Positions 1 to 64,000 of a stretch of 64,000 nucleotides of DNA are shown here, piece after piece. The first letter of the stretch is position 1. The number at the start of each line of letters is the position of its first letter. Below the pieces are notes generated by a model that saw only the letters and a list, made by a program, of their open reading frames with translations, searched no databases and had not been told where the DNA came from. A program made the translations under genes and the position numbers. This DNA is from Pelagomonas calceolata (Eukaryota; Sar; Pelagophyceae; Pelagomonadales; Pelagomonadaceae), in assembly GCA_918797485.1 (NCBI GenBank), contig CAKKNE010000005.1, forward strand, positions 496,001 through 560,000, written 5' to 3'.

Positions 1-310
1 GGCCCCTCTGTCGGGCTCACATGTCAAGTCGTCGTATAGTCCGACGCCGACATATCTAGTAATACGCTTATTCACATCGCTAGCATTTCCATGTCTCTGC
101 ATACGCCTCCACATATACGATGGCGCGTCGAGAACGCTGATTTGCGTGGCCGGCCCTCTGCCCTCCGAGCCAAGCATGCACAGAAGAGCGCCGCTATTGG
201 ATCCAGATCGCTGCGCAATCGCTGCCCAGGACGTCGCAGCTGCCAGATAACTCGCGCAGGGTCCGCCAGGAACGAATTGCGCAAGAAGGCAGCAAGTATA
301 GAGAGATACC
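1..310. other. Upstream intergenic DNA
   Basis: This stretch precedes the first gene. Short open frames exist on both strands, but none shows a recognisable domain or plausible composition. I see no palindromic promoter element of the kind found upstream of eleven other genes. It presumably holds the promoter and 5' UTR of the gene starting at 311. Confidence 0.5.
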
Positions 311-2536
311 ATGGGCGCAGGAGGTAGCTTTTTTGAGAAGGACGAGGCGCTGGAGGTGCCGGATGCACCGGACAACATCAAAGCGCTGGCGGCGCGGCTG
401 TCACTGGCGCACGGCATCAACGAGGCCATCCTCGTCCACGGCCTCGTCGCGCTCGAGCCGTGCGTCCAGCGCCGACTGAACCGCGCGATCACCAAGCCGC
501 TGGATTTGGCCTGCCTCCGGGCGTTCAAGGCGGAAATGGAAGGGCAGGCCGTCGCCCCGGACGTCGAGGCCGCTCTCGCCCAGCTACCGGACGGAGTGAA
601 GCCGAAGGTCGAGGCGCTCTTGGACTCGCTCCACCTCTGCGGCGGCTACTTACCAAGGATCGGCGTCGGCTCGGCGGGCCTCTACAAGCATTTTGAAGAG
701 GGCGAGCGCGTGCACGAGATCGCGTACGGCTACGGCATGCGTACGCCGCGGAGTCCGCATCAAGCGATGGTCAAAGTTTACTCTAACGCACAGGCATGCT
801 CGACTGCGCGGGCCCCTGCCCGACGATGCCGGGTTTTGACAAGGCCTTCGCGCGCGTGGCGATCGCCGAGCAGCTCTCGGATAAGGATTTGTCCGACTTC
901 GTGATGGTGGGGCATCCGGACCCCTTCCAGATGGGCGTGGAACCGGGAAATGTCCGGAAGTCGCTCGAGGCCCACGAAGCAGAGATGATGCCTATGAAAC
1001 GCGAGGGGCAGCCGCTCATAGACGTCTACGCTCCGCTGTGCTGCGTGCGCTTCTCTGAGAAGTTTGAGCCGGGCGAGATCGCGTTCGATGAAGTCTGGAA
1101 GGAGTGTGAAGCGCTGTATCGGGAAGGAAAGGTGCGAGCTCTCGGCATCTGCAACATCAGCGCGCCGCAGCTGGAGCGGCTCCTCGAGTTCTGCGAGATC
1201 CGTCCCGCGGTCTATGAGGCCGAGGCGCATATCCTCCACCACCAGCAAGCCATCTACGACCTCTGCCGCCGTGAAAAAATAGCATTCTTGGCTCACACGC
1301 CCCTTGGGCAAGGGTCAGTGCTGGACCAGCAATCGCTCGGTCACGACACGTTATCCCCCGCACAAGCCGCGCTACGCTTTAATTTGGACCGCGGCGTGTC
1401 TGTACTCCCCGGTGCTGAGAAGCTGAGCGAAATAGAGGAGGACCAGGCAACGCCTTTGGGACCGGCTGTGGCGCGGGTCCAGGTTCCGGCCGCGCCGTCG
1501 ATGCTGTCGATGGCCAACATCAACAAGCTGTGGAAGGCCATGATCGCGCCGAATTCAGACATGGAGGCCCGCGACGGTCATTGGTACGGCAAACCCTCAG
1601 AGGTCGTGCGGCCGGTCCGGAAAGAAGTGCTCGCGCAGAACAAGGCGATTATCGAGCAGATCCACCCGATCATCAAGAACCTGCCGCGGAAGGAGAGCGC
1701 CGCGACGCGTCGCAAGGTCATCTGCGAGGAGCTCGCCAAGCTCGGCGATGATGAAGGGCGCAAGCTAGGCGCCATGAAGGTGATTCCCGCCGACGTCTTT
1801 GGCGCGAGGGACTCCATCCCTAGACGCTCGTGCAAGGACGAAGGACCGACGCCCCAGGTCGACGCGTCCGAGCTGCCTGAGGGCGCCAAGATTCTCTTCT
1901 TCTCCCAGCGCTGGCTGACGCTTACACATCCAGATGACGATCAAGGAACGAAGCGCCAGGCGATCGTCGCTGCCGCGGAGGCCTACGCGAAGCAGGAGGG
2001 CGTCGACCTCGACAAGGTATACATTTGGTTCGACCTCGCCTGCGTCGAACAGGACGATCTCGCGGAACTAATCCGCGGTGTAAACGCGTTGGGGTTATAC
2101 ATCACGGCCTGCGACGCGTTCGTGTCGATCGATCACCCGGAGTACTGGAGCCGAGCCTGGTGTCTTGTGGAGCAAGAGTTCGCCCGGTGCGCCGGCGTGA
2201 AGAGATACGTCATATCGGAGGGCAAGCTGGCCCCCACCAGTGCATCAATCAAAATTTCACGGCGCCGTGTCGTCGACATCAACGCCATCGATTTGCGCAC
2301 AGGCCCCCACGGACCACGAGGTCACTGATCCGCGTGACGGCAACCTCACCGTCGAGGACGACCGCGCGGCCATCGACGTGCTCTGCCTCGTCGCCGACGA
2401 CCTGCGCTCGCGGCTCTACCTGTCCGCCGTGTCGCAGATGTTCTCCGAGGCAAACCTCGATGAGGCCATGGGCAAGGCCTGGCACAACAAGGACGAAGTC
2501 CCGGACGCACTTCGCCAGAACATCATCGAGACCTAG
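311..2536 (+). CDS. Aldo-keto reductase / TIR-like domain fusion, three exons
   Basis: Proposed exons are 311-734, 794-2229 and 2303-2536, giving 697 residues. The first half is an aldo-keto reductase barrel. PRIGVGSAGLY opens it, and the first intron falls exactly where GYG-MLDCA must join to match the family GYRLIDCA motif; VRALGICNIS and IAFLAHTPLG are later barrel motifs. The second half (about residues 500-640) is a TIR-like region of a type common in algal proteins: ILFFSQRW, then HPDDDQGTKR, VYIWFDLACV and YWSRAWCLVE. The third exon adds a charged C-terminal tail. The protein begins MGAGGSFF, a fair N-myristoylation motif (Gly2, Ser6), so it may be membrane-anchored. The ATG at 311 sits in a good context and no upstream in-frame start is visible. 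Both introns look like introner insertions. The fusion is inferred from continuous frame; the exact substrate is unknown. Confidence 0.72.
735..793 (+). mobile_element. Short introner-like intron (59 bp)
   Basis: The intron lies in the reductase gene. The 8-mer at its left edge (GCATGCGT) resembles the 8-mer after its right edge (GCATGCTC), 6 of 8 identical. The intron ends AACGCACAG. Using the GC at the start of the left copy as donor and the terminal CAG as acceptor joins GYG to MLDCA, the spacing expected of aldo-keto reductases. A GT donor at 741 would add two residues. The element ends are only weakly inverted, so the transposon reading is less certain than for the intron at 2230-2302. 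Confidence 0.55.
2230..2302 (+). mobile_element. Introner element with perfect 8-bp target duplication (73 bp)
   Basis: GCCCCCAC occurs at 2230-2237 and again at 2303-2310, an exact 8/8 direct repeat around the element. The element interior runs TGCATCAATC to GATTTGCGCA, an imperfect inverted pair, and ends CAG. Its internal AATCAAAATTTCACGGCGCC is shared with the intron at 17197-17306. Splicing from the GC of the left copy to the terminal CAG is phase 0 and leads into an open frame of 77 codons. Without splicing, the frame ends at 2328. This is the clearest introner in the window. Confidence 0.8.
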
Positions 2537-2633
2537 TCGGTCCCCTTTTTCTTCTCACTACGTCCCTTTCCCCTCAGAGCCCCCTCAATGCCATAAGTGG
2601 ACTCTTGATCTTAGTATCATCACGGCACGACCC

Positions 2634-4016
2634 CTAGTGGCCGCCATGCGCGGCCTTCGGCAAAGCCGGCTTCACGCGCGACCGCGGCCGATCGCCGGCG
2701 CTGTGGTGCTTCACGGGATGCGCGCTGTGCTTCTGCCCCGGCGCGTGGCCCGCGATGAGGCCGTCGAGCATGGGCGCGTCTTCCGCGTGCTGCGCCTGGA
2801 GCTCCTTGGCCGCGGCGTTCATCTTGACTCGCTCCGCCTCGGCCTCCTCCCTTCCGCGTTCGTTGGCGGAGATGTCCTCCTCCGCTGCGACGAACGTGGC
2901 GTCGAAGGCTCTGGCAATTTTGTCGCCCTCGGCGCCGGCGGGCTGCCAGTGCTCGAGCGTGATCGCGCGCCACGCGCCGAAGCAACTCACGTCCGAGTAG
3001 TTGCCGCACTTCATCGCGTCGTCCAGACTAAACGAGTCGACGCCGAGGATCTCGCACTTGTCATCTGCGATAGTGACTCGACCGCACTTGAACAGGTAGT
3101 GCAGGGCCCAGTCCTCGGCCTCCGTACCTGTTTTGGATAGGGTAGGCTTCTTGCCCTTGTTGTAGGCCGTGACCGCCCTAGCAAGCTCAGCTTCGGACAC
3201 TAACACGGGCTCGTAGGTCTCGTGCTGAGCCGCTCGAGTACAGACGAGCATGTAGTCCCGTCTCGCATTCAGGAACAATTGCAACCGTAGATACGCCTTC
3301 GCCTTGGAGATGAAGACCGTGTCGTGGCCGACGCACGTAAAGTCCCTCGCTTTCTGCGCCCGTTCTTCCAGAGCCATATCACATAACTCTCGCTTCGACG
3401 TCACGGCCTCCTCCTGGAGGATGCGCTTGCGCCTATACTCGTTCTGGATCTTCTCGTCGACGGCGCCGGCGGTGGAGAAGGCCTTGAGCTTCTCCTTCTT
3501 CCTTCTGAGCCGCGACGCGGGACTCAAGACTTCCGGCGCCGAATCGGTGTTCTTCTGCTTCAAGGGCGACGCCATCCGGTGAGAGGGCGTCCTCACCGGC
3601 GAGAGGGCGTCCTCCTTCTGTGCAATAGGCTGCACTTTACTGTCCGCGCCGACGGCGCGCTTGACGCGCTGCAGCATCGACGGCGCCTTGACGGGCGCGG
3701 TCTTCGCCTCGGGCAGCTCAGCGGGCTTCTTCGTCGCGCCATGCTCGGGCGTGGCGCGCTTCACGTGTTTGTCAGGCGTCGTCTTGTTTGGCGTCGTCTT
3801 CTTGGCGCCATGCTGCTCGGGCGTCTTCTTCACGTGCCGCCCCGACGGCGTCTTCACTGGTGTAGTACGCGTCGGATTAACCTTCTCCGCGGCCCTGACG
3901 CGCGCGATTTCCTCCTCCAGGAACTTCCAACAGAGCTGAAGGTTCGGCTTCTGGGCGGCGATGAGGCGCTGCTCGGCCAGCAGCGCTTCGAGGTGCTGGG
4001 CGTGGCTGCGGACCAT
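2634..4016 (-). CDS. Lys/Thr/Pro-repeat basic protein, unknown function
   Basis: The product is 460 residues counting from the ATG at 4016 (MVRSHAQHLE). The open frame extends further upstream, but that part is arginine-rich and reads into the promoter of the divergent F-box gene, so I prefer the internal Met. Residues about 50-130 carry imperfect repeats of the form KKTP-x-HGAKK / TPDKHVKRATPEHGATKK, reminiscent of histone H1-like or chromatin-binding tails. The middle is a charged helical region (RLRRKKEKLKAF, EEAVTSKRELCDMALEERAQKARDF). The C-terminal third includes a more globular stretch (LHYLFKCGRVTIADDKCEILGVDSF) and then Glu/Ala-rich and His-rich segments. I do not recognise a family. 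A nuclear, DNA-associated role is only a guess from composition. Confidence 0.62.
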   Translation of the reverse strand: MVRSHAQHLEALLAEQRLIAAQKPNLQLCWKFLEEEIARVRAAEKVNPTRTTPVKTPSGRHVKKTPEQHGAKKTTPNKTTPDKHVKRATPEHGATKKPAELPEAKTAPVKAPSMLQRVKRAVGADSKVQPIAQKEDALSPVRTPSHRMASPLKQKNTDSAPEVLSPASRLRRKKEKLKAFSTAGAVDEKIQNEYRRKRILQEEAVTSKRELCDMALEERAQKARDFTCVGHDTVFISKAKAYLRLQLFLNARRDYMLVCTRAAQHETYEPVLVSEAELARAVTAYNKGKKPTLSKTGTEAEDWALHYLFKCGRVTIADDKCEILGVDSFSLDDAMKCGNYSDVSCFGAWRAITLEHWQPAGAEGDKIARAFDATFVAAEEDISANERGREEAEAERVKMNAAAKELQAQHAEDAPMLDGLIAGHAPGQKHSAHPVKHHSAGDRPRSRVKPALPKAAHGGH

Positions 4017-4293
4017 ATTACAACGCTGCGACGTCGCGGGCAGCCCCACGAAGCACAATGAAGTCGGGGCGCAGGCTCCTTCCAAAATTCGGTGCCGGGG
4101 CAGCCGCACGCGGCCCCACGAAGCGACGTTCAGGTCGGGACGGCGTGAAACCGTGAAACAAGTGGAACCCGCACGCCCTGCGGAAAGAGCCTCCATGGGC
4201 CTTTCCAGGACCTGCGGGACCCCCCACGAGAGCTCTCTCCGGGACGTCGTGCGGGTACCATTTCAAAGCAAAGAGAGAGGAGGGCACGAAAGC

Positions 4294-6291
4294 ATGTCCT
4301 TGAACGAGCTGCGCGACGCCTGGCGGGCCAACGACTGGGGCGACGCGGCCATGGACACGAAGCAGGCAGCCCCCCTCGCTCAACATCCGCCGCACCGGCG
4401 CAGCCGCAAGAGATGGGACATGATCCTGAATGGGATGCCCGAGGACGTGTTGTGCCGCACGCTCGGTTTATTGCTGTTTGAAAGTAGTGACGCTCCCACC
4501 GACGAAGATGGGGTGAAGGCGCCGCCTCCACCTCTCCTGCCGCAGTCGCCGGCGGCGGCCGCGCTCGGTCTCCCGGAGCACGCGGATCTGGCCAAATTAA
4601 GAGAGCGGGCCGCCGTCGCCAGTCGTTTAGCGGTCGTCTCCAAACCCTGGCAGCGGCTGATGAAGGCGACGGGCGCCTTCGCTTCCCTTGTACTAAGGCA
4701 CGACCGGCTCGTCGATACGTTTGACACTCGGGTCGTGATGGGAGGGGTACACAGGGAAGGCGCCGACAACGCCCTGAAGGCCCTGACGGCGTCGTGCCAG
4801 CGCGTCTGGTTCCGCGACGACGGGAGCGGCGCGTTCCGGAAAGGGGCCCAGTTCGACCGCTGGCTCTGGGACGACGTCTTGCCCCTGGCTTCTTGTGTTT
4901 CATTGAGATGCTGCGGCTGTCCTGCTTTAGATCGATTGGCGTTTCGGAACGTCGTGACTTTGGATCTCGGGTTCTCGGACGTCGACGATAGCTCCCTAGG
5001 CCACATCGGCGCGTCCTCGAAGCACACGTTACGGCGCTTGGCCTTGCCGATGTGCCATCGAGTGGGTAGCGAGGGCGCGGGCAAATTGGCCGGTGCTGGT
5101 TTTAGCAAACTAGAGAGATTGGACATATCTGGTTGTAGACTATCTGCGGGTGATGTGGCTGTCTTAGTCGCATCATTGAGATCTTCTCTGCGTTCCTTGG
5201 ACCTGTCCCAATGTCGACCGGACGACCTGCCGCCGCGACCATTACCAGCACACATGGAGGAGAGCTACTCGTACGGCGCGGCTGTAAGTGGAGACATAAC
5301 CGACGATCGGTTGGAGCACTTCGCGACGGAATGCGGGTTGACGGTCGTGCGAGGAGATGCGACGATGACCGTTCACGAGCCGGTGCCTTTAGCCTTAGCT
5401 TTTGACCCCTGCTGCGTCGCGGACTGCGTGTCGCTGGCTTCTACCAAACAACCTTCTACCTTAATAAGTGTGGGCCCCGGCCGCGTGCAGCTCATCAACA
5501 ATGGGCCGCGCTTCGTTCTATCCGCAGTGGCCGTTGATTTTGGAGGGTCTTTCCACAAAAACAGGGCATCTGCAGCCTTGGCCATCGCGGACGCCCACGC
5601 TTCTACATTAAGACGGTGCCGCTTCCACCGCTTGTGTGCGAAAGGCACCGTGCCCGAACCTGTGGATGCGGACGTCGTGGCGCGAACCGTGTTCTGTGGC
5701 ATGCCCTGTCTGGTCGACGCGGGCTTCGGGCATTGTGGTTTAACCGATGTGGGGTTGGATTTACTTGGTGGTGCGTGGCGGTCTGGCAGTCTGCACGCTC
5801 TGGTCGAGTTGGACTTACAACGGTCTCGGGTGTCGTCGGCAGGCCTGGTCGCTTTATGTGATCAGCTCCCCTCCTCACTCAAGTTGAGGAGGTTGGACGT
5901 CAGTCGCTGTAGAATAGACGACGCCGCCATGATCGCGATCTTCCGCGCCGGCTTCGATTCATTAAGGATCCTCCACGCCGACGAGATCCCGCCTTTGACC
6001 GATAATATGTTGGAGCCGTTGAGGGCTCCAACCTGCTGCCCGGCGTTAGTTGCTCTACACTTACGAGGTGTCAAGCACCACGGCCGCATCACGCAACATG
6101 GGGTGGACGACGTGTTGGTTGCGCGGGGCCTGCCGCCCATGGACCGGCGCGGGCCAGGGTTGCCGGGGTTGCGGGGCGGCGGTCTGGAGATCCTGGGGGC
6201 CTTTGCTACCGGAAAAACTCCCGCGCGGCGGCCCGCGCCGCGGTTGCCGCGGCACTCGACGGCGTTCCGGGGGCTGCAGGACTACCTCTGA
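4294..6291 (+). CDS. F-box-like leucine-rich repeat protein, long paralogue
   Basis: The product is 665 residues from the ATG at 4294 (MSLNELRDAW). The frame is open upstream but overlaps the divergent neighbour's promoter. An F-box-like helix near residues 38-55 (ILNGMPEDVLCRTLGLLLF) is followed by a linker and then leucine-rich repeats of the cysteine-containing type: LRCCGCPALDRL, RRLALPMCHRVG, LERLDISGCRLS, LRSLDLSQCRPDD, and later ALVELDLQRSRVSS and LRRLDVSRCRIDD. This architecture suits a substrate-recognition subunit of an SCF ubiquitin ligase, a role inferred from the fold. It is about 70% similar by eye to the next gene, but carries an extra block of roughly 230 residues in the middle (about 4970-5720). 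Confidence 0.78.
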   Translation: MSLNELRDAWRANDWGDAAMDTKQAAPLAQHPPHRRSRKRWDMILNGMPEDVLCRTLGLLLFESSDAPTDEDGVKAPPPPLLPQSPAAAALGLPEHADLAKLRERAAVASRLAVVSKPWQRLMKATGAFASLVLRHDRLVDTFDTRVVMGGVHREGADNALKALTASCQRVWFRDDGSGAFRKGAQFDRWLWDDVLPLASCVSLRCCGCPALDRLAFRNVVTLDLGFSDVDDSSLGHIGASSKHTLRRLALPMCHRVGSEGAGKLAGAGFSKLERLDISGCRLSAGDVAVLVASLRSSLRSLDLSQCRPDDLPPRPLPAHMEESYSYGAAVSGDITDDRLEHFATECGLTVVRGDATMTVHEPVPLALAFDPCCVADCVSLASTKQPSTLISVGPGRVQLINNGPRFVLSAVAVDFGGSFHKNRASAALAIADAHASTLRRCRFHRLCAKGTVPEPVDADVVARTVFCGMPCLVDAGFGHCGLTDVGLDLLGGAWRSGSLHALVELDLQRSRVSSAGLVALCDQLPSSLKLRRLDVSRCRIDDAAMIAIFRAGFDSLRILHADEIPPLTDNMLEPLRAPTCCPALVALHLRGVKHHGRITQHGVDDVLVARGLPPMDRRGPGLPGLRGGGLEILGAFATGKTPARRPAPRLPRHSTAFRGLQDYL

Positions 6292-6422
6292 GTAACTTTA
6301 TTGAAATTTTGCGCTTTGCTCCCGTAGTCGAGAGGCCGTCGCTGTAAAACCCGTTTTGATTCGGGTCGTTCCGGGCACCACGCTCGACGCCGCTCGTTTG
6401 AGACGCCAAATACGCGTTCACC

Positions 6423-7541
6423 ATGGCGCTGGAGCCGCGGCGCTACGACCGCATCCTAAACGAGGCGCCGGATGATGTTTTGGGCCTTATTTTTGGCTTC
6501 CTCCTCTTCGAGGCGTCGACGGACGACGGCGTGCGCGCCCCGCCGCCTCCATTGCTGCAGCAGTCACCGGCCGACACCATGCTCGGACTCACGGAGCACG
6601 CGGACCTCGCGAAATTAAGAGAGAGCGTCGTGGTCGCGTCGAGACTCGCGGTCGTGGCGCAGCGGTGGCGCAATACTACGAGACGCGCGGGCGCGGTCGC
6701 GTCGCTCGTGCTGCGGCACGACAAACTTTGCGAGGCCTTCGACTCGGGCAACGACGCGGCATTGATTTCGCTGACGGCGGACTGTCGGCGAGTCTGGTTC
6801 CGCGACGATGGAAGTGGAGCCTTCCGCAAAGGCGTCGAGTTCGAGAAGTGGCTTTGGGGCAAAATTCTGCCGCTAGCTAGTTACCTCGCGCTGCGGTGCT
6901 GCGGGTGTCCGGCTCTGGGTCAACTGGGGTTGCGGACGCTCGTGACCCTGGATTTGGGCTCGGGCTTCGGCCGCTGCGGTCTGACGGACGTGGGACTCGA
7001 CTACTTAGGAAGGGCGTGGCGGACGGGCTCGCTTCATGCGCTGGTCGAGCTCGATCTCCAACAGTCGCGCGTGTCGACGGCGGGCGTATGCGCGTTGTGC
7101 GCGGACCTCCCATCCAATCTAGCGTTGACACGCCTCGACGTGTCGCGGTGCCGCATCGATGACGCGGCCTTCGTAGCCATCTTCCGCGCCGGCTTCAACG
7201 CCTTGAAAATCCTGCACGCGGACGAGATTCCGCCGCTGACCGATGCGATGCTCGAGCCGCTACGCGACGCGGCGTGCTGCCCGGCGCTCGTCGCGTTCTT
7301 TTTGCGGGGCATCAAGCACCACGGCCGCGTCACGGTTCAGGGCGTCGATGACGTGCTCGTCGCGAGAGGTTTACCACCAATGGACCGGCGGGGCCCCGGG
7401 CTGCCGGGACTCCACGGCGACGAGCTCGAGATCCTGGGCGCCTTTGCCACCGGGGCGGCGCCGCCACCGCCGTGGGACTCCTCCCCCGAGACACTCGTCG
7501 ACGGCGCTCCGGAGACTGTGCTGTGGGATTCTAACTACTAG
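6423..7541 (+). CDS. F-box-like leucine-rich repeat protein, short paralogue
   Basis: The 372-residue product is a tandem duplicate of the gene ending at 6291, in the same orientation and 131 bp downstream. It has the same F-box-like start (ILNEAPDDVLGLIFGFLLF), the same VWFRDDGSGAFRKG block, and the same C-terminal repeats (ALVELDLQQSRVS, LTRLDVSRCRIDD, ILHADEIPPLTD, ARGLPPMDRRGPGLPGL). The long paralogue's central block is missing: LVTLDLG runs directly into GFGRCGLTDVGL, so either a clean in-frame deletion here or an insertion there has occurred. Its stop codon overlaps that of the convergent gene on the minus strand, the palindrome CTAG serving both strands. Likely an SCF adaptor, by inference. 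Confidence 0.78.
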   Translation: MALEPRRYDRILNEAPDDVLGLIFGFLLFEASTDDGVRAPPPPLLQQSPADTMLGLTEHADLAKLRESVVVASRLAVVAQRWRNTTRRAGAVASLVLRHDKLCEAFDSGNDAALISLTADCRRVWFRDDGSGAFRKGVEFEKWLWGKILPLASYLALRCCGCPALGQLGLRTLVTLDLGSGFGRCGLTDVGLDYLGRAWRTGSLHALVELDLQQSRVSTAGVCALCADLPSNLALTRLDVSRCRIDDAAFVAIFRAGFNALKILHADEIPPLTDAMLEPLRDAACCPALVAFFLRGIKHHGRVTVQGVDDVLVARGLPPMDRRGPGLPGLHGDELEILGAFATGAAPPPPWDSSPETLVDGAPETVLWDSNY

Positions 7542-8061
7542 CTTAATACTTCCTCCAAGTCGCAGACGAGCGTCGCCGCGACGCTGCCGAGCGGCGTCAG
7601 CGTCGGCGCCTTCGCGGCGAGGGCCTCGAGCGTCTCGCGCTCGGCCGCTTCGATCACGTCGAGTCGCGCTCGTTCGGATTGCACAACAAAAAATTGAGCG
7701 TCCAGCCGTCGGGACTCCGCTTGACCATGGCGAGGGTGTTCGGGCCCGGCTCTCGCATCCCGGCGTAGCAGACCGTCGCGCCGCCGCCGCCCTTCGCCGC
7801 CGCCGCGAGCGCCAGACTCGTCTTCTGCCACATGTCCAACGCCTTGGCCACCTCGGTCCGACGCTTTAGGTCATCACCGAACCGCAGGACGCCGGTGACG
7901 CCGTCGTCCCTAATGCCAACTTTTTGATCCAATTCTGCCTGGTCCGTGGCCCACCGTTTCGCCAGCATCGCGGCCGCTAACGGCTTCATTTCGACCAGGT
8001 TTAGGGCAAGGCAGGGTGCCATCAGCAGCATCAGCAGCATCGGGACGAGCGACGCCCGCAT
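7538..8061 (-). CDS. Small secreted or plastid-targeted protein, frame change inside
   Basis: The ATG at 8061 opens a clear signal peptide (MRASLVPMLLMLLMAPCLAL) followed by a helical, Ala-rich region and a strand-rich core (VTGVLRFGDD, GATVCYAGMRE, TLAMVKRSPDGWTLNF). After GWTLNF the reading continues better in another frame (FVVQSERARLDVIEAAERETLEALAAKAPTLTPLG) to a stop at 7538-7540. The switch falls at a run of six A/T bases near 7684-7690. It could be a very short intron, a sequencing indel in the homopolymer, or a real frameshift; the sequence alone does not decide. No family recognised. Confidence 0.5.
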
Positions 8062-8341
8062 GACTCCGTTTTCGGGCTTCCGCAGCAGTTCGGATGGATT
8101 TGGTGGTAACGCGAGCTTGGTTTGGTATCCCGCGCCAAATCGGCTGAGTAATCACTCCCAAAAGCTGGCGCTCTCCCTGCCGCAAAAGCTTGGCACTGCT
8201 TCAAACAGCACGCATACCTAGGCACGAACATATACGCGCATTAAACGAGCTCAGCGAAGCGGCCATTGATCGCCGACGCAAGCTTATTGCGAGCGTGCTC
8301 CTCTCAACAAGTGCTGCAAGGCAGCGCACCAGCAAGCTGCA

Positions 8342-9070
8342 ATGCGCCTCCTCCTCATAGCTGCAGCGCTGCAAGTCGGCGCGTTCACGCCGTCCGGCGA
8401 CGGCCGGCCGCCGAGCCGGCTGCGCGCGGAAGACAAACCGAAGGATCCCATCGTAAGCGCCGCCGGCTGGCCGCGCGTCAAGGCGCTGCTCGACCGGCTG
8501 CCGGTGTTCACGGTGGCGAACGAGCAGGGCCAGCCGCTGCAGTACGAGGCCGACGGAAAACCGCTCGCACTGCTGTACGCGGACGTAGATGCGGCAAAAT
8601 CGGAGTTGAAATCGGCGAAGGAGGAGCACCCTTCGTTAGGTCTGGACATCGTGCCCATGGGCCTCGGGGAGGCGTTCCAGCTGCATCGAACGGGCGCCGC
8701 GGTCCTGATCCCGTCGCAGGATAGCATGGAGGCCGCGGGCGCGCCCAAAGGCGCGTCGCCGCTCGGCCAAGAGTTACCTCTGTTCGCCTGCATGGAGATG
8801 GCCGTGCAAGGTGAAGACGGGAAGCCCGTACTGCCCTTGTTTTTGGATCGGGCCGAGGCGCAGCAGGCCGTCGAGGACGCGATGGCGGCCGACGACGGCG
8901 ACGCGAAGCTCGAGATTGTTGGGTTGTCGTTGCACAAGGCATTGGAACAATTAGTATCGCAGGAGTCTTCTGCGTTCTCGTTCGTGCCGCCCGCATCGTC
9001 CCTCGCGCACATCCAGAGTTACCTCGAGAACTCGGGCGGCGTCGGCGTGAATACTAGTCCGCCGTCGTAA
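8342..9070 (+). CDS. Tic22-like plastid protein import component
   Basis: The product is 242 residues. The N-terminus is a short signal peptide (MRLLLIAAALQVGAF) followed by TPSGDGRPPSRLRAEDK, a basic, Ser/Pro-rich transit-like segment. Phe straight after the predicted cleavage site is the hallmark of heterokont and cryptophyte plastid targeting. The mature part matches the Tic22 family: LPVFTVANEQGQPLQY, then LALLYADVDAAKSELKSAK, a LGEAFQL motif, and a second related half with LPLFACMEM and PVLPLFLDRAEAQQAVEDAM. Tic22 proteins act in the intermembrane space during import across plastid envelopes. The family call rests on the duplicated motif order. AATAAA about 90 bp after the stop may be the polyadenylation signal. 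Confidence 0.75.
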   Translation: MRLLLIAAALQVGAFTPSGDGRPPSRLRAEDKPKDPIVSAAGWPRVKALLDRLPVFTVANEQGQPLQYEADGKPLALLYADVDAAKSELKSAKEEHPSLGLDIVPMGLGEAFQLHRTGAAVLIPSQDSMEAAGAPKGASPLGQELPLFACMEMAVQGEDGKPVLPLFLDRAEAQQAVEDAMAADDGDAKLEIVGLSLHKALEQLVSQESSAFSFVPPASSLAHIQSYLENSGGVGVNTSPPS

Positions 9071-9239
9071 CTTGAACAGTGCTAAACGCCATCGACGCGA
9101 CGCCTCCCCGGGGGAACGCGTCGGAAGCACCGCGGACCGCGAAGACTCGGAGCAATATCGAATAAATACTCTTATATGGTCAATGTTCAGCTAACAGCGG
9201 GTCGTGGACCCTGGGTCGAGCGGTGGAGGGTCAAAATGG

Positions 9240-10776
9240 CTAGGCCGCGGCGGCTGCCTGTGGAGGCCGCAGGGCCGCGAGCCCCGGGCACGCCGCGAGT
9301 TCCAGCTGCGTGAAGTCGAAGAGCGGCGGCAGCGCCGGGCCGCCGCCGTTCTCGTCGCAGCGCGCGCCCGCGACTTTGAGTTCGTCGAAGAAGCCGTGCG
9401 CCAGCGCGTTCAGGGGCTTCACTCGTTTTACCGGAGCGTAGGCCAGGAAGGTCGCGACGCAGTCGACGGCCTTCGCGGGAGTTCGCGACCGAAACACCTT
9501 CGCCCAGGCGTGCGCTCTTATTTGAGGGAACTTGAACTCCGTGTACGACGCGTTCATCTCCCGGATGTCATCCCGCGACGGCGTGCCCAGCACCTTGATG
9601 ATTTCCACGAGCTGATCAACTCCCGAGTCCCCGGGAAACAGCGGCGCGCCCAGCAACAGCTCCGCAAAAACGCAACCGGACGACCAGACGTCGATGGCCG
9701 TCGTGTACTCCGTGCTCCCAAAGATCAGCTCCGGCGCGCGATAGTAGCGAGAACATATATAAGACACGTTCGGCTCGCCCGGCACCAAAACTTTCGCAGA
9801 CCCAAAGTCAATGAGCTTCACGACATGAGTTTTGGGATCTAATAACAAATTCTGGGGCTTGATGTCGCGGTGGCAGATCCCAGCCGCGTGAATTTGCCCC
9901 AGCGCTCGACAGAGCTGCCACACATAAATCCGCGCATGCGTCGTCGGTAAGGGCGTCTTCGCCTTCTGCCAGGCCCTCGCGACGCCGTAGACGGTGTCGG
10001 GCATGTACTCCAGGACTAAATTCAAGTACACTTCGTCGTCTGACCTCTCCCCAGAACTATAGAACTGGTGCTGCAATTGAATCACATTGGGATGAGGCTC
10101 GCTCCGCAACTGCTTCATGATATGTAATTCCCGGTTCTTGAAGCGCTTGTCCTGGAGCACTTTTTTGATTGCGACCACTGCTCCGGTCTCGACGATCGTC
10201 GCTCGGAAGACAACCCCAAAGCTCCCGTTCCCGATGATCTGCTCGGCATTGAACTGCCACTGCTTCCCATCAATCACTTCGCCGACATTTGGGGCGGCGG
10301 CTCGCGCCGCGGCGCCGTCCGCACCGTCACCTCGCCGTCCATTCCTTTGTGGTTGCTGCCGCGCGAGCTGGTCCACTGCCGAAGAGGAGACGTCGCGCCG
10401 CCGGCTCGACTCGGCTTGCCTGTGCGTTGAAGGGTCGGTTTTGCTGCTTTCTGCTCTCGCGTCCTCTTCGCGCGATGGCGGCGTCCGCAGCGGTTCGCGA
10501 GGCCGCTCCCGGTGTCCCAGAGGCCGGGCGCCGCCCAGGGGGCGCAGCAGCGAATGGGAGGGTGAGTTTTTCTGCTTCTTCTCCCGGGCGCGCCTTCGGG
10601 TTTCGCCGCGTCGCGCGGGTTGGGCGCGCCCAAATCGCTGCTATGCGCTGGGTTGGGGGCGTGCTGGGATTGTATCGCGGGTGAGCGGCGCCAGCGCGCG
10701 TCCGGACCCGAATCTCAGCAGGACTGGCCCATTAATCTTCTCCAAAGACACGGGCCTCGTACCTTACATCTGCCAT
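9240..10776 (-). CDS. GSK3: GSK3/Shaggy-type protein kinase
   Basis: The main exon is 9240-10419. Kinase features in order: glycine loop [15 protein letters not shown] lysine, [12 protein letters not shown] catalytic loop, LIDFGSAK, and the GSK3-specific activation loop [16 protein letters not shown] containing the autophosphorylated Tyr. [19 protein letters not shown] is the CMGC insert. No Met precedes the kinase domain in this frame, and the sequence just upstream reads AACGCACAG, a good acceptor like that of the intron at 735-793. A plausible first exon is 10763-10776 (MADV plus two bases, donor GTACGA), which restores frame across a 343-bp intron; that exon is tentative. GSK3 kinases act in cytosol and nucleus in growth and stress signalling. 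Confidence 0.85.
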
Positions 10777-11191
10777 GAGCACCAGCGCCGCGCGCTCTGA
10801 CAGAGGACCTCCGTGCGCGGCGCGTGCCGCCGGGACCCAGCGAACGCAGGCGCCGCTCCCGGGGCTCGCCTCGCGCAAGGAGGGCGGGCACGCGGCTCCG
10901 CGTGAGGCGCAGTTGCGATACATCCTCCGGCGGTACTGGTCCGAAGGCTCGGCGCGAAGGCGTGGAACCGACCTTGTTTTCTAGATCCGCATACCCGCAC
11001 ATTGAGGCCCTGATTTTGGGGCATGCCTCCGGCCGCGTGCGAGCCCCATACTCACCTGCAGCAAGTGCACAAAGCGTGTTCGACGTCGCGGACCCAACGC
11101 GCAACGAGCTAACGACAGTTCTTGCATTCATTTGACCAGCAGTGACTCTGCTGCTGCCAGTGTGCAGCGTCTGCTGGGCACGCATAGCTGC
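10777..11191. other. Divergent promoter region between GSK3 and methyltransferase
   Basis: About 415 bp separate the two start codons. Open frames here are biased, arginine-rich GC-sequence artefacts on both strands. A 24-26 bp near-duplicate containing GCTGCAGCGGTGCAGCGCAC begins just downstream of the methyltransferase start (about 11219-11268). I see no copy of the palindromic element found at other divergent promoters. Confidence 0.4.
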
Positions 11192-11842
11192 ATGCGAGCC
11201 CTCGCCGTCGTCGCGGGAGCTGCAGCGGTGCAGCGCACGACAGCTGCAGCGGTGCAGCGCACGTCAATCCGCGGCCATGCCGTGCGCCGCGTCGACGGCA
11301 TCGACGGGCTGTACGTCTACGCTGTCGCGTACGGTGGTGGCAGCGATGGCACCCCGCACGACGCATTATCAACACAACTCTGGCCATCAGCACGGATCGC
11401 TGGAGGCCTCCTCGCCGACGCGGCGCCGGCATCGATGGTCGAGATCGGCTGCGGTCTCGCGCTGCCCAGTCTGGCGGCCGCGCGCGCCGGCGTTTCTGTC
11501 CTCGCGACAGACCGCGACTCTGTCGCGCTGGATTTTGTGAGTGCAGCTGCCGCGGACCAGGGCCTCGACGTCTCAACTCAGCTCTTCGACGTAGAAGATG
11601 AATCCTCACCCTTGCCGCCCGGAGAACTCGTAGTGATCGCGGACGTTTTTGTGACGGATCCCGTCGCCGAGGCCTGCGCCGCGCGCTGCGAGGAGGCGCT
11701 CCGGCGCGGCTCGGACGTCCTCGTCGTCGCGGCCGCGCGGTCGACGCGTGACGCGTTCCTGGGGGCGCTCGGCAGAGGCTCCTTCGGTCCCGCACCGGCG
11801 CGGCTAGATGGGCTGTCGCTGGTGGATGGTGGGGCTGGATAA
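11192..11842 (+). CDS. Small SAM-dependent methyltransferase (METTL/family-16-like)
   Basis: The product is 216 residues from the ATG at 11192. A hydrophobic N-terminus (MRALAVVAGAAAVQRT) may be a targeting sequence. The fold signature is clear: LWPSARIAGGLLAD before motif I MVEIGCGLALPSLAAARAG, then VLATDRD with the acidic residue that binds the SAM ribose, and ELVVIADVF as the motif IV strand. This order (pre-motif helix, VEIGCG, ATDxD) is typical of the lysine methyltransferase family 16. The substrate is probably protein, but nothing here fixes it. The last third is short compared with many members. Confidence 0.68.
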   Translation: MRALAVVAGAAAVQRTTAAAVQRTSIRGHAVRRVDGIDGLYVYAVAYGGGSDGTPHDALSTQLWPSARIAGGLLADAAPASMVEIGCGLALPSLAAARAGVSVLATDRDSVALDFVSAAAADQGLDVSTQLFDVEDESSPLPPGELVVIADVFVTDPVAEACAARCEEALRRGSDVLVVAAARSTRDAFLGALGRGSFGPAPARLDGLSLVDGGAG

Positions 11843-12117
11843 TTGTCTGTCTATCGTCTGGATATTGTTCGGGTTGTACGGGTTTTTCGCGTCGATTTGG
11901 AAAGTTCCTCATTTGTGCCACATCTGCGCTCATCACGACGCGCTGCGACGTTCTTTTGCTTGCAACAGCAGTGGTTACCGTTCCGCAAGTCGTCTTAGCT
12001 GCAGGAACTCCCTGTGTAGCTAGGGCCTCTCCACAGCTTAAACTCTCCACAGCTTGCGCCAGCGGCGTCGCCCGCACGACACAGATTACCACTACCGCGC
12101 ACGCTCGCCTCGCGACC

Positions 12118-12426
12118 ATGGCCGACGCCGACCCGCCCCAGCAGAAGAAATCCTTTTGGGAATCTGTCACCCACGGCGCCAAGAAGGGCGCGAGCGCGGC
12201 CAAGAAGACGGCCGAGAAGTCGAAATTACAAGCGGAGATCGTTATGCTGAAGCAGCAAATCAAACAAGCGAAGCAGGGCATGGGCGTCGCAATTTATGAT
12301 GCGTTATCCCTCGCGAACGAAGCGGAAGTCCAGCGCGTGTTTGAGAGTGCGAAGGGACGCGTAGATGAACTCGAGGCGAAGATCACGGAGAAGAACGGGC
12401 GCATCGAGGAGCTCGGCTACAAGTGA
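12118..12426 (+). CDS. Small coiled-coil protein
   Basis: The 102-residue product starts at the ATG at 12118, in a good context. A basic N-terminal part (KKSFWESVTHGAKKGASAAKK) leads into heptad-like helices (KLQAEIVMLKQQIKQAKQG and ELEAKITEKNGRIEELGYK). The frame is open upstream to 11956, but that stretch looks like 5' UTR. No family recognised; dimerising coiled coil is the only inference. Confidence 0.6.
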   Translation: MADADPPQQKKSFWESVTHGAKKGASAAKKTAEKSKLQAEIVMLKQQIKQAKQGMGVAIYDALSLANEAEVQRVFESAKGRVDELEAKITEKNGRIEELGYK

Positions 12427-12684
12427 CGCGCCGCCGCCGCGCGCCCGCCGCCGCGCGCTCCTGTGCATTGTTTCTCGCGTCTCCGCTGAGAGGTCTTCCT
12501 CGTGTAATCCAGTTTTCTTCCGACGAAGATTTTACGTATCCGGTTGCGGAAAGGCCTCCGCGCGGTTCATCCTCCGACCCGTCGCCGAACAAAACGGGTT
12601 TTGCAGGGCCATTTTTTTTTGCTCTCATTTTATGCTCTCACGCGGCGCTTGCGGCGCTTGATTGATACTCCGCAGTCAGCGTTG

Positions 12685-12694
12685 TATAAAAATA
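12685..12694 (+). promoter_or_regulatory. TATA-like box upstream of the 12736 gene
   Basis: TATAAAAATA lies about 50 bp before the start codon at 12736, inside a locally AT-rich stretch (12660-12735) that stands out from the GC-rich surroundings. Position and sequence fit a TATA box with a short 5' UTR. The rest of 12427-12684 shows nothing else I can name. Confidence 0.4.
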
Positions 12695-12735
12695 AGCCAT
12701 TTCGCTAGAGCGCGTGTACAAATAAATTATTATTC

Positions 12736-13389
12736 ATGGCTGAGGCTCAGTGGCTGACCTTTGATGCGGACGAGGAGGGCAAGCTTACGTCAAGCGGGTG
12801 GAAGCGCCGGTACGGTAGGCTCGAGTTGTGGCGTTTCGACAACGATTACTGGAGCCGGCCCGGCGGGAACCCGCACGTGAATGACGAGGGGAAGTTGCGG
12901 AACGTCAGGTTGTACGGGTCGGACAAGGCCGCGCTCCACAAGGACAAGTGGGACGCCGAGCACGCCATCTTCGACGCGAGGCAGCGGACCTCGGAGACGG
13001 CGGTCTATGGGTACGGCGCGGGCGGCGCGCCCAACGACAGCCCGTCGCCGAAGGGCATCCGCGAGCAGCTGCTGCTCGTCCTCTCGCGGCGCCTCGCCGA
13101 TCCCGCGACTTTGTCGACGCTCCCGCGGCTGGTCTCGGCCCTCCGCGGGCAACTCTGGGCGAAGTTCTCCGAGTACGTGGAGGAGCGCGTCGACATTCTG
13201 GAGTGTCACTGGGCCTGCGACGACGCGCTCATTGACGAGATCCAAGCCAAGGTCATGCGCGCGAACATCGACAGCGAGTACGGCAAGAGCGTCGATAACC
13301 CCGCGGAGTGGGAGCACTCGCTCGACTACTTCTGGGACTTCCACGGCCCGAACCCCAACCCGACGACCGGCTACCAGGCCGACTACTGA
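12736..13389 (+). CDS. Conserved-looking protein of unknown function
   Basis: The product is 217 residues in one exon. It is acidic and aromatic-rich at the N-terminus (WKRRYGRLELWRFDNDYW) and ends with a Trp/Tyr-rich tail (WEHSLDYFWDFHGPNPNP). The middle is helical (IREQLLLVLSRRLADPATL, VSALRGQLWAKFSEYVEERVDI). No signal peptide or membrane segment is seen. Codon use matches neighbouring genes, so I take it as real, but I cannot assign a family. Confidence 0.6.
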   Translation: MAEAQWLTFDADEEGKLTSSGWKRRYGRLELWRFDNDYWSRPGGNPHVNDEGKLRNVRLYGSDKAALHKDKWDAEHAIFDARQRTSETAVYGYGAGGAPNDSPSPKGIREQLLLVLSRRLADPATLSTLPRLVSALRGQLWAKFSEYVEERVDILECHWACDDALIDEIQAKVMRANIDSEYGKSVDNPAEWEHSLDYFWDFHGPNPNPTTGYQADY

Positions 13390-13447
13390 GAGCCCGCGCG
13401 CTCGCACCCAGTAAGTACCTTCGTATGACAATCACCACACAACTTAC

Positions 13448-14536
13448 TCACGCCCGCCGCTCGAAGAACCCGTCCGGCGCCACGTCATCGCCGCGCATGA
13501 ATGTCACGGCGGCCGCCGCGAGCGCCGCGTGCGCGAGCGACGGATCCACGGGCCCGGCCGCCGGGATCACGCTGGATAGGGGCCGCATGACCCAGGGCGG
13601 CGCCCACAACGGCGCGTCCACGAAGTTGCCGTGGAACGCGCCGCGGCAGTGGAACGTCGCGCCGCACCGGACGCCGGCGGCATCATATTCGTCCGAGGTG
13701 AAGGATACCGTGCGCGCGGCCGCCTCCGACGCGTAGCCCATGCCGAGCGCCGGGTCGTGGAGCACGAAGCCGGCGCACGCGAAGCGCGACGCGGCCAGCA
13801 GCGCGGACGGGCCGCCGTAGCTGTGGCCGCCGAGGAACGTCTCGCCGAGCGGCGGCAGGCCGTCGGCGCCGCGCAGCGCCTTGGCGACGTCCACGAGCTC
13901 GTCGGCCCGGCGGTCCAGTTGCTCGCGCCGCGAGAGCCGCCCGGGCGCGAAGGGCAGCGCGGTCCCGTCCTCCAGCACGGTGTTCGACGCGGTGCCGTCC
14001 GTGTGCTCGACGGCCGCGACGACGGACCCGGCCGCGGCGACCTCGCTCAGGAAGTACGAGGCCATGTCCGCGTTGCCGCCGAAGCCGTGCGAGTAGACGA
14101 GCAGCGGCAGCTTAGTCGCCACGGGCGCCGCGTCGAGCCCGCAGCCCGACGGCGCGTCCGCGAGGTGCGCCAAGAGGAACGCGAGCCCGAGCTGCCTGAA
14201 GCCGACGAGGCCCGCCATGCCGTCGCTCGTCGCGCGTCCGTCGAGGCAGTAGGGCGCGTCTTCCGGCGCGGGCGCCGCCGCGGGATAAAAGATCTTCACG
14301 CGGCACGAGCCCGAGCCGTCGCTAGCGGGGACGCGTGCGACGCGACACCCGACGGGCCTCGGCAGCGCCGGCGCGCGGGGCTGGCCGACGACGGCGAGCG
14401 CGGCGCCGCCGCGGAAGGCGGCGACGCCGCCCAGCGGCAGCGCTAACGTTCGCAGCGCCTCGGCGCGCGACACGTCCGGGAGAGTTAGGGCGGTTGCTCT
14501 GCTAGCTACGACGAGGAGAATTGCGCACCGCATCAT
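13448..14536 (-). CDS. PAF-acetylhydrolase-like alpha/beta hydrolase, secreted
   Basis: The product is 362 residues from the Met-Met at 14536. A signal peptide (MMRCAILLVVASRATAL) points to ER or plastid entry. Core motifs follow group II platelet-activating-factor acetylhydrolases: LPLLVYSHGFGGN (oxyanion region), SVVAAVEHTDGTAS, and GGHSYGGPSAL with the nucleophile Ser. HDPALGMG is the position of the family's acidic residue, and GAFHGNFVDAPLW supplies the likely catalytic His. Such enzymes remove short or oxidised acyl chains from phospholipids. Function is inferred from motif order. Confidence 0.75.
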   Translation of the reverse strand: MMRCAILLVVASRATALTLPDVSRAEALRTLALPLGGVAAFRGGAALAVVGQPRAPALPRPVGCRVARVPASDGSGSCRVKIFYPAAAPAPEDAPYCLDGRATSDGMAGLVGFRQLGLAFLLAHLADAPSGCGLDAAPVATKLPLLVYSHGFGGNADMASYFLSEVAAAGSVVAAVEHTDGTASNTVLEDGTALPFAPGRLSRREQLDRRADELVDVAKALRGADGLPPLGETFLGGHSYGGPSALLAASRFACAGFVLHDPALGMGYASEAAARTVSFTSDEYDAAGVRCGATFHCRGAFHGNFVDAPLWAPPWVMRPLSSVIPAAGPVDPSLAHAALAAAAVTFMRGDDVAPDGFFERRA

Positions 14537-14757
14537 GCTTCGGACAGGTGACGGATAACTGCGCAAATGGTCATCCAGTCACAACTCAGCGGCTGACTGG
14601 GCAGTGGCTGCACTGACTGTGGAGACGTTTAGGCCTCAAAGTCTTGGAGGCAGCGGCAACACACCGTTGTCTGAGTCTCGCACGCGAGAGGATTCGGCAG
14701 CTCAATGCTTTATTCACAGCGCTTTTCCAAAGTTTAGCAGACGACCCGGGATCTCAC

Positions 14758-14782
14758 GCTAGCGTTTATGTAAGACACTAGC
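14758..14782. promoter_or_regulatory. Palindromic promoter element, copy 1
   Basis: GCTAGCG, six bases, then TAAGACACTAGC. It sits in the divergent gap 14537-14900, 222 bp from the lipase start and 119 bp from the SRCR-PhyH start. Nothing else is recognisable in that gap. The six-base spacer is one longer than in most full copies. Confidence 0.6.
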
Positions 14783-14900
14783 AATCTACACGAAAAATCG
14801 ACCAAGCCTGACGCGAGGCGAGGCTGTCCTAGGGATTACCCATGGGGTCGTGAGACACACATAACGCTGTCCCAGACGCCCTCGACGAGCAAGGGCAGCC

Positions 14901-16434
14901 ATGCTCCTGCTGCTGCTCATCACCACAGCGACGGCCGAATTCCTCCGCGGCGCCACACATATACAACTGGCGGGCTGCAACGCCGACTGCGGCCGCCTCG
15001 AGGTCAAGCTGTCGGATGACGACGCCTGGCGCGCCGTGACTTCCAGTAATTGGACGCGGGCCGACGCGATCAAAACCTGCGCGCGGCTCGGGTTTGAGGA
15101 CGTCGCTTCCATCTCGTCGCCCTTCGCGGCCGCGGCGGCGCGCGGCGACCGCGCCGTCCTTGGATTTGATGGGAGCGTCCGGACGTGCGTTGGCGGCGAG
15201 TGTTCGATGCCAGCAGTTGGCGTCGCCTGCCGCGCGCGCGGTCCCGTCCGCGACACGGCCGCCGCCATGGCGCGCATCGACGCCTGGGCGCCTTTGAGAA
15301 GCGCGCGCCTGCGTGCGGCGCTAAGCGTCTCTGGTGAAGGCAATGCGACGTTGTCGGAGTTGACCGTATCCATAGATGATATAGAAGCGGCGCGTGCGTT
15401 ACCTTTTGATGGCGCGGATCGCCGAGATGCGCTCCGAGCGCAACGACGGACTATCGAGTTCTTGGAACGACATCCAAGGGCAGCGGCTGCTTTACAGAGA
15501 CTCCAAGCGCGAGGTTTACTCGAGGTCACGCCCATTGGCATCGTCCTGCGGGAGGGCACGTCTTCAGATGACGCGGAGCTCGCCTACGAAGCTTACTTAG
15601 CCTCGGACCCTAATGGTGATGTCCACTTCGAGATCGATGGTAAAAGGCGCCTGGTCCCTTCACCTTCCACAAACGACGCCGTCCTGGCACTGCGGCGGGA
15701 CGGCGTCGCGCGTATCCGGGATTGGGGCGTCCTCACCGATGGCATTGCAAAGAAAGCGACGCGGTCCCTCCAAGGCTCGCGGGAAACACTCTCTTCCACA
15801 TCAAACGGGCGCGTGGCGACGGCGCGGTATGCCGATAAACGTCTAGAGCGCTTCTTTCGTTCTATCAATGAGATCGCGTCGGGCTATCTGGGAGATGCGC
15901 AGCTCTCGGGCTACAAAGTCGTGCACATCGTCAGGCCCTGTGTGGAAATCAACTGCGTCTGCTCGATGGCGTGGGGGTCACGAAGGTCTCCGAACTCACT
16001 GGTTGATTTCCACACAGGACACGACGTCGTCCAACGACACCGAGAGTTACGTCGCGGGCCTCTGGCACCACGACCGCGTCGGTAATAGGTTGAAGGCCTT
16101 CGTGTTTCTGCACGACGTCGACTGCGACGAGGGCCATCCCACGGAGGTGGCCGTCGGGTCGCACCTATTGAACTATTACCGGACGGACGCGATGGGTGCT
16201 TCACGATTTAGTAATGACTACGTGCGCGACCATTACGAGGTCGCGAAGCTCTGTGGCTCGAAGGGCGGCGGGTTCGTCGTGGATACGCATACGCTGCACC
16301 GCGGCGCCGTCGAGGGGTCGTTGCCGCGGACGGTAGTCGTCGGCGAGTACCATTCTATCGGAAAATGCGCCGCCATGGACGCCCTGGGGTTGGGGCTGCC
16401 GTGCCCTTCCGGGGACCAGTTTCTTGTGTCGTAA
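14901..16434 (+). CDS. Secreted SRCR / phytanoyl-CoA dioxygenase-like (2OG-Fe) fusion, two exons
   Basis: Exons 14901-15929 and 16018-16434 give 481 residues. A signal peptide (MLLLLLITTATAEF) precedes a scavenger-receptor cysteine-rich-like domain: GRLEVKLSDDDAWRAV, a Trp, then ADAIKTCARLGFEDV and paired cysteines to about residue 115. A helical linker follows. The C-terminal part resembles PhyH-type 2-oxoglutarate/iron oxygenases: GLWHHDRVGN gives the metal-binding HxD, LKAFVFLHDVD and HPTEVAVGSHL are core strands, and HRGAVEGSLPRTVVVGEYH supplies the distal His and the Arg. The intron splits the iron-site region, and removing it gives continuous homology. A role in modifying secreted glycans or proteins is inference. 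Confidence 0.72.
15930..16017 (+). mobile_element. Introner element with long terminal inverted repeats (88 bp)
   Basis: The element starts CTGTGTGGAAATCAAC and ends GTTGATTTCCACACAG, a 16-bp perfect inverted pair. The 8-mers outside it are GTCAGGCC and GACACGAC, 5 of 8 identical, so the target duplication is partly decayed. Splicing from GTCAGG in the left copy to the terminal CAG is phase 0 and joins VVHI to DTTSSNDTE. A second GT just inside the element (TGT then GTGGAA) would also keep frame. The 3' end matches the inverted 5' end of the apyrase intron, so it is the same family in opposite orientation. Confidence 0.8.
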
Positions 16435-16704
16435 CCGTTGTTTAGTTGCTTTGCTTCGAGCTAGGCCGCCTAGCTACCCGGTCGACGCGCGGCGGAGAAA
16501 GCTGAGTGCTGCTTGACCGGACGCCCGTAAACCGTCGCCCCGTGTTAGCTCGGAGGCGCGGCGGGCGGCGACGACGGCGAGGGGGAGCAGGCCAGGTCCG
16601 CGTCGGGGCCGTCGTGGGATAGCGTTGTTACTCGGCGAGCGGTGGGAGCGCGGGGAGCGGATGGGGGGGGGGCGCTCTAGCATGCTCGCCGCCGACGCCG
16701 CTCC

Positions 16705-17623
16705 TCACGGCTCGCCGGTCGCCGTCGTGCAGGAGTAGTTGACGGTGCCGGTCGCGGGAATCGCGTACTCGTGGCCTGCGACGAGGGGCGCGTCGCGGCG
16801 ACGGCGTCGACCTCCGCGCGTCGACGCGACATGATCGAGGACGCCGCCGCGGACGCGCGACCTGGGCAGTCGTGCAGCATCCGCACCAGAACGCGCAGCA
16901 GCAGTCGTCGCATACCCCCTCCTCATCGCAGGTGCAGCACTGGGGGGGGATGTCGTACTTGTGGCGGATCACGTAGCGAATGTACCCGATGGCGCCGACG
17001 AACGATATCACCCATAAACAGTAGAAGATGTCCGAGATGGTAGCCAACGGCATGCCGCGGTTCGAGCTCCTGCCGTAGTAGTCGTAGCCGAGGCACGAGA
17101 AGACGATGATGACGACGTAGAGGAAGAAGAAGTAACCAATGATCTTCATGCAGCTGCCCTTGCGTTTTTCGGGGTCCTGCTTCTCGTACATCTGGCCTGT
17201 GCGTACGCTATCGAGCAGGCGTCGCGTCGATGGCGTGGTCGACGACTCGACGCGACGATTCAGCACGAAGGCGCCGTGAAATTTTGATTTATGCGCAGCA
17301 TCTTGCCGAGGATCACCGCGTCCGTGCAGCACCACATCGCCATGCAACACGTGCAGATGTGGCTGCAGCACGCACAGAGGCCGGACGTGAACTTGCCCTT
17401 CTTGTCGGGCTCGGGCACGGCGACGGCCGCGACGAGCGCCTCCGTGCTTTTTACGGGCTGGGCGGTCGTGACATCGGCCTGCGTCGACGTGGGACGAGTC
17501 GCGGGCGCGAGCGGGGCGCGAGCCGCGCTTGGTTGTATTGCTTTTGGTAGGAGTGAGGTATGTCGAGAAAATCAAAGGGTTTCACCCAAAATTATGAAGC
17601 CGACGTGACACTGGGGCGACCAT
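16705..17623 (-). CDS. PLAC8-family cysteine-rich membrane protein, four exons
   Basis: Proposed exons are 17586-17623 (tentative), 17307-17527, 16855-17196 and 16705-16775, 223 residues in continuous frame. The PLAC8 signature KFTSGLCACCSHICTCCMAMWCC leads, in two blocks, to GKM/GQM, and CCAFWCGCCTTAQVARHE closes the domain. Between them, KIIGYFFFLYVVIIVFSCL and IFYCLWVISFVGAIGYI are membrane segments, and CCTCDEEGVCDDCCC is a further cysteine cluster. The last intron is supported because it restores TAQVARHEYAIP and an ordinary C-terminus. The start exon is only one option, since no in-frame Met precedes exon 2. PLAC8 proteins act at the plasma membrane in metal handling or organ-size control in plants; the role here is unknown. 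Confidence 0.65.
17197..17306 (-). mobile_element. Introner element in PLAC8 gene (110 bp)
   Basis: Read on the minus strand, the left 8-mer GCAAGATG and the 8-mer after the acceptor GCCAGATG match 7 of 8. The element begins CTGCGCATAAATC and ends GTACGCACAG. The donor is the GC of the left copy, and GCAAG is close to the standard GC-AG donor. It shares AATCAAAATTTCACGGCGCC with the intron at 2230-2302. It also contains the motif CGCCATCGACGCGACG seen in other introns of this window. Confidence 0.75.
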
Positions 17624-17702
17624 TGTTTCCCTCCGACACGCTATACCTCAGCAACTGGCGAGCTGACTTGTGTAGCCCTCAAAATGCCAAGATTTTGTGC
17701 TT

Positions 17703-17726
17703 GCTAGTGTCTTACAGGACGCTAGC
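17703..17726. promoter_or_regulatory. Palindromic promoter element, copy 2
   Basis: On the minus strand it reads GCTAGCG, TCCTG, TAAGACACTAGC. It lies in the divergent gap between the PLAC8 start (about 17623) and the P-loop kinase start (17940), 80 and 214 bp away. The rest of 17624-17939 shows no other nameable site. Confidence 0.6.
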
Positions 17727-17939
17727 TTGGTTTTTTGGTCCAGTCCACCCAGCTCGATCTAGCGCCTTGATTAGCAGCTAAACGTTTTAGTACAGCGATC
17801 GTATTGCATCGCGGCCCCATAACGCGCGCATACCCGCAGCAGTGAGCCGCACCGCTCGGTATATTACGAGCACACAACACAGCGACAGTGAGTGGATCCC
17901 AGCGCCCGCGCGAGGCGAGGCGCCACCGATAACCGCACC

Positions 17940-18746
17940 ATGCGCGCGTCGCTGGCCGCGCTGCGGCGCCGGCTCCCCGAGCGCAGACAGCTCTGGTCCG
18001 GCGCGTTAACGATGTTTTATACCGGCACACGGCCCGTCATGGTCTTCACAGCCGGCGCGCCGGGCGCGGGCAAGACCTACACCTTGCATCGCCTGTTCGG
18101 CCTCGAAAATGTTGAAATGTTAGATGCTGTTGATATGCTCGACCTGGACAGCGCGATGAAGCGCCATCCGGAGTACAGCGAGGAGCGGCCGGCGGAGCTC
18201 TACGGTAAAATCGACGCCTACAACTGGGCCAACGAGCGGGTCGAGAGGCGGTTCCAGAAGATGCTGCGGCAGCCTCGCAAGGAGGACGGCCGGGGGAGAT
18301 TTGTTTGTTTCGACGGCACGGGCACTCGCGTGAAGCGACAAATCCGTCGCATGCGGGAAGCGCGCGAGGCGGGGTTTGATGTGGTGCAACTCTACGTGGA
18401 AGTGTCCCTAGAAACGGCCTTGCGACGGAACCAACAACGAGACCGAACGGTGCCGGAAGAAGTGCTGAAGGAGTATCTCGATCGACTCGATTCTGCCGTA
18501 GAAGCCACGGTCCAGCACCCCGACGGCTTAGTAGATGCTGCTATCGCGATGAACAACGACCTGGATGATGATTTCAATACTGATTCTACGCGTTTTGGGC
18601 GACACGCCGAGTGGATCGCCTCCACGTCGCAGAAGCACGAGGCGCTCTTCGGCCGCGGCTGGCGGCACACGTTCGCGGGGCCGGAGGATCCCGGGCCGCC
18701 GCCACCGCTGGAGGAGGACGAAGAGGACTTCCGGGGGAGAACGTAA
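17940..18746 (+). CDS. P-loop kinase domain protein
   Basis: The product is 268 residues from the ATG at 17940. VMVFTAGAPGAGKTYTLHRL contains the Walker A loop. VEMLDAVDMLDLDSAMKRH is the acidic substrate-side segment, GRFVCFDGTGTRVKRQIRRM is the second strand with conserved Asp and Thr, and VVQLYVEVSLETALRRNQQR is a lid-like arginine region. The order fits small P-loop kinases of the AAA_33/zeta-like fold, which phosphorylate small molecules or nucleotides. The C-terminus ends with an acidic Pro-rich tail. The N-terminus is basic and hydroxylated (MRASLAALRRRLPERRQ) and could be a mitochondrial presequence. Substrate unknown. Confidence 0.68.
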   Translation: MRASLAALRRRLPERRQLWSGALTMFYTGTRPVMVFTAGAPGAGKTYTLHRLFGLENVEMLDAVDMLDLDSAMKRHPEYSEERPAELYGKIDAYNWANERVERRFQKMLRQPRKEDGRGRFVCFDGTGTRVKRQIRRMREAREAGFDVVQLYVEVSLETALRRNQQRDRTVPEEVLKEYLDRLDSAVEATVQHPDGLVDAAIAMNNDLDDDFNTDSTRFGRHAEWIASTSQKHEALFGRGWRHTFAGPEDPGPPPPLEEDEEDFRGRT

Positions 18747-18904
18747 TCGTGGGCTTGTGTTTCTTTCTTTCTCCGCCGCGGGGCCGGTCTCCGCGCCTGC
18801 GTCGCCTTGATGGCGTGCGGGCGGCGCATACGCCATCGACGCTGTGACTAAGAGTTACACGAAGGATATACTTATAACCAAGCACGACCGAAAAAAACAC
18901 AATT

Positions 18905-20530
18905 CTACTGACTCTCCTCGTTCCGCAGCCCCGTCAGCAGCCCGTTCATGTAGGCGCTCATGCGCCCCGCCTCCTCGCGCGACGCGCGCATGCAACTTTC
19001 TTTGAGAAACATGGGCACCGCGATCTCGACGAAGGGAAAGTCCGGTTGCAAATCAACGACCAGGCCTTCCACGACTTTGACCGCTAACGCCACGGCCACG
19101 AAAGACGCGTCCAACGCGACCCTATTATTCACGGCTAACGCGCAGACGTCGCCCACATACGACGCCATCGAATCAAAAATAGGTTGGGTCCGAGTAGATT
19201 CCACAAACTTCGCGAACCCGTCCACGAACGCCTCCTCCCGCTGGAGTTGGTCCTGCGAGTCGTCGCTCCCACCGTTGTTCTCGAGCAACAGCCGAGCCGC
19301 GTCGTCGCCGCGGTACTCCAACATAGCTCTCAGTACCCGAACCATCGTCTTGTGCGTCTCGGTCGGTATCTCCACACAGATGCCCGCATCCAAGATAGCT
19401 AACCTTCCGGTAGACTCCTCCACTAACACATTTCCGGGATGAAGGTCCCCGTGCACGAAGTTGTGATGTAAGACCATTTTTAGTACTGTTCTCGCACCAT
19501 GAGTGGCCAGCAATTCCTTCTCCTCGATCGATTTGTTCGCGGCGTACTTGAGGACGGGCGTGCCCTCCACAAAGTCCTCGACGAGTACATCTCGTTGCGC
19601 GCCATCGACGCCATTGACCTCCAAAACAGGCCTCGGAATCACCACGTTCTCATCTTGAGCAAATAACAAATGGAGCTTCTCGAGGTTCGCCGCCTCCGTC
19701 CGCAAGTCGAGTTGAGCGCGCATGACCTTTTCGAAGCGCTGTAAAGTACCTCTAACAGCCAAATATTTCAAGGAAGGCGCCCAGTACTCGACGATGGACC
19801 CGATACCGCGCAACAAACACATGTCGCAGTCCACTAATTCTCTCACTCCTGGATGGACTACTTTGACCGCGACGTCTCGACCATGTAGTGTCCCGCGGTG
19901 CACTTGCGCGACGCAGCCGCTTCCGAGGATCGGTCCTATCGTTAGGTCTTGGTCCCCGAACGCTTTGCTCACGGAGAGCTGCGTCTGTTCATAGCTATGA
20001 GGTTCGACTCGGTCGTGGAGTCGCGCGAACCGCCTAGTAGCTTGGACCGGAAACAAATCATCGCGAGACGCCGCCCACTGGCACAACTTGATAAAGGTCG
20101 GGCCCGCGCGCTCCACTTCTCGGAGGCACCAGGACCACCACAGGTCGTCGACTGCTCGAATGCCCAGCATCCGCGAGACGTCCGCCGTGAGCCGCCCGAC
20201 GATTAATGGCGTGGCTCTCAGAGAAAGGTTCATGGCTCTTCTCAGTAAACGCCACCGCGACGGCGTCTGTCGTAATTGTGCTGCTCGTTCCGCCGCGTCC
20301 GCTAATCGTTGTGCGCGTATCCGCGCGGCCTCGATGGCGGCGTCGTGCGTCGCCTCGGCGCGCGCGTAGGTCGTGGCGGCGAAGGCGAGCGTTAACGGGG
20401 CTCCTGCCGCCAGCGCGGCGCGGGGTGCGGCGACACTCGTGCGCCTTGCTGCAGATGCTAGGTGCTGCAGGGGCCGGCGGTTTTGACGCAGGGAAAGCGC
20501 TGCGCGCCGGGTGGCGGCGCGGGCCAGCAT
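18905..20530 (-). CDS. ABC1/ADCK (UbiB) family atypical kinase, probably mitochondrial
   Basis: The product is 541 residues from the ATG at 20530. The Arg/Ala-rich N-terminus (MLARAATRRAALSLRQNRRP) looks like a mitochondrial presequence and is followed by a hydrophobic segment. Family motifs in order: ERAGPTFIKLCQWAASRDDL (the KxGQ region), LGSGCVAQVHRGTL in place of an Ala-rich P-loop, VAVKVVHPGV, VHGDLHPGNVLV, and ILDAGICVEI for the metal-binding aspartate. The GSGC loop and DAG resemble the ADCK2 branch. The Gly of KxGQ is Cys here, a departure from the usual motif. These proteins act in ubiquinone or isoprenoid-lipid metabolism. Confidence 0.82.
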   Translation of the reverse strand: MLARAATRRAALSLRQNRRPLQHLASAARRTSVAAPRAALAAGAPLTLAFAATTYARAEATHDAAIEAARIRAQRLADAAERAAQLRQTPSRWRLLRRAMNLSLRATPLIVGRLTADVSRMLGIRAVDDLWWSWCLREVERAGPTFIKLCQWAASRDDLFPVQATRRFARLHDRVEPHSYEQTQLSVSKAFGDQDLTIGPILGSGCVAQVHRGTLHGRDVAVKVVHPGVRELVDCDMCLLRGIGSIVEYWAPSLKYLAVRGTLQRFEKVMRAQLDLRTEAANLEKLHLLFAQDENVVIPRPVLEVNGVDGAQRDVLVEDFVEGTPVLKYAANKSIEEKELLATHGARTVLKMVLHHNFVHGDLHPGNVLVEESTGRLAILDAGICVEIPTETHKTMVRVLRAMLEYRGDDAARLLLENNGGSDDSQDQLQREEAFVDGFAKFVESTRTQPIFDSMASYVGDVCALAVNNRVALDASFVAVALAVKVVEGLVVDLQPDFPFVEIAVPMFLKESCMRASREEAGRMSAYMNGLLTGLRNEESQ

Positions 20531-20953
20531 TTTGAGACGTTCCCTTGTCGCTGAGTGTCCGTTTAATGCTCGTTTTGAGCGTACGACAAAGTCAGGCGCA
20601 TCGATGAATGAGCTCATCAGCCCCCATCGCCCCTCGACTTTACGCGTCCACACTGCTGCGACGGCGTGAGGAGGCGTCGACAACGCCGCAGGCGGCGTCT
20701 AAGCGTCAAACAATATCGGACGGGTTGCCTCATTCATTTTGCCTCTCGATCCATAAGCTACCTGTGCTGAAGCTGCCACGGCAAGCCATTGCCTGCAGGA
20801 GTAACAGTCGAACCCCCTCAGAACTGCTGACGCAACAGCGCGACCGCTTATCAAGTGTAGCGCCAGCAATCAAGCACCTAGCAGGGAGAGCATTGCGGCA
20901 ATACGCCATCGACACGATAACCGCACAGAAAATCACTTGCACGCGAAGGCACG

Positions 20954-21876
20954 ATGCCCTCTTGCAGCGCAATCTTGTTCCTGGCCGCGTCGACGCAGGC
21001 CCTGACGAAGGTCGCCGTCCTCGGCCCGGGGGACCCTTGGGTGTCGCTCAACGCGGCCAAGACCGCGCATAAGCAAGGCCTCACGTCATCAGTCGCGTGC
21101 AACAAACCCGCCGAAGCCCGTAAAATGCTCTGGGGCGCCGACCTTTCAAGTGAGGACGAAGCCAAAATTAAGGTGGTGGAAGGCGCCGAGGGCATCGGCG
21201 AGATTCTCGAGGACGCCGAGGGCTTGATCATATCCGGCGCCGGATTTGCTGGATTAACGGGCAATTACTGCGAGACCGTACTAAGGAACGCGCCCGCGTG
21301 CACGAGCGTGGCGATCTGCGTCGAGGCGGGCAAGAACGCCGACGCGGTCGACGCAGCTAGGAAAGCGTGTGCTGACCGACAAATCCCGTGCTCCGTGCTG
21401 CGCGTGCACGAGTTAAGAGGCGGCGGCCCGGGCACGAACAAAGGTGCTGGCGCGGCGTGAAACATGAGCTTCAATGTGATGCGTTCGCCGCGATGGAGAC
21501 CGCGACGGCGTCGTTCGACGCAGGCGAGGAGCTGGAGGATCTAGGATTATCACGGCAGTTCTACGACACGCAGTTCGACTTCCCCAAGTTTCAGGCGGAC
21601 GAGTACGCGGACAAGTTCCTGCTCGGGGTCTCCGCCGTCGCCGGGGACAAGCCCGTCAACTTCTTCCAGAAGATGAAGGCGGCGAATGGTATTCAAAGGG
21701 ACGACGGCGTCACGAATCGCGCGGTCGTCGGCCGGGCGCTCGTCGCGGCGCTGACATGCGAGCCCGTAGACCTGACGATGAATGTGGAGGAGGGCCTGCG
21801 GCCCGTGTTGCTGGGCGACGACGACTGGGCGGCGTGGTTCGCGGCGCCGAGGAAGGTGAGTGGTGAATTAAACTAG
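20954..21876 (+). CDS. Rossmann-fold NAD(P)-binding-like protein, probably two exons
   Basis: The first frame (20954-21460) begins with a signal-like segment (MPSCSAILFLAASTQAL), then KVAVLGPGDPWVSLNAAK, a dinucleotide-binding-like loop, and EGLIISGAGFAGL. A second frame, open to 21876, continues with acidic, aromatic sequence (LSRQFYDTQFDFPKFQADEYADKFLLG). The two overlap by about 70 bp, so one gene with a short intron near 21400-21470 is likely. For example, GTGCAC to CATGAG (65 bp, phase 0) would join CSVLR to LQCDAF. Alternatively 21493 starts a separate small gene. The enzyme class cannot be fixed. Confidence 0.5.
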
Positions 21877-21886
21877 GTAGTTACTC

Positions 21887-22963
21887 TCAGAACTGGAACT
21901 CGGCCTCCTCCTCATCCTGGGATACGTCCTGGGACGGCTGCGAGTTGAACTCGAGCGCGGACTCTTCCACGAGGTCGCAGGCCTGGGACGGCGGCACGGG
22001 CTGCGTCGGCGCGCACTCCATGTCCTGCGTCGGCGGGACGAGCTGCGTCGGCGCCACGTCCTGCGTCGGCGGCACCGCGTCCGCGTCCATGGCGGCGGCG
22101 GGCGCCGGGGAAGGCTCCGCCGCGGCCGGCGCGGCCGCCGCGGGCTCCGTGGCCATGGGCTCGGCCGGTGCCGGCTCGGACGGCGCCGCCGCTGCGGCCT
22201 CGTCGAACGCCGCCATCGCCGCGTCCAGATCGTCCTCCGGTACAGGTGGCGGCCTCGCAACCGGCATCCCAGATTCTTCGGCGTCCATGAGGTCCATGAG
22301 CGCCTCGCCCTCTTCGTCTATAACATCCTCGCGCTGGCGCATGAGCTCCTCCATCTCGCGCTGCGCTTCCCTTTCTGCTTGTTTCTTCGCTTTGAGGGCC
22401 AACGCCGCCGCCTTCTTGTCATCGATGGGATTCTTCTCCTCTTCTACCTCATCGACAACCTCACCTCGAGCGCGCCGCTTGGCCAACCTAACCTCCCGCC
22501 GCTGCAGATCTCGCAAGTTCTCGACCAACCCGCGCACGAACATCTTGTGGCCGAATTTATCGGTTCTTTGTAACAACTCATCAAGAGGCACCGACGGAAA
22601 CAGCTGCTTCGCCCAGGCCCGATACGTATCCACCAGTCTCCGAGCATCTGTTATATCTCGACCTTGGAACTTGGCCCGCTTCGGCGCGTGCTTCGGCAGC
22701 CACTCGAGGCCGTTGTCCTTCGCGAGGTCATTTTCGGTAAACTTCGGTCGTATTTTTTTTGTCGTGACGCCGAGCACGTCCTTGCCGGACTTCTTCTTCT
22801 TCTGCGGCGAGGGCGTGAGGTCCGGGAGAGCGCCGTTGGTCGGTTCTGTGGTTTTGATGGGCGCCTTCTCGAGGGGCGCGGGCGCTATTCCTCCAATGTC
22901 GTCGTACATGAGGCCCGCATCGTCGGAGTCATCATCAACAAAGGGGATGGCGCCGCCCTTCAT
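21887..22963 (-). CDS. TIPIN/Csm3/Swi3-type replication fork protection protein
   Basis: The product is 358 residues from the ATG at 22963 (MKGGAIPFVDDD). The upstream frame has no ATG. The Swi3 domain is at about residues 70-160: RPKFTENDLAKDNGLEWLPK, then LVDTYRAWAKQLFPSVPLDE, LLQRTDKFGHKMFVRG. The C-terminal half is a charged coil followed by a low-complexity acidic/Ala/Pro tail with repeated PPTQ/APTQ motifs, resembling the tails through which fork proteins bind partners such as RPA. In known systems TIPIN pairs with Timeless/Tof1 to stabilise stalled replication forks. The call is based on the domain motif and tail style. Confidence 0.8.
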   Translation of the reverse strand: MKGGAIPFVDDDSDDAGLMYDDIGGIAPAPLEKAPIKTTEPTNGALPDLTPSPQKKKKSGKDVLGVTTKKIRPKFTENDLAKDNGLEWLPKHAPKRAKFQGRDITDARRLVDTYRAWAKQLFPSVPLDELLQRTDKFGHKMFVRGLVENLRDLQRREVRLAKRRARGEVVDEVEEEKNPIDDKKAAALALKAKKQAEREAQREMEELMRQREDVIDEEGEALMDLMDAEESGMPVARPPPVPEDDLDAAMAAFDEAAAAAPSEPAPAEPMATEPAAAAPAAAEPSPAPAAAMDADAVPPTQDVAPTQLVPPTQDMECAPTQPVPPSQACDLVEESALEFNSQPSQDVSQDEEEAEFQF

Positions 22964-23184
22964 CCTGGACGAGCGGTGCGCGTCGACGGCGCGCCGTCGG
23001 CGGAGTTTCACACGCTGCTGATTTGAACTGCGGGCGCTCAAAGTCGGCGCAGCGATGCGCGGAGGGGCGCTTGCTTGCTGGCGTGCTTCCTGACTGTGCT
23101 AATGGCTGCAGTAACAGCTCCAATGCGCCTCTGGGGCCTGGGTGTCGGTGTAAGCGGTGCTTGGACTTTAGGCCGCAGTGCGCG

Positions 23185-23208
23185 GCTAGCGGCATGTAAG
23201 ACACTAGC
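23185..23208. promoter_or_regulatory. Palindromic promoter element, copy 3
   Basis: GCTAGCG, GCATG, TAAGACACTAGC, followed by AAGCAG. It lies 222 bp upstream of the TIPIN-like start at 22963. The other flank is the transposon-bearing island rather than a gene. Confidence 0.6.
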
Positions 23209-23816
23209 AAGCAGATCAGCGGCATGCAGCTGTTTGACCATCGTCCGGTTCGCTAGTGGTCCAAAGAGATCAATGGGACACGTACTGGGGGTCGAAAAAG
23301 GAATTTTTTTAATTCGCGCCGACGATGGCCCCCATGGACGATGGCGGCCGCGCCGGTTTAATCCTGTCAATCCCTGCCCGCGAGGTCTCCCTGTGGCCGC
23401 CTATGGTCGATACTAGACACGCGCAAGCGCTTACACCGCATGCGCCCAGGCTAGGGGCATAATCGATCGATTCTCTCACCACTGCGACCCACAAAACCAA
23501 TTCGAATTTGGAGAGCGCACAGACACTGCAATTTAGAACGCACGACTGCGCGCAGTTGACAGGACGGAGTACACGGGGCCACGACCCCGCAGCGAAAAGC
23601 GCGCGGCGATTGAGCAGCGGTAGCGTGCACAATCACACTTCGCGCCAAAACCGGTTCTGGGCAGCAATTTGGACGCGCGCCAGCAGCGGCAGCCCTCGGA
23701 CCCCCCGAGGAGGCACCGCGGCGACCCCCCGGGGCGCCTCAGACGCAGCGGGCAGCCCCTGGACAGCGAGAAGCGCACAAACACCGCTGCCGGCGCAGCA
23801 ACGGTAACGGACGGCG
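23209..23816. other. Gap before the LINE, possible element 5' region
   Basis: No gene is recognisable. The right part (about 23550-23816) may be 5' UTR of the LINE. At about 23430-23451 lies AAGCGCTTACACCGCATGCG, of which an inverted near-copy occurs at about 29651-29672, beyond the tandem array. Confidence 0.4.
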
Positions 23817-24134
23817 ATGGACCACGGCACTAGAGACCCGGCGCCGGCGCCGACCACGGCGCCCGAACCCACGGAAAACACACCACAAAGACGGAAAAGG
23901 ATCGCGCAGGAACAGCTCGCGCGCGAGAAACAAGAAAATGAGGCGATAGAAGCGGAGGCGGAGTTGGCGGAAGTTAAACGGAGGAGGCGCGCGGCCGCCA
24001 AGAGACTCGCAGATTTACAAGATACAGATTACGCGTGCGGCAATCCCGAGCGGCCCTCGACGTCGCCGCAGCGCCCGCTCGGCGAGATCCGGTCGCCCGA
24101 CCTGCCCGCGGGGAGTTCGAGCGCGCGGTGTTGA
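23817..24134 (+). CDS. LINE first open frame, charged coiled-coil
   Basis: A 105-codon frame starting at ATG 23817. After a Pro/Thr-rich start it is strongly helical and charged (RIAQEQLAREKQENEAIEAE, AELAEVKRRRRAAAKRLADL), like the coiled-coil part of LINE first proteins. Past about 24060 the coding potential moves to a different frame (GKQWRLIRDGDGLIVGAEAAE), then to the reverse-transcriptase frame near 24300. So the N-terminal region of the element carries at least one frame change, or it uses frameshifting or splicing. Confidence 0.45.
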   Translation: MDHGTRDPAPAPTTAPEPTENTPQRRKRIAQEQLAREKQENEAIEAEAELAEVKRRRRAAAKRLADLQDTDYACGNPERPSTSPQRPLGEIRSPDLPAGSSSARC

Positions 24135-24174
24135 AGCGCGCGCCGCGACTGGCGGGGTATGGCGGCGGCAAACA

Positions 24175-26688
24175 GTGGCGGCTGATCCGCGACGGCGACG
24201 GACTTATAGTCGGAGCCGAAGCCGCCGAACGAAGCCTCGCACAACAGTACGAAGACCGGCAGACCGTCGACCACTCGGCGTTCGACGGGCGAGCCCATGC
24301 GCCGACCGGATGCGCGAGTGGGAGCGAATACGGCGGCGCCTGCTCGAACCGTCGGCCCGAGAATCTCGTGCGACCGCCGCCCAGCTCGACGAGGAGAAAT
24401 GGTCCGCGTGGGAGGAGCGGGCGAGGGCCTTCCCGGACCCGAGCGTCATCCCGAACGACGACATACAAGCGGCGGCCGCCCGCGACTTCACCATGTCGGA
24501 ACTTGAACAAGTCATCCTCAACGACACCTCCACCGGGACGGCGCCGAGTCCCGGCGACGGCGTCTCGTACGAAGCGGTCCGGGCGGGCGGTATGGCGCTC
24601 TGGACCGTGATCCTCTTCCTGTACAACGCCCTACTCGCTGGGTGTACTGCACCGGAGGTGTGGCTCGAGGTCTACATCCGATGGTTATACAAGAAGGGCG
24701 ACCCGACGGTCTGGACGAATTACAGAGGAGTTGCGCTCGCGAGTGTCCTACTGAAGATATACGAGCGTCTACTGAAAAATCGGTGGAGTCGCATCTACGT
24801 GCCATTACTCCGCCCCGTGTCGTGGCTCCAGGACGAGGGAGCCCCCGGCGTCGACTGCCGGCATCAGTTGTGGCTCGTCCAGGACCTTTTAGCGTACAGA
24901 CTGTACGAATTGGGCTGTTTTACGTGGGTGATGACGATTGACCTAGAGCGCGCCTTCCCGAGCACGATGCGCGAGTACGTCGCCCTAGCGCTCTGGCACG
25001 CCGGGTGCCGCGGCGCCTTCCTACTCGCCCTTTGGAATATTTTGTGCAAGGCGGGCGTGCGCTTGTCCACGAGCGACGGACGCTGGAGCGACCTGGTGGA
25101 TTTCGAGCAGGGCCTATTGGAAGGACGCGTCTTTAGCGGCGACGCGTTCGCGGTCGTGCTCGACGATCTGCGGCGCGTCCTCGAAGAGTCCGGGCTCGGC
25201 GTGCGGCTCGGAAGAGCGACGGGGCCCCAAGTTTATTGTGGGGTAGTCCTGAAAACCGACGACGTCTTCCTGATGGCGGACTCGGCGAACGACCTGCGGT
25301 TGGCATACGGCATCGTGAAGGCGTGGGCCCACGAGTTCCGATTCAACCTCTCGCTGGGCAAGCACGAGGTTATGAGAGTCGGGATGCCGTCCGTCGCCGG
25401 ACGCGTCGTGTTCTGGTCTTGGCCTCGGGGCGAGCTCGCGCCCTACGTTAGAACGCGCCAGCACTACGCGTCGTACGACCTCGTGCCGGAGGCGTACACG
25501 CTCAAGGAAGCGGTCGTTTACTTGGGTTGCTGGATCTCGGAGTCGCTGTCGGCCGACTACTCTGCGCAGAAGCGACTCTGGGAGGCGTGGGAGATCTACA
25601 AGGCGGCGAAGGACTCCGTGCAGTCCGTGTCCGAACTACGACGCGCCGACGTGCTCTCCGTCATGAACGCGTTCTTTCGCGGAAAGCAGGAGTACCCGGG
25701 CGGGCCCACCACGCCCCTGTCCGGCGAGATCGGCTTCTTCGCGTCGAAGCCCGACAAGATGAACCACGGAGGCCTCTCGGGCGAGGTCGAGAACGCGTAC
25801 CTGGCGACCCTCCGCGTCACGCTCGGCGGCGTCGCGACGCACATGCCGAACGCCGCCTTACTCGAGATCACCGGCTCGAGGTCGCCGGCGTGGCGCCGCC
25901 GCGCGAGTAGGGCGATCTTCAAGCGCGCGTTGGAAGCCGTCGCCGTTGGCGAGAGGGCCGTGGTACTCGATGTTCTACGGTCGGCGAGGTCCGACGCCTT
26001 CACCGCACGATCCATCACGCACGCACTCGACGACGCGACGACTGATCTAGGCCTGGGTCGGCGGCCGCAGACGCTCGCATACAAGCCGCAGGAGTGGCGG
26101 ACACGCGTCAAGACCGCCGCGCGGTTCCTCGAACGGAAGTGGCGCCACGCCATCCTAAGGACGGAGTCGTCGTCGCGGCGCCTGGCGGCCGCTGTCTCGT
26201 GGGACCGCGGCCCGCCGGCCCTCTCCGCGCCCTGGCGGCGCGTCTTCTTCGCCGATTCGTCCTGCAAGGGCAACACCGCCTTCCTCATGTCGACCCTGTG
26301 CGAGCAGTACCGCCTCGTGCCGCACGTGCGGTCGAAGTTCGGGGGACCGGCCGAGGGATACTGTGACATTTGCCGGACCAACGTCGCGAGCGGGAGGGCC
26401 GACATTGCGCACCTCATCTTCGAGTGTCGATCGGTCGACTTCGTCGCGACGCGCGCCCGATGGCGCGCCGAGTACGAGGGCGAGATCGCGGCCGCGGGCG
26501 CCATCTTCCCGTCCGACGCGGACCCGCTCATGGTGTCGGTCGGACTCGTGCGCCCGAAGGCCCTGCGCAACGGCGTCCGGTTTGCGACGCTCTCATTGAG
26601 GCTCGCCATCGCGTTCGTGCGGCATTGGGGCCGGTTCGAGCATCGAATCCGCGACGAGGTCCGGAGCTTGCCCCCCTGCAAGTACTAG
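24175..26688 (+). CDS. LINE reverse transcriptase
   Basis: The frame is open for 837 codons; its first ATG is at 24310. It carries the standard polymerase blocks: NYRGVALASVLLKIYERLL, motif A MTIDLERAFPS with the first catalytic Asp, motif B QGLLEGRVFSGDAF, and motif C LKTDDVFLMADSANDL with both Asp present although the usual aromatic-Ala before them is Lys-Thr. A thumb region GKHEVMRVG follows. Near the C-terminus CDICRTNVASGRADIAHLIF then FEC forms a zinc knuckle of the reverse-transcriptase-associated type (CxxC-H-C). The family is a LINE without a visible endonuclease; clade not determined. Confidence 0.82.
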   Translation: MAADPRRRRTYSRSRSRRTKPRTTVRRPADRRPLGVRRASPCADRMREWERIRRRLLEPSARESRATAAQLDEEKWSAWEERARAFPDPSVIPNDDIQAAAARDFTMSELEQVILNDTSTGTAPSPGDGVSYEAVRAGGMALWTVILFLYNALLAGCTAPEVWLEVYIRWLYKKGDPTVWTNYRGVALASVLLKIYERLLKNRWSRIYVPLLRPVSWLQDEGAPGVDCRHQLWLVQDLLAYRLYELGCFTWVMTIDLERAFPSTMREYVALALWHAGCRGAFLLALWNILCKAGVRLSTSDGRWSDLVDFEQGLLEGRVFSGDAFAVVLDDLRRVLEESGLGVRLGRATGPQVYCGVVLKTDDVFLMADSANDLRLAYGIVKAWAHEFRFNLSLGKHEVMRVGMPSVAGRVVFWSWPRGELAPYVRTRQHYASYDLVPEAYTLKEAVVYLGCWISESLSADYSAQKRLWEAWEIYKAAKDSVQSVSELRRADVLSVMNAFFRGKQEYPGGPTTPLSGEIGFFASKPDKMNHGGLSGEVENAYLATLRVTLGGVATHMPNAALLEITGSRSPAWRRRASRAIFKRALEAVAVGERAVVLDVLRSARSDAFTARSITHALDDATTDLGLGRRPQTLAYKPQEWRTRVKTAARFLERKWRHAILRTESSSRRLAAAVSWDRGPPALSAPWRRVFFADSSCKGNTAFLMSTLCEQYRLVPHVRSKFGGPAEGYCDICRTNVASGRADIAHLIFECRSVDFVATRARWRAEYEGEIAAAGAIFPSDADPLMVSVGLVRPKALRNGVRFATLSLRLAIAFVRHWGRFEHRIRDEVRSLPPCKY

Positions 26689-26722
26689 ACCGGCGCCGCG
26701 GCACAACGCGCCGTGCAACGCC

Positions 26723-28975
26723 GTGCAACGCCGTGCGGGGTTTAGTCGACGGGTTTCGTGCCCGGACGACCTTCTCGGCATCCGGCGCCCTGCCGTCGAG
26801 ACGTCGGCCCCGTAGTCCTCGACGGATTGGCGTTGATCTGAGGTTGCGTCGGGCGCCGGTCGACTCGACGCGTTCGTTCTCCTCTCCCAACCTAACGCCG
26901 GCCCTCGAGCCGACACGAGGCGATCGCAACCGGCGGTCGCGGACCGCGCGGCCCTCGTCCGCGGCGTCGCCTAGGGCAAGTGCGACGCGCGCGGGCGGCA
27001 GGCCGCGCGATACAGCGACGGCGCGGGGCCGTGACGACCGTGACAACTGACACGATGATAGGCGGCCTTGTAAAGAACGACCACGAATTCTACGCCCGAC
27101 GGCCTACGGCGTCGCCTCGGTCTACTGAGTCCACGACGCGTGCTAATTTCAGGGGGACGCGGCCGTGGCCTCGGCGACCCGCCTGTTACTTGATTTCCAG
27201 TGGCCGCTACCGTGGCTCGATGGAAGCCGGCCGCTACCGCGGGCGGGCGTTGTATCTGCGGCGTCGCCTGGATTGAGCTCGACGCGTCGCGACCGGCGAG
27301 CGGTCGCAAATCGACTCGCGACGCCGCAGAGGTGATGTGGGACCCGGCGGCCTACCGCCGCCCCCCTGAGATCAAAGCCCACCCTCGATCGGCGCGCTAG
27401 GCGTGTCGGCGGCATCAACGTGATCGTTCGCGGCCCTGGCGCGCGCTCAATCCAGGGGAGATCGACGAGGGGCGTGCAACGCCGTGCGGGGTTTACTCGA
27501 CGGGTTTCGTGCCCGGACGAGCTTCTCGGCATCCGACGCCCTGCCGTCGAGACGTCGGCCCCGTAGTCCTCGACGGATTGGCGTTGATCTGGGGTTGCGT
27601 CGGGCGCCGCTCGACTCGACGCGTTCGTTCTCCTCTCCCAACCTAACGCCGGCCCTCGAGCCGACACGAGGCGATCGCAACCGGCGGTCGCGGACCGCGC
27701 GGCCCTCGTCCGCGGCGTCGCCTAGGGCAAGTGCGACGCGCGCGGGCGGCAGGCCGCGCGATACAGCGACGGCGCGGGGCCGTGACGACCGTGACAACTG
27801 ACACGATGATAGGCGGCCTTGTAAAGAACGACCACGAATTCTACGCCCGACGGCCTACGGCGTCGCCTCGGTCTACTGAGTCCACGACGCGTGCTAATTT
27901 CAGGGGGACGCGGCCGTGGCCTCGGCGACCCGCCTGTTACTTGATTTCCAGTGGCCGCTACCGTGGCTCGATGGAAGCCGGCCGCTACCGCGGGCGGGCG
28001 TTGTATCTGCGGCGTCGCCTGGATTGAGCTCGACGCGTCGCGACCGGCGAGCGGTCGCAAATCGACTCGCGACGCCGCAGAGGTGATGTGGGACCCGGCG
28101 GCCTACCGCCGCCCCCCTGAGATCAAAGCCCACCCTCGATCGGCGCGCTAGGCGTGTCGGCGGCATCAACGTGATCGTTCGCGGCCCTGGCGCGCGCTCA
28201 ATCCAGGGGAGATCGACGAGGGGCGTGCAACGCCGTGCGGGGTTTACTCGACGGGTTTCGTGCCCGGACGAGCTTCTCGGCATCCGACGCCCTGCCGTCG
28301 AGACGTCGGCCCCGTAGTCCTCGACGGATTGGCGTTGATCTGGGGTTGCGTCGGGCGCCGCTCGACTCGACGCGTTCGTTCTCCTCTCCCAACCTAACGC
28401 CGGCCCTCGAGCCGACACGAGGCGATCGCAACCGGCGGTCGCGGACCGCGCGGCCCTCGTCCGCGGCGTCGCCTAGGGCAAGTGCGACGCGCGCGGGCGG
28501 CAGGCCGCGCGATACAGCGACGGCGCGGGGCCGTGACGACCGTGACAACTGACACGATGATAGGCGGCCTTGTAAAGAACGACCACGAATTCTACGCCCG
28601 ACGGCCTACGGCGTCGCCTCGGTCTACTGAGTCCACGACGCGTGCTAATTTCAGGGGGACGCGGCCGTGGCCTCGGCGACCCGCCTGTTACTTGATTTCC
28701 AGTGGCCGCTACCGTGGCTCGATGGAAGCCGGCCGCTACCGCGGGCGGGCGTTGTATCTGCGGCGTCGCCTGGATTGAGCTCGACGCGTCGCGACCGGCG
28801 AGCGGTCGCAAATCGACTCGCGACGCCGCAGAGGTGATGTGGGACCCGGCGGCCTACCGCCGCCCCCCTGAGATCAAAGCCCACCCTCGATCGGCGCGCT
28901 AGGCGTGTCGGCGGCATCAACGTGATCGTTCGCGGCCCTGGCGCGCGCTCAATCCAGGGGAGATCGACGAGGGGC
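26723..28975. repeat. Three exact-length 751-bp tandem units
   Basis: Units begin at 26723, 27474 and 28225, each with GTGCAACGCCGTGCGGGG, and the array ends at 28975. Units 2 and 3 appear identical. Unit 1 differs at about five positions, all within its first 170 bp or so, and is otherwise the same. The array starts 34 bp after the reverse transcriptase stop. Open frames in it occur on both strands, repeat with the unit and cross unit joints; I regard them as artefacts of GC-rich sequence. Near-identity implies very recent amplification or homogenisation. Confidence 0.92.
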
Positions 28976-29590
28976 TCAACGGCGGCGGCTCCTGATCTAC
29001 CTCGCGCCATCTACACGCACGCTGCGTCGCGCGACGCCCGGCCCCCGGAGAAGCTTCGCGGCGGCCCGTCTGGGTCTCCGAGCGCCCATTGCCGCGGAGG
29101 AGCTCGGGTTCGCGGCCACGACAACCAGACCGGGACCCCACCCCCTCCACGCTCACGACCAAGGACTCGTCATCGACTGCGACCTGCCGGAGCCGTCCCC
29201 TTCCCCCCTTTTTGACCGGAGGGAGTGTCGCGCCCCTGTCAACTGCGGCTCTGCTATCGACGCTGGAGATTGGACTGGGCCCGAGCGCGGCGCGTCCCCT
29301 GAGACGCCTTGCCGGGTGGCCTATACCAAACACGATCTCCGGCGGCGGGGGCCTTGCGGAGGGCAACGGGTCGGCCTTCAACTGGTTGAGTCGAGCACGA
29401 CGGGCCCCAAGCGACTTCCCCTCCCCTGTCGCTCCCCCCCCGTCGTGCGAGCTCATCGCCACCCGCGGTGCAGAAACTCGCGAAAGGAGTGCCGGAGCCG
29501 GGCTTGCCCTTGCAAGTCTGGAACTGGACTCGAGGAGTACCCGCCCCGGGCTAGGTTCCTGCGGTTGCGTAGGTCGTTAGGTAGGTAAAC
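28976..29590. other. GC-rich unassigned DNA after the tandem array
   Basis: Overlapping open frames on both strands (up to 181 codons) have Arg/Pro/Ser-rich biased composition and no domain I recognise. The segment ends in TTAGGTAGGTAAAC at about 29578, a small TAGG-like run that could be the tail of a retroelement. Whether this belongs to the LINE is unknown. Confidence 0.35.
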
Positions 29591-29929
29591 CATGAATTGC
29601 TTGGCAATGGCTTCCAGAGCCCTCCGAGAGCACTAGGCTGCCGCATCGACGGCGTATGCGGTGCAGGCGCTTACCCAATACCAGACCTACCCCGAGAGGC
29701 CTCCAGGAGCCGATCTGGATCCGAAAAAAGTAAATAATTTGGACCCGATGGCGCCCCGTTCCCGTAAAAAACGTCAAATACCCGAGGGCCCCCAGGAATC
29801 GTAATAGCGGTCTCGTTGGGTCCCATACTACCCCACCGATAGTCGACTACAATTATATAACATCTACACCACGAGAAGGGTACTTTGGGCTGCCCACGCT
29901 CGGGACGTGAACATCTGCATCTGGACCTC

Positions 29930-30310
29930 GCGCAAGTCGGTCGATCATGGAACAAATGATCGCGTTATGGTCCATGGTGAAGGTACACGGGCTGATGGTC
30001 GCAGATCTGAGTCTGAAGCTCGAATTGGCCAGATCCTGGGGCAGCAAAGACGAGCGACCGCGAGGACCCAAGGGGTCAATAAATCCAATGTAGTTCACGC
30101 CCAGCCCGGTTATCTGGCCCGTCCATTAACCGAAACGCCTCAAACGCAAATTTATTTCATAACTCACCGGTATGGGGCCAATTGAGTGCCCCGCGTACGC
30201 ACCGTCGTCCGCGGAGAACGGGCAAGTCGGTCGATCGTGAATAGAACAACGGCGTTATGGTCCATTTGGATGGTGGCGTCGCTGATACTCGCAGGTCTAG
30301 GCACGGAGCC
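29930..30310. repeat. Diverged direct repeat pair, about 90 bp
   Basis: At about 29931 and 30221 the shared order is GCAAGTCGGTCGATC, then CGTTATGGTCCAT, then GCTGAT and TCGCAG-TCT. The spacing between blocks differs slightly. The copies are about 290 bp apart, too diverged for a recent duplication. Confidence 0.6.
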
Positions 30311-30643
30311 CATCTGTATATAAACGCGTGGTCGCGGATTCTTCGTTTCGCGCGGCTCCAACGGAGCACCTAAAATAGATGAGTACGTGTTCAATCGGCC
30401 TAGATGGACTCCACCACTAACAAACGGAAGGAAACGAACATAAACTCGGGAGTTGTCTAGTAGAATTTGTTTCCCGCCCTCCGAGCGCGGGCCGTCGGCT
30501 CCGGTTCCGTCGATTGTGTATGAAAACTGAGCTGGAGTTGATATAATGTCCCATTTGGACGGGGAATGGCGGAGTCAATCGCTGGTCTACTTTGGAAACT
30601 CGTAAGACTCATCCGCGAATGTCACTGGCGGTGCCTTCCGGGA

Positions 30644-30950
30644 GGCGCGAGGGTATGTTCCCGGGCCGCTACTCTCAAATATTTGGTCGCGGCAAACGAC
30701 TAGGCTGTATTCTGAATTTGAGTCATTCTTTTGACGCTACTGAGGCGTATCTTTGAATTTGCTAGTATGTCGATTACGCTAGCTCCGAGTTTATAAAACA
30801 ACACTTAATTCGGCGGAAAATTGGTACACGACCTTCTATCAATGTGATATAATACTGAGGGGCCGCGTCGCGACACGAAACCCGTCGGCTGATCACGGCG
30901 GCACCGCGGGACTTGGAACCGGGAGCCGCGAGGGTAAGTTCCTCGTTCGT
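30644..30950. repeat. Short repeat pair around a G-rich motif
   Basis: CGGGAGGCGCGAGGGTATG at about 30644 and CGGGAGCCGCGAGGGTAAG at about 30929 match at all but two positions, and both continue TTCC. The second copy lies 60-80 bp from the polycystin stop codon. Confidence 0.5.
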
Positions 30951-31023
30951 ATAGCAGCCGACGACTCCCCAAGACGCCATCGAAGCGACGCCCAGTAGTC
31001 CTAGCGCCGCCTACAGAAGAGTC

Positions 31024-33384
31024 TTACCCGTCCTCCTCCTCCTCCGGCGGCTCGTATTTCTTGACCTTCGCGACGCCCAATGCTCGAGCCGATTCGTTCT
31101 GCGTATCAATACATTCATCCAATTGAGCAATCGCATTCCTCAACGTGTCGCGGCAGTGCTCGTGCATGGCCCGCCTAGCTTTCGCGCGCGCGATGGCGGC
31201 CTCCCGTTCCGCTTTTATCTTGGCCTGCTCGGCCGTCGCGTCGTGGTCGGTGCCCGTGGCCATTTTTTCGAACTTCAGCACATGTAACATGGCCGGGTCG
31301 ACGCGCCGTCGTTCCCGTAATTTCCCAAAGTCGACGGACGTACCGGAAGAAAACTGGACGACCTGCCGCATCAAGTAATCGATGCCCGTCACCGGACTAC
31401 GTACGACCCACGCGAAGTCTTCGTTGAAATGTTTCGTATCCTCATCAATCACTTTATGTTGCAGCTCTTCCCGGACGTCCTCGTAGGCGTGATCTAAGAT
31501 GGCGAGCAACATCGACAGAACGACAAATTGCGTGACCACGACGTACGTCACACAGAGGCACATCCCTATGGTATTATTGGTCACCGCTCTCCCAGGCCCC
31601 ATCAACACGGTAAAATCAAAATCGCCCACTATAGCTCTAGACATGCTCTGCATCGCGTTCGGCACGTCGTTGTAATCAAATAACTCCTGCCCGAAGGCGA
31701 TTTGTAAAGCTGCCGCGTAGGCGACCATGCACACTATCAGTATAAGCATGACCGGTCCCAGTTCCATCGTCGCTAAGTATATGGTATCGGACAACTGCGC
31801 CAAGCCCGGGTTCGCCCTCAAATACTTGAACAGTCGGAAGAACGACAGGATAGCATTGATGGCGTTCAATTCGTCCACGGTCTTGTACAGCACGATCTGC
31901 TGGGCCAGTTCTTCCGGGTACGCGTCGTGATCCATGTAAATCAGGAGTTTCCGGTAATTGTCCCGGACCCACGATAAATTTCTCAAGCGGAGGAAGAGCG
32001 CGACGACGAACGAGATGAGGTTGATGCATGTCAATAGCGAGATGTACTGCTTCCGGTACGTGTGCCATCCTAATTGCTTGATAGCTTTTAACTCAAGCAC
32101 GATGTAACATAGGACTTGCAGATACAACATGACCTCCAGGTAGGCGCAGATCCGCTGATCCATCTTCGCGCCGTCGTTCGACCAGGCGGTGTATGTCCCC
32201 GCCAAGTCGACGGCCAAGATGTCGAACGTCGGGACCACGGCCCCCGCCGGGTGGAACTCGACGACTCCTCTGAATAAACCAAATAACGCCGTGCCGGGGT
32301 TGTACAGCACAAATTCTGTTATCAAAGCTCGTGTCCCATCATCAATCAACCAGTCGTCGTCCCGCAGCATCTCGAGCTCCGCGAGCGCCGTCGTCTGGTT
32401 CGTACTCAGGTCCCAGACCTGGCCGTTCCCACAATAAATGTTTCCCGTTATTTTCGACTTGTACGCGGGCTCCTCCGTCTTTCTCCATGCGATGGCGTAG
32501 CCGCCCGTTTTTGGGGCTGTCGGGACTTTTACAGTAGGCGGCCGCGTGGGACTAGGTGAAGGGACGGATGTCGGTGAAGACGTCCCGTTGGTCGTCGCCG
32601 GGGCATGTGTTGGAGGGCACGTGCGGTGCGGCGCCCGCTCGTAGTAGTACGGGCCCTCGTAGCCCGGGAGCGTGCGGGGCACGTCGCCGCGGACCGTCGT
32701 GCTCGTAAAAGTTCCTTTTTCCTCGTTGGCCAAGGGCGACGACGAGCATCCCATCACACCGGGCCCTATATAATCACTATAGACCCGAGGGAGGTACTCC
32801 CGCTTCCAGGCGCCCCTGTCGTCCTCGAGGTAATCCGTAACTTCGTTCAGAGAACTCGGTTTGGAGCTGACCTTTCTTAACCGAATAGCGCCCACTCGCA
32901 GCGATTGGCCGTCCCCCAGCGTCAATCGATCGACGCACCCGAGTTCGATGCCGCTCCCGTCGTTCCGCACGATCGGTAGCACGCCCGGCACTACCACTGC
33001 TGACAGCCACGTATAGACCTGGTCCCGCAAGTTCAGGCCCGAAAAGGGCACGTTATAATGGAACTCGTTGCCCGTGAACCAGTCCTCCAGGCCCAGATGC
33101 ATGTCGTACGGCGCCGACACGCCCCCGCGCAACGCATAAACCACGGCCACGAAGGTAGCGAGGAACCCGAGGTAGATCAAAAAGTCCCAGAAGGGCGGGC
33201 TGAAGCCCTTCCTTCCTTCCTCGTCCTCCTCATCACTCGACTCTTCGTCCTCCAAATGTTTATCATCATCATGGTGGTGCTCGATGGCCCGGAAGATCTT
33301 GTTTAAGACTCTCCAGAACAACGCCATGACGGTCCCGAAGGCGATGAGCCCCAACGCCAGGCCGAACACCTCGATGAAGCCCAT
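31024..33384 (-). CDS. Polycystin (PKD2)-type TRP cation channel
   Basis: The product is 786 residues in one exon. The polycystin/mucolipin extracellular domain is plain: LITEFVLYNPGTALFGLFRG and VVEFHPAGAVVPTF match the family signature. It sits between a first transmembrane helix (about residues 66-86, FLIYLGFLATFVAVVYALRG) and the channel core (CAYLEVMLYLQVLCYIVLEL onward). AMQSMSRAIVGDFDFTVL is the pore helix and filter (VGD, compare LGD in PKD2). An additional hydrophobic segment at residues 3-25 is unusual. A Pro/Thr/Ser-rich insert (SPTSVPSPSPTRPPT) interrupts the extracellular loop. The tail is a charged coiled coil. Polycystins conduct Ca2+ and monovalent cations, often in flagella. 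Confidence 0.9.
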   Translation of the reverse strand: MGFIEVFGLALGLIAFGTVMALFWRVLNKIFRAIEHHHDDDKHLEDEESSDEEDEEGRKGFSPPFWDFLIYLGFLATFVAVVYALRGGVSAPYDMHLGLEDWFTGNEFHYNVPFSGLNLRDQVYTWLSAVVVPGVLPIVRNDGSGIELGCVDRLTLGDGQSLRVGAIRLRKVSSKPSSLNEVTDYLEDDRGAWKREYLPRVYSDYIGPGVMGCSSSPLANEEKGTFTSTTVRGDVPRTLPGYEGPYYYERAPHRTCPPTHAPATTNGTSSPTSVPSPSPTRPPTVKVPTAPKTGGYAIAWRKTEEPAYKSKITGNIYCGNGQVWDLSTNQTTALAELEMLRDDDWLIDDGTRALITEFVLYNPGTALFGLFRGVVEFHPAGAVVPTFDILAVDLAGTYTAWSNDGAKMDQRICAYLEVMLYLQVLCYIVLELKAIKQLGWHTYRKQYISLLTCINLISFVVALFLRLRNLSWVRDNYRKLLIYMDHDAYPEELAQQIVLYKTVDELNAINAILSFFRLFKYLRANPGLAQLSDTIYLATMELGPVMLILIVCMVAYAAALQIAFGQELFDYNDVPNAMQSMSRAIVGDFDFTVLMGPGRAVTNNTIGMCLCVTYVVVTQFVVLSMLLAILDHAYEDVREELQHKVIDEDTKHFNEDFAWVVRSPVTGIDYLMRQVVQFSSGTSVDFGKLRERRRVDPAMLHVLKFEKMATGTDHDATAEQAKIKAEREAAIARAKARRAMHEHCRDTLRNAIAQLDECIDTQNESARALGVAKVKKYEPPEEEEDG

Positions 33385-34002
33385 GGTTGTTTTGTGCTAC
33401 CGAGGTCTTTGTACTTTGTGGTGCGTGCGTCTCTGCCACTGGTCGCCGGTCTTTTGTGCTACCACGGTCTTGTCTTGTGGTGCGTGGGCCCGCGTCTCTG
33501 CCACTGGTCGCTTCGGAGCGCGAGGGCTTGGGTCCTTGGGGGCTGCCCCCGGTCTCTGTCCTCCGCCCGGTCACGCGGTACGCCCGCGGCGCGTGGGGCT
33601 GCGTCCGCTGCCCCACGGGCCGCGTCGGGCAGCGCGACTCGTCGTCGGCGGGCGCGCGCCGGTCCGTTTGGCGTGCAACGCGCCGGCAGCTTTTTGTTTT
33701 TGACGGGTTTTGTTGATTGCGGACGGGTCTTCTGTCGGCGTCAGGCACGTGTCTCCAGACATGTTTGCACAGCGTTCGCCCCCGCGCTGTGGCTGGTCTA
33801 TGAGCAGCTTTGCTCTGGCACACTGAGAGCTTGTCTGCACACAGCTGCGCGTAGCGGCGGAATCAACGCGTTTCAGCGGCTCGATTGCACCAATCACACC
33901 TGAATTCGACGCTGCTGCGGTCCACGAGTCGAGCGGAGCACTACTGGCGGAGGTACAGCTGCAGCAGACAGCCTCCATAGTGCGCTGCCACGCGAAGCGC
34001 AA
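33385..34002. other. Divergent promoter of polycystin and a small plastid-type gene
   Basis: About 620 bp. It includes the tandem repeat at 33395-33515 and otherwise unassigned GC-rich DNA. No copy of the palindromic element is seen. Confidence 0.4.
33395..33515. repeat. Two tandem copies of a roughly 62-bp promoter unit
   Basis: Both copies share TTTTGTGCTACC, GGTCTTGT, TTGTGGTGCGTG and then CGTCTCTGCCACTGGTCGC. They differ by small insertions. They begin within about 20 bp of the polycystin start codon, so at least one copy probably lies in its 5' UTR or core promoter. Confidence 0.7.
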
Positions 34003-34317
34003 ATGCGCACCGTAGCGCTGCTCGGCGCGCTGGCGGCCAGCACAGCGCTCGTCGTACCAACACACCGCCTCCACAAGTTGAGACGGCCGCGCGCCGCCGA
34101 CGGCGACACCGAGGTCTTCGAGGCGCTGGACGACGACGACGACGCGGCCGCGGCGCCCGCGCCCGCGAACGACGATTTCACGCCCGACGAGGACGATCCG
34201 ACGCAGCAGACGCGCGTGCTGACCTACATGGGCCTGTCGTTGCTGCCTATCATTGGGCTCGTACCGTTCTTCGCGGGACGCGACTTCGTGCCGGCGGACC
34301 CATCGCTCTACTCGTAG
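34003..34317 (+). CDS. Small membrane protein, probably plastid-targeted
   Basis: The product is 104 residues. A signal-like N-terminus (MRTVALLGALAASTALVVP) is followed by a basic stretch (THRLHKLRRPRAA), then an acidic low-complexity region, and a single predicted membrane helix (TYMGLSLLPIIGLVPFFAG) near the C-terminus (FVPADPSLYS). Size and layout resemble small nucleus-encoded thylakoid proteins, but no family is recognised. Confidence 0.6.
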   Translation: MRTVALLGALAASTALVVPTHRLHKLRRPRAADGDTEVFEALDDDDDAAAAPAPANDDFTPDEDDPTQQTRVLTYMGLSLLPIIGLVPFFAGRDFVPADPSLYS

Positions 34318-34492
34318 GGGCGCGGCCGGCCTATAACTTGCGATGCATAGGTTCAAACGTCTCTGCTCCCAATTTATCAAAAGAGAAATTTATAAACGGG
34401 GGATGGGACGGAGACGTCCACCGCGCGCCTCCGTGGGGTCATGTCCAGAGGAGGCGTCCGGCGCGGCCTTGTCGCGCGCCGGTGAACACCGC

Positions 34493-34985
34493 CTAGTCGC
34501 AATCCTTGCACGGGCGGCACTCCATGGGGCCGGTGTACATGGAGCTGTGGTACTGGATCCCGCCCTACGTTCGGCGCGCGCGTGTGCTCTACCGTGTCGA
34601 AGACGTGCCAGCTCGCCGCGTCGCGGGCGACGTCGCGCTTCGTCTGCTCTAAGGACGCGACGACGCCGCGCGGGAAGAGCTTCGCGGCGCTCTTCCTTGC
34701 CATGTTTCGGTGTTCCTCTTTTACGGCGGCGCCGCCGTGGCGGCCGATCGCGACGACCAATGCGGGCGCGGACGCGAACAACTGGCTGAAGCTGGCGATT
34801 TTTCGGAGCAGTTCGTCGGGGAGGGCCATGAGCGAGGCTTTGTCCGCGTCGGCGGCGGCGTCGGGGAGGGCCATGAGCGAGGCTTTGTCCGCGTCGTCGG
34901 CGGCGTCGGGGAGGGCCATGAGTGAGGCTTTGTCCGCGTCGTCGGCGGCGTCCGGCGCCGGCGTTTGTTGGGTGGTGAAGGTCAT
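34493..34985 (-). CDS. Small F-box-like protein with N-terminal minisatellite repeats, two exons
   Basis: Exons 34593-34985 and 34493-34552 give 150 residues, with a 40-bp intron (34553-34592, GTAGAG to ATCCAG, phase 0). The splice joins WHVFDT to YHSSMYTGPMECRPCKDCD and is preferred because unspliced sequence runs on as arginine-rich nonsense. The N-terminus (MTFTTQQTPA) leads to three repeats of PDAADDADKASLMAL, the last merging into LPDELLRKIASFSQLF, an F-box-like helix. Probably a ubiquitin-ligase adaptor fragment or a small F-box protein; partner unknown. Confidence 0.55.
34816..34950. repeat. Coding minisatellite, three 45-bp units
   Basis: Three direct units at 34816, 34861 and 34906 differ by one to three bases. 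On the minus strand each encodes PDAADDADKASLMAL, with ADDAD as AADAD in the unit next to the F-box. The unit length keeps frame, so copy number can vary without breaking the gene. Confidence 0.9.
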
Positions 34986-35213
34986 TTCAGCTTCGTGTGT
35001 CTGAGAGGCCTCGGGGGCGCGAACGGGCCTCGGTTTCGCGCGTGTCGCGTCAGTTGTGATGTAGTTCGACCGCCGTGTTACGCGCGGCGTGTGTACGTCG
35101 TTTTTACGGCCGCTTTTGGTGCATGCAGCCACAGACTTTTTTTTTCGCAGGCGTCTGAGACCCCTCTCAGCTGTCACGGGGCCGTTTTTAAGCGTACAAT
35201 CAAGTCCCGTTTT

Positions 35214-35236
35214 GCTAGCGTAGTACCGACACTAGC
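35214..35236. promoter_or_regulatory. Palindromic promoter element, diverged copy 4
   Basis: GCTAGCG, then TAGTACC, then GACACTAGC. The ends match and the centre differs from the other copies. It lies in the divergent gap 34986-35410, 229 bp from the F-box-like start and 175 bp from the start at 35411. Otherwise the gap shows nothing nameable. Confidence 0.4.
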
Positions 35237-35410
35237 GTCTGTGTCTTGTCAGACAAGCAACCTTACCGGGCGATATTACTGTAGACTCGCAGCGTAGCTC
35301 AATTTAAATCCTGACACGCGCAAAAGGCTTACCTATCGCCACGGTACGCGCAACACAACGCTCGTGCAAAAAAACGCGCGCGTCGCGCAAAACAAGAGAG
35401 CGACTCGACA

Positions 35411-35816
35411 ATGCCCTGCGCCGGCTCGCCGGGCGGGGCGAGCGAGGCCATCCTCGAGTGTCCCGTGAGGAACTGGTGCGTCTGCGAGTGGGCCTTCTCT
35501 GGCTACATCGCCAAGGCCGGGGGCTGTGCTACGCGGCGTCTTACATATCGACTCGCCTCGACGGCGTGGAGGGTGACGAGAGTCGACCTCGCGCCATCGA
35601 CGCGACTCACCGATTATCGACGCAGGCGATGCCATCAAGAACATCAACTGCAATGCGACAAACGCGCTCGCGGTGGCGCACTACGAGGACAAGGGCCCGG
35701 AGGCCGCCGACGCGCTCGCGTGCCTCGAGACGCGTTGCGGGCTCGACGCCAAGACGGCCGACGAGGCGTACAAGGAGTTCGACAAGAAGGAGCCCTGGGA
35801 CGAGGTCCTTAGCTAA
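35411..35816 (+). CDS. Small cysteine-containing protein, two exons
   Basis: The first exon (35411-35522) encodes MPCAGSPGGASEAILECPVR then NWCVCEWAFSGYIAKAGG; the second (35626-35816) encodes DAIKNINCNATNALAVAHYE and a helical, acidic end (CLETRCGLDAKTADEAYKEF, DKKEPWDEVLS). A GC donor at 35523 or a GT donor at 35526 both keep frame. About 101 residues. Six or more cysteines suggest disulfides or a small helical Cys-motif protein. No signal peptide or known family. Confidence 0.6.
35523..35625 (+). mobile_element. Probable decayed introner (103 bp)
   Basis: The left 8-mer GCTGTGCT and the 8-mer after the acceptor GCGATGCC agree at 5 of 8. The element interior carries CGCGCCATCGACGCGACT, as in other introns here, and ends CGACGCAG. 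Inverted ends are weak. It may be an older member of the same class. Confidence 0.45.
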
Positions 35817-35830
35817 GCACACTACTAAAG

Positions 35831-37533
35831 TTAATTAGGCAGCCCCTCCTTCCGCCGCCGGAACGCCCCCGCCAGTCCCAGCACCACGACCAACACACCG
35901 AGAAACGCGTACCAGACCGACCCGCCACCGAGAGATGATTGCGTATAAAGGAACAGGCCGTGCGTTGCACCCGCGTCGACGGAGCAGTTCGGCCCCGCGT
36001 CGAAGGACCAGGGCAGCGCGTTGATCTCGTAGAGCATCGCGCCGAGCTGCCAGCCCACACTGACGGTCGCGCCGTTGTACGTCGTCTCCGTGACAGTGGT
36101 AAAATTCACTCTAGCATCAAACCCGTGCCCGCTCACGAACGTCTCGTAGGCGTACGCGGCCACGAAGCAGAGCTCGTTCTGCGATAGGGTGTGGTGGTCC
36201 TTGGCCGGGAAGGGCACGTCGGTATCGCCACATACCTTCAGAGCCGCGTCGCCCATGTCGTGGACGTTCGTCGTCTCCGGCAGCCCGAGCATGTTAAAGA
36301 GATCGACGTAATTCCCGAGCAAAACAAAGTTCCCAAAATCAGTACCGGTAGGTAATGAGGGCTGGTACACGCCGGCGAAGGCGCACTGGCCGTGGTGGCT
36401 GTACTCGCACCACTGGTTGAATCTGACGTCGAAGAGAGCCGCTCGCACGTCGTCCTTGCACCGCGCGTACCTATCTCTGGTACGTATTCCAGTACCTTTT
36501 ATCGTGACGTTGGCGTTGACCGGCCCAAAATGCAGCGGCGGCGTCAGGCCGAACTGCCCCGTCACGCTCTCCAATTGGTCCAAGTGCACTCGAGGCTCGG
36601 CGCCGACCAAACAGTGGTCTTCAATCACACAAGGCACCGCCGCCTGGGGATCTTCCCCATCGTACGTCCAGCAGCCCGCTTTTTTGGCGAGGTACTCCCA
36701 GTATGCTCTTCTAGATGATACTCTACCATAATGGAGGAACGAGTGGGCGTAGATGTTGATGTGGCTTCTTCCTCCCAATTGGAGCTTGAACAAACCAGCC
36801 AGGATGTCCTGCTCCGGCTTGTAGAAGCTTATCTGGGCGGAAGACCCGCCCATCTCCATACTACCTCTGGCCCTTGACGGTGTGGCGGTGCCGAAGGGCG
36901 AATCAGTAGCTTCGAGTAACGCCCCATCAACGAAATTAACAGCAACCCAGGCGTAGGCCGCCTCCTCCTCGCCCGCGATGACGCGCGCCTGCTCCTTGTT
37001 CGCGAAGTCGAAGGGGCACGTATTATTATCTTTGAGTAGTCTTCGGACCGCGTCGATCGTCGCGTCGCGCTTCTTCTCCGGGAGTTCGCGCATCCCGGCC
37101 GTCGCTTTGACGTAGATGGGATACGACGACCTGTGTGGAAATCAAAATTCTACGGCGCGTTCATGCTGAATCATCGAGAAATGGGCACACTGGTTGATTT
37201 CCACACGGACGGCGACCACGCATGCTTGTAGTTGCCCAGCGTCCGCTTCGCCGTCTCGATGAGCGGTACCAGCGTCCGCGCGGCTCGCTCGGCGTCATCA
37301 TTATAATCCGACAGGCCGGGCTTGATGCGCTCCGTCCACCGTTCTGAGGTGAGAGGTAGGGAGAGGGGCGGCGGCAACGTGTTGAAATCGCGCTTCTCCC
37401 ACTGGTAGATGTGGACGCGGCTGCCGGTCGAGCCGGCGTCGATCAAAATGCCGAAGGTCGTCGCGTCGTCGCGGTCGACGACGTCGTACTTCGTTTTGGC
37501 TGCTGCGGCCGCGAGGAGCAGGAGCAGGCGCAT
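35831..37533 (-). CDS. Ecto-apyrase (GDA1/CD39 nucleoside triphosphate diphosphohydrolase), two exons
   Basis: Exons 37217-37533 and 35831-37130 give 538 residues from the ATG at 37533. A signal peptide (MRLLLLLAAAAAKT) precedes apyrase conserved region 1, FGILIDAGSTGSRVHIYQW (residues about 28-46). The splice restores region 2 as SSYPIYVKATAGMR. AYAWVAVNFVDGALL and MEMGGSSAQISFY are the third and fourth conserved regions. A single C-terminal membrane helix (VWYAFLGVLVVVLGLAGAF) with a short basic tail makes it a type I membrane enzyme with its active site outside the cell or in the Golgi lumen. It would hydrolyse nucleoside tri- and diphosphates. The divergent neighbour is the BspA-type gene. 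Confidence 0.87.
37131..37216 (-). mobile_element. Introner element in apyrase gene (86 bp)
   Basis: On the minus strand the left 8-mer GTCGCCGT and the right 8-mer GTCGTCGT match 7 of 8. The ends are TGTGGAAATCAA and TTGATTTCCACA, a perfect 12-bp inverted pair. Removing the element and one target copy turns HAW-SSYPIYVKATAGM into continuous apyrase homology, phase 2, with the GT of the left copy as donor. Its interior, GATTCAGCATGAACGCGCC, is the reverse complement of sequence in the PLAC8 intron, so the two lie in opposite orientation relative to their genes. Confidence 0.85.
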
Positions 37534-37729
37534 CGGCGGCGTGCGCGGCGCTGCTGCGCGCTGCTGGGCTGCAGGCAAGGTTGCTGCAGGCAAGTTGTGC
37601 TGCACTGGCGCGTGCGGCAGCAGCAACAGGCGTTCAGTTGCGGCTGCTGTGTGAGCGCTTCGGTCCTCTACTTGCTTTTGCGGCCTATTACAAGCGATAT
37701 TCAAACAAAAACTTGCCTCGCTAGTGTCT

Positions 37730-37753
37730 TACATGCCGCTAGCCCGAAGATCG
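37730..37753. promoter_or_regulatory. Palindromic promoter element, copy 5
   Basis: On the minus strand it reads GCTAGCG, GCATG, TAAGACACTAGC. It is in the divergent gap 37534-37890, 197 bp from the apyrase start and 138 bp from the BspA-type start. No other site stands out in that gap. Confidence 0.6.
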
Positions 37754-37890
37754 CAACCGGCCTGGGGCAGCCGATTCTACGCTGCAGAGAGATTGCCAGA
37801 GGAACGGGGGCAGCCCGCCTCGTTGGCGGCACCTCAGAGTGAGGGCGTGTGTGCAGCCCTTTGGCCAGGGCAGCAGTGGTCTGATATATC

Positions 37891-39795
37891 ATGCAGTGGG
37901 AGACCGAGGCGCCAACGATGATGGCGGAACCAGAGCCAGCGATGATGGCGGAAGAAGAGCCAGTGATGATGGAATCAGAACCAATGATGGAAGCAGAGCA
38001 GGCGCCGTCGTCGCTGGCGGCGGAGCCGGAGGCGCCGGTCTTCGGCGAAGAGATGGTGGAGGCCACGGCGGAAGAGCCTTACGGCGAGGTCCCGGAGGAG
38101 ACGAGCGCTGTGGAGGGCGTGGTGGTGGAGGGCGTGGCGGCGGAGGAACCTCAAGCCGAGGTGCTGGGGGAGACGGGCAGGTCACGAACCACGGAGGGCG
38201 AAGCCATGCTGGCCGTCGGCCACGCCGCCTACGCGCGCAAGCAATGGCCCGCGGCCATGAAGGCGTTCCAGCAGTCGGCGGAGGCCGGCAACGCGGAGGG
38301 CGCCTGGGAGCTGTCGCTCATGCACGCCCATGGCAAGACCGGCGTCGTGGACAAGGACCAGGCGCGCGAGTGGCTGAAGATCGCGGCCGACGGCGGCGCG
38401 GTAAAGGCGCAGATGTTCCTCGCGCAGATGTCGGCGTTCGGACGGGGCGGCTACGAGAAGGACGAGTCGGTGGCGTTCGAGTACTTGACGCGCGCCGCGG
38501 ACCAGGGCAACGCCCACGCGACGCACCAAGTGGGCGTGCGGTATTTGCACGCCGTCGGCGTCGAGCAGGACCTGGACAAGGCGATCGAGCATCTCGAAAA
38601 GGCCATCGAGCGCGGCTCGAAGGACGCCGTGAAAGATCTCAAGATCGCGCAGAAGAAGAAGAAAAAGGAGGTGACGGCCGGACTGGCAGAGGAACAGCGC
38701 GCCGCAATTGCTGCGTTCAAAAGGATAGATGCCAACGGGGACGGCGAGCTGACTGCCGAGGAGATCTACCGGGCGCTCTCGAAGAAAAATGCGGACGTGA
38801 CCCTCGAGCGCGTGCAGGAGATCATGGCGAAGGCCGATAAAGATCAAAATGGCACGATCAGTCAGGAGGAGTACCTGGACGCCGTCGCCGCCATGGGACC
38901 TGGATGGATTGGCTCTTGGCTCGGAAAAATAGCCGCGCGAGTCACCGCGGCGTTCAGCGGAGAGGCAATGCCGGAGGCAGCGGAGACGGTGAAGTGTCTG
39001 ACAAACGAAGAACTGCGAGTCTGGGTGAACCGCTGGTGCAGCGGCGACCGCAGTTTGCCGCCCATCTCGACGTGGAATACAAGTAAGGTCACGGACATGA
39101 GCGAGCTATTCATGAGGCAGAAGGGTTTCAACGACGACATCAGCGCGTGGGATACCTCTAGCGTTACGACGATGAGGTTGATGTGCAGCGGCGCCTCGTC
39201 GTTCAACCAACCGCTGAACGACTGGCGGGTCGACAACGTCACGGATATGTGCCAAATGTTCCGCGACGCCAAGTCGTTCAATCACCGGCTAAACGACTGG
39301 CGGGTCCACAAGGTCACGAATATGAGCTGGATGTTCAGCGGCGCCTCGTCGTTCAACCAGCCGCTGAGCGACTGGCGCGTCGACAATGTCACGAATATGC
39401 AAGGGATGTTCTACGGCGCCTCGTCGTTCGACCACCCGCTAAACGACTGGCGGGTCGACAACGTCACGAATATGAGCAATATGTTCCTCTGGGCCAAGTC
39501 GTTCAACCACCCGATCGGCGCATGGCGGGTCGACAAAGTCACGAGTATGCGTGCGATGTTCAACGGCGCCTTTGCGTTCAACCAGCCGCTGAACGACTGG
39601 CGGGTCGACAAGGTCACGGACATGTGCGGGATATTCATGGCCGCCAAGGCGTTCAACCAGCCGCTGGGCAACTGGCGCGTCGATAACGCCACGAATGTGG
39701 ACAATATGTTCGAGGACTCGGCCTTCAGCCACTGGGAGGACCTCGGTGACCCGAAACTTAGGTCACAGAAGCCATCATGCTGCGCCGTCTCGTGA
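37891..39795 (+). CDS. Sel1-repeat / EF-hand / BspA (DUF285) repeat protein with CaaX end
   Basis: The product is 634 residues in one exon. The N-terminus (about 1-95) is acidic with Met-Met repeats. Sel1-like repeats follow (AMKAFQQSAEAGNAEGAWEL, AREWLKIAADGGAVKAQMFL, AFEYLTRAADQGNAHATHQV). A pair of EF-hands binds Ca2+ (KRIDANGDGELTAEE and AKADKDQNGTISQEEYLD). The C-terminal half holds about eight BspA-type units of roughly 33 residues around FNQPLNDWRVDNVTDM. It ends SCCAVS, where CAVS is a plausible prenylation box and the preceding Cys could be palmitoylated. Membrane-tethered calcium-responsive scaffold is an inference. Such repeats occur in bacteria, trichomonads and many algae. Confidence 0.82.
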   Translation: MQWETEAPTMMAEPEPAMMAEEEPVMMESEPMMEAEQAPSSLAAEPEAPVFGEEMVEATAEEPYGEVPEETSAVEGVVVEGVAAEEPQAEVLGETGRSRTTEGEAMLAVGHAAYARKQWPAAMKAFQQSAEAGNAEGAWELSLMHAHGKTGVVDKDQAREWLKIAADGGAVKAQMFLAQMSAFGRGGYEKDESVAFEYLTRAADQGNAHATHQVGVRYLHAVGVEQDLDKAIEHLEKAIERGSKDAVKDLKIAQKKKKKEVTAGLAEEQRAAIAAFKRIDANGDGELTAEEIYRALSKKNADVTLERVQEIMAKADKDQNGTISQEEYLDAVAAMGPGWIGSWLGKIAARVTAAFSGEAMPEAAETVKCLTNEELRVWVNRWCSGDRSLPPISTWNTSKVTDMSELFMRQKGFNDDISAWDTSSVTTMRLMCSGASSFNQPLNDWRVDNVTDMCQMFRDAKSFNHRLNDWRVHKVTNMSWMFSGASSFNQPLSDWRVDNVTNMQGMFYGASSFDHPLNDWRVDNVTNMSNMFLWAKSFNHPIGAWRVDKVTSMRAMFNGAFAFNQPLNDWRVDKVTDMCGIFMAAKAFNQPLGNWRVDNATNVDNMFEDSAFSHWEDLGDPKLRSQKPSCCAVS

Positions 39796-39841
39796 AAGTA
39801 ATACCTAGTACTATACACGCCATCGACGAAATACAGCTTAG

Positions 39842-40627
39842 TCAGGGCGACGCCCCCTCGACCGGCGTGTCCGGCGGCGCCATGCCCTGGCCCGACTCCT
39901 TGCGCTTGCGCTTTTTGCTGTGCGCTTTCGCGCCCTTCTGCACGGGCGCGCGCCGCCGCCCGGCGAGCGCGTCGGCGGGCCGCGCGAAGGCGTCGTCCAC
40001 GACGAGCTCGAAGATATCGGAGCCGTCGACGCGCGCTAATACGAGGTGCTTCCGCACGTCCGCGGCCAGTCTAGCTACCGTCTTCGCGATCCACCACTGC
40101 GTCGGCTGCGCCGCGTCCAAGACCACAACGGCGTGCTCGGCGTGGAACTCGTCGGGCGGGCCCCGGTACAGGATGTAGTCGGCGCCGAACTGAAAACCCG
40201 GCTTCACGACCCAGCCTTTGTTTCGGTAGAACTCGTAGACCAATGATAATCGAGCGAAGGCCTCGTCGCCCTCGTAGCGCTGTCTCAGTTCCTCGTATGA
40301 GACCTCTCGTTCATCGTCGTAGACCGTCAACAGATTTCTTTCCGTCAAGTACAGCGTCTCCTCTGGAGATAACACAAGTTCGGCCCAGTGCCGCTGCGCC
40401 TCGGCGCCGCCCACGCCCCGTACTCGTCCAAAGCACCGTCCCTGGCCGTGCAAGGCTAAAATTTCGCCGCGGTCTCGCGTCATGCACGACGCCCCGTCGC
40501 CAATCAAGTACGCGGTCGGGTGCTCGGCGAGCGGCGGTACCGGTGATTCGGGGCGCGGCGTCGCCGCGGGCGCCGGTGCGGGCGTGTCCTCTTCTTCTTC
40601 TTGGGGCTGGCTTTGCGATGCACCCAT
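39842..40627 (-). CDS. SEN2: tRNA-splicing endonuclease subunit, Sen2-like
   Basis: The product is 261 residues. The tRNA-intron endonuclease domain is at about 120-225: LVYEFYRNKGWVVKPGFQFG, then ADYILYRGPPDEFHAEHAVV and ARLAADVRKHLVLARVDG. The catalytic Tyr (DYILY), His (HAEH) and Lys (VRKHL) positions are all present, which favours a catalytic subunit. The N-terminus MGASQSQ fits an N-myristoylation motif; in yeast this enzyme works at the mitochondrial surface, so lipid anchoring would be of interest. A basic C-terminal tail (KGAKAHSKKRKRKE) resembles a nuclear signal, which pulls the other way. It cleaves pre-tRNA introns in known systems. Confidence 0.78.
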   Translation of the reverse strand: MGASQSQPQEEEEDTPAPAPAATPRPESPVPPLAEHPTAYLIGDGASCMTRDRGEILALHGQGRCFGRVRGVGGAEAQRHWAELVLSPEETLYLTERNLLTVYDDEREVSYEELRQRYEGDEAFARLSLVYEFYRNKGWVVKPGFQFGADYILYRGPPDEFHAEHAVVVLDAAQPTQWWIAKTVARLAADVRKHLVLARVDGSDIFELVVDDAFARPADALAGRRRAPVQKGAKAHSKKRKRKESGQGMAPPDTPVEGASP

Positions 40628-40790
40628 GGTGTCGCGGCGACGGCCTTTGGAGGTGCGGTTCCCCGGCGCGGCCTGCCACGACAGTTGGCGGACGTGTGTA
40701 GGGCGTGAAGAGGTACTGCGCGCAGCAGTGGCACTCTCCCAGCGGTTGGTTTACGCGTTTACGGGCACGTTCAATCGCTTTGTGAGAGCT

Positions 40791-40814
40791 GCTAGTGCCT
40801 TACAGGACGCTAGC
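40791..40814. promoter_or_regulatory. Palindromic promoter element, copy 6
   Basis: On the minus strand it reads GCTAGCG, TCCTG, TAAGGCACTAGC. It lies between the divergent Sen2-like start (40627; 164 bp) and the monoacylglycerol lipase start (41025; 211 bp). Nothing else is recognised in 40628-41024. Confidence 0.6.
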
Positions 40815-41024
40815 CCTTAGTTTCCAAAAATTGCCGCGCGTCGTCTTTCACGCATAGTCGTGGGCTCTAGCTGTCTCTCGCGTATTCAAAAAGTCATTTG
40901 GACACGCAAAGCGCTAGTACGAGTTGCCTCCGAGGCCGCCGACGCGCCGGCACCAGCATAAGCACCCAAAGCAGCACACCTCTTGCCAGACGCGCGCCGC
41001 ACCAGCATAGGCACAAGCAGCACA

Positions 41025-42038
41025 ATGTCCCTCCGCTTCGCCACGCGCCTCGCCAGCAAGCTCACGGCCGAGCGCACGCCCGCGAACTCGTTACGAGCGG
41101 CCCTCTGGTCGGCGGCCGCGGGCCTCGCGTTATTGATAAGCGCGTCCGTCGTAAAAACGCTCAAACGAATCACGGACGACCACCACGACCCCGTCAAGGG
41201 CGACGGCCGAGCGCACCCGTTGTTTCGAGAATATGTAACGAACGCACAAGGCTTGAGGCTCTTCACGCGGGCGTGGCGAGCACAAAAACCGAAAGCTCTC
41301 GTATTGATAGTGCACGGCTTCGCGGAGCATTCGGGACGGTATACGGCGCTCGCGGAGGCTCTACGAAGTGCGGGGTATGACGTCGGTGCCTTAGATCTGC
41401 AGGGTCATGGGAGAAGCGAGGGCACGCGCGTGCATGTGAGACGGTTCTCGGATTACGTCGCTGATGTCGAGGTCGCGGCTAGATATCTCAAACGAAAACC
41501 TGAACAAAAATTGATCTTGCTGGGGCATTCGATGGGCGGTTTAGTGTCCATACACGCGGCGGCATCCAATCAACTTACTGGTGTGATTCTGTCGGCGCCG
41601 GCAGTGGAGCCGGACCCGGAGTTGGCCACGCCCCTGCTCAAGGCCGCGTGCCGTATTTTGGGTAGGTTCCTGCCCAAGGCTCCCATCGAAGAAATAAAAG
41701 CAGCAGCTTTATCAAGAGACCTCGCCGTCGTAGACATGTACGAGAATGATCCTCTCGTCTTCCACGGCCACTGCTTGGCGCGGTGGGGCGCGGAGATGCT
41801 GAACGCGATGGACGCGTCGATGGGCAAGGCGTCAAAGGCGACGGCGCCGTTATTGGCCATCCACGGGTCCGAGGACCGCGTCGTGGGCATCGAGGGGACC
41901 CGCTCGGTCCTGGCGACCTGGGGCGGTCCTACTGCTGTCGAAATTGTGGAGGGGGCGTACCACGAGACGTTCAACGAATTGGAGCGGGAGGCGCTCTACG
42001 CGCGGGTTTCAAAATGGCTCGACGGCGTCGTGTCGTGA
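41025..42038 (+). CDS. Monoacylglycerol lipase-like serine hydrolase
   Basis: The product is 337 residues from the ATG at 41025. A basic N-terminus plus a hydrophobic helix (LRAALWSAAAGLALLISASV) suggests membrane or mitochondrial attachment. The catalytic set is complete: LIVHGFAEHSGRYTALAEAL (oxyanion loop), ALDLQGHGRSEGTR, LLGHSMGGLVSIHAA with the Ser nucleophile, LAIHGSEDRVVGIEGT with the Asp, and GAYHETFNE with the His. This is the order in monoacylglycerol lipases, which release glycerol and fatty acid. Confidence 0.85.
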   Translation: MSLRFATRLASKLTAERTPANSLRAALWSAAAGLALLISASVVKTLKRITDDHHDPVKGDGRAHPLFREYVTNAQGLRLFTRAWRAQKPKALVLIVHGFAEHSGRYTALAEALRSAGYDVGALDLQGHGRSEGTRVHVRRFSDYVADVEVAARYLKRKPEQKLILLGHSMGGLVSIHAAASNQLTGVILSAPAVEPDPELATPLLKAACRILGRFLPKAPIEEIKAAALSRDLAVVDMYENDPLVFHGHCLARWGAEMLNAMDASMGKASKATAPLLAIHGSEDRVVGIEGTRSVLATWGGPTAVEIVEGAYHETFNELEREALYARVSKWLDGVVS

Positions 42039-42103
42039 GCTGTATTTTTAACTTGAGTTTGCACATGACTGCTACGTCCCTCTGGGCGCGTCGGCGGCGT
42101 TTT

Positions 42104-42126
42104 GCTAGTGCCTTACAGGATGTAGC
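42104..42126. promoter_or_regulatory. Palindromic promoter element, copy 7
   Basis: On the minus strand it reads GCTACATCCTG then TAAGGCACTAGC; the left arm is one base short. It is 238 bp before the BTB gene start (42364) and 66 bp past the lipase stop. This is the only copy lying between two genes on the plus strand. Confidence 0.5.
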
Positions 42127-42363
42127 TGCGCATGCTCTCCGAGAGTGGCCTGCTCCACATCGCGGCCACGGCGGCGAATAATATTTTAAGGGGTGCTGTC
42201 GGGCTGCAGTCGTCTAAGGTCGATTGCTGTGCGCCACTTTGTTGCATCCTTAAGCACGCCGCAACAAGCTCTCCCAGGTGCTGACCCTCTTGCAACTCGG
42301 ACGCCGCAGCAGCGTGCGATCGGGTTTCACAGCGCACAGCACCGCACGCAAGCAAAATCAACG

Positions 42364-43140
42364 ATGGACGACGGCCGCGTCACGCTGAATGCCGGCGGCC
42401 GCATCTTCGAAACGACGGCATTAACGCTCAAAACGAGCGGCGCGGGCTATTTCGAGGCGCTGCTCGGCGAGACTGGCGCCAGGCTGCCGGGCAGCAAGAA
42501 GCGCGCGCGCGTCTCGGAAGACGGCGACGACGCGCCGGGCCACCGCGAGATATTTATAGATCGCGACCCGGACGTGTTTGCCGACGTGCTGCGCTACATG
42601 CGGTCGGATCGCTTACCGGCCGCGGCCGCGGCGGACGTTCACCGCCTCGCGGACCTCAAGACCGAGGCCGAGTTCCTCGCTTATGACGCGTTGCTCAACG
42701 CCTGCGACGCGGCAGAGGCGGCGTTGGCCGCGGCGGCCGCGTTGGCGGCGCCAGTGCCCAGCAAGGAGTCCGCGGAGATGAGGAATTTTTACGTCGACGG
42801 CAGGGAAGATACTGACGAAAACGGCTGGGGTCAGCAGGTGCGGATCAGAATCCCAAAGGGCCAAGTTCTATATATTCAACACGTTTTGCCTTTGCCGGTC
42901 AATAACGACGAGCAGTGGCTGCTCAGGGCCACCACCTTCGGACCTTCAGGGCACAAAACTACAATCATCGCGCAATACCTCATCAAAAATATAGGCGGCT
43001 TGAAAGAATTCCTGCAGCGGGATATGAGGCTCGTGCTCGACGGCGGAGAAAGCGAAGAGCTCGTCCTCGACGCCAACGGGGTCGAGTGGGCCGTTCAAGC
43101 CTGGCTCGGCCACCCGGCCAAGATCCCCGGCCTCGCGTAG
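42364..43140 (+). CDS. BTB/T1-domain (KCTD-like) protein
   Basis: The product is 258 residues from the ATG at 42364. VTLNAGGRIFETTALTLKTS is the start of a potassium-channel-tetramerisation (T1) BTB fold, and IFIDRDPDVFADVLRYMRSD is its central signature. An Ala-rich helix (about 105-130) separates this from a C-terminal region of unknown fold (QQVRIRIPKGQVLYIQHVLP). There are no membrane segments, so it resembles KCTD proteins, which act as cullin-3 adaptors or oligomeric scaffolds rather than channels. Confidence 0.78.
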   Translation: MDDGRVTLNAGGRIFETTALTLKTSGAGYFEALLGETGARLPGSKKRARVSEDGDDAPGHREIFIDRDPDVFADVLRYMRSDRLPAAAAADVHRLADLKTEAEFLAYDALLNACDAAEAALAAAAALAAPVPSKESAEMRNFYVDGREDTDENGWGQQVRIRIPKGQVLYIQHVLPLPVNNDEQWLLRATTFGPSGHKTTIIAQYLIKNIGGLKEFLQRDMRLVLDGGESEELVLDANGVEWAVQAWLGHPAKIPGLA

Positions 43141-43176
43141 AGCCTGTGATACCGTAACTAAGCACTTGTGACATTA

Positions 43177-43995
43177 TTAACTAAGCGCCCCGTCGACGGC
43201 GTCAGGCAGCTCCGCAAGCCCCCCAATCGTGCGGTCCACGGCGACCGCCACGTCGACGGCCTCCGCGGCGAGCCGCCGCTTCTCGCGGTCCGCGGCGGAC
43301 ATCGTCGAGTAGGCGTTCTCCGCCCAGGACGGCGCCGCCGCGTCGAGCCAGACGGTGCGCGCGCCGCACGATTTCGCGGCACTACAATCGTTCAAAACGT
43401 CGTCGCCGAGGTGCACCCAGCCGTCCGGACCGCAATGCGCCCTTTCTAGGGCGGCCTCGTAGATGCGCGGCGCCGGCTTGCGTTGGGGATGCACGTCCGC
43501 GTCCTCGCCCGAGACGCAGAAATCAAAATAGGGCGCGAGCGACGGAATCCGCCGCGGGTCGCCGCGGCCGTTCGTGACCGCGCCTATCCTTGCGTCCGGG
43601 TGCCGCCGTCGCACCTCGGCCAAAGATGTTGCCGCGTCCGGGAACAACAGGTCCTCCGACGCTTGTTGCCGCGCGTCGAGCCACAACTGGAACAGCTCTT
43701 CGGCAGTGCCGTGGTCGCCGCCCAGTAGTTCACTAATGGCACTAGTGCGCGCTTCCGTGTACGACATTTGCACGCCGGCGGCGCGCCGCAGCCGCTTCAT
43801 TGTTTCGCCCAGTAGTGATGAGTCGGCGCCGCGCGCCTCCAGCGCGGTAGAAAGAGCTGTATTCGCGGCGGCGACGACCTCGGCCGTGGGCCAAAACGTG
43901 TCGTCGAGGTCGCACGTGAGGAGTCGTAAATGCGGCGGCGGCGCGAGGGCTTGGGCGCTTGCGACGAGCAGCAGTGGTGCGAGGAGGCGGCACAT
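43177..43995 (-). CDS. HAD-superfamily hydrolase, signal-bearing
   Basis: The product is 272 residues. The signal-like N-terminus (MCRLLAPLLLVASAQAL) precedes HAD motif I LLTCDLDDTFWPT, motif II GAVTNGRGD, motif III RKPAPRIYEAAL with the Lys, and motif IV WVHLGDDVLNDCSAAKSCG. All catalytic residues are in place. The cap between motifs I and II is helical. Substrate is probably a small phosphate ester in the plastid or secretory system; not determinable here. Confidence 0.82.
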   Translation of the reverse strand: MCRLLAPLLLVASAQALAPPPHLRLLTCDLDDTFWPTAEVVAAANTALSTALEARGADSSLLGETMKRLRRAAGVQMSYTEARTSAISELLGGDHGTAEELFQLWLDARQQASEDLLFPDAATSLAEVRRRHPDARIGAVTNGRGDPRRIPSLAPYFDFCVSGEDADVHPQRKPAPRIYEAALERAHCGPDGWVHLGDDVLNDCSAAKSCGARTVWLDAAAPSWAENAYSTMSAADREKRRLAAEAVDVAVAVDRTIGGLAELPDAVDGALS

Positions 43996-44251
43996 CTATG
44001 CGTGATTGAGTGATGCAGCGAGTCGGCGGCGGGCAGTGGTGCAGCTTTAGGCAGTGTGCAGCTGTGCCACACTGCCAGTTTCGATCGCTGCGCTCGAGGC
44101 GGTCGATGGCGAGCGAAAACTAATGCAAATGGCTCACAAAGCGTTGCCGTGCGTGCACAGGGAGCAAATTTTAGCTGCAATAATGCAGCTTGGCTTGTTT
44201 ACTAGAGCCTTGCCGCACTAGCCAAAGAACGAGTCATCACACAAGCTTACA

Positions 44252-44845
44252 CTATGATGGCGGTCGCCAGACCGCGGGCGGCGCCTCCTCGTCATCGCCC
44301 TCGTCCGGAACGCTCCCGCCGCCGCAGCCGCCGCCGAAGCCCCCGGACGTCGCCTTCAGCGAGGGAGGCGCGGCCTGCTCGTCCAGCCTCGCACGCATGG
44401 CGGCCAGGCGCGAGCCGCCCGCGGCCAGCACCTCGGAAGATTTCACTTCCGCCCTGGCGTCGGCCGCGTGCCGCAGCGCCGTTGTGCCGTCGTCGGCGCA
44501 GAACGGGCACGGCGCTTCCGATGTTTTCGACGTTGAACCGCCGCGGCAGCCGCAGGCCTCCGCCGCCGCTTTTAACGCGGACGCTGTCCACACTCGTCCA
44601 CCAGTGGTCGGCTCGACGTACTGCGGAATTCGTCGCGACACCGCGGCCTCGTGCAGCCTCGCGCGCACGGTTTCGATAGACATGCGCCGCCGGTCGGCCT
44701 CGTTGATCTTCAGATCGCGAAGAATTACAGGTCTTTCTGGCGCGTTCGATGCGGCTCGGAGCGCTGCGACCGGCAGCAGCGCTGGCTGCACAGATCGTAG
44801 CGCTGGCTGTGCAGCGCGTACGGCTCGCATTACTGGGACAAACAT
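44252..44845 (-). CDS. Unknown protein with possible mitochondrial presequence
   Basis: The product is 197 residues. The N-terminus (MFVPVMRAVRAAQPALRSVQ) is Arg/Ala-rich and lacks acids, as in presequences. A small folded part follows (VILRDLKINEADRRRMSIET, VRARLHEAAVSRRIPQYVEP). Cys pairs appear in ACGCRGG and PCPFC, possibly a small zinc site, before a Gly-rich tail (GGFGGGCGGG). No family recognised. The upstream gap 43996-44251 holds nothing obvious. Confidence 0.55.
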   Translation of the reverse strand: MFVPVMRAVRAAQPALRSVQPALLPVAALRAASNAPERPVILRDLKINEADRRRMSIETVRARLHEAAVSRRIPQYVEPTTGGRVWTASALKAAAEACGCRGGSTSKTSEAPCPFCADDGTTALRHAADARAEVKSSEVLAAGGSRLAAMRARLDEQAAPPSLKATSGGFGGGCGGGSVPDEGDDEEAPPAVWRPPS

Positions 44846-44945
44846 TCTTCACAGTAGCGCATGCATCATAGAAACCAGAAACTCAACACGGATCGTGCTG
44901 TAGACAGTGGAAACAGGGCGAGCAAAGCTGTGACAAGAAAGCGCT

Positions 44946-44969
44946 GCTAGCGGCTTGTAAGACACTAGC
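44946..44969. promoter_or_regulatory. Palindromic promoter element, copy 8
   Basis: GCTAGCG, GCTTG, TAAGACACTAGC, followed by AAGCAG as in copy 3. It lies in the divergent gap 44846-45186, 101 bp from the unknown gene's start and 218 bp from the CDK start. Confidence 0.6.
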
Positions 44970-45186
44970 AAGCAGCGGCAACGAACCGTCCGCGAGCAGG
45001 CATCGCCGGGACCGAGGAGACATCCCTCGCGCGACAAACAGGAGGCGCGCGTGCCAATTCGAACCTTTCTCTCTGCGTGGCACCTTCTCGATCGCACTCA
45101 CTGCAAATTGAGGGGGAGCGCGGCCCCGGGGCAGCCCGCAAACCACCAAGAAGCAGCGCACGCGACGTCCTTTGACCACCGGGTGC

Positions 45187-46761
45187 ATGGCCGAGGCCGC
45201 GGAGGCCCCGGTGGACGGGCAGAGCGGCGAACATGGGGGCTGGGACGAGCTCCTGGCCCGGGTCCTCCTGTACGAGCTGGCCGCGGACGTCGCGGCAGAG
45301 GAGCTGGCTGCGGCCCGGGGGGAGATCCTATCTATGAGCAGCGACGACGACGCGGCGCCCGCCGGGCGGAGCGAAGACGAGGCAGCCTGGGAAGAGCTCC
45401 TGGACGAGCTAGCCGCGGAGGTCGCGGCAGAGCCCTTTCGCGCGGCGGTCGCAAAGGCGCTCGAGGGCACGTTCTCCGCGGCGCGGGCGAGGCTGCGCCG
45501 CGAAGCACTCCTCGCGGGCCGGTTCGAGCGGATCGAGTCCATCGGCGCCGGCGTCTACGGCACGGTGTACAAGGTCCGCGACGAGGCGACGAACGACATC
45601 CTCGCCCTGAAGCGGATGCGCGTCGCCGAGGACGACGAGGAAGGCGTGCCGGTCGCGGCGCTGCGCGAGGTCTCGCTGCTCAAGAATCTCGCGCATCCAA
45701 ACGTCGTGCCGCTGCGCGAGGCCCTCTTCGTCCACGACCGCATCTACCTCCTGATGGAATTGTTGGATTGCAACCTCCGCGAGTACATCTGCGACCACGG
45801 GCCTCTGAACCACCAGACCTGCGCCAACTTCACGGCGCAGATCCTCGCGGGCGTCGCGCACCTCCACGAGCGGCGCATCCTGCATCGCGACCTCAAGCCC
45901 CAGAACATCCTGGTGCGGCGCGCGATCGACCGTCGGACGCTCAAGATCTCGGACTTCGGCCTCTCGCGCGCGTTCGGCCGGCCGCGCGCGCACACGCGCG
46001 AGGTGGTGACGCTGTGGTATAGAGCACCGGAGATATTGTTGGGAGCGGAAGACTACTCGACGCCGGTCGACGTCTGGAGCGTCGGCTGCATCCTGGCCGA
46101 GATGGCCGCGCCCCTGACCGTGCACGGCGCGCCGACGCCGCTGTTCCCCGGCGATTCGGAAATTGACCAGCTGTACAAGATCTTCCGGGTCCGGGGAACG
46201 CCCTCCGATTATGATTGGCCTGGAGTCTCGCGGCTGCCGCACTACTCGCCGGTGTTTCCGAATTGGCCCGCGCTGCGCCTCGAGCGCGTGGTGGGACGCA
46301 TTGTCGTCCAGGATCACGCGGGCGTTGTGGGAGGCGTGTCGCCGGCGCTGGCCGGACCGGCCACAGACTTTCTGGAGCGCTGCCTCGCGTACGAACCGAG
46401 CGCGCGCATCACCGCCCGCGAGGCGCTTGTGCATACCTTTATTGATCCCCATGCCGCGGACCGCGCCGCGGCGGCGACGGCGGCCCTCGCCGCGGACCGC
46501 GCCGCCGCCGCGGAAGCCGCCCGCGCCGCGGCCGAGGCCCTCGTCGACGTGAACTGCGACCCCACCAAGTTCGGCGGCTTCCATTCGGCGTTCACGAGCC
46601 CCGCGCGCCTCAAGCGGGCGCGGCTCGTCACGCCGCCCAACGGCTTCCCCGCCAGGCTGGAGCCATGTGGTACGCACGCCGTCTCAACGCCTGGGCGCGT
46701 GTCTCCTCTCCTTCAGGGGATGGAAGCGCTCTACACGGCGGCGGACATGGCCGAGGACTAG
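45187..46761 (+). CDS. Cyclin-dependent kinase-like protein
   Basis: The product is 524 residues from the ATG at 45187. The N-terminus has two related helical blocks (WDELLARVLLYELAADVAAE and WEELLDELAAEVAAEPFRAA) before the kinase. Kinase motifs: IGAGVYGTVYKVRD, LALKRMRV, the PSTAIRE-equivalent PVAALREVSLL, HRDLKPQNILV, ISDFGLSRAFG, and a T-loop TREVVTLWYRAPEILLG with the activating Thr position kept. LFPGDSEIDQLYKIFRVRGT is the CMGC insert. The helix sequence PVAALRE is nearest in style to transcriptional or CDK11-like kinases, so the subfamily is open. Ala-rich low complexity follows the domain. Confidence 0.85.
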   Translation: MAEAAEAPVDGQSGEHGGWDELLARVLLYELAADVAAEELAAARGEILSMSSDDDAAPAGRSEDEAAWEELLDELAAEVAAEPFRAAVAKALEGTFSAARARLRREALLAGRFERIESIGAGVYGTVYKVRDEATNDILALKRMRVAEDDEEGVPVAALREVSLLKNLAHPNVVPLREALFVHDRIYLLMELLDCNLREYICDHGPLNHQTCANFTAQILAGVAHLHERRILHRDLKPQNILVRRAIDRRTLKISDFGLSRAFGRPRAHTREVVTLWYRAPEILLGAEDYSTPVDVWSVGCILAEMAAPLTVHGAPTPLFPGDSEIDQLYKIFRVRGTPSDYDWPGVSRLPHYSPVFPNWPALRLERVVGRIVVQDHAGVVGGVSPALAGPATDFLERCLAYEPSARITAREALVHTFIDPHAADRAAAATAALAADRAAAAEAARAAAEALVDVNCDPTKFGGFHSAFTSPARLKRARLVTPPNGFPARLEPCGTHAVSTPGRVSPLLQGMEALYTAADMAED

Positions 46762-46868
46762 GTCGCGACGACTCCCTTCTGGCGCGCCCCCAAGTCGAGG
46801 ACAACAAGTCACGACACCCTTATCCTTATCCTAACCTTATTGTATGCTTACATCAACTTAATCGGGCA

Positions 46869-49800
46869 CTAGACCTCCGACGCCTCCTTGAGCGCCTTGT
46901 CGCGCACGGCCTCGACCTTCTCCACGGCGCCCTTGATGACCTCGTCCTCGGGGAACAGCTTGAGCACCCTTAAAGCATCATCAATCGCCAAAGCTTCCAC
47001 AGCTCTTTTAACCATGGCCGAAGCTTTGGATTCGGCGTCCTTCGTGTACCTCAACCTCTCGTCGCCGGACTTGTCCGAGGCTAACTCTAATAAAGCTCGG
47101 ATGGACCGCAACTCCACCAAACACTCCGTACTAACGTCGCACCGAGCTTTGAGGTCCGCATCTTGCGCGTTCGCGAAACACGTCTTCGCTTGGGCTAACC
47201 TAGCCTTGGCTTGGGTCGGCGGCGCCATGGGGTCGTCGGCGGCCTCCGCGGCGACGCGAGCGTTCAATGCTCCGCGACTGCGCCACTCGTCGCCGGAAAC
47301 AGGACGCACCGTCTCGCCATCCTCGTCCGAGTCCTCGCCACCAACGCGAGGGGCCGCCTTCTCCGCTAAGGCACTGCGACCCTGCTCCGCGGCCTGGAGG
47401 AAGAACTTGCTCGCATCCTTGGCCGCGCCGACGGTGTCCGTTTCTAAGACAACTAACTTCGACCGGCAGCGCGTCAGAGCCGTGTACAACACCTTCAGAT
47501 CTCTCTCAAGAGCTCGGTTCTCCCCGACCTTGTGGTTGATGCCCTGCAGGCCATCGCCGCGCGCCGCTCGCAATAGCTCCCTCCACCCCTTCATCTTCTC
47601 GTCGCGCGCGCTGCCGAAGAAGTCCACCAGCACGACCGCATCTCGCTCGAGACCCTTGAACTCCTGGACGGAGAAGGCCCTACTACCGTACTCTTCGTTC
47701 TCGATCAGTGAAGCGCACTCGAACGCTCCGGACACGTCTTTGAGCTTGTCTCTCCGGTCCTTCTTGATCTCGTCCCGCAGCTTCTTGAGAGCAGTCTGAC
47801 GAATAGCCTTCTGGGCCTCGTCGACGTCGTCTTCCGTAGACTGGCCCTTCTTGGCCTTCTTCCTACGATCTCTGACCATCTTCTTATGTTTCTTGATGTC
47901 CGCGAGGCTTACCTCGTCGGTGATCGACTTGCACTGGTCATCTAAGTACGCATCAATAACCAACTGGCGCTCCTGCTTCGAGTGCGGCAGCGGTGGTGGG
48001 GGTAGAACAACAGCGGGACCCTCGTCAGGGACGTTCTGAATCGCTTCGTCCTCGGTAGGTGTGGGCGGCAGCGCGGCTCGCGCCTCGTCGACCTCGACCT
48101 CCGTCGTCGGTCTCGCGCGCTCGTCCTCGATGTAAGCTTGGAGAGGTTTTGGCGCGTGTCTCGCCTCGAAGGCCGCGAGTCTCTCGACGTTGTTCTTGGC
48201 GCGCCTGACCGCCGCCTTCATGTCATCTTTACTAGCGTAGTCCTCTTTTCTAGGAGCCGGGGGCACCGTCCGGCGCTGGGGCGGCGGCGGCGGCGGCCGA
48301 ACAGCAGCCGGTCGCTGCGCCGCGTCCTGGAGCTGCCTCGCTAAACTCGCATTAATACCAAGCTCGCCGAAGTCGTCGGGCTGCATGATCGTCAACACTT
48401 CACTATCAACACCTTCAGCCTCCATCGTCGCGCAGAGCGCGTCGGCAGAGCCCCGATCCCCAACAAATTGTCTAACTAATTCCTGGACCGACGGCGGGCC
48501 CGCTACTTGCGGCGGTCGTCGGGCGTGCTCCGCTCTAGCTCTTTCATAATCCTGGTCGGCACTCGCGACGAGCTGCCTGTGCTCCTCGACCGCCCGGTTA
48601 TAAGCTTCGTCGGCGCGCTGCATATATTCTCTCTGCGCAGCAGCACCGGCGGCCTTCTGCGCGGCTTGGTGCTCCTGTTGGGCGCGGTTTCTTCCAGAAT
48701 CTTCGTCCTGCTGGCGCCGACTCGTCGCCCTCTGCACTAAACGAGAGTCGCGCGTCGCCCGCCGCTGCAGCGCTTCTCGAGCCTCAGTACGTAACTTCCT
48801 CTCGTCGTCCTTCCACTCCTTGCGTCTTTTAGCGAGGGCCTTCGTCCGCTTGTCCTTTTCCCTTCGCGCGTCGTCATACTCCTTCTTCTGGGCCTTGCGG
48901 CTCCGCATCTCCTCGTCGGCGTGCTGTTCGGCCGCCTCTGACAAGTCTCGCCTTCGCTGGTCGTAGCGCTGGGCCGCGTCGGCGACGCCGCCGGCCGCGG
49001 CGGACTCCTCGTCCGCGATGCGCAGCACCTCCGCGCGGCGCCGGGCGACCTCCTCCGACTCCTCGCTCAGCAGCCGCTGGGCCGCTTCCAACGCGTCCGC
49101 CCTGAATAACAACACCGCTCGACTATCCACATCTCTGAGATACTCCTTGTACGTCGCGAAAATGGGTCTAGGGCCCAAGGCTACTCCCGTATCCGAATCG
49201 GTCTTGTCTACCGCTGTAGGAAAGGCGTGATACACCAAGTCCAACACAGCGTTGGCCGCACCTAAAACACCAGCGTGCGCTCGGTAGTTCTTCGTGAGCT
49301 TCCGCAGCTTCGAGGCACTACCCGCGTTAACAGTAGTAGTCTTGTTCTCGAGCTTGAGCGCTCTAGCACCTTTGAAGCCGTTCTGTTTAGACATAGTAGC
49401 GACCTTCTCCCGCAGCTCGAAGATGGCCTGCCGCAGGTCTTGAAATCTAAATGCTACTCCATCTTGTATGGCTTGTGCCGTATCTCCACAGCAATATAAC
49501 CTCTCAGGATCGCCGCCCACAGCTAAGAGTAACACAGCTAATGAAGCTTGCGTCATGTCCTGGACCTCGTCCACATACGCGCGATCAAATGGTGCTGGGC
49601 GTGCATTGCTCCTGGCGACGAAGCCGTCTCGTAAAGCTCGCTGCACCAACGCCACTTCGCGATCGCAGGCGTCCCACCTCTCCTGGTCACTCAGATAGTT
49701 TTCATAAGATTTGAACACTTGGTAGGCCCGCTTCCTCAGACCCACGTCCATGCCCAGCGTTCGGCGGCCGCCCCAAGCTTCAGATAAATACTGCTGTTCC

Positions 49801-52800
49801 GTCAACGGTTCTCCCGAGAACAGAGCACCGATAGAACCCTTCAAGAAAGATTTAATTTGGGTCCAGCACGTATCTGGTTCCGGTTTATTAGTAACAGTAC
49901 ACACTTCGCGGTGCCAGCGCTCGAAGGTCGCAAAGTCGACGTACTTGGAGGCGTCCCACGTGGCCTTCTGCGGCCGTCGAATATCTTCATCACTATCGGT
50001 GTCGGAATCATCATCATCGGAGGAATCCTCTACCGTAATTTCGCCCGCGTCGCGCTTGGCTCTATACAATACTCCAGTCCTCCTCTCGTTGTCATCGACG
50101 TCGTCCTTCCGGTAGAACCTTCTACGTCGGACCGGCGTGCGGTCGTGCCACGGCTTTGAGGCAGGTAACGGCTTCAATTGCGCCTCGAGGAACGGGAGTA
50201 ACGAATCGTCGGCAGTAGATTTGGCCGTAGCATCCAGGTACGTCGGCTTCGCTACGGATTGCGGTGACGGCGCCTTCCCCTCGTCGTCGAGCAACGCCGC
50301 TCGGACGGCCTCCTCGACATGTTTCCTCAGTTTCCTACTCCGCGTCGCGAATAGTAACTTTTCAGACGGGTTCTGCCGGGAGTCCCGCGCGATGCGCGCC
50401 ACGATGCAGTGGGTCTTGCCCGTGCCGCTCCGCCCGAGGACCATGGCCGGCGCGTTCGCCTCCTGGACCGCGGCTTGCTCTTTCGTCGTCAGTCGTAGCG
50501 AGGGAGACCACTTCTCGGGCGGTGACCCTTGGGCCATCTTCTCGAGCACATCAACCCGACAGCTCCAGAGCTTCATGGGTCTGTTTTTGCCGGGGTGGAT
50601 CAACACATCATCATCGTCGAGCGTGAGATACGGTTCCGACGACTCTACTAATTTACCTTTATCTGAAGCGCGTCGGTCGAGCGCCTGCTTGATGCCCTCG
50701 CACGTCGAATCGACACTCCCAGTGCGCACGCAGCACCAGGCGAGACACCGTAATCCACCATCAGACGCTTTGGTCGCGCTCCAGACGAGGCGCATCGTGT
50801 CATCTAACAGTGCAATTCGAACACCAAATTCTTTGTACTGAGGATGGGCCGCACGGCACCAGGACCCGTCGCTCCCTTTGGCTAAGCTTGCGAGCACCTC
50901 CAGTAGTCGCTTGCGCCAATTGGCGTTGGCTCGGGACGCGTACCAGTCCCGCACGCGATCGGCGACGAGCAAAGGTTGTGAAGAGGCGTACAGGCCCTCA
51001 TCCTCGACCACGGGATAGACCGTGCCGGCGTGTTGTCCCTTAGGATTGAGTGCATTGGGCGCACCCAATGAAGGCGTCTCGTCGCGCAGCAGTTGCGCGT
51101 CCGCCGCCTCCTGGACGCCATAATGCGCCGCCAAGTCCGCCCACGGTAGTGCTCTCGTAAGGGTCTCGGCGTCCTTCTGCAGGGCCTTGGCGCAGGCCTT
51201 GCGCGCGGGATCCCACAACGCGAGGCGCCGGTCCCTTTCCCGATTCCGCGCCGCCTCGCGCTCGCGCTTGGCTTTCCGCTTCAGATCCTCGGCGCGCTGG
51301 CGCTCCTGCTGCTCGCGCTTCGCCTTGTCCTTCGCTTCTTTTTTGCCTGCGCGGGAACGACGGCTCTCTCGCGCAACGCGTAGACTCTCACGTGATCATG
51401 ACGACGGCGTCGCGGCGACGTCGCATCGCGTCGAAGCCACGTTCAAGGTCATTTTCTGCGCTGTACACGGACGGCGGCGCTCGTCCTCGGCGCGCGCGGC
51501 GACCCTTTGCCTTTCCGCGGCCTCCTGGGCCTCTCTCGCTTCTCGAGCTGCTTTCGCCTCCGGATCTTCGGCGTGCAACGCGTCGTTCAAGCGCTGCTGC
51601 TCGGCCGTCAACGATTCGTCCCGCGGCGGCGCCGGCGCGGGCGTCGGCTGAATAACAGGTGAAGACGGCGCCGACACATTATCAAAGCCCTTCGCCGGCC
51701 GCTCGGCATCAGGACCATAACACGGCTTCTCGTAGTAGGACAGATACAATTTCGGGTCCGGGTCGCGCGCGCAGGCCTCCTTTTCCCTAGCCTGTTTACG
51801 AGCGTCGTCCGCATTAATAAAGCCCGCGGCCCGCCCCTCGCACAGCCCCAGCCTGAACAATTCGGACGACGTCATGATCTTGTCAAAACCCGCTTCGGCT
51901 GTGTAGAATCTAGCGACCTCGGCGATGGCTACGGCATCGTCACCGGCCGGTAACGTGTCCGCCCGCGCCCTCGCTTCATCACACTTCGCTAAGAGCGCTT
52001 TGGCCCAAATCACGACTTCCGCGTCGAACTGCGGCAGCTGCTTCTCCGGGAAACCGTGTGAGACCTTCGCCTTCTGCGCGGCCTCGACCAAATCCTGGAC
52101 GTAGTCGGCACCTTGCCGCAGACCTTCCGACGTCTGCATCGTTGACAACTGCTTCGCGGCCAATCGAGCCAACCGAGCCAGCGCCAAAAATAGACAGGTC
52201 TTCGCCATATCCGAACCAGTCAGCTCCTTGTTCTTCGAGAAGGCCTTGTTCATCTCTCTGGCTTTCCCACATTCATCCTTGGAAGACGGTAAATTAACAC
52301 TATCACCTCGCAGTTCATAAGCGTACAAATGGCAGGCCCTAATAGCTTTTTCCAGCGCTTCGCGCTGCCGGGTAATGTCCGCATCTGTTAACTCACTAAA
52401 TTTCTTGCTCGTCTTGGGGCCGTCCTCGGGGCCGTACCTTTCGGCCTTTTCTTCCCTCTTGTTGCCCCGGAAGTCGGGGCCCATGCAGAAGCCGAGCTCC
52501 ATCAGGCAGCCCAGGCGGTACATGAGCTCCTCGCGCCGCTGCTTCTCGAAGTTGAGGCGGTTCGGGCCTTGGCCCGCGAGCGTCCGCAAGATCCGACAGA
52601 TCTCGGGAGATAAGATAGCCCCGAGCACCTCGCTTATAAATTTGTGGCAGGGCTCGTCGGCCTTAAACTCCGTGTCGATCTCGTCGTCGCGCGCCCGCGA
52701 GAAGCAGGTCTTGTCGACGCGCTTGAACAGCGGCGTGCCGTCCATGACCTTGCCCTCGACCACCGCGCCCGCTCTCAGTAGGACTTCGATCACATTCAAA

Positions 52801-54032
52801 CTGTGACTGCGGACAGCTAACTCGAGAGGCGCACCGGAGACTCGCTGCCCGGCAGTAGCTTGCGTCTGGTCCGACGTCCGCGCCAAGGCTAACCCAACGT
52901 GCTTCATTTCTATAGTACAGGGCAAGTCCGGATCCGCGCGCCACCTCCCACTATAGACGGCGGGGCACTGGCCCGGGTCCTGGTGCGCAATCAGCAGTTT
53001 CAGGGCCGTTTCTTTGGTAGGGACACGTCTTGATACTAAGTACTGCTTGTTGTCCGACATGGTCTTCTCGAAGGGTCCCAGGGACTCGGCGTAGCCGTGG
53101 GCCTCGTCCCAGAGTCGTAGCGAGCGGACACATCTGTACACATCTCCTGTCACGTCCGCGGCCTTCTCGTACGGCTCCTCGGTTCTGAAATAAGGTCTGA
53201 TCCCGCCCACAGGGTCGCCCTGGGCATTTGCATATCGTAGGTTGTGTCCTAATAGGACCTCAGCTACATCAGCAAAACCAGAAACACACGCAACACCAAG
53301 AGCGGTCGCGCCGCAAGCGGCCGCCGCGTCGGGATCCGCGCCGCAATGCAACAAAGCTAACAACACCTCCGTGTTGTCTCGTCTAGCTGCCGCAACTAAT
53401 GGTGTGTCTTCCACAAATTTGTCGGACGTCATGGGCCAGAACACTTTGTTCGCGTGCTCGCCGTGGAAGTCCTTCGAGACGACGACGCCCTTGACCAACG
53501 AGATTGGTGCGAGTGGCGCCAACGGTTCGTAGAACGACGCCGTGCAATTCAACAGAGCGGGGATGACGTGGGGCGGGCACTTTTTCAGGATGTCGATGAC
53601 GTGATCTAACAAACCGTAATGGGCCGCGAAGACCAACGCGCAGTTCACGACGCCGCCGTCCTTATCTTTACTAGTACCGTCCCGCGCTCGCTGCAAGATC
53701 TCCGTCACCTCGGTATCCCCGTCCATGCCGATTCGTTCTGACGCGTTCGCGGTGGACCGGAAGTGGAGCTCATCTAACGCTCTTCTCGCTACTCTGGCGG
53801 CGGCCGCTAAACTATTGGATGACTTGCCGAGCGTCTGGTCTCGCTCAGCCAGTGCTCTTTCGGCGACGACGACTCGCGCCCGGCGCCACTGGTCCCTGTA
53901 CTCCTGGTCCTTGCGTTTTTTTTCTCTCAATTCTGGGGGACACGCCTCGGACTGCTGGATGGCCTGGCAGGTCTCGCAGTCCTCCAATCGCATAAAGCCG
54001 TGGCGGCAGCCGGGCTTCGTCTCCGGTTGTAT

Positions 54033-54065
<33 letters not shown>

Positions 54066-54308
54066 CGGCGCGACGGCCACCGCGGGCGCGGACGGCGGCT
54101 CGCGGCGCGGCGGCCGCGGGTCCGCGCCTTCATGGTCGGACTCGCTTTCGCTCGACGACGCCGAGGCGAGGTCGGGCAGGCTCGAGTCGCTCGCCGAGCT
54201 TTCCGAGCGGCGCAGCGGCGGCATCCTTGGGCCGCCGTCGGCGTTCGCGTGGCCGTTCTGCTGCTGCGCGTGGCCGTTCTGCGCGCTCCGGGCGGCTCGC
54301 GGGGGCAT
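46869..54308 (-). CDS. TRANK1-like giant ankyrin / coiled-coil / SAM / UvrD-type helicase protein
   Basis: Exons 51473-54308 and 46869-51346 give 2437 residues. The phase-1 splice joins AEDERRR to KKEAKDKAKREQQ, a continuous charged helix. After an acidic start, ankyrin repeats occupy about residues 220-520 (DTPLVAAARRDNTEVLLALL, AAACGATALGVACVSGFADV). The superfamily 1 helicase part has Walker A GRSGTGKTHC (about residue 1250), Walker B YVDEVQDMT, LYCCGDTAQAI, LTKNYRAHAG, FKGLERDAVVLVDFF and LYTALTRCRSKLVVL. A long charged coiled coil and a SAM-like domain (SADALCATMEAEGVDSEVLT) are inserted between helicase halves. This architecture resembles TRANK1. An ATPase or RNA-related role is inferred. 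Confidence 0.85.
51347..51472 (-). other. Long intron related to the asparagine synthetase intron (126 bp)
   Basis: The intron runs GTCCGTGT to CCGCGCAG. It contains CTTGAAC, then CGACGCGATG, and CGTCGTCATGATCAC followed by GAGAGTCTACGCG. The same blocks in the same order occur in the intron at 57984-58118. No convincing target duplication is seen. It is a candidate for a second, longer introner family. Confidence 0.65.
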
Positions 54309-54483
54309 TTAGCTGCCTTTGACCGAGGTAGGGGTACTTTGCCCGCGCGCTTCGCTTAGGCGCCGCGAGCTCGCTCTGAGTGCTGTCAGCTCTTCAGGGA
54401 CCTATAAGCGATCCCCCAGAGCTCCAGCTATTCAAACTGGGCGTTCCTCGTGTAGAGCGCGCAAGACGCAAGGCGAACTTGAG

Positions 54484-54504
54484 GTAGCGTAGTGACACAC
54501 TAGC
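54484..54504. promoter_or_regulatory. Palindromic promoter element, diverged copy 9
   Basis: GTAGCG, then TAGTG, then ACACACTAGC; the left arm and the TAAG core are degraded. It is 176 bp upstream of the TRANK1-like start at 54308. It lies in the gap 54309-54693, which also holds the repeat at 54590-54655. Confidence 0.35.
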
Positions 54505-54589
54505 AACTAGCCTTAGCCCTTGCGTCCTAGTCCAGCCGGACGGGTGGGCCCGGGGGGAGCGGGAGGGGTACGGGGAACCCTGCGACGTA

Positions 54590-54655
54590 ACTAGCCTCAG
54601 CCTCAGCCTAGCCTCAGCCTCGCGACGTAACTAGCCTGAGCCTGATCCTGAGAGT
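54590..54655. repeat. CCTCAG/CCTGAG-rich simple repeat
   Basis: Imperfect units of AGCCTCAGCCT and GCGACGTAACTAGCCT recur several times. GCGACGTAACTAGCCT appears twice, 47 bp apart (about 54580 and 54627). It lies downstream of the 54694 gene's stop and upstream of the TRANK1-like gene. Confidence 0.6.
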
Positions 54656-54693
54656 GACCCCTGATTACGTAACAAGATTTCATATGACGCACA

Positions 54694-56354
54694 CTAAATA
54701 TCCAACCTAACTGAAGCAGACTTGGCCCAGCCCATGATCCTTCGACCGTCCAACTTGATCTTGATCGCAACAATGCGACGCGGCCGTGGCCCGTGCGACA
54801 CCGTCGGCTTCGGCGTCTGCGCGCCCGTGGCCCGCCAGGCCGCGATGGCGTCCCGGCACTCGTCGGACCTCTTGAGCTGCTCGACGTACCCCGGCCCCCG
54901 AGAGGACCCGCCGGCTACATCATACAACGCGCGGCGCGCCTTCGCGAGGCGGGCGTCGGTGATGTCCTGGCCTTTTACGAGTAACGTCCCGTCGCCGCCG
55001 CGGACGACGAAACAGATGCTACTGCAGAGCGTCGACCGGTGGGTGACGTAGCCATCTAACAAAAAGAACCGATCCGGTCGGAACAGGGTGTTCAAGCCGC
55101 GGGCGTGCGGCACCTTCTCCGACTGCCCGTCGCCGTCGCGCCGCAAACCATCCAGATGTAAATTGGCGGCGAGTCGCCCCGCGTCCCTGAATAAGGCTCG
55201 TAGGCCAGGGTGCTCGCGGGAGAGCCGCGCGAGCATGACGTCGCCCGCGGTCTGCACCTTCACTAACAACTCCCTATCAATCTTGTAAGCCGTGGGCCTG
55301 CGTGAGGCGTACGCCGTCGCGAAATTCGCGGCCGCGTCGACGGCGTCGACGCGACGATGGCGTCGCGTCGACGCGTCGATGGCGTCGCATCGACGGCGTC
55401 GCGTCGATGGCGTCTCGACTTGAAGTGGAAGTTCTACACAGAAACGTACAAAATCTTCCCCGACATCGGGTCCTCGAGCTGCAATTCCAGTCCGAGGCTC
55501 CGCGGATCGTCGAGAGCCGCCCGGATCATATTTCCATAGTCATAGGAAAAGGCGGTATTTGAACAAGACAGGTTCCGGTCGCTGCGCAAATACGAGAGGG
55601 GGCCGCACGCCTCCAATGCCTTCTTCACCGTCGCCGCGCCGTACTGCCTCCGCCGCTCCTCGTTGCGTAGCTGATCGATCGTTTCCTGGTCGCGCTGCCC
55701 GCCGAATTTGCACCCGGGACCGTTGCAGTCCTTCGAGTCGAGCCCCGCCATTAAGACAGCGTCTCGACCACATCCAGATATATCGGCGGCGCCGGGGACG
55801 TCCTCGGCCGTGGCCGCCCAGGCCTCCAGCTTCGCGCCGCGGGCGAACGAGAAGTCCTCCTTCTGCTGGAAGAGGCCCTGGAGAACGTACGCCTTCAATA
55901 TCCGCACATTGAACGGCTGGCGCGACACGTCGACGTAACGCAGGTCTAGTTTATTATCAAACGCCCACAGGGCGGCGAGAAGGAATGCCAAAGTAGTGGC
56001 AAGGGGCCCATCAGTCTGGAGGCGCTGCCATTTCGCGACGCCGAGGGCGAGCGCCTCGCCGCGGCCCTTGGGATGAGCTAATAAACGGAGCTGCTCGCGG
56101 CTGAATTCGGCGGTCTTCTGCAGCGCGCGCGGCAGGTCTTGCTCGTCCGACACGCAGCATAGGTATTTGTTCGTCCAGGGGTCCCCGAGCTTGAGACGGG
56201 CAGTCCAGCCCTCCTTCTGGGTTGTAAGGCATGTTAGCCATTTGTATTGTTCTAGCAAGTCGCAGACGCTCTTCTCATCCGAGTTATATCGGGGCGTTCG
56301 CTGCGCGACGCTATGCACTGGCTGCTCGGCCAGCGGCACCCTAATTGACGCCAT
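54694..56354 (-). CDS. Unknown two-exon protein
   Basis: Exons 55450-56354 and 54694-55297 give 502 residues from the ATG at 56354. The splice is phase 2 (donor GTACGT, acceptor TCACGCAG) and joins MSGKIL to PTAYKIDRELLVKV. Sequence is mixed alpha/beta with no signal peptide or membrane helix. Recognisable stretches: DLLEQYKWLTCLTTQKEGW, TTLAFLLAALWAFDNKLDLR, VKVQTAGDVMLARLSREHPG and RPDRFFLLDGYVTHRSTLCS. Cysteines are scattered rather than clustered. I find no catalytic motif I can name. Codon use and length argue for a real gene. Confidence 0.6.
55298..55449 (-). other. Repeat-rich intron (152 bp)
   Basis: On the minus strand GACGCCATCGACGCG and close variants recur about five times in the intron interior. 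The same unit appears singly in the introns at 17197-17306 and 35523-35625. The donor GTACGT is canonical and the acceptor is TCACGCAG. No target duplication is apparent. Internal expansion of an introner core is one explanation. Confidence 0.65.
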
Positions 56355-56888
56355 TTTAGGCACCGCGCCAGATCGTCCTCCCGCCGTGTGGGCAAAATGG
56401 GCGATCGGTCCGAGCCGTGAACGAGGTACTAGGAGCCGTTCGGATGACTAGTGGCGTGTCCGGAGGCGTAGCGATTTCGTCGTGTGGGGTGTGAGCCAAA
56501 GCGACACAACAAGCCGAGGTAAGCCTGCAGGAGAGCCTCCCGGGGATCAGAACGCCCTGGAGCCGCAGACGCTCGTTCGAGCTCAGCATAATCCGGTAGC
56601 GGCATAAAGACACTAGCAAGCATCCCTGGGCTTCGGGAACTTGTGCTGTTTCTTTTTACACCTACCCTCCCTGAGCTCGCGCACGGCTTGGAAGTACAAT
56701 GCTAGGACTAGTGGGCGGAGCCCCTGGGGGGAGGCACCTGTCTTAGAATACCCACGGCACGGACGCCACCCACGAGTCCTAGCACCGTACGGAAATACGA
56801 CGCGTGCCCCGAGACGCCGTCGCCGCGCGCCCCTACTACAGTGATAAGCAAGGTATCTTGTGTACACGGGGAGGCAGCGCCCCGAAAC
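56355..56888. other. Intergenic region upstream of the 54694 gene
   Basis: About 530 bp between two minus-strand genes. It holds the palindromic element at 56595-56617. The remainder, including 56640-56880, has only biased short frames. Confidence 0.4.
56595..56617. promoter_or_regulatory. Palindromic promoter element, copy 10
   Basis: GGTAGCGGCA then TAAAGACACTAGC, followed by AAGCA; the left arm is slightly degraded. It is 241 bp upstream of the start at 56354 and lies past the 3' end of asparagine synthetase. Confidence 0.5.
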
Positions 56889-58913
56889 CTAGAACTCGAG
56901 GCCCACCGAGTTCACGTCGTCCCGCCCGGCCTTCTTCTTGTCCGCGTCGACGTCGAAGGACGCGTCGTAGGCCGCCGTGTGGACGCCTACCGAACGACCG
57001 CTCTGGTCCGCCCGGCCCCGGAACGACGCGTCCCAAGCTAATGCCCTTTCGGTAGAACACGCAATGGACTTGCCCTCGGGGATCGTGCGCGCCGCCCCGA
57101 GCGACGGGTAGATCCCATCAAAGATCTGGCGGTAGTAATACGCTTCCTTCGTCGCCGGCGTGTTGTACGGGAAGCGATGTTTGGCCACCGCGAACTGGTG
57201 GTCCGACACCTGCGCGTCGGCGTGATCTCGGAGCGCGTCGATCCAGCCATACCCGACGCCATCACTAAACTGCTCCTTCTGCCTCCATAATATGTCTGCT
57301 GGTAAGTAGGGATCGTCCGGCGTGTCGAAGGCCTTGCGCAGGATGTACTTCTCGATGCGGCCCTTGCTCACGTCGATCATTTTTTCTTTCGGGTCGATGT
57401 TCATGGCCACTTCCAAAAAATCGGCATCGAGGAAGGGTACCCGAGCCTCGACGCCCCAGGCCATCGTGCTCTTATTGGCGCGGAGGCAGTCGTAGATGTT
57501 GAGCTGGGCCACTTTGTCAATTAATTCGGCGTGGAGCTCCTGCTTGTTGGGGGCCTTGTGGAAGTAGAGGTAGCCTGCTAGTATTTCATCGGCGCCCTCG
57601 CCCGACAGGACCATCTTCACGCCCATGGCTTTAATTTTGCGCGACATGAGGAACATGGGAGTGGCCGCTCTGATGGTCGTGACGTCGTACGTCTCGAGAT
57701 GATGGACGACCTCGGCCACCGCGTCCAAGCCTTCTTGTAGAGTAAACGTGTAGGGGTGGTGCTGCGTGCCGATGTGGTCTGCCGCTTTCTGAGCAGCTTC
57801 GAGGTCCGGCGAGCCCTTCAGTCCCACGGAGAAGCTATGGAGCTTCGACATCCACGAACTGGCGCCTTCGCCCTGCGCCTTGCGCGTGAGTGTTCTCTGG
57901 GCGACACTCGCGACGAGGGAAGAATCGAGACCTCCAGACAACAAGACGCCCCACGGCACGTCGGACATCATGCGTCGCTCCACCTGTGTGGCACGGACGC
58001 CGTCACGAGGCGCGTAGACTCTCTCGTGTGATCATGACGACGCCATCGTGGCATCGCGAGGACGCCATCGCCGCGACCGCGTCAGGTTCAAGTTCAACGA
58101 AGACGCTGAGTCACTGACGGCCTTGACGAAGGCCTCCCGTAATTTCGTAAAGTCGCAGGGCGTCGACGGCAAGACGCCCGACCGCCACGTCGGGGCGTAC
58201 CACAGGGCGTACTGCTGCGTGTCGCTCCGCCAGCAGTGGCCCGGCTTGAATTGTTCGACGTCAGGACAGTCTCTCGCCAACGATTTCATCTCCGAGGCGA
58301 TCCAGACCGACCCGTCACTACCTCTGCCCAAGTATAATGATGTAATACCAATATGATCTCTAGCCGCTCCATAAAAGCCCGTCCTTTGGTCGTAGATGAT
58401 GAACGAGAACATACCCCTCAGCAGGCTACAGGCCTTTTCCAGGCCGAACTTGACGTAGAGCGGGATGAGCACCTCGCAGTCGGAACCGGTGTTCGGCTCG
58501 TAGGGCACGCCCTCCTTCTTCAGTAACTCATACAGCTCCTTGTAATTATAAATCTCGCCGTTCGCGGCCACGATGATGCTCCCTTCCTCGATGCCGGCCT
58601 GTTTGCACTCGGCCGCAAACAACGGTTGCGCGCCGCTCTCGGGGTCGATGATGGCTAATCTCTCATGCGCGATCGCATGTTTTGCGGCGCCCCGGACGCC
58701 ATGCTCGGCAATGCACAGTCGCTGGAGGGACTCGGACGACGCGTGCTGGCCGGCGCCCAGCTCCTGCTTGTCCTTGCCCTGGGAGATGAGCTGGTAGCCG
58801 CTCCAATCAGGACCTCGGTGTCTCATGCGTCGCGCGCATTCTATCAACTTCGCTCGTAGCGTAGATTGCGTCGTGCCCGGGGCGACGTCGAAGATGCCGA
58901 GGATGCCGCACAT
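56889..58913 (-). CDS. ASN: Asparagine synthetase, glutamine-hydrolysing, two exons
   Basis: Exons 58119-58913 and 56889-57983 give 629 residues. The start is fixed by [10 protein letters not shown]: Cys2 becomes the N-terminal glutaminase nucleophile after Met removal. The glutaminase domain continues with [28 protein letters not shown] and [11 protein letters not shown]. The splice joins LREAFVKA to [12 protein letters not shown], phase 0, just ahead of the ATP-binding loop [35 protein letters not shown] and [19 protein letters not shown] are the synthetase signatures. It makes Asn from Asp, Gln and ATP, normally in the cytosol. Length is slightly above the usual 550-590 because of C-terminal additions. 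Confidence 0.93.
57984..58118 (-). other. Long intron related to the TRANK1-like intron (135 bp)
   Basis: The donor is GTCAGT and the acceptor GCCACACAG. CTTGAACCTGACGCGGT, GCGATGGCGTCC and CGTCGTCATGATCAC then GAGAGAGTCTACGCG match the intron at 51347-51472 in order. The 8-mers at the edges (GTCAGTGA, GTGGAGCG) agree only at 3 of 8. The terminal CACACAG resembles the short introners. Confidence 0.7.
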
Positions 58914-59464
58914 GGTTTTAACTGCTGCTGTTGTCTCTGTTACTGCGACGCGCCTGCTTCGCGCTGCCTGAGTGCTGCTCGCTTTGCCTGCTTTGCTGCT
59001 GCAATCGCTTGGCTTTGCTGCGTCCGCGCAATCTCTTGCGCGCTTTTCAGCGGTGCGTGTGCGCTGCTGCTGCGTCGATACGCAACTTCTACGATGCTTG
59101 CGCCTCACTTGACGCAAAGACGAGTCGCTGCAAATGCAACTTTCGAGCGCCGGAGAGCGGAGGTTAGAGGGCTCCACACGGCGTATGCTACCCTTGAACG
59201 CCCCGCCAGACCCGTCAAGAAGGGGGAGCGAGCGCGGCCGGAATTTCGCACGGGTTTCGCGCGCTCATGGTCGGCCAGTTTTGGGCCTCCAGGCATCGCA
59301 GCGCTGCTCCAAGTGTTGGATTTTACGGCCCCAGGTGATATCGTCATCGCTGCGCTTCAGTGCACTCGCAGCGAACCAGCCGCAAGCTGCAGACTGTGCG
59401 GGAGAGCAGGAGTGCTCTCCGCGCTGCCAGCAGCACCACACGACTGCGACAGAGACACGCAGCC
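58914..59464. other. Divergent promoter of asparagine synthetase and the SDR-like gene
   Basis: About 550 bp. It is rich in CTGCTG/GCTTTGC-type runs near 58920-59070, with only biased open frames. No copy of the palindromic element is seen here. Confidence 0.4.
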
Positions 59465-60346
59465 ATGCAGCGCCTGCTCCTCGCCTCACTCGTGGCCGCA
59501 GCCGCCGCCGCGGCGCCGCGACGCGTCGCCGTGACGGGCGCCGGCGGCCAGACGGGCCAGCTCGCGTTCCGGCGCATGTTAGCGAGACGCGACGAGTTCG
59601 ACCCGATAGGAATAGTACGAAACGCGCAAAGGCGGGACGAGCTCGTCGAGAAGGGAGTGCCAGCGGACAACGTGCGCGTCGCCGACGTGACTGATGCACA
59701 AGCGATCCTCGAAGCGCTCGAGGGCTGCGAAGCGTTGCTCATCGGCTCGTCGGCGAAAGTCGCGACGCTCGAGTTCGACACTGGTGTGATTGACCCGGCG
59801 ACGGGCCGGCCCAAGCTCGGCTTCCCGAAGGGCCAGCCCTATGAAGTGGACTGGCTCGGCCAGAGGAATCAGATTGACGCCGCGAAAAAGTGTGGTTGTA
59901 CCCATGTCGTGATCTGCTCGAGCATGGGCGGGACAAATCCTGATCACATGCTCAACGGCTTGGGGCGGGACGACGGCGACCCTGCGACAAAAGGGAACAT
60001 CCTCCAGTGGAAACGGAAAGCTGAGCAATATTTGATTGAGAGCGGGCTCACGTACACGATCATTCATCCGGGCGGCCTGGTGGACAAGCCGGGCGGCTGC
60101 CGCGAATTAGTCGTAGGTGTCGACGACGTCATGGTCGACGGCGAGGGGACGAACACGATTCCTAGGGACGACGTCGCCGAGACCATGGTCCAGGCCCTGC
60201 GCCACGAGGCGTTCCGGAACCGGTCCTTCGACCTGCGGTCGAAGCTCGAGGGCGACGGCGACCCGACGTCCGACTTTGCGCGGCTCCTGGCGCCGCTCGG
60301 GGGGCGCGACTGCGACTACTCGCTGGGGAAGATTCCGGACGATTAA
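59465..60346 (+). CDS. NAD(P)-binding SDR/NmrA-like protein, signal-bearing
   Basis: The product is 293 residues from the ATG at 59465. The N-terminus (MQRLLLASLVAAAAAAAPRR) looks like a signal or plastid-entry sequence. VAVTGAGGQTGQLAFRRM is the dinucleotide loop, RVADVTDAQAILEALEGCEA the second strand and helix, and HVVICSSMGGTNPDHMLNG the extended-SDR active-site region. WKRKAEQYLIESGLTYTIIH, then PGGLVDKPGG, is typical of atypical SDRs of the At5g02240/TIC62 type. The family includes NADP(H)-binding plastid proteins; a redox or tethering role is inferred. Confidence 0.8.
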   Translation: MQRLLLASLVAAAAAAAPRRVAVTGAGGQTGQLAFRRMLARRDEFDPIGIVRNAQRRDELVEKGVPADNVRVADVTDAQAILEALEGCEALLIGSSAKVATLEFDTGVIDPATGRPKLGFPKGQPYEVDWLGQRNQIDAAKKCGCTHVVICSSMGGTNPDHMLNGLGRDDGDPATKGNILQWKRKAEQYLIESGLTYTIIHPGGLVDKPGGCRELVVGVDDVMVDGEGTNTIPRDDVAETMVQALRHEAFRNRSFDLRSKLEGDGDPTSDFARLLAPLGGRDCDYSLGKIPDD

Positions 60347-60362
60347 TAATAGTGTGTCTTAT

Positions 60363-61952
60363 CTAGAGGTACACGACCACCGCGGCGGCGCCCTCCGACT
60401 GCTCCGAGATGCGTGCGCCGGCCCGACCGAACGTGAGTTCGTGCATGTCTCCGTCCGCATCCAGCTCGATGCGCCAGCAGTAGTTGAACTTTTCGGCTTC
60501 ATAGGTCTTCCTGACGTGTTCCAGCACCATTTGATTCATACGATCACCACCTACATCATTTTCTCGAAAATGCGCGAGCTGGTCCTCCAAAGATTCTCCT
60601 TTGTTTGCCCCTCCGTGACGGTCGTTCGTCCCACCGATCACCATAATCTGGTCCCCGACGACGACACAGGTGGAGTGCTCGTAATTGACCCCCGAGAGAG
60701 GAGTCGTCACGCCCTCCTGCAGCGCCCGGAGGTCGTCGGCCGTCGGCGCGCGGTCCACTTCCACCACGTAGCGCTCCTCCTTCTTCTGCGACGGTCGCGC
60801 GTGCGAGAAATGGCTCGGCAATTCTCGAATCTCCGTCCACCACTTGCCGAGCCATTTCTCTAGGTGCTGCTCGTCGTCCGTGACGAGGATGTCGAAGGGC
60901 CCGGTGCGGCCTGCGCTACACTGTTCGAACGCGCCGTAGTCGCCGATGATCCGTCCCTTCGTGCCGCGCACCGCGACCGGCCGGCAGATGCCAAGGCCGC
61001 CGTCAGTATTCCAACCCCTCACGCGATCCGGCGTGACGTCGCTCTTCTCGACGCGGCGGAGCACGGTCGGCTCCTCGTACGTGCGCCCACGCCGAACGGC
61101 GAGTAACCGCGGCGCATAAAGGTAGCAATGTCGCCCGTGGAAGATCATCAGGTGGCTGCCGACCGCGGCGGCACAGCCCCCGAATACTTTGCCCTTGACG
61201 GGCGGGAGGAACTCCCAGCGGTCCGCGGCCGCGTCGTAGCGCTCCACAGTATTGCTCTCGTCGCCGAACGCCTGGCCGCCGGCGACGACGAGCTGACCTT
61301 CGAGCAGAGCGCCCACCGCCCGCCAGCGCGGGTGACCCAGCCGCGCGCCGGCCGACCAGAGCCCCGTCTTCGGATCAAAGATCTCGCACGACCGGAGTTC
61401 GGGTCCGGTCTGACCAATACCGCCCGCACACATAATGCGCCCATCCGGCAGCGCGGCCACGATGGGCGCGTGGCGGGGGCACGGCACGCCCGGCGCCTCG
61501 CTCCACGTCGCCGTCCAGAGGTCGTAGACGAGCGTCCTTTCGGGCGCCTCACCAAATTTGTGACTACCGCCCACGACATATATCTTGCGGCCGACGGCCG
61601 CGGCGCCATGGAGATAGCGCGGCTCCGGCATCGGCGGGCCGTCGAACCATGGCCCACCGAGGCCAATCCTAAAGCTGATCTTCGTTGAGATGTTGCCGCT
61701 GGTGCCTGGAAAATAGTCGCTCCCGCCGATCAGCGCGATGAGCGGCTCGGTGTCCATCGTCGCGCGCAGGTCGCTCAACTCTTTGCTCTCCACCGAGGCC
61801 CGCCAGGATTTACAGACGGCGCGCGCCTGGACGAGGCTTTTGAGGTCGACAGGGGCCAAAATACGAGCCAGGAGCTCGTCCGGCAAGTAGTTGGCGCCAG
61901 TGGTCATGGAGGCGAAATCATTCGTCATCGATGCAACGTCGTCCGTAGCCAT
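60363..61952 (-). CDS. F-box / Kelch-repeat protein
   Basis: The product is 529 residues from the ATG at 61952. The F-box-like region is at about 20-50 (YLPDELLARILAPVDLKSLV, QARAVCKSWRASV). Kelch blades follow: YLHGAAAVGRKIYVVGGSHK, HAPIVAALPDGRIMCAGGIG, WRAVGALLEGQLVVAGGQAF and VFGGCAAAVGSHLMIFHGRH, with a final blade near STCVVVGDQIMVIGGTNDRH after a non-repeat insert. The stop is only 17 bp from that of the convergent SDR gene. Kelch F-box proteins choose substrates for SCF ligases; in plants and algae some are light- or clock-linked, which cannot be judged here. Confidence 0.82.
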   Translation of the reverse strand: MATDDVASMTNDFASMTTGANYLPDELLARILAPVDLKSLVQARAVCKSWRASVESKELSDLRATMDTEPLIALIGGSDYFPGTSGNISTKISFRIGLGGPWFDGPPMPEPRYLHGAAAVGRKIYVVGGSHKFGEAPERTLVYDLWTATWSEAPGVPCPRHAPIVAALPDGRIMCAGGIGQTGPELRSCEIFDPKTGLWSAGARLGHPRWRAVGALLEGQLVVAGGQAFGDESNTVERYDAAADRWEFLPPVKGKVFGGCAAAVGSHLMIFHGRHCYLYAPRLLAVRRGRTYEEPTVLRRVEKSDVTPDRVRGWNTDGGLGICRPVAVRGTKGRIIGDYGAFEQCSAGRTGPFDILVTDDEQHLEKWLGKWWTEIRELPSHFSHARPSQKKEERYVVEVDRAPTADDLRALQEGVTTPLSGVNYEHSTCVVVGDQIMVIGGTNDRHGGANKGESLEDQLAHFRENDVGGDRMNQMVLEHVRKTYEAEKFNYCWRIELDADGDMHELTFGRAGARISEQSEGAAAVVVYL

Positions 61953-62107
61953 GGGGACGGTATGCGCGCCGCGGCGGCGTGCCAAAAAATATAATTGGTC
62001 TCACAAAACGGGTTTTCCGGCGCCCCGCGGACGGACTCGGGTCAGTGCTAGAGGGGCTGCTCAATAAGCGACCCTCTGAGTAGCGGGAATTTGTTCCATT
62101 CTTACTC

Positions 62108-62815
62108 CTACCGGACGCATCGCGCGTACCACGCGCTCCGCTGCGCCGCGACGCCAGCCTCGAACGCCGCACGCACAACGCCGTCGTCGGGATCATCCAC
62201 CCAAGAGGCGTCGCAGGTCCCCAGGGACGACGAGACGTCGCTGGATGACGCGTCGTCCTCTCCGGGAAACGCCCGGAGCAGCGCGCGCCACTCCGAACCA
62301 CGCAAGTAATTCGACGCCCACCCAGCGCCTAACCGTTCCAAATCGACGCACGCCAGCGCGAGGGGCAGGTCGTAGAGCTGCGCGAGGAGGTAGGCCGCAA
62401 AGGCGCGCGAGCCCCGGCCGCAGACGTAGACCGGAGGTCCCTCGACCAAGTGCGGCGCCAGGTTCCGCGCCTGCACCACGACGTCGTCCGACACGACCTC
62501 AGCGATGCGGAAGTCGTACTCGAGCCGCTCCAGCGCGCCCCTTCTTTCCCAGTGGGGATCCGGCCCGACCATCAAGAGCCCAGGCACGGCCCAGAAGCTT
62601 CCGGGAATCGGGCCCGCTCGACTGCGGAAGGGGAAGGGCGGCGCCCGCGCCAGTATGGCGGGGTGCGGCCGCCACGCGAGCGCCGGTTCAGGCTCCGGTC
62701 CCGGTAACGGGCGCGGCGGGTAGACGTAGTTCGCTCGGTGGTGGTCTATCGGTTCGTCGTCGTCGCCGTGCGGGAGCCAGGGGTCGTCGCTGCGCGGAGG
62801 CAGGACGTCGGTCAT
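62108..62815 (-). CDS. Proline-rich protein with a possible degenerate phosphatase-like core
   Basis: The product is 235 residues from the ATG at 62815 (MTDVLPPRSDD). A Pro-rich first third (YPPRPLPGPEPEPALAWRPH) precedes VPGLLMVGPDPHWERRGALE, RLEYDFRIAEVVSDDVVV and VEGPPVYVCGRGSRAFAAYL. The last vaguely recalls a dual-specificity phosphatase loop, but the Cys-to-Arg spacing is one short, so it is unlikely to be active as such. The C-terminus is acidic. Family uncertain. Confidence 0.5.
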   Translation of the reverse strand: MTDVLPPRSDDPWLPHGDDDEPIDHHRANYVYPPRPLPGPEPEPALAWRPHPAILARAPPFPFRSRAGPIPGSFWAVPGLLMVGPDPHWERRGALERLEYDFRIAEVVSDDVVVQARNLAPHLVEGPPVYVCGRGSRAFAAYLLAQLYDLPLALACVDLERLGAGWASNYLRGSEWRALLRAFPGEDDASSSDVSSSLGTCDASWVDDPDDGVVRAAFEAGVAAQRSAWYARCVR

Positions 62816-63010
62816 CGTTTTCGCAGAGTGGCCGCGTGACACTGTGGCCTTTGTCGGAGAGCGTAGGGGCAGCCCCTCACTGGCGCCGCGGCGGCCGGCG
62901 TCCCGTGGCGGCGGGCGTCTGGCGCTTAGAAAGGGTCAGTTGGGCTTGTGCTGGACGTCCGCGACGCACTCGGGCTCCGCAAGCCTCCTGAGAGCCTCGG
63001 GGCGCTGTGC

Positions 63011-63034
63011 GCTAGTGTCTTACATGCCGCTAGC
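63011..63034. promoter_or_regulatory. Palindromic promoter element, copy 11
   Basis: On the minus strand it reads GCTAGCG, GCATG, TAAGACACTAGC, the same as copies 3 and 5. It is in the divergent gap 62816-63148, 196 bp from the Pro-rich gene's start and 115 bp from the oxygenase start. Confidence 0.6.
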
Positions 63035-63148
63035 TCAGCTCAGCGCTCTCACGTTCAAGCGCTGCTGTCGCGACCGCTGGGCCACGAAAAAATACCTTGG
63101 TGCAGTCATTCAGACCCATATAAAGTCGCGGATCCACGCCAGCCAGCG

Positions 63149-64000
63149 ATGCGGGTCGTGGTGCCGCTCGCAGCGCTGCTGCTCGGGACGACCGTCGAGC
63201 CGCTCGCGCTGAAGAGGAGAGGAGGCCTCACGAAAAGCAAGAAGAAAAAGAAGCTCAAGAAGGCACCGCCGCCCGCGCCCGTCGCGCGGGCGCCGCGGGC
63301 GCCGCTCTCGTGGTCGCTCTCGCCGGAAGAGCACATGGCCGCCGTCTCAAATGCAGTCGCGAGCGCCGCCGACGGCATACAAACAGCGCTCGCCGACGGC
63401 AACTTCTTCGCAAAAGAGTCGTTCCTCGACGAGAGGAGTGTACAAGCGATGGCTGAGGAAGCAAGACGCCTAGATCCTACACTAGTGCCGTCACAGTCGA
63501 CGCGCTACGAAGCCGGAAATACAATCGCCTACGACAAGGAGGGCGTGCGGTCGACGCAAATTCTGGGAGGGAACGATTATGACAAGGCGCCGCGACTGAC
63601 CGAATACGTGGTTTCGCTCACGGCAGCCCTGTCGGGCGTCGCCGGGCAAGTGAGACCGCTCTCGCCGAGTCGCCAGACGAACAAACTCGCGGTCTGCGAT
63701 GCGATCGGCGCGTCGTACCCAAAACACATCGATAATGGCGGTGGTGATGACCCGCGCCTGCTGACCGCTATATTATATTTGAGTGGAGATGTCGACGGGG
63801 GCCGCTTCCGCTCATATCAAGCGACGGAGGACGTCGTCACGGCGGAGGTCGCGCCGGCGCCGGGCACCTTTGTGTGCTTCTGGAGCGACCGCCTCGTCCA
63901 CGACGTCTCCGCCGTCACCCGTTTAGATGAGGCGCGGTGGGCGCTGACCGTCTGGCTCTGCACGGACGACGACGTCGTCGAGGCGACGCCCGATGAAGTC
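63149..64000 (+). CDS. Prolyl-4-hydroxylase-like 2OG-Fe(II) oxygenase, runs off the window
   Basis: 284 codons are visible, open to the last base, so the C-terminus is missing. The N-terminus (MRVVVPLAALLLGTTVEPLA) is a signal peptide followed by a Lys-rich stretch (KRRGGLTKSKKKKKLKK). The oxygenase core shows PKHIDNGGGDDPRLLTAILY with the HxD metal ligands, then GGRFRSYQATEDVV, PAPGTFVCFWSDRLVHDVSA with the distal His, and RWALTVWLC with the 2-oxoglutarate-binding Arg. The pattern is closest to the EGLN/prolyl hydroxylase branch. Location is probably ER or plastid because of the leader. Confidence 0.8.
   Translation, partial: MRVVVPLAALLLGTTVEPLALKRRGGLTKSKKKKKLKKAPPPAPVARAPRAPLSWSLSPEEHMAAVSNAVASAADGIQTALADGNFFAKESFLDERSVQAMAEEARRLDPTLVPSQSTRYEAGNTIAYDKEGVRSTQILGGNDYDKAPRLTEYVVSLTAALSGVAGQVRPLSPSRQTNKLAVCDAIGASYPKHIDNGGGDDPRLLTAILYLSGDVDGGRFRSYQATEDVVTAEVAPAPGTFVCFWSDRLVHDVSAVTRLDEARWALTVWLCTDDDVVEATPDEV

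Follow-up and report, generated by a model that had tools for sequence, protein, structure and literature searches.

What kind of sequence recurs, nearly unchanged, beside neighbouring genes of unrelated function? The question is raised by the window, a stretch of 64,000 nucleotides of the Pelagomonas calceolata genome, in which a sequence-only reading had noticed eleven copies of a palindrome-like sequence, here called element A. A scan with the pattern GCTAGCG-N-TAAGACACTAGC found all eleven (Table 1) and corrected two start positions: the copy given at 37730 occupies 37720-37743, and the copy given at 54484 begins at 54483. The spacer, described as five or six bases, spans 3 to 6 bases in these copies. 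Their placement in divergent gaps largely held, with eight such copies by our own gene calls instead of the seven claimed, and three in tandem gaps. Likewise, their proximity to start codons stood with altered limits, the nearer called ATG lying 126-251 bp from the centre of the motif rather than 80-241 bp.

Table 1. Copies of element A located in the window.
Feature	Position	Strand	Source
Element A, exact, spacer 6, divergent gap	14758..14782	+	pattern scan and own gene calls
Element A, exact, spacer 5, divergent gap	17703..17726	-	pattern scan and own gene calls
Element A, exact, spacer 5, divergent gap	23185..23208	+	pattern scan and own gene calls
Doubtful degenerate element A, 4 mismatches, gap called convergent	30761..30783	-	pattern scan and own gene calls
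Element A, 3 mismatches, spacer 4, divergent gap	35214..35236	+	pattern scan and own gene calls
Element A, exact, spacer 5, divergent gap	37720..37743	-	pattern scan and own gene calls
Element A, 1 mismatch, spacer 5, divergent gap	40791..40814	-	pattern scan and own gene calls
Element A, 4 mismatches, spacer 4, tandem gap	42104..42126	-	pattern scan and own gene calls
Element A, exact, spacer 5, divergent gap	44946..44969	+	pattern scan and own gene calls
Element A, 3 mismatches, spacer 3, tandem gap	54483..54504	+	pattern scan and own gene calls
Element A, 2 mismatches, spacer 4, tandem gap	56595..56617	+	pattern scan and own gene calls
Element A, exact, spacer 5, divergent gap	63011..63034	-	pattern scan and own gene calls

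The genes linked to these copies indeed show no common function, as Pfam analysis of 29 window ORFs confirmed. Matches beside the copies include PAF-acetylhydrolase, P-loop kinase, Swi3, GDA1/CD39, EF-hand/Sel1, tRNA-splicing endonuclease, alpha/beta hydrolase, BTB, HAD hydrolase, protein kinase and UvrD helicase/ankyrin. Additionally, SRCR and PLAC8 matches in such genes fall below the curated Pfam cut-off, and some adjoining genes have no Pfam match. Neither Rfam nor tRNA scans gave a hit in the window.

Element A is far more abundant than expected by chance. Six exact copies occur in the window, compared with none across 100 dinucleotide-preserving shuffles, and allowing up to four mismatches gives 12 copies in the window and none in its reversed sequence. 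Across the 32.4-Mb genome, 1,371 exact copies were counted, against 0 for the reversed control, and 3,510 against 16 when up to three mismatches and spacers of 4 and 5 were admitted. The exact copies are divided between the strands as 693 and 678, which bears out the earlier observation that both orientations are used. Two patterns of exact element A gave 0 matches in viral contigs, a collection from which records near this genome may be absent.

The element is 24 bp long, with the consensus a-GCTAGCG-K-C-M-T-G-TAAGACACTAGC-AA. When all copies are read in a single orientation, its left end is GCTAGCG and its right end CACTAGC. The ends had been described as inverted GCTAGYG / CRCTAGC, an ambiguity that arose because orientations were mixed; they are not interchangeable. 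Among 50 aligned spacer-5 sites (exact or with at most three mismatches), every one has C at position 6 and 48 keep A19. Information drops within a few bases outside the 24 bp, leaving sharp edges and a weak AAGCA tail. Element A carries about 31 bits, compared with about 14 bits sufficient for locating 4,000 sites; it is thus over-specified, exceeding what one factor would require. A modular organisation, in which either half works alone, was rejected, as near-exact halves almost never occur separately: right halves lie within the full element in 36 of 38 cases, and left 12-mers in 22 of 22. The bare 7-mer GCTAGCG is found 25 times outside element A, 16 of them in coding sequence.

The position of element A relative to genes was assessed in 264 kb from two regions of the 32.4-Mb genome, with gap classes taken from our own gene calls; the caller yielded 64 introns, of which five shorter than 30 bp must be artefacts. 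With up to four mismatches allowed, element A is present in 35 of the 57 divergent gaps, in 10 of the 27 tandem ones and in 2 of the 57 convergent ones. Fisher tests separate divergent from convergent gaps (p 9e-12) and tandem from convergent gaps (p 1e-4), and the difference between divergent and tandem gaps is weak (p 0.06). The C1 sample alone, which the sequence-only reading had not seen, gave 27 of 43, 7 of 19 and 1 of 43, respectively. About half of the called genes (80 of 143) have the element, and 22 of the 57 divergent gaps are without it. None of the outcomes proposed earlier as refuting a promoter role, namely even scatter, a 3' location or membership of a longer transposon, overturned that reading when tried on the 264 kb.

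Of 56 copies, 49 are intergenic, 5 lie in called introns and 2 in 202 kb of coding sequence. The five intronic copies sit in called introns of 256-486 bp, which are perhaps mis-joined tandem gaps. An introner element was rejected on this distribution and on the length of 24 bp; introners of P. calceolata have a length peak of about 210 bp, according to PMC9481584.

The distance from element A to the ATG is broad, with 64 of 69 gene-copy pairs (at most three mismatches) at 350-100 bp before the ATG. In divergent gaps, copies take a central place (mean fraction 0.51, sd 0.12, n 30, KS p 0.007). The per-gene rate of 0.37 in tandem gaps by itself predicts that about 0.60 of divergent gaps would have the element, which matches observation; the same rate predicts about eight divergent gaps with two copies, and one was seen. 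Neighbouring genes in these regions mostly lie on alternating strands (114 of 141 pairs). A second shared element, element B, occurs mainly in tandem gaps.

A comparison with one relative, whose sequences (L063, L069, L070 and L071) are a contaminant in a bacterial bin, offers small numbers. By letters, element A is kept in three of four gaps compared between L063 and P. calceolata. Two of these L063 copies match at 22 of 25 and 21 of 22 positions. Their 40-bp upstream flanks agree at 18 and 23 positions, where random sequence would give 21 (sd 2.1), and the downstream flanks exceed random at 28 and 30 of 40. The third lies inverted in the orthologous gap and matches at 22 of 24 positions after reverse complementation. 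The fourth copy, with four mismatches, has no counterpart within 211 bp of orthologous sequence. For two of three further copies, in L069 and L071, the alignment span runs through the element, and the L070 copy gave no alignment at the syntenic place.

These observations suggest that element A is probably a general regulatory factor site, that is, a promoter-located, orientation-free sequence to which one sequence-specific protein, or a pair acting together, would bind. Several features of a general promoter element are found: enrichment before start codons with depletion in coding sequence and convergent gaps, tolerance of either orientation (including the in-gap inversion in the relative), and conservation at orthologous promoters, as far as small numbers from one relative indicate. 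The earlier suggestion of a core or bidirectional promoter element is therefore well supported as to promoter location, but not in the strict sense of "core", given the use of both orientations and the broad distance to the ATG. A core element of the TATA or initiator type was rejected, as there is no single orientation relative to the gene: 33 pairs are in the same and 36 in the opposite direction, a tally to which every divergent copy necessarily adds one pair in each direction. At tandem promoters, three copies share the direction of the gene and six oppose it.

In the proposed mechanism, a putative protein would occupy element A in either orientation, in most cases 100-350 bp upstream of the start codon. 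The bound protein would hold a nucleosome-free gap open, with Pol II starting on either side, and one mid-gap copy could serve both head-to-head genes. Its reader may be bipartite or dimeric, because the quasi-palindromic ends are joined by a spacer of 3-7 bp.

It is improbable that element A is mobile or copied DNA, a very short palindrome that lands in open promoter DNA and has no necessary role there. The thousands of near-identical copies and the information beyond the need of a site would fit such an origin, as would identical rare spacer inserts at unlinked loci: one 34-bp form occurs at three unlinked loci with unrelated flanks, and a 30-bp form at another three distinct loci. However, the inserts hold the reverse complement of adjoining letters, and thus recurrent template switching could account for them. 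Target-site duplications are absent overall: among 75 instances, lengths of 2 to 8 bases gave three (5.3 expected), none (0.8 expected) and one, then none, although the single four-base match exceeds the 0.18 expected. No long shared sequence continues past the ends, as a MITE or TIR transposon might have. Moreover, spacer positions are mostly independent (8 of 10 pairs with p > 0.05; the exceptions are 9-12, p 0.004, and 10-11, p 0.015, in ten pairs tested), mismatches favour certain transversions (36, versus 16 transitions), and the element persists at orthologous gaps despite diverged flanks. The earlier idea of a short mobile sequence settling in promoters is thus disfavoured as a description of the present state, by the lack of a duplication pattern, the sharp edges, the little spacer linkage and the orthologous gaps, although its origin may have been mobile. 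An ordinary activator site of one large gene programme, for instance growth or light, has a similarly low probability; carriage by just about half of the called genes, in promoter position, agrees with it, but the window neighbours lack a common function and the frequency is high for a regulon.

An insulator, replication-licensing or chromatin-anchor site, located in divergent gaps by chance, would explain the orientation freedom and central place, and would resemble long CTCF-type sites. Rarity in convergent gaps and the preferred distance to the ATG nevertheless favour promoters, making such a site very unlikely. A hairpin in RNA, or a DNA cruciform, seems hardly credible: the GCTAG / CTAGC ends could pair and the spacer length varies, but C6 and A19 stay mismatched even though C6T alone would extend the stem to a full 7 bp, which argues against pairing. 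In addition, the loop TAAGACA is conserved as strongly as the stem, and a mid-gap copy in a divergent pair cannot be in both transcripts unless these overlap.

A general regulatory factor site has familiar analogues. Yeast general regulatory factors (Abf1, Reb1 and Rap1) bind orientation-free sites that lie in nucleosome-free promoter gaps at genes of unrelated function; their sites are shorter and less informative, and their binding and nucleosome effects are established, whereas element A is known from sequence. RE1/REST and CTCF sites are long zinc-finger sites of high information with thousands of copies, and RE1 halves tolerate variable spacing, but unlike element A these sites are not confined to promoters. 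The CGCG element TCTCGCGAGA of vertebrate CpG-island promoters, as described in PMC6192621, is palindromic, with reported two-way transcription and tested activity. Like element A it is promoter-located and precedes many genes of unrelated function; it is, however, a perfect palindrome of ten bases, in contrast to the 24 bases, unlike ends and variable spacer of element A. The mammalian M4 / SBS motif ACTAYRNNNCCCR, bound by THAP11, Ikaros and ZNF143 in the account given in PMC5006282, is likewise bipartite, highly conserved and promoter-associated with several readers, at 520 human promoter copies compared with thousands. By inspection, neither TCTCGCGAGA (BANP-type) nor ACTAYRNNNCCCR is contained in the element A consensus.

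The main texts of two P. calceolata genome papers (one of them PMC9481584), supplements aside, make no mention of a motif, promoter or palindrome, and terms for gene orientation, divergent, intergenic or bidirectional are absent there or used in unrelated senses. A literature search for the P. calceolata genome with a promoter motif found no paper, and searches with pieces of the element's sequence gave none on algae by title among the matches listed. For the wider topics of general regulatory factors, introners, divergent gene pairs, ZNF143, cis-regulation in pelagophytes and the alternation of gene strands, the matches listed were analogues or not relevant.

A broader and rather unlikely view is that two long shared signals punctuate the genome, with element A nucleating two-way promoters in strand-alternating pairs and element B bounding tandem genes. 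The factor reading element A would be bipartite or dimeric, perhaps a domesticated transposase, and would contact some two turns of the DNA. The over-specification would then reflect template-driven renewal of the copies in addition to selection; such renewal is suggested by the in-gap inversion and the recurrent long-spacer forms. More generally, element A may help in understanding compact genomes whose genes alternate strongly between strands. It may also help to explain how a site with thousands of copies comes to hold about double the information that locating it requires. One candidate site, perhaps serving about half of the genes, may offer a handle on transcription start in this lineage.

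Element A, a sequence of about 24 bp composed of GCTAGCG, a short spacer and a right half ending in CACTAGC, is real and occurs genome-wide in P. calceolata. All eleven sites listed in the sequence-only reading are present, with one coordinate displaced by 10 and another by 1, and the window holds six exact copies, compared with none in 100 shuffles. The genome-wide count proposed in that reading, made over 32,445,274 bases in 8 contigs, bears out the pattern, giving 693 + 678 exact copies (spacers 3–7) against 0 for the reversed pattern. At up to three mismatches, where the counts cover spacers 4 and 5, there are 2,424 copies with a spacer of 5 (control 10) and 1,086 with a spacer of 4 (control 6). 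Literature searches found no published description of element A.

Its placement was assessed with gene calls from a simple coding HMM, trained on a 264-kb sample (the window, C5:496,001–560,000, plus C1:1,000,001–1,200,000) and returning 143 genes and 64 introns in it, or 0.45 per gene. These calls agree with the published annotation (16,667 genes, 0.45 introns per gene) of strain RCC100, whose nuclear genome is described as 32.4 Mb in six contigs, accompanied by a plastid and a mitochondrion (PMC9481584). In the sample, element A occurs 56 times at up to four mismatches, against 2 for the reversed control on the same sequence. Divergent (head-to-head) gaps hold 36 copies, in 35 of 57 gaps; tandem gaps hold 11 (10 of 27), convergent gaps 2 (2 of 57), and 202 kb of coding sequence 2. 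The remaining five lie in called introns of 256–486 bp, which may be mis-joined tandem gaps. The C1 part by itself, new to the sequence-only reading, gives 27/43 divergent, 7/19 tandem and 1/43 convergent gaps. A copy is found in the upstream gap of 80 of the 143 called genes and lies 350–100 bp upstream of the ATG in 64 of 69 gene–copy pairs (up to three mismatches), which are not independent because a divergent copy is scored for both genes.

Gene order in the sample is strongly alternating. Of 141 pairs of adjacent called genes, 114 have their members on opposite strands and 27 on the same strand (p 6e-14); for pairs in which each gene reaches 300 codons or more, the counts are 49 and 9. 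Same-strand neighbours become 32 of 146 if the five motif-bearing introns are counted as tandem gaps. Within divergent gaps element A sits near the middle (mean fractional position 0.51; sd 0.12; n = 30), partly because it avoids both start codons. Compared with tandem gaps, its enrichment there is weak (Fisher p 0.06) and could be explained by the two promoters of each divergent gap. Under independent acquisition, arithmetic on the sample counts predicts about 8 two-copy gaps among the 35 motif-bearing divergent gaps; only 1 is observed, and this scarcity favours one copy shared by both genes. A second promoter word, GGGCAGC / GCTGCCC, lies closer to the ATG than element A and occurs 56 times in divergent gaps of the sample (9.5 expected) and 3 times in convergent ones (7.0 after scaling).

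Aligned together, 75 instances (30 exact loci and 45 sample sites with three or fewer mismatches, a set weighted towards good sites) show a sharp motif. Its spacer is preferentially K-C-M-T-G, a short AA tail follows the right half, and no target-site duplication pattern was found. The core carries about 31 bits, a figure inflated by site selection at up to four mismatches, with 2.4 more in the 3' tail (47 divergent or tandem sample sites), whereas about 14 bits would suffice for 4,000 sites. This excess is hard to accommodate; candidate explanations are two readers, a single reader that is long, or template-driven renewal of the copies. Both halves occur jointly: full motifs enclose 36 of the 38 near-exact right halves and all 22 near-exact left 12-mers. 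Mismatches in the 45 sites favour G16C (8) and C24G (7) and comprise 36 transversions versus 16 transitions. Divergent gaps show no CpG depletion (observed/expected 1.14), so the missing T at position 6, a CpG site, says little on its own. Spacer letters in 126 exact copies are mostly independent, the exceptions among ten position pairs being 9–12 (p 0.004) and 10–11 (p 0.015).

When bacterial and archaeal contigs were scanned, three marine bins proved to contain exact element A. One contig labelled Spirochaeta, L063 (NZGT01000013.1), runs collinear with C6:2,236,569–2,246,679 at 83–94% identity by block and, judged by its sequence, is pelagophyte DNA inside a bacterial bin. At up to three mismatches and spacer 5, there are 5 matches in that bin (control 1), and 1 (control 3) and 2 (control 1) in the other two. 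The GTDB bacterial bins MED672, ERR599032 and ERR599052 include contigs (L062, L063, L064, L069–L072) with stretches matching a pelagophyte alga; these stretches are contamination, but usable as a comparison species. Two of the four L063 copies are conserved in P. calceolata (22/25 and 21/22). The 40 bp upstream of them match at 18/40 and 23/40, about the random level (21, sd 2.1), and the 40 bp downstream match better (28/40 and 30/40). A third copy occupies the matching syntenic gap but is reversed (22/24 reverse-complemented versus 18/27 as is). This in-gap inversion suggests that either direction is tolerated, and the inverted ends perhaps ease it. The fourth, with four mismatches, has no counterpart in the 211-bp stretch of P. 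calceolata sequence that was compared. A search with three further stretches of the bin gave alignments that run through the motif for L069 and L071, but not for L070. L062 matches at 96% around an exact copy that P. calceolata also has, at C1:2154907, and is too similar to be informative; L064 aligns at one end only, motif included, at 89%.

Less easily accommodated are exact copies with spacers of 8–25, which number 16 genome-wide (control 0), some few of which merely contain a second left half. Of these, 11 loci (L051–L061) were examined, two being one duplicated locus: L055 and L061 share 150 identical bp on one flank and have 88% identity on the other. They are located on C3 and C6, in each case some 120 kb from a contig end, in regions for which a shared duplication is reported (PMC9481584). 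One rare spacer insert is identical at three unlinked loci and a second at three further distinct loci, and the flanks of these loci do not match each other. Recurrent template switching could explain the identity, and is proposed because inserts of forms with 11- or 15-base spacers hold the reverse complement of adjacent letters; copying between sites is a possible alternative.

A second shared element, element B, has the core GGTGCTAGGACTAGTGGGC and is present 398 times in the genome when up to two mismatches are allowed (control 0). At up to four mismatches in the sample it occurs in 5/27 tandem, 1/57 convergent and 0/57 divergent gaps, other matches being in called introns, plus two weak ones in coding sequence. 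It lies on the gene strand in four ++ gaps and once on each strand in one -- gap, and may mark tandem boundaries. It is also at least partly within a repeat, dispersed in the genome and about 155 bp long, which begins with element B at L063:299–455, has at least 39 further matches in the P. calceolata genome (40 of 271 candidates scored) and looks SINE- or introner-like. By eye, 3 of the 10 exact copies of element B on the initial 2.5 Mb of C1 are within 150 bp of exact element A.

Matches to element B in the window
Feature	Position	Strand	Basis
Element B	56698-56716	+	motif match
Element B	56768-56786	-	motif match
Element B	30990-31008	-	motif match

At 23950-28972 the window also contains a reverse-transcriptase ORF, which carries Pfam RVT_1 and matches R2 retrotransposon proteins in the PDB (E 4e-5); after it, a 751-bp unit is present three times in tandem at 98% identity. 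At 39087-39786, 75-bp repeats lie within an EF-hand/Sel1 gene with stretches of DUF285, a Pfam family described from Mycoplasma.

The unrelated genes, free orientation, central divergent position and retention despite flank turnover match what would be expected of a binding site for a putative general DNA-binding factor. The quasi-palindromic ends and 3–7 bp spacer suggest that it would be read by two linked or dimeric binding modules. By analogy with yeast general factors, and with the CGCG element, which is reported to promote transcription both ways (PMC6192621), the bound factor may open chromatin and Pol II would start on both sides of element A. Element A is judged to be a new variety of general two-way promoter element, itself a known kind, with a putative binding factor.
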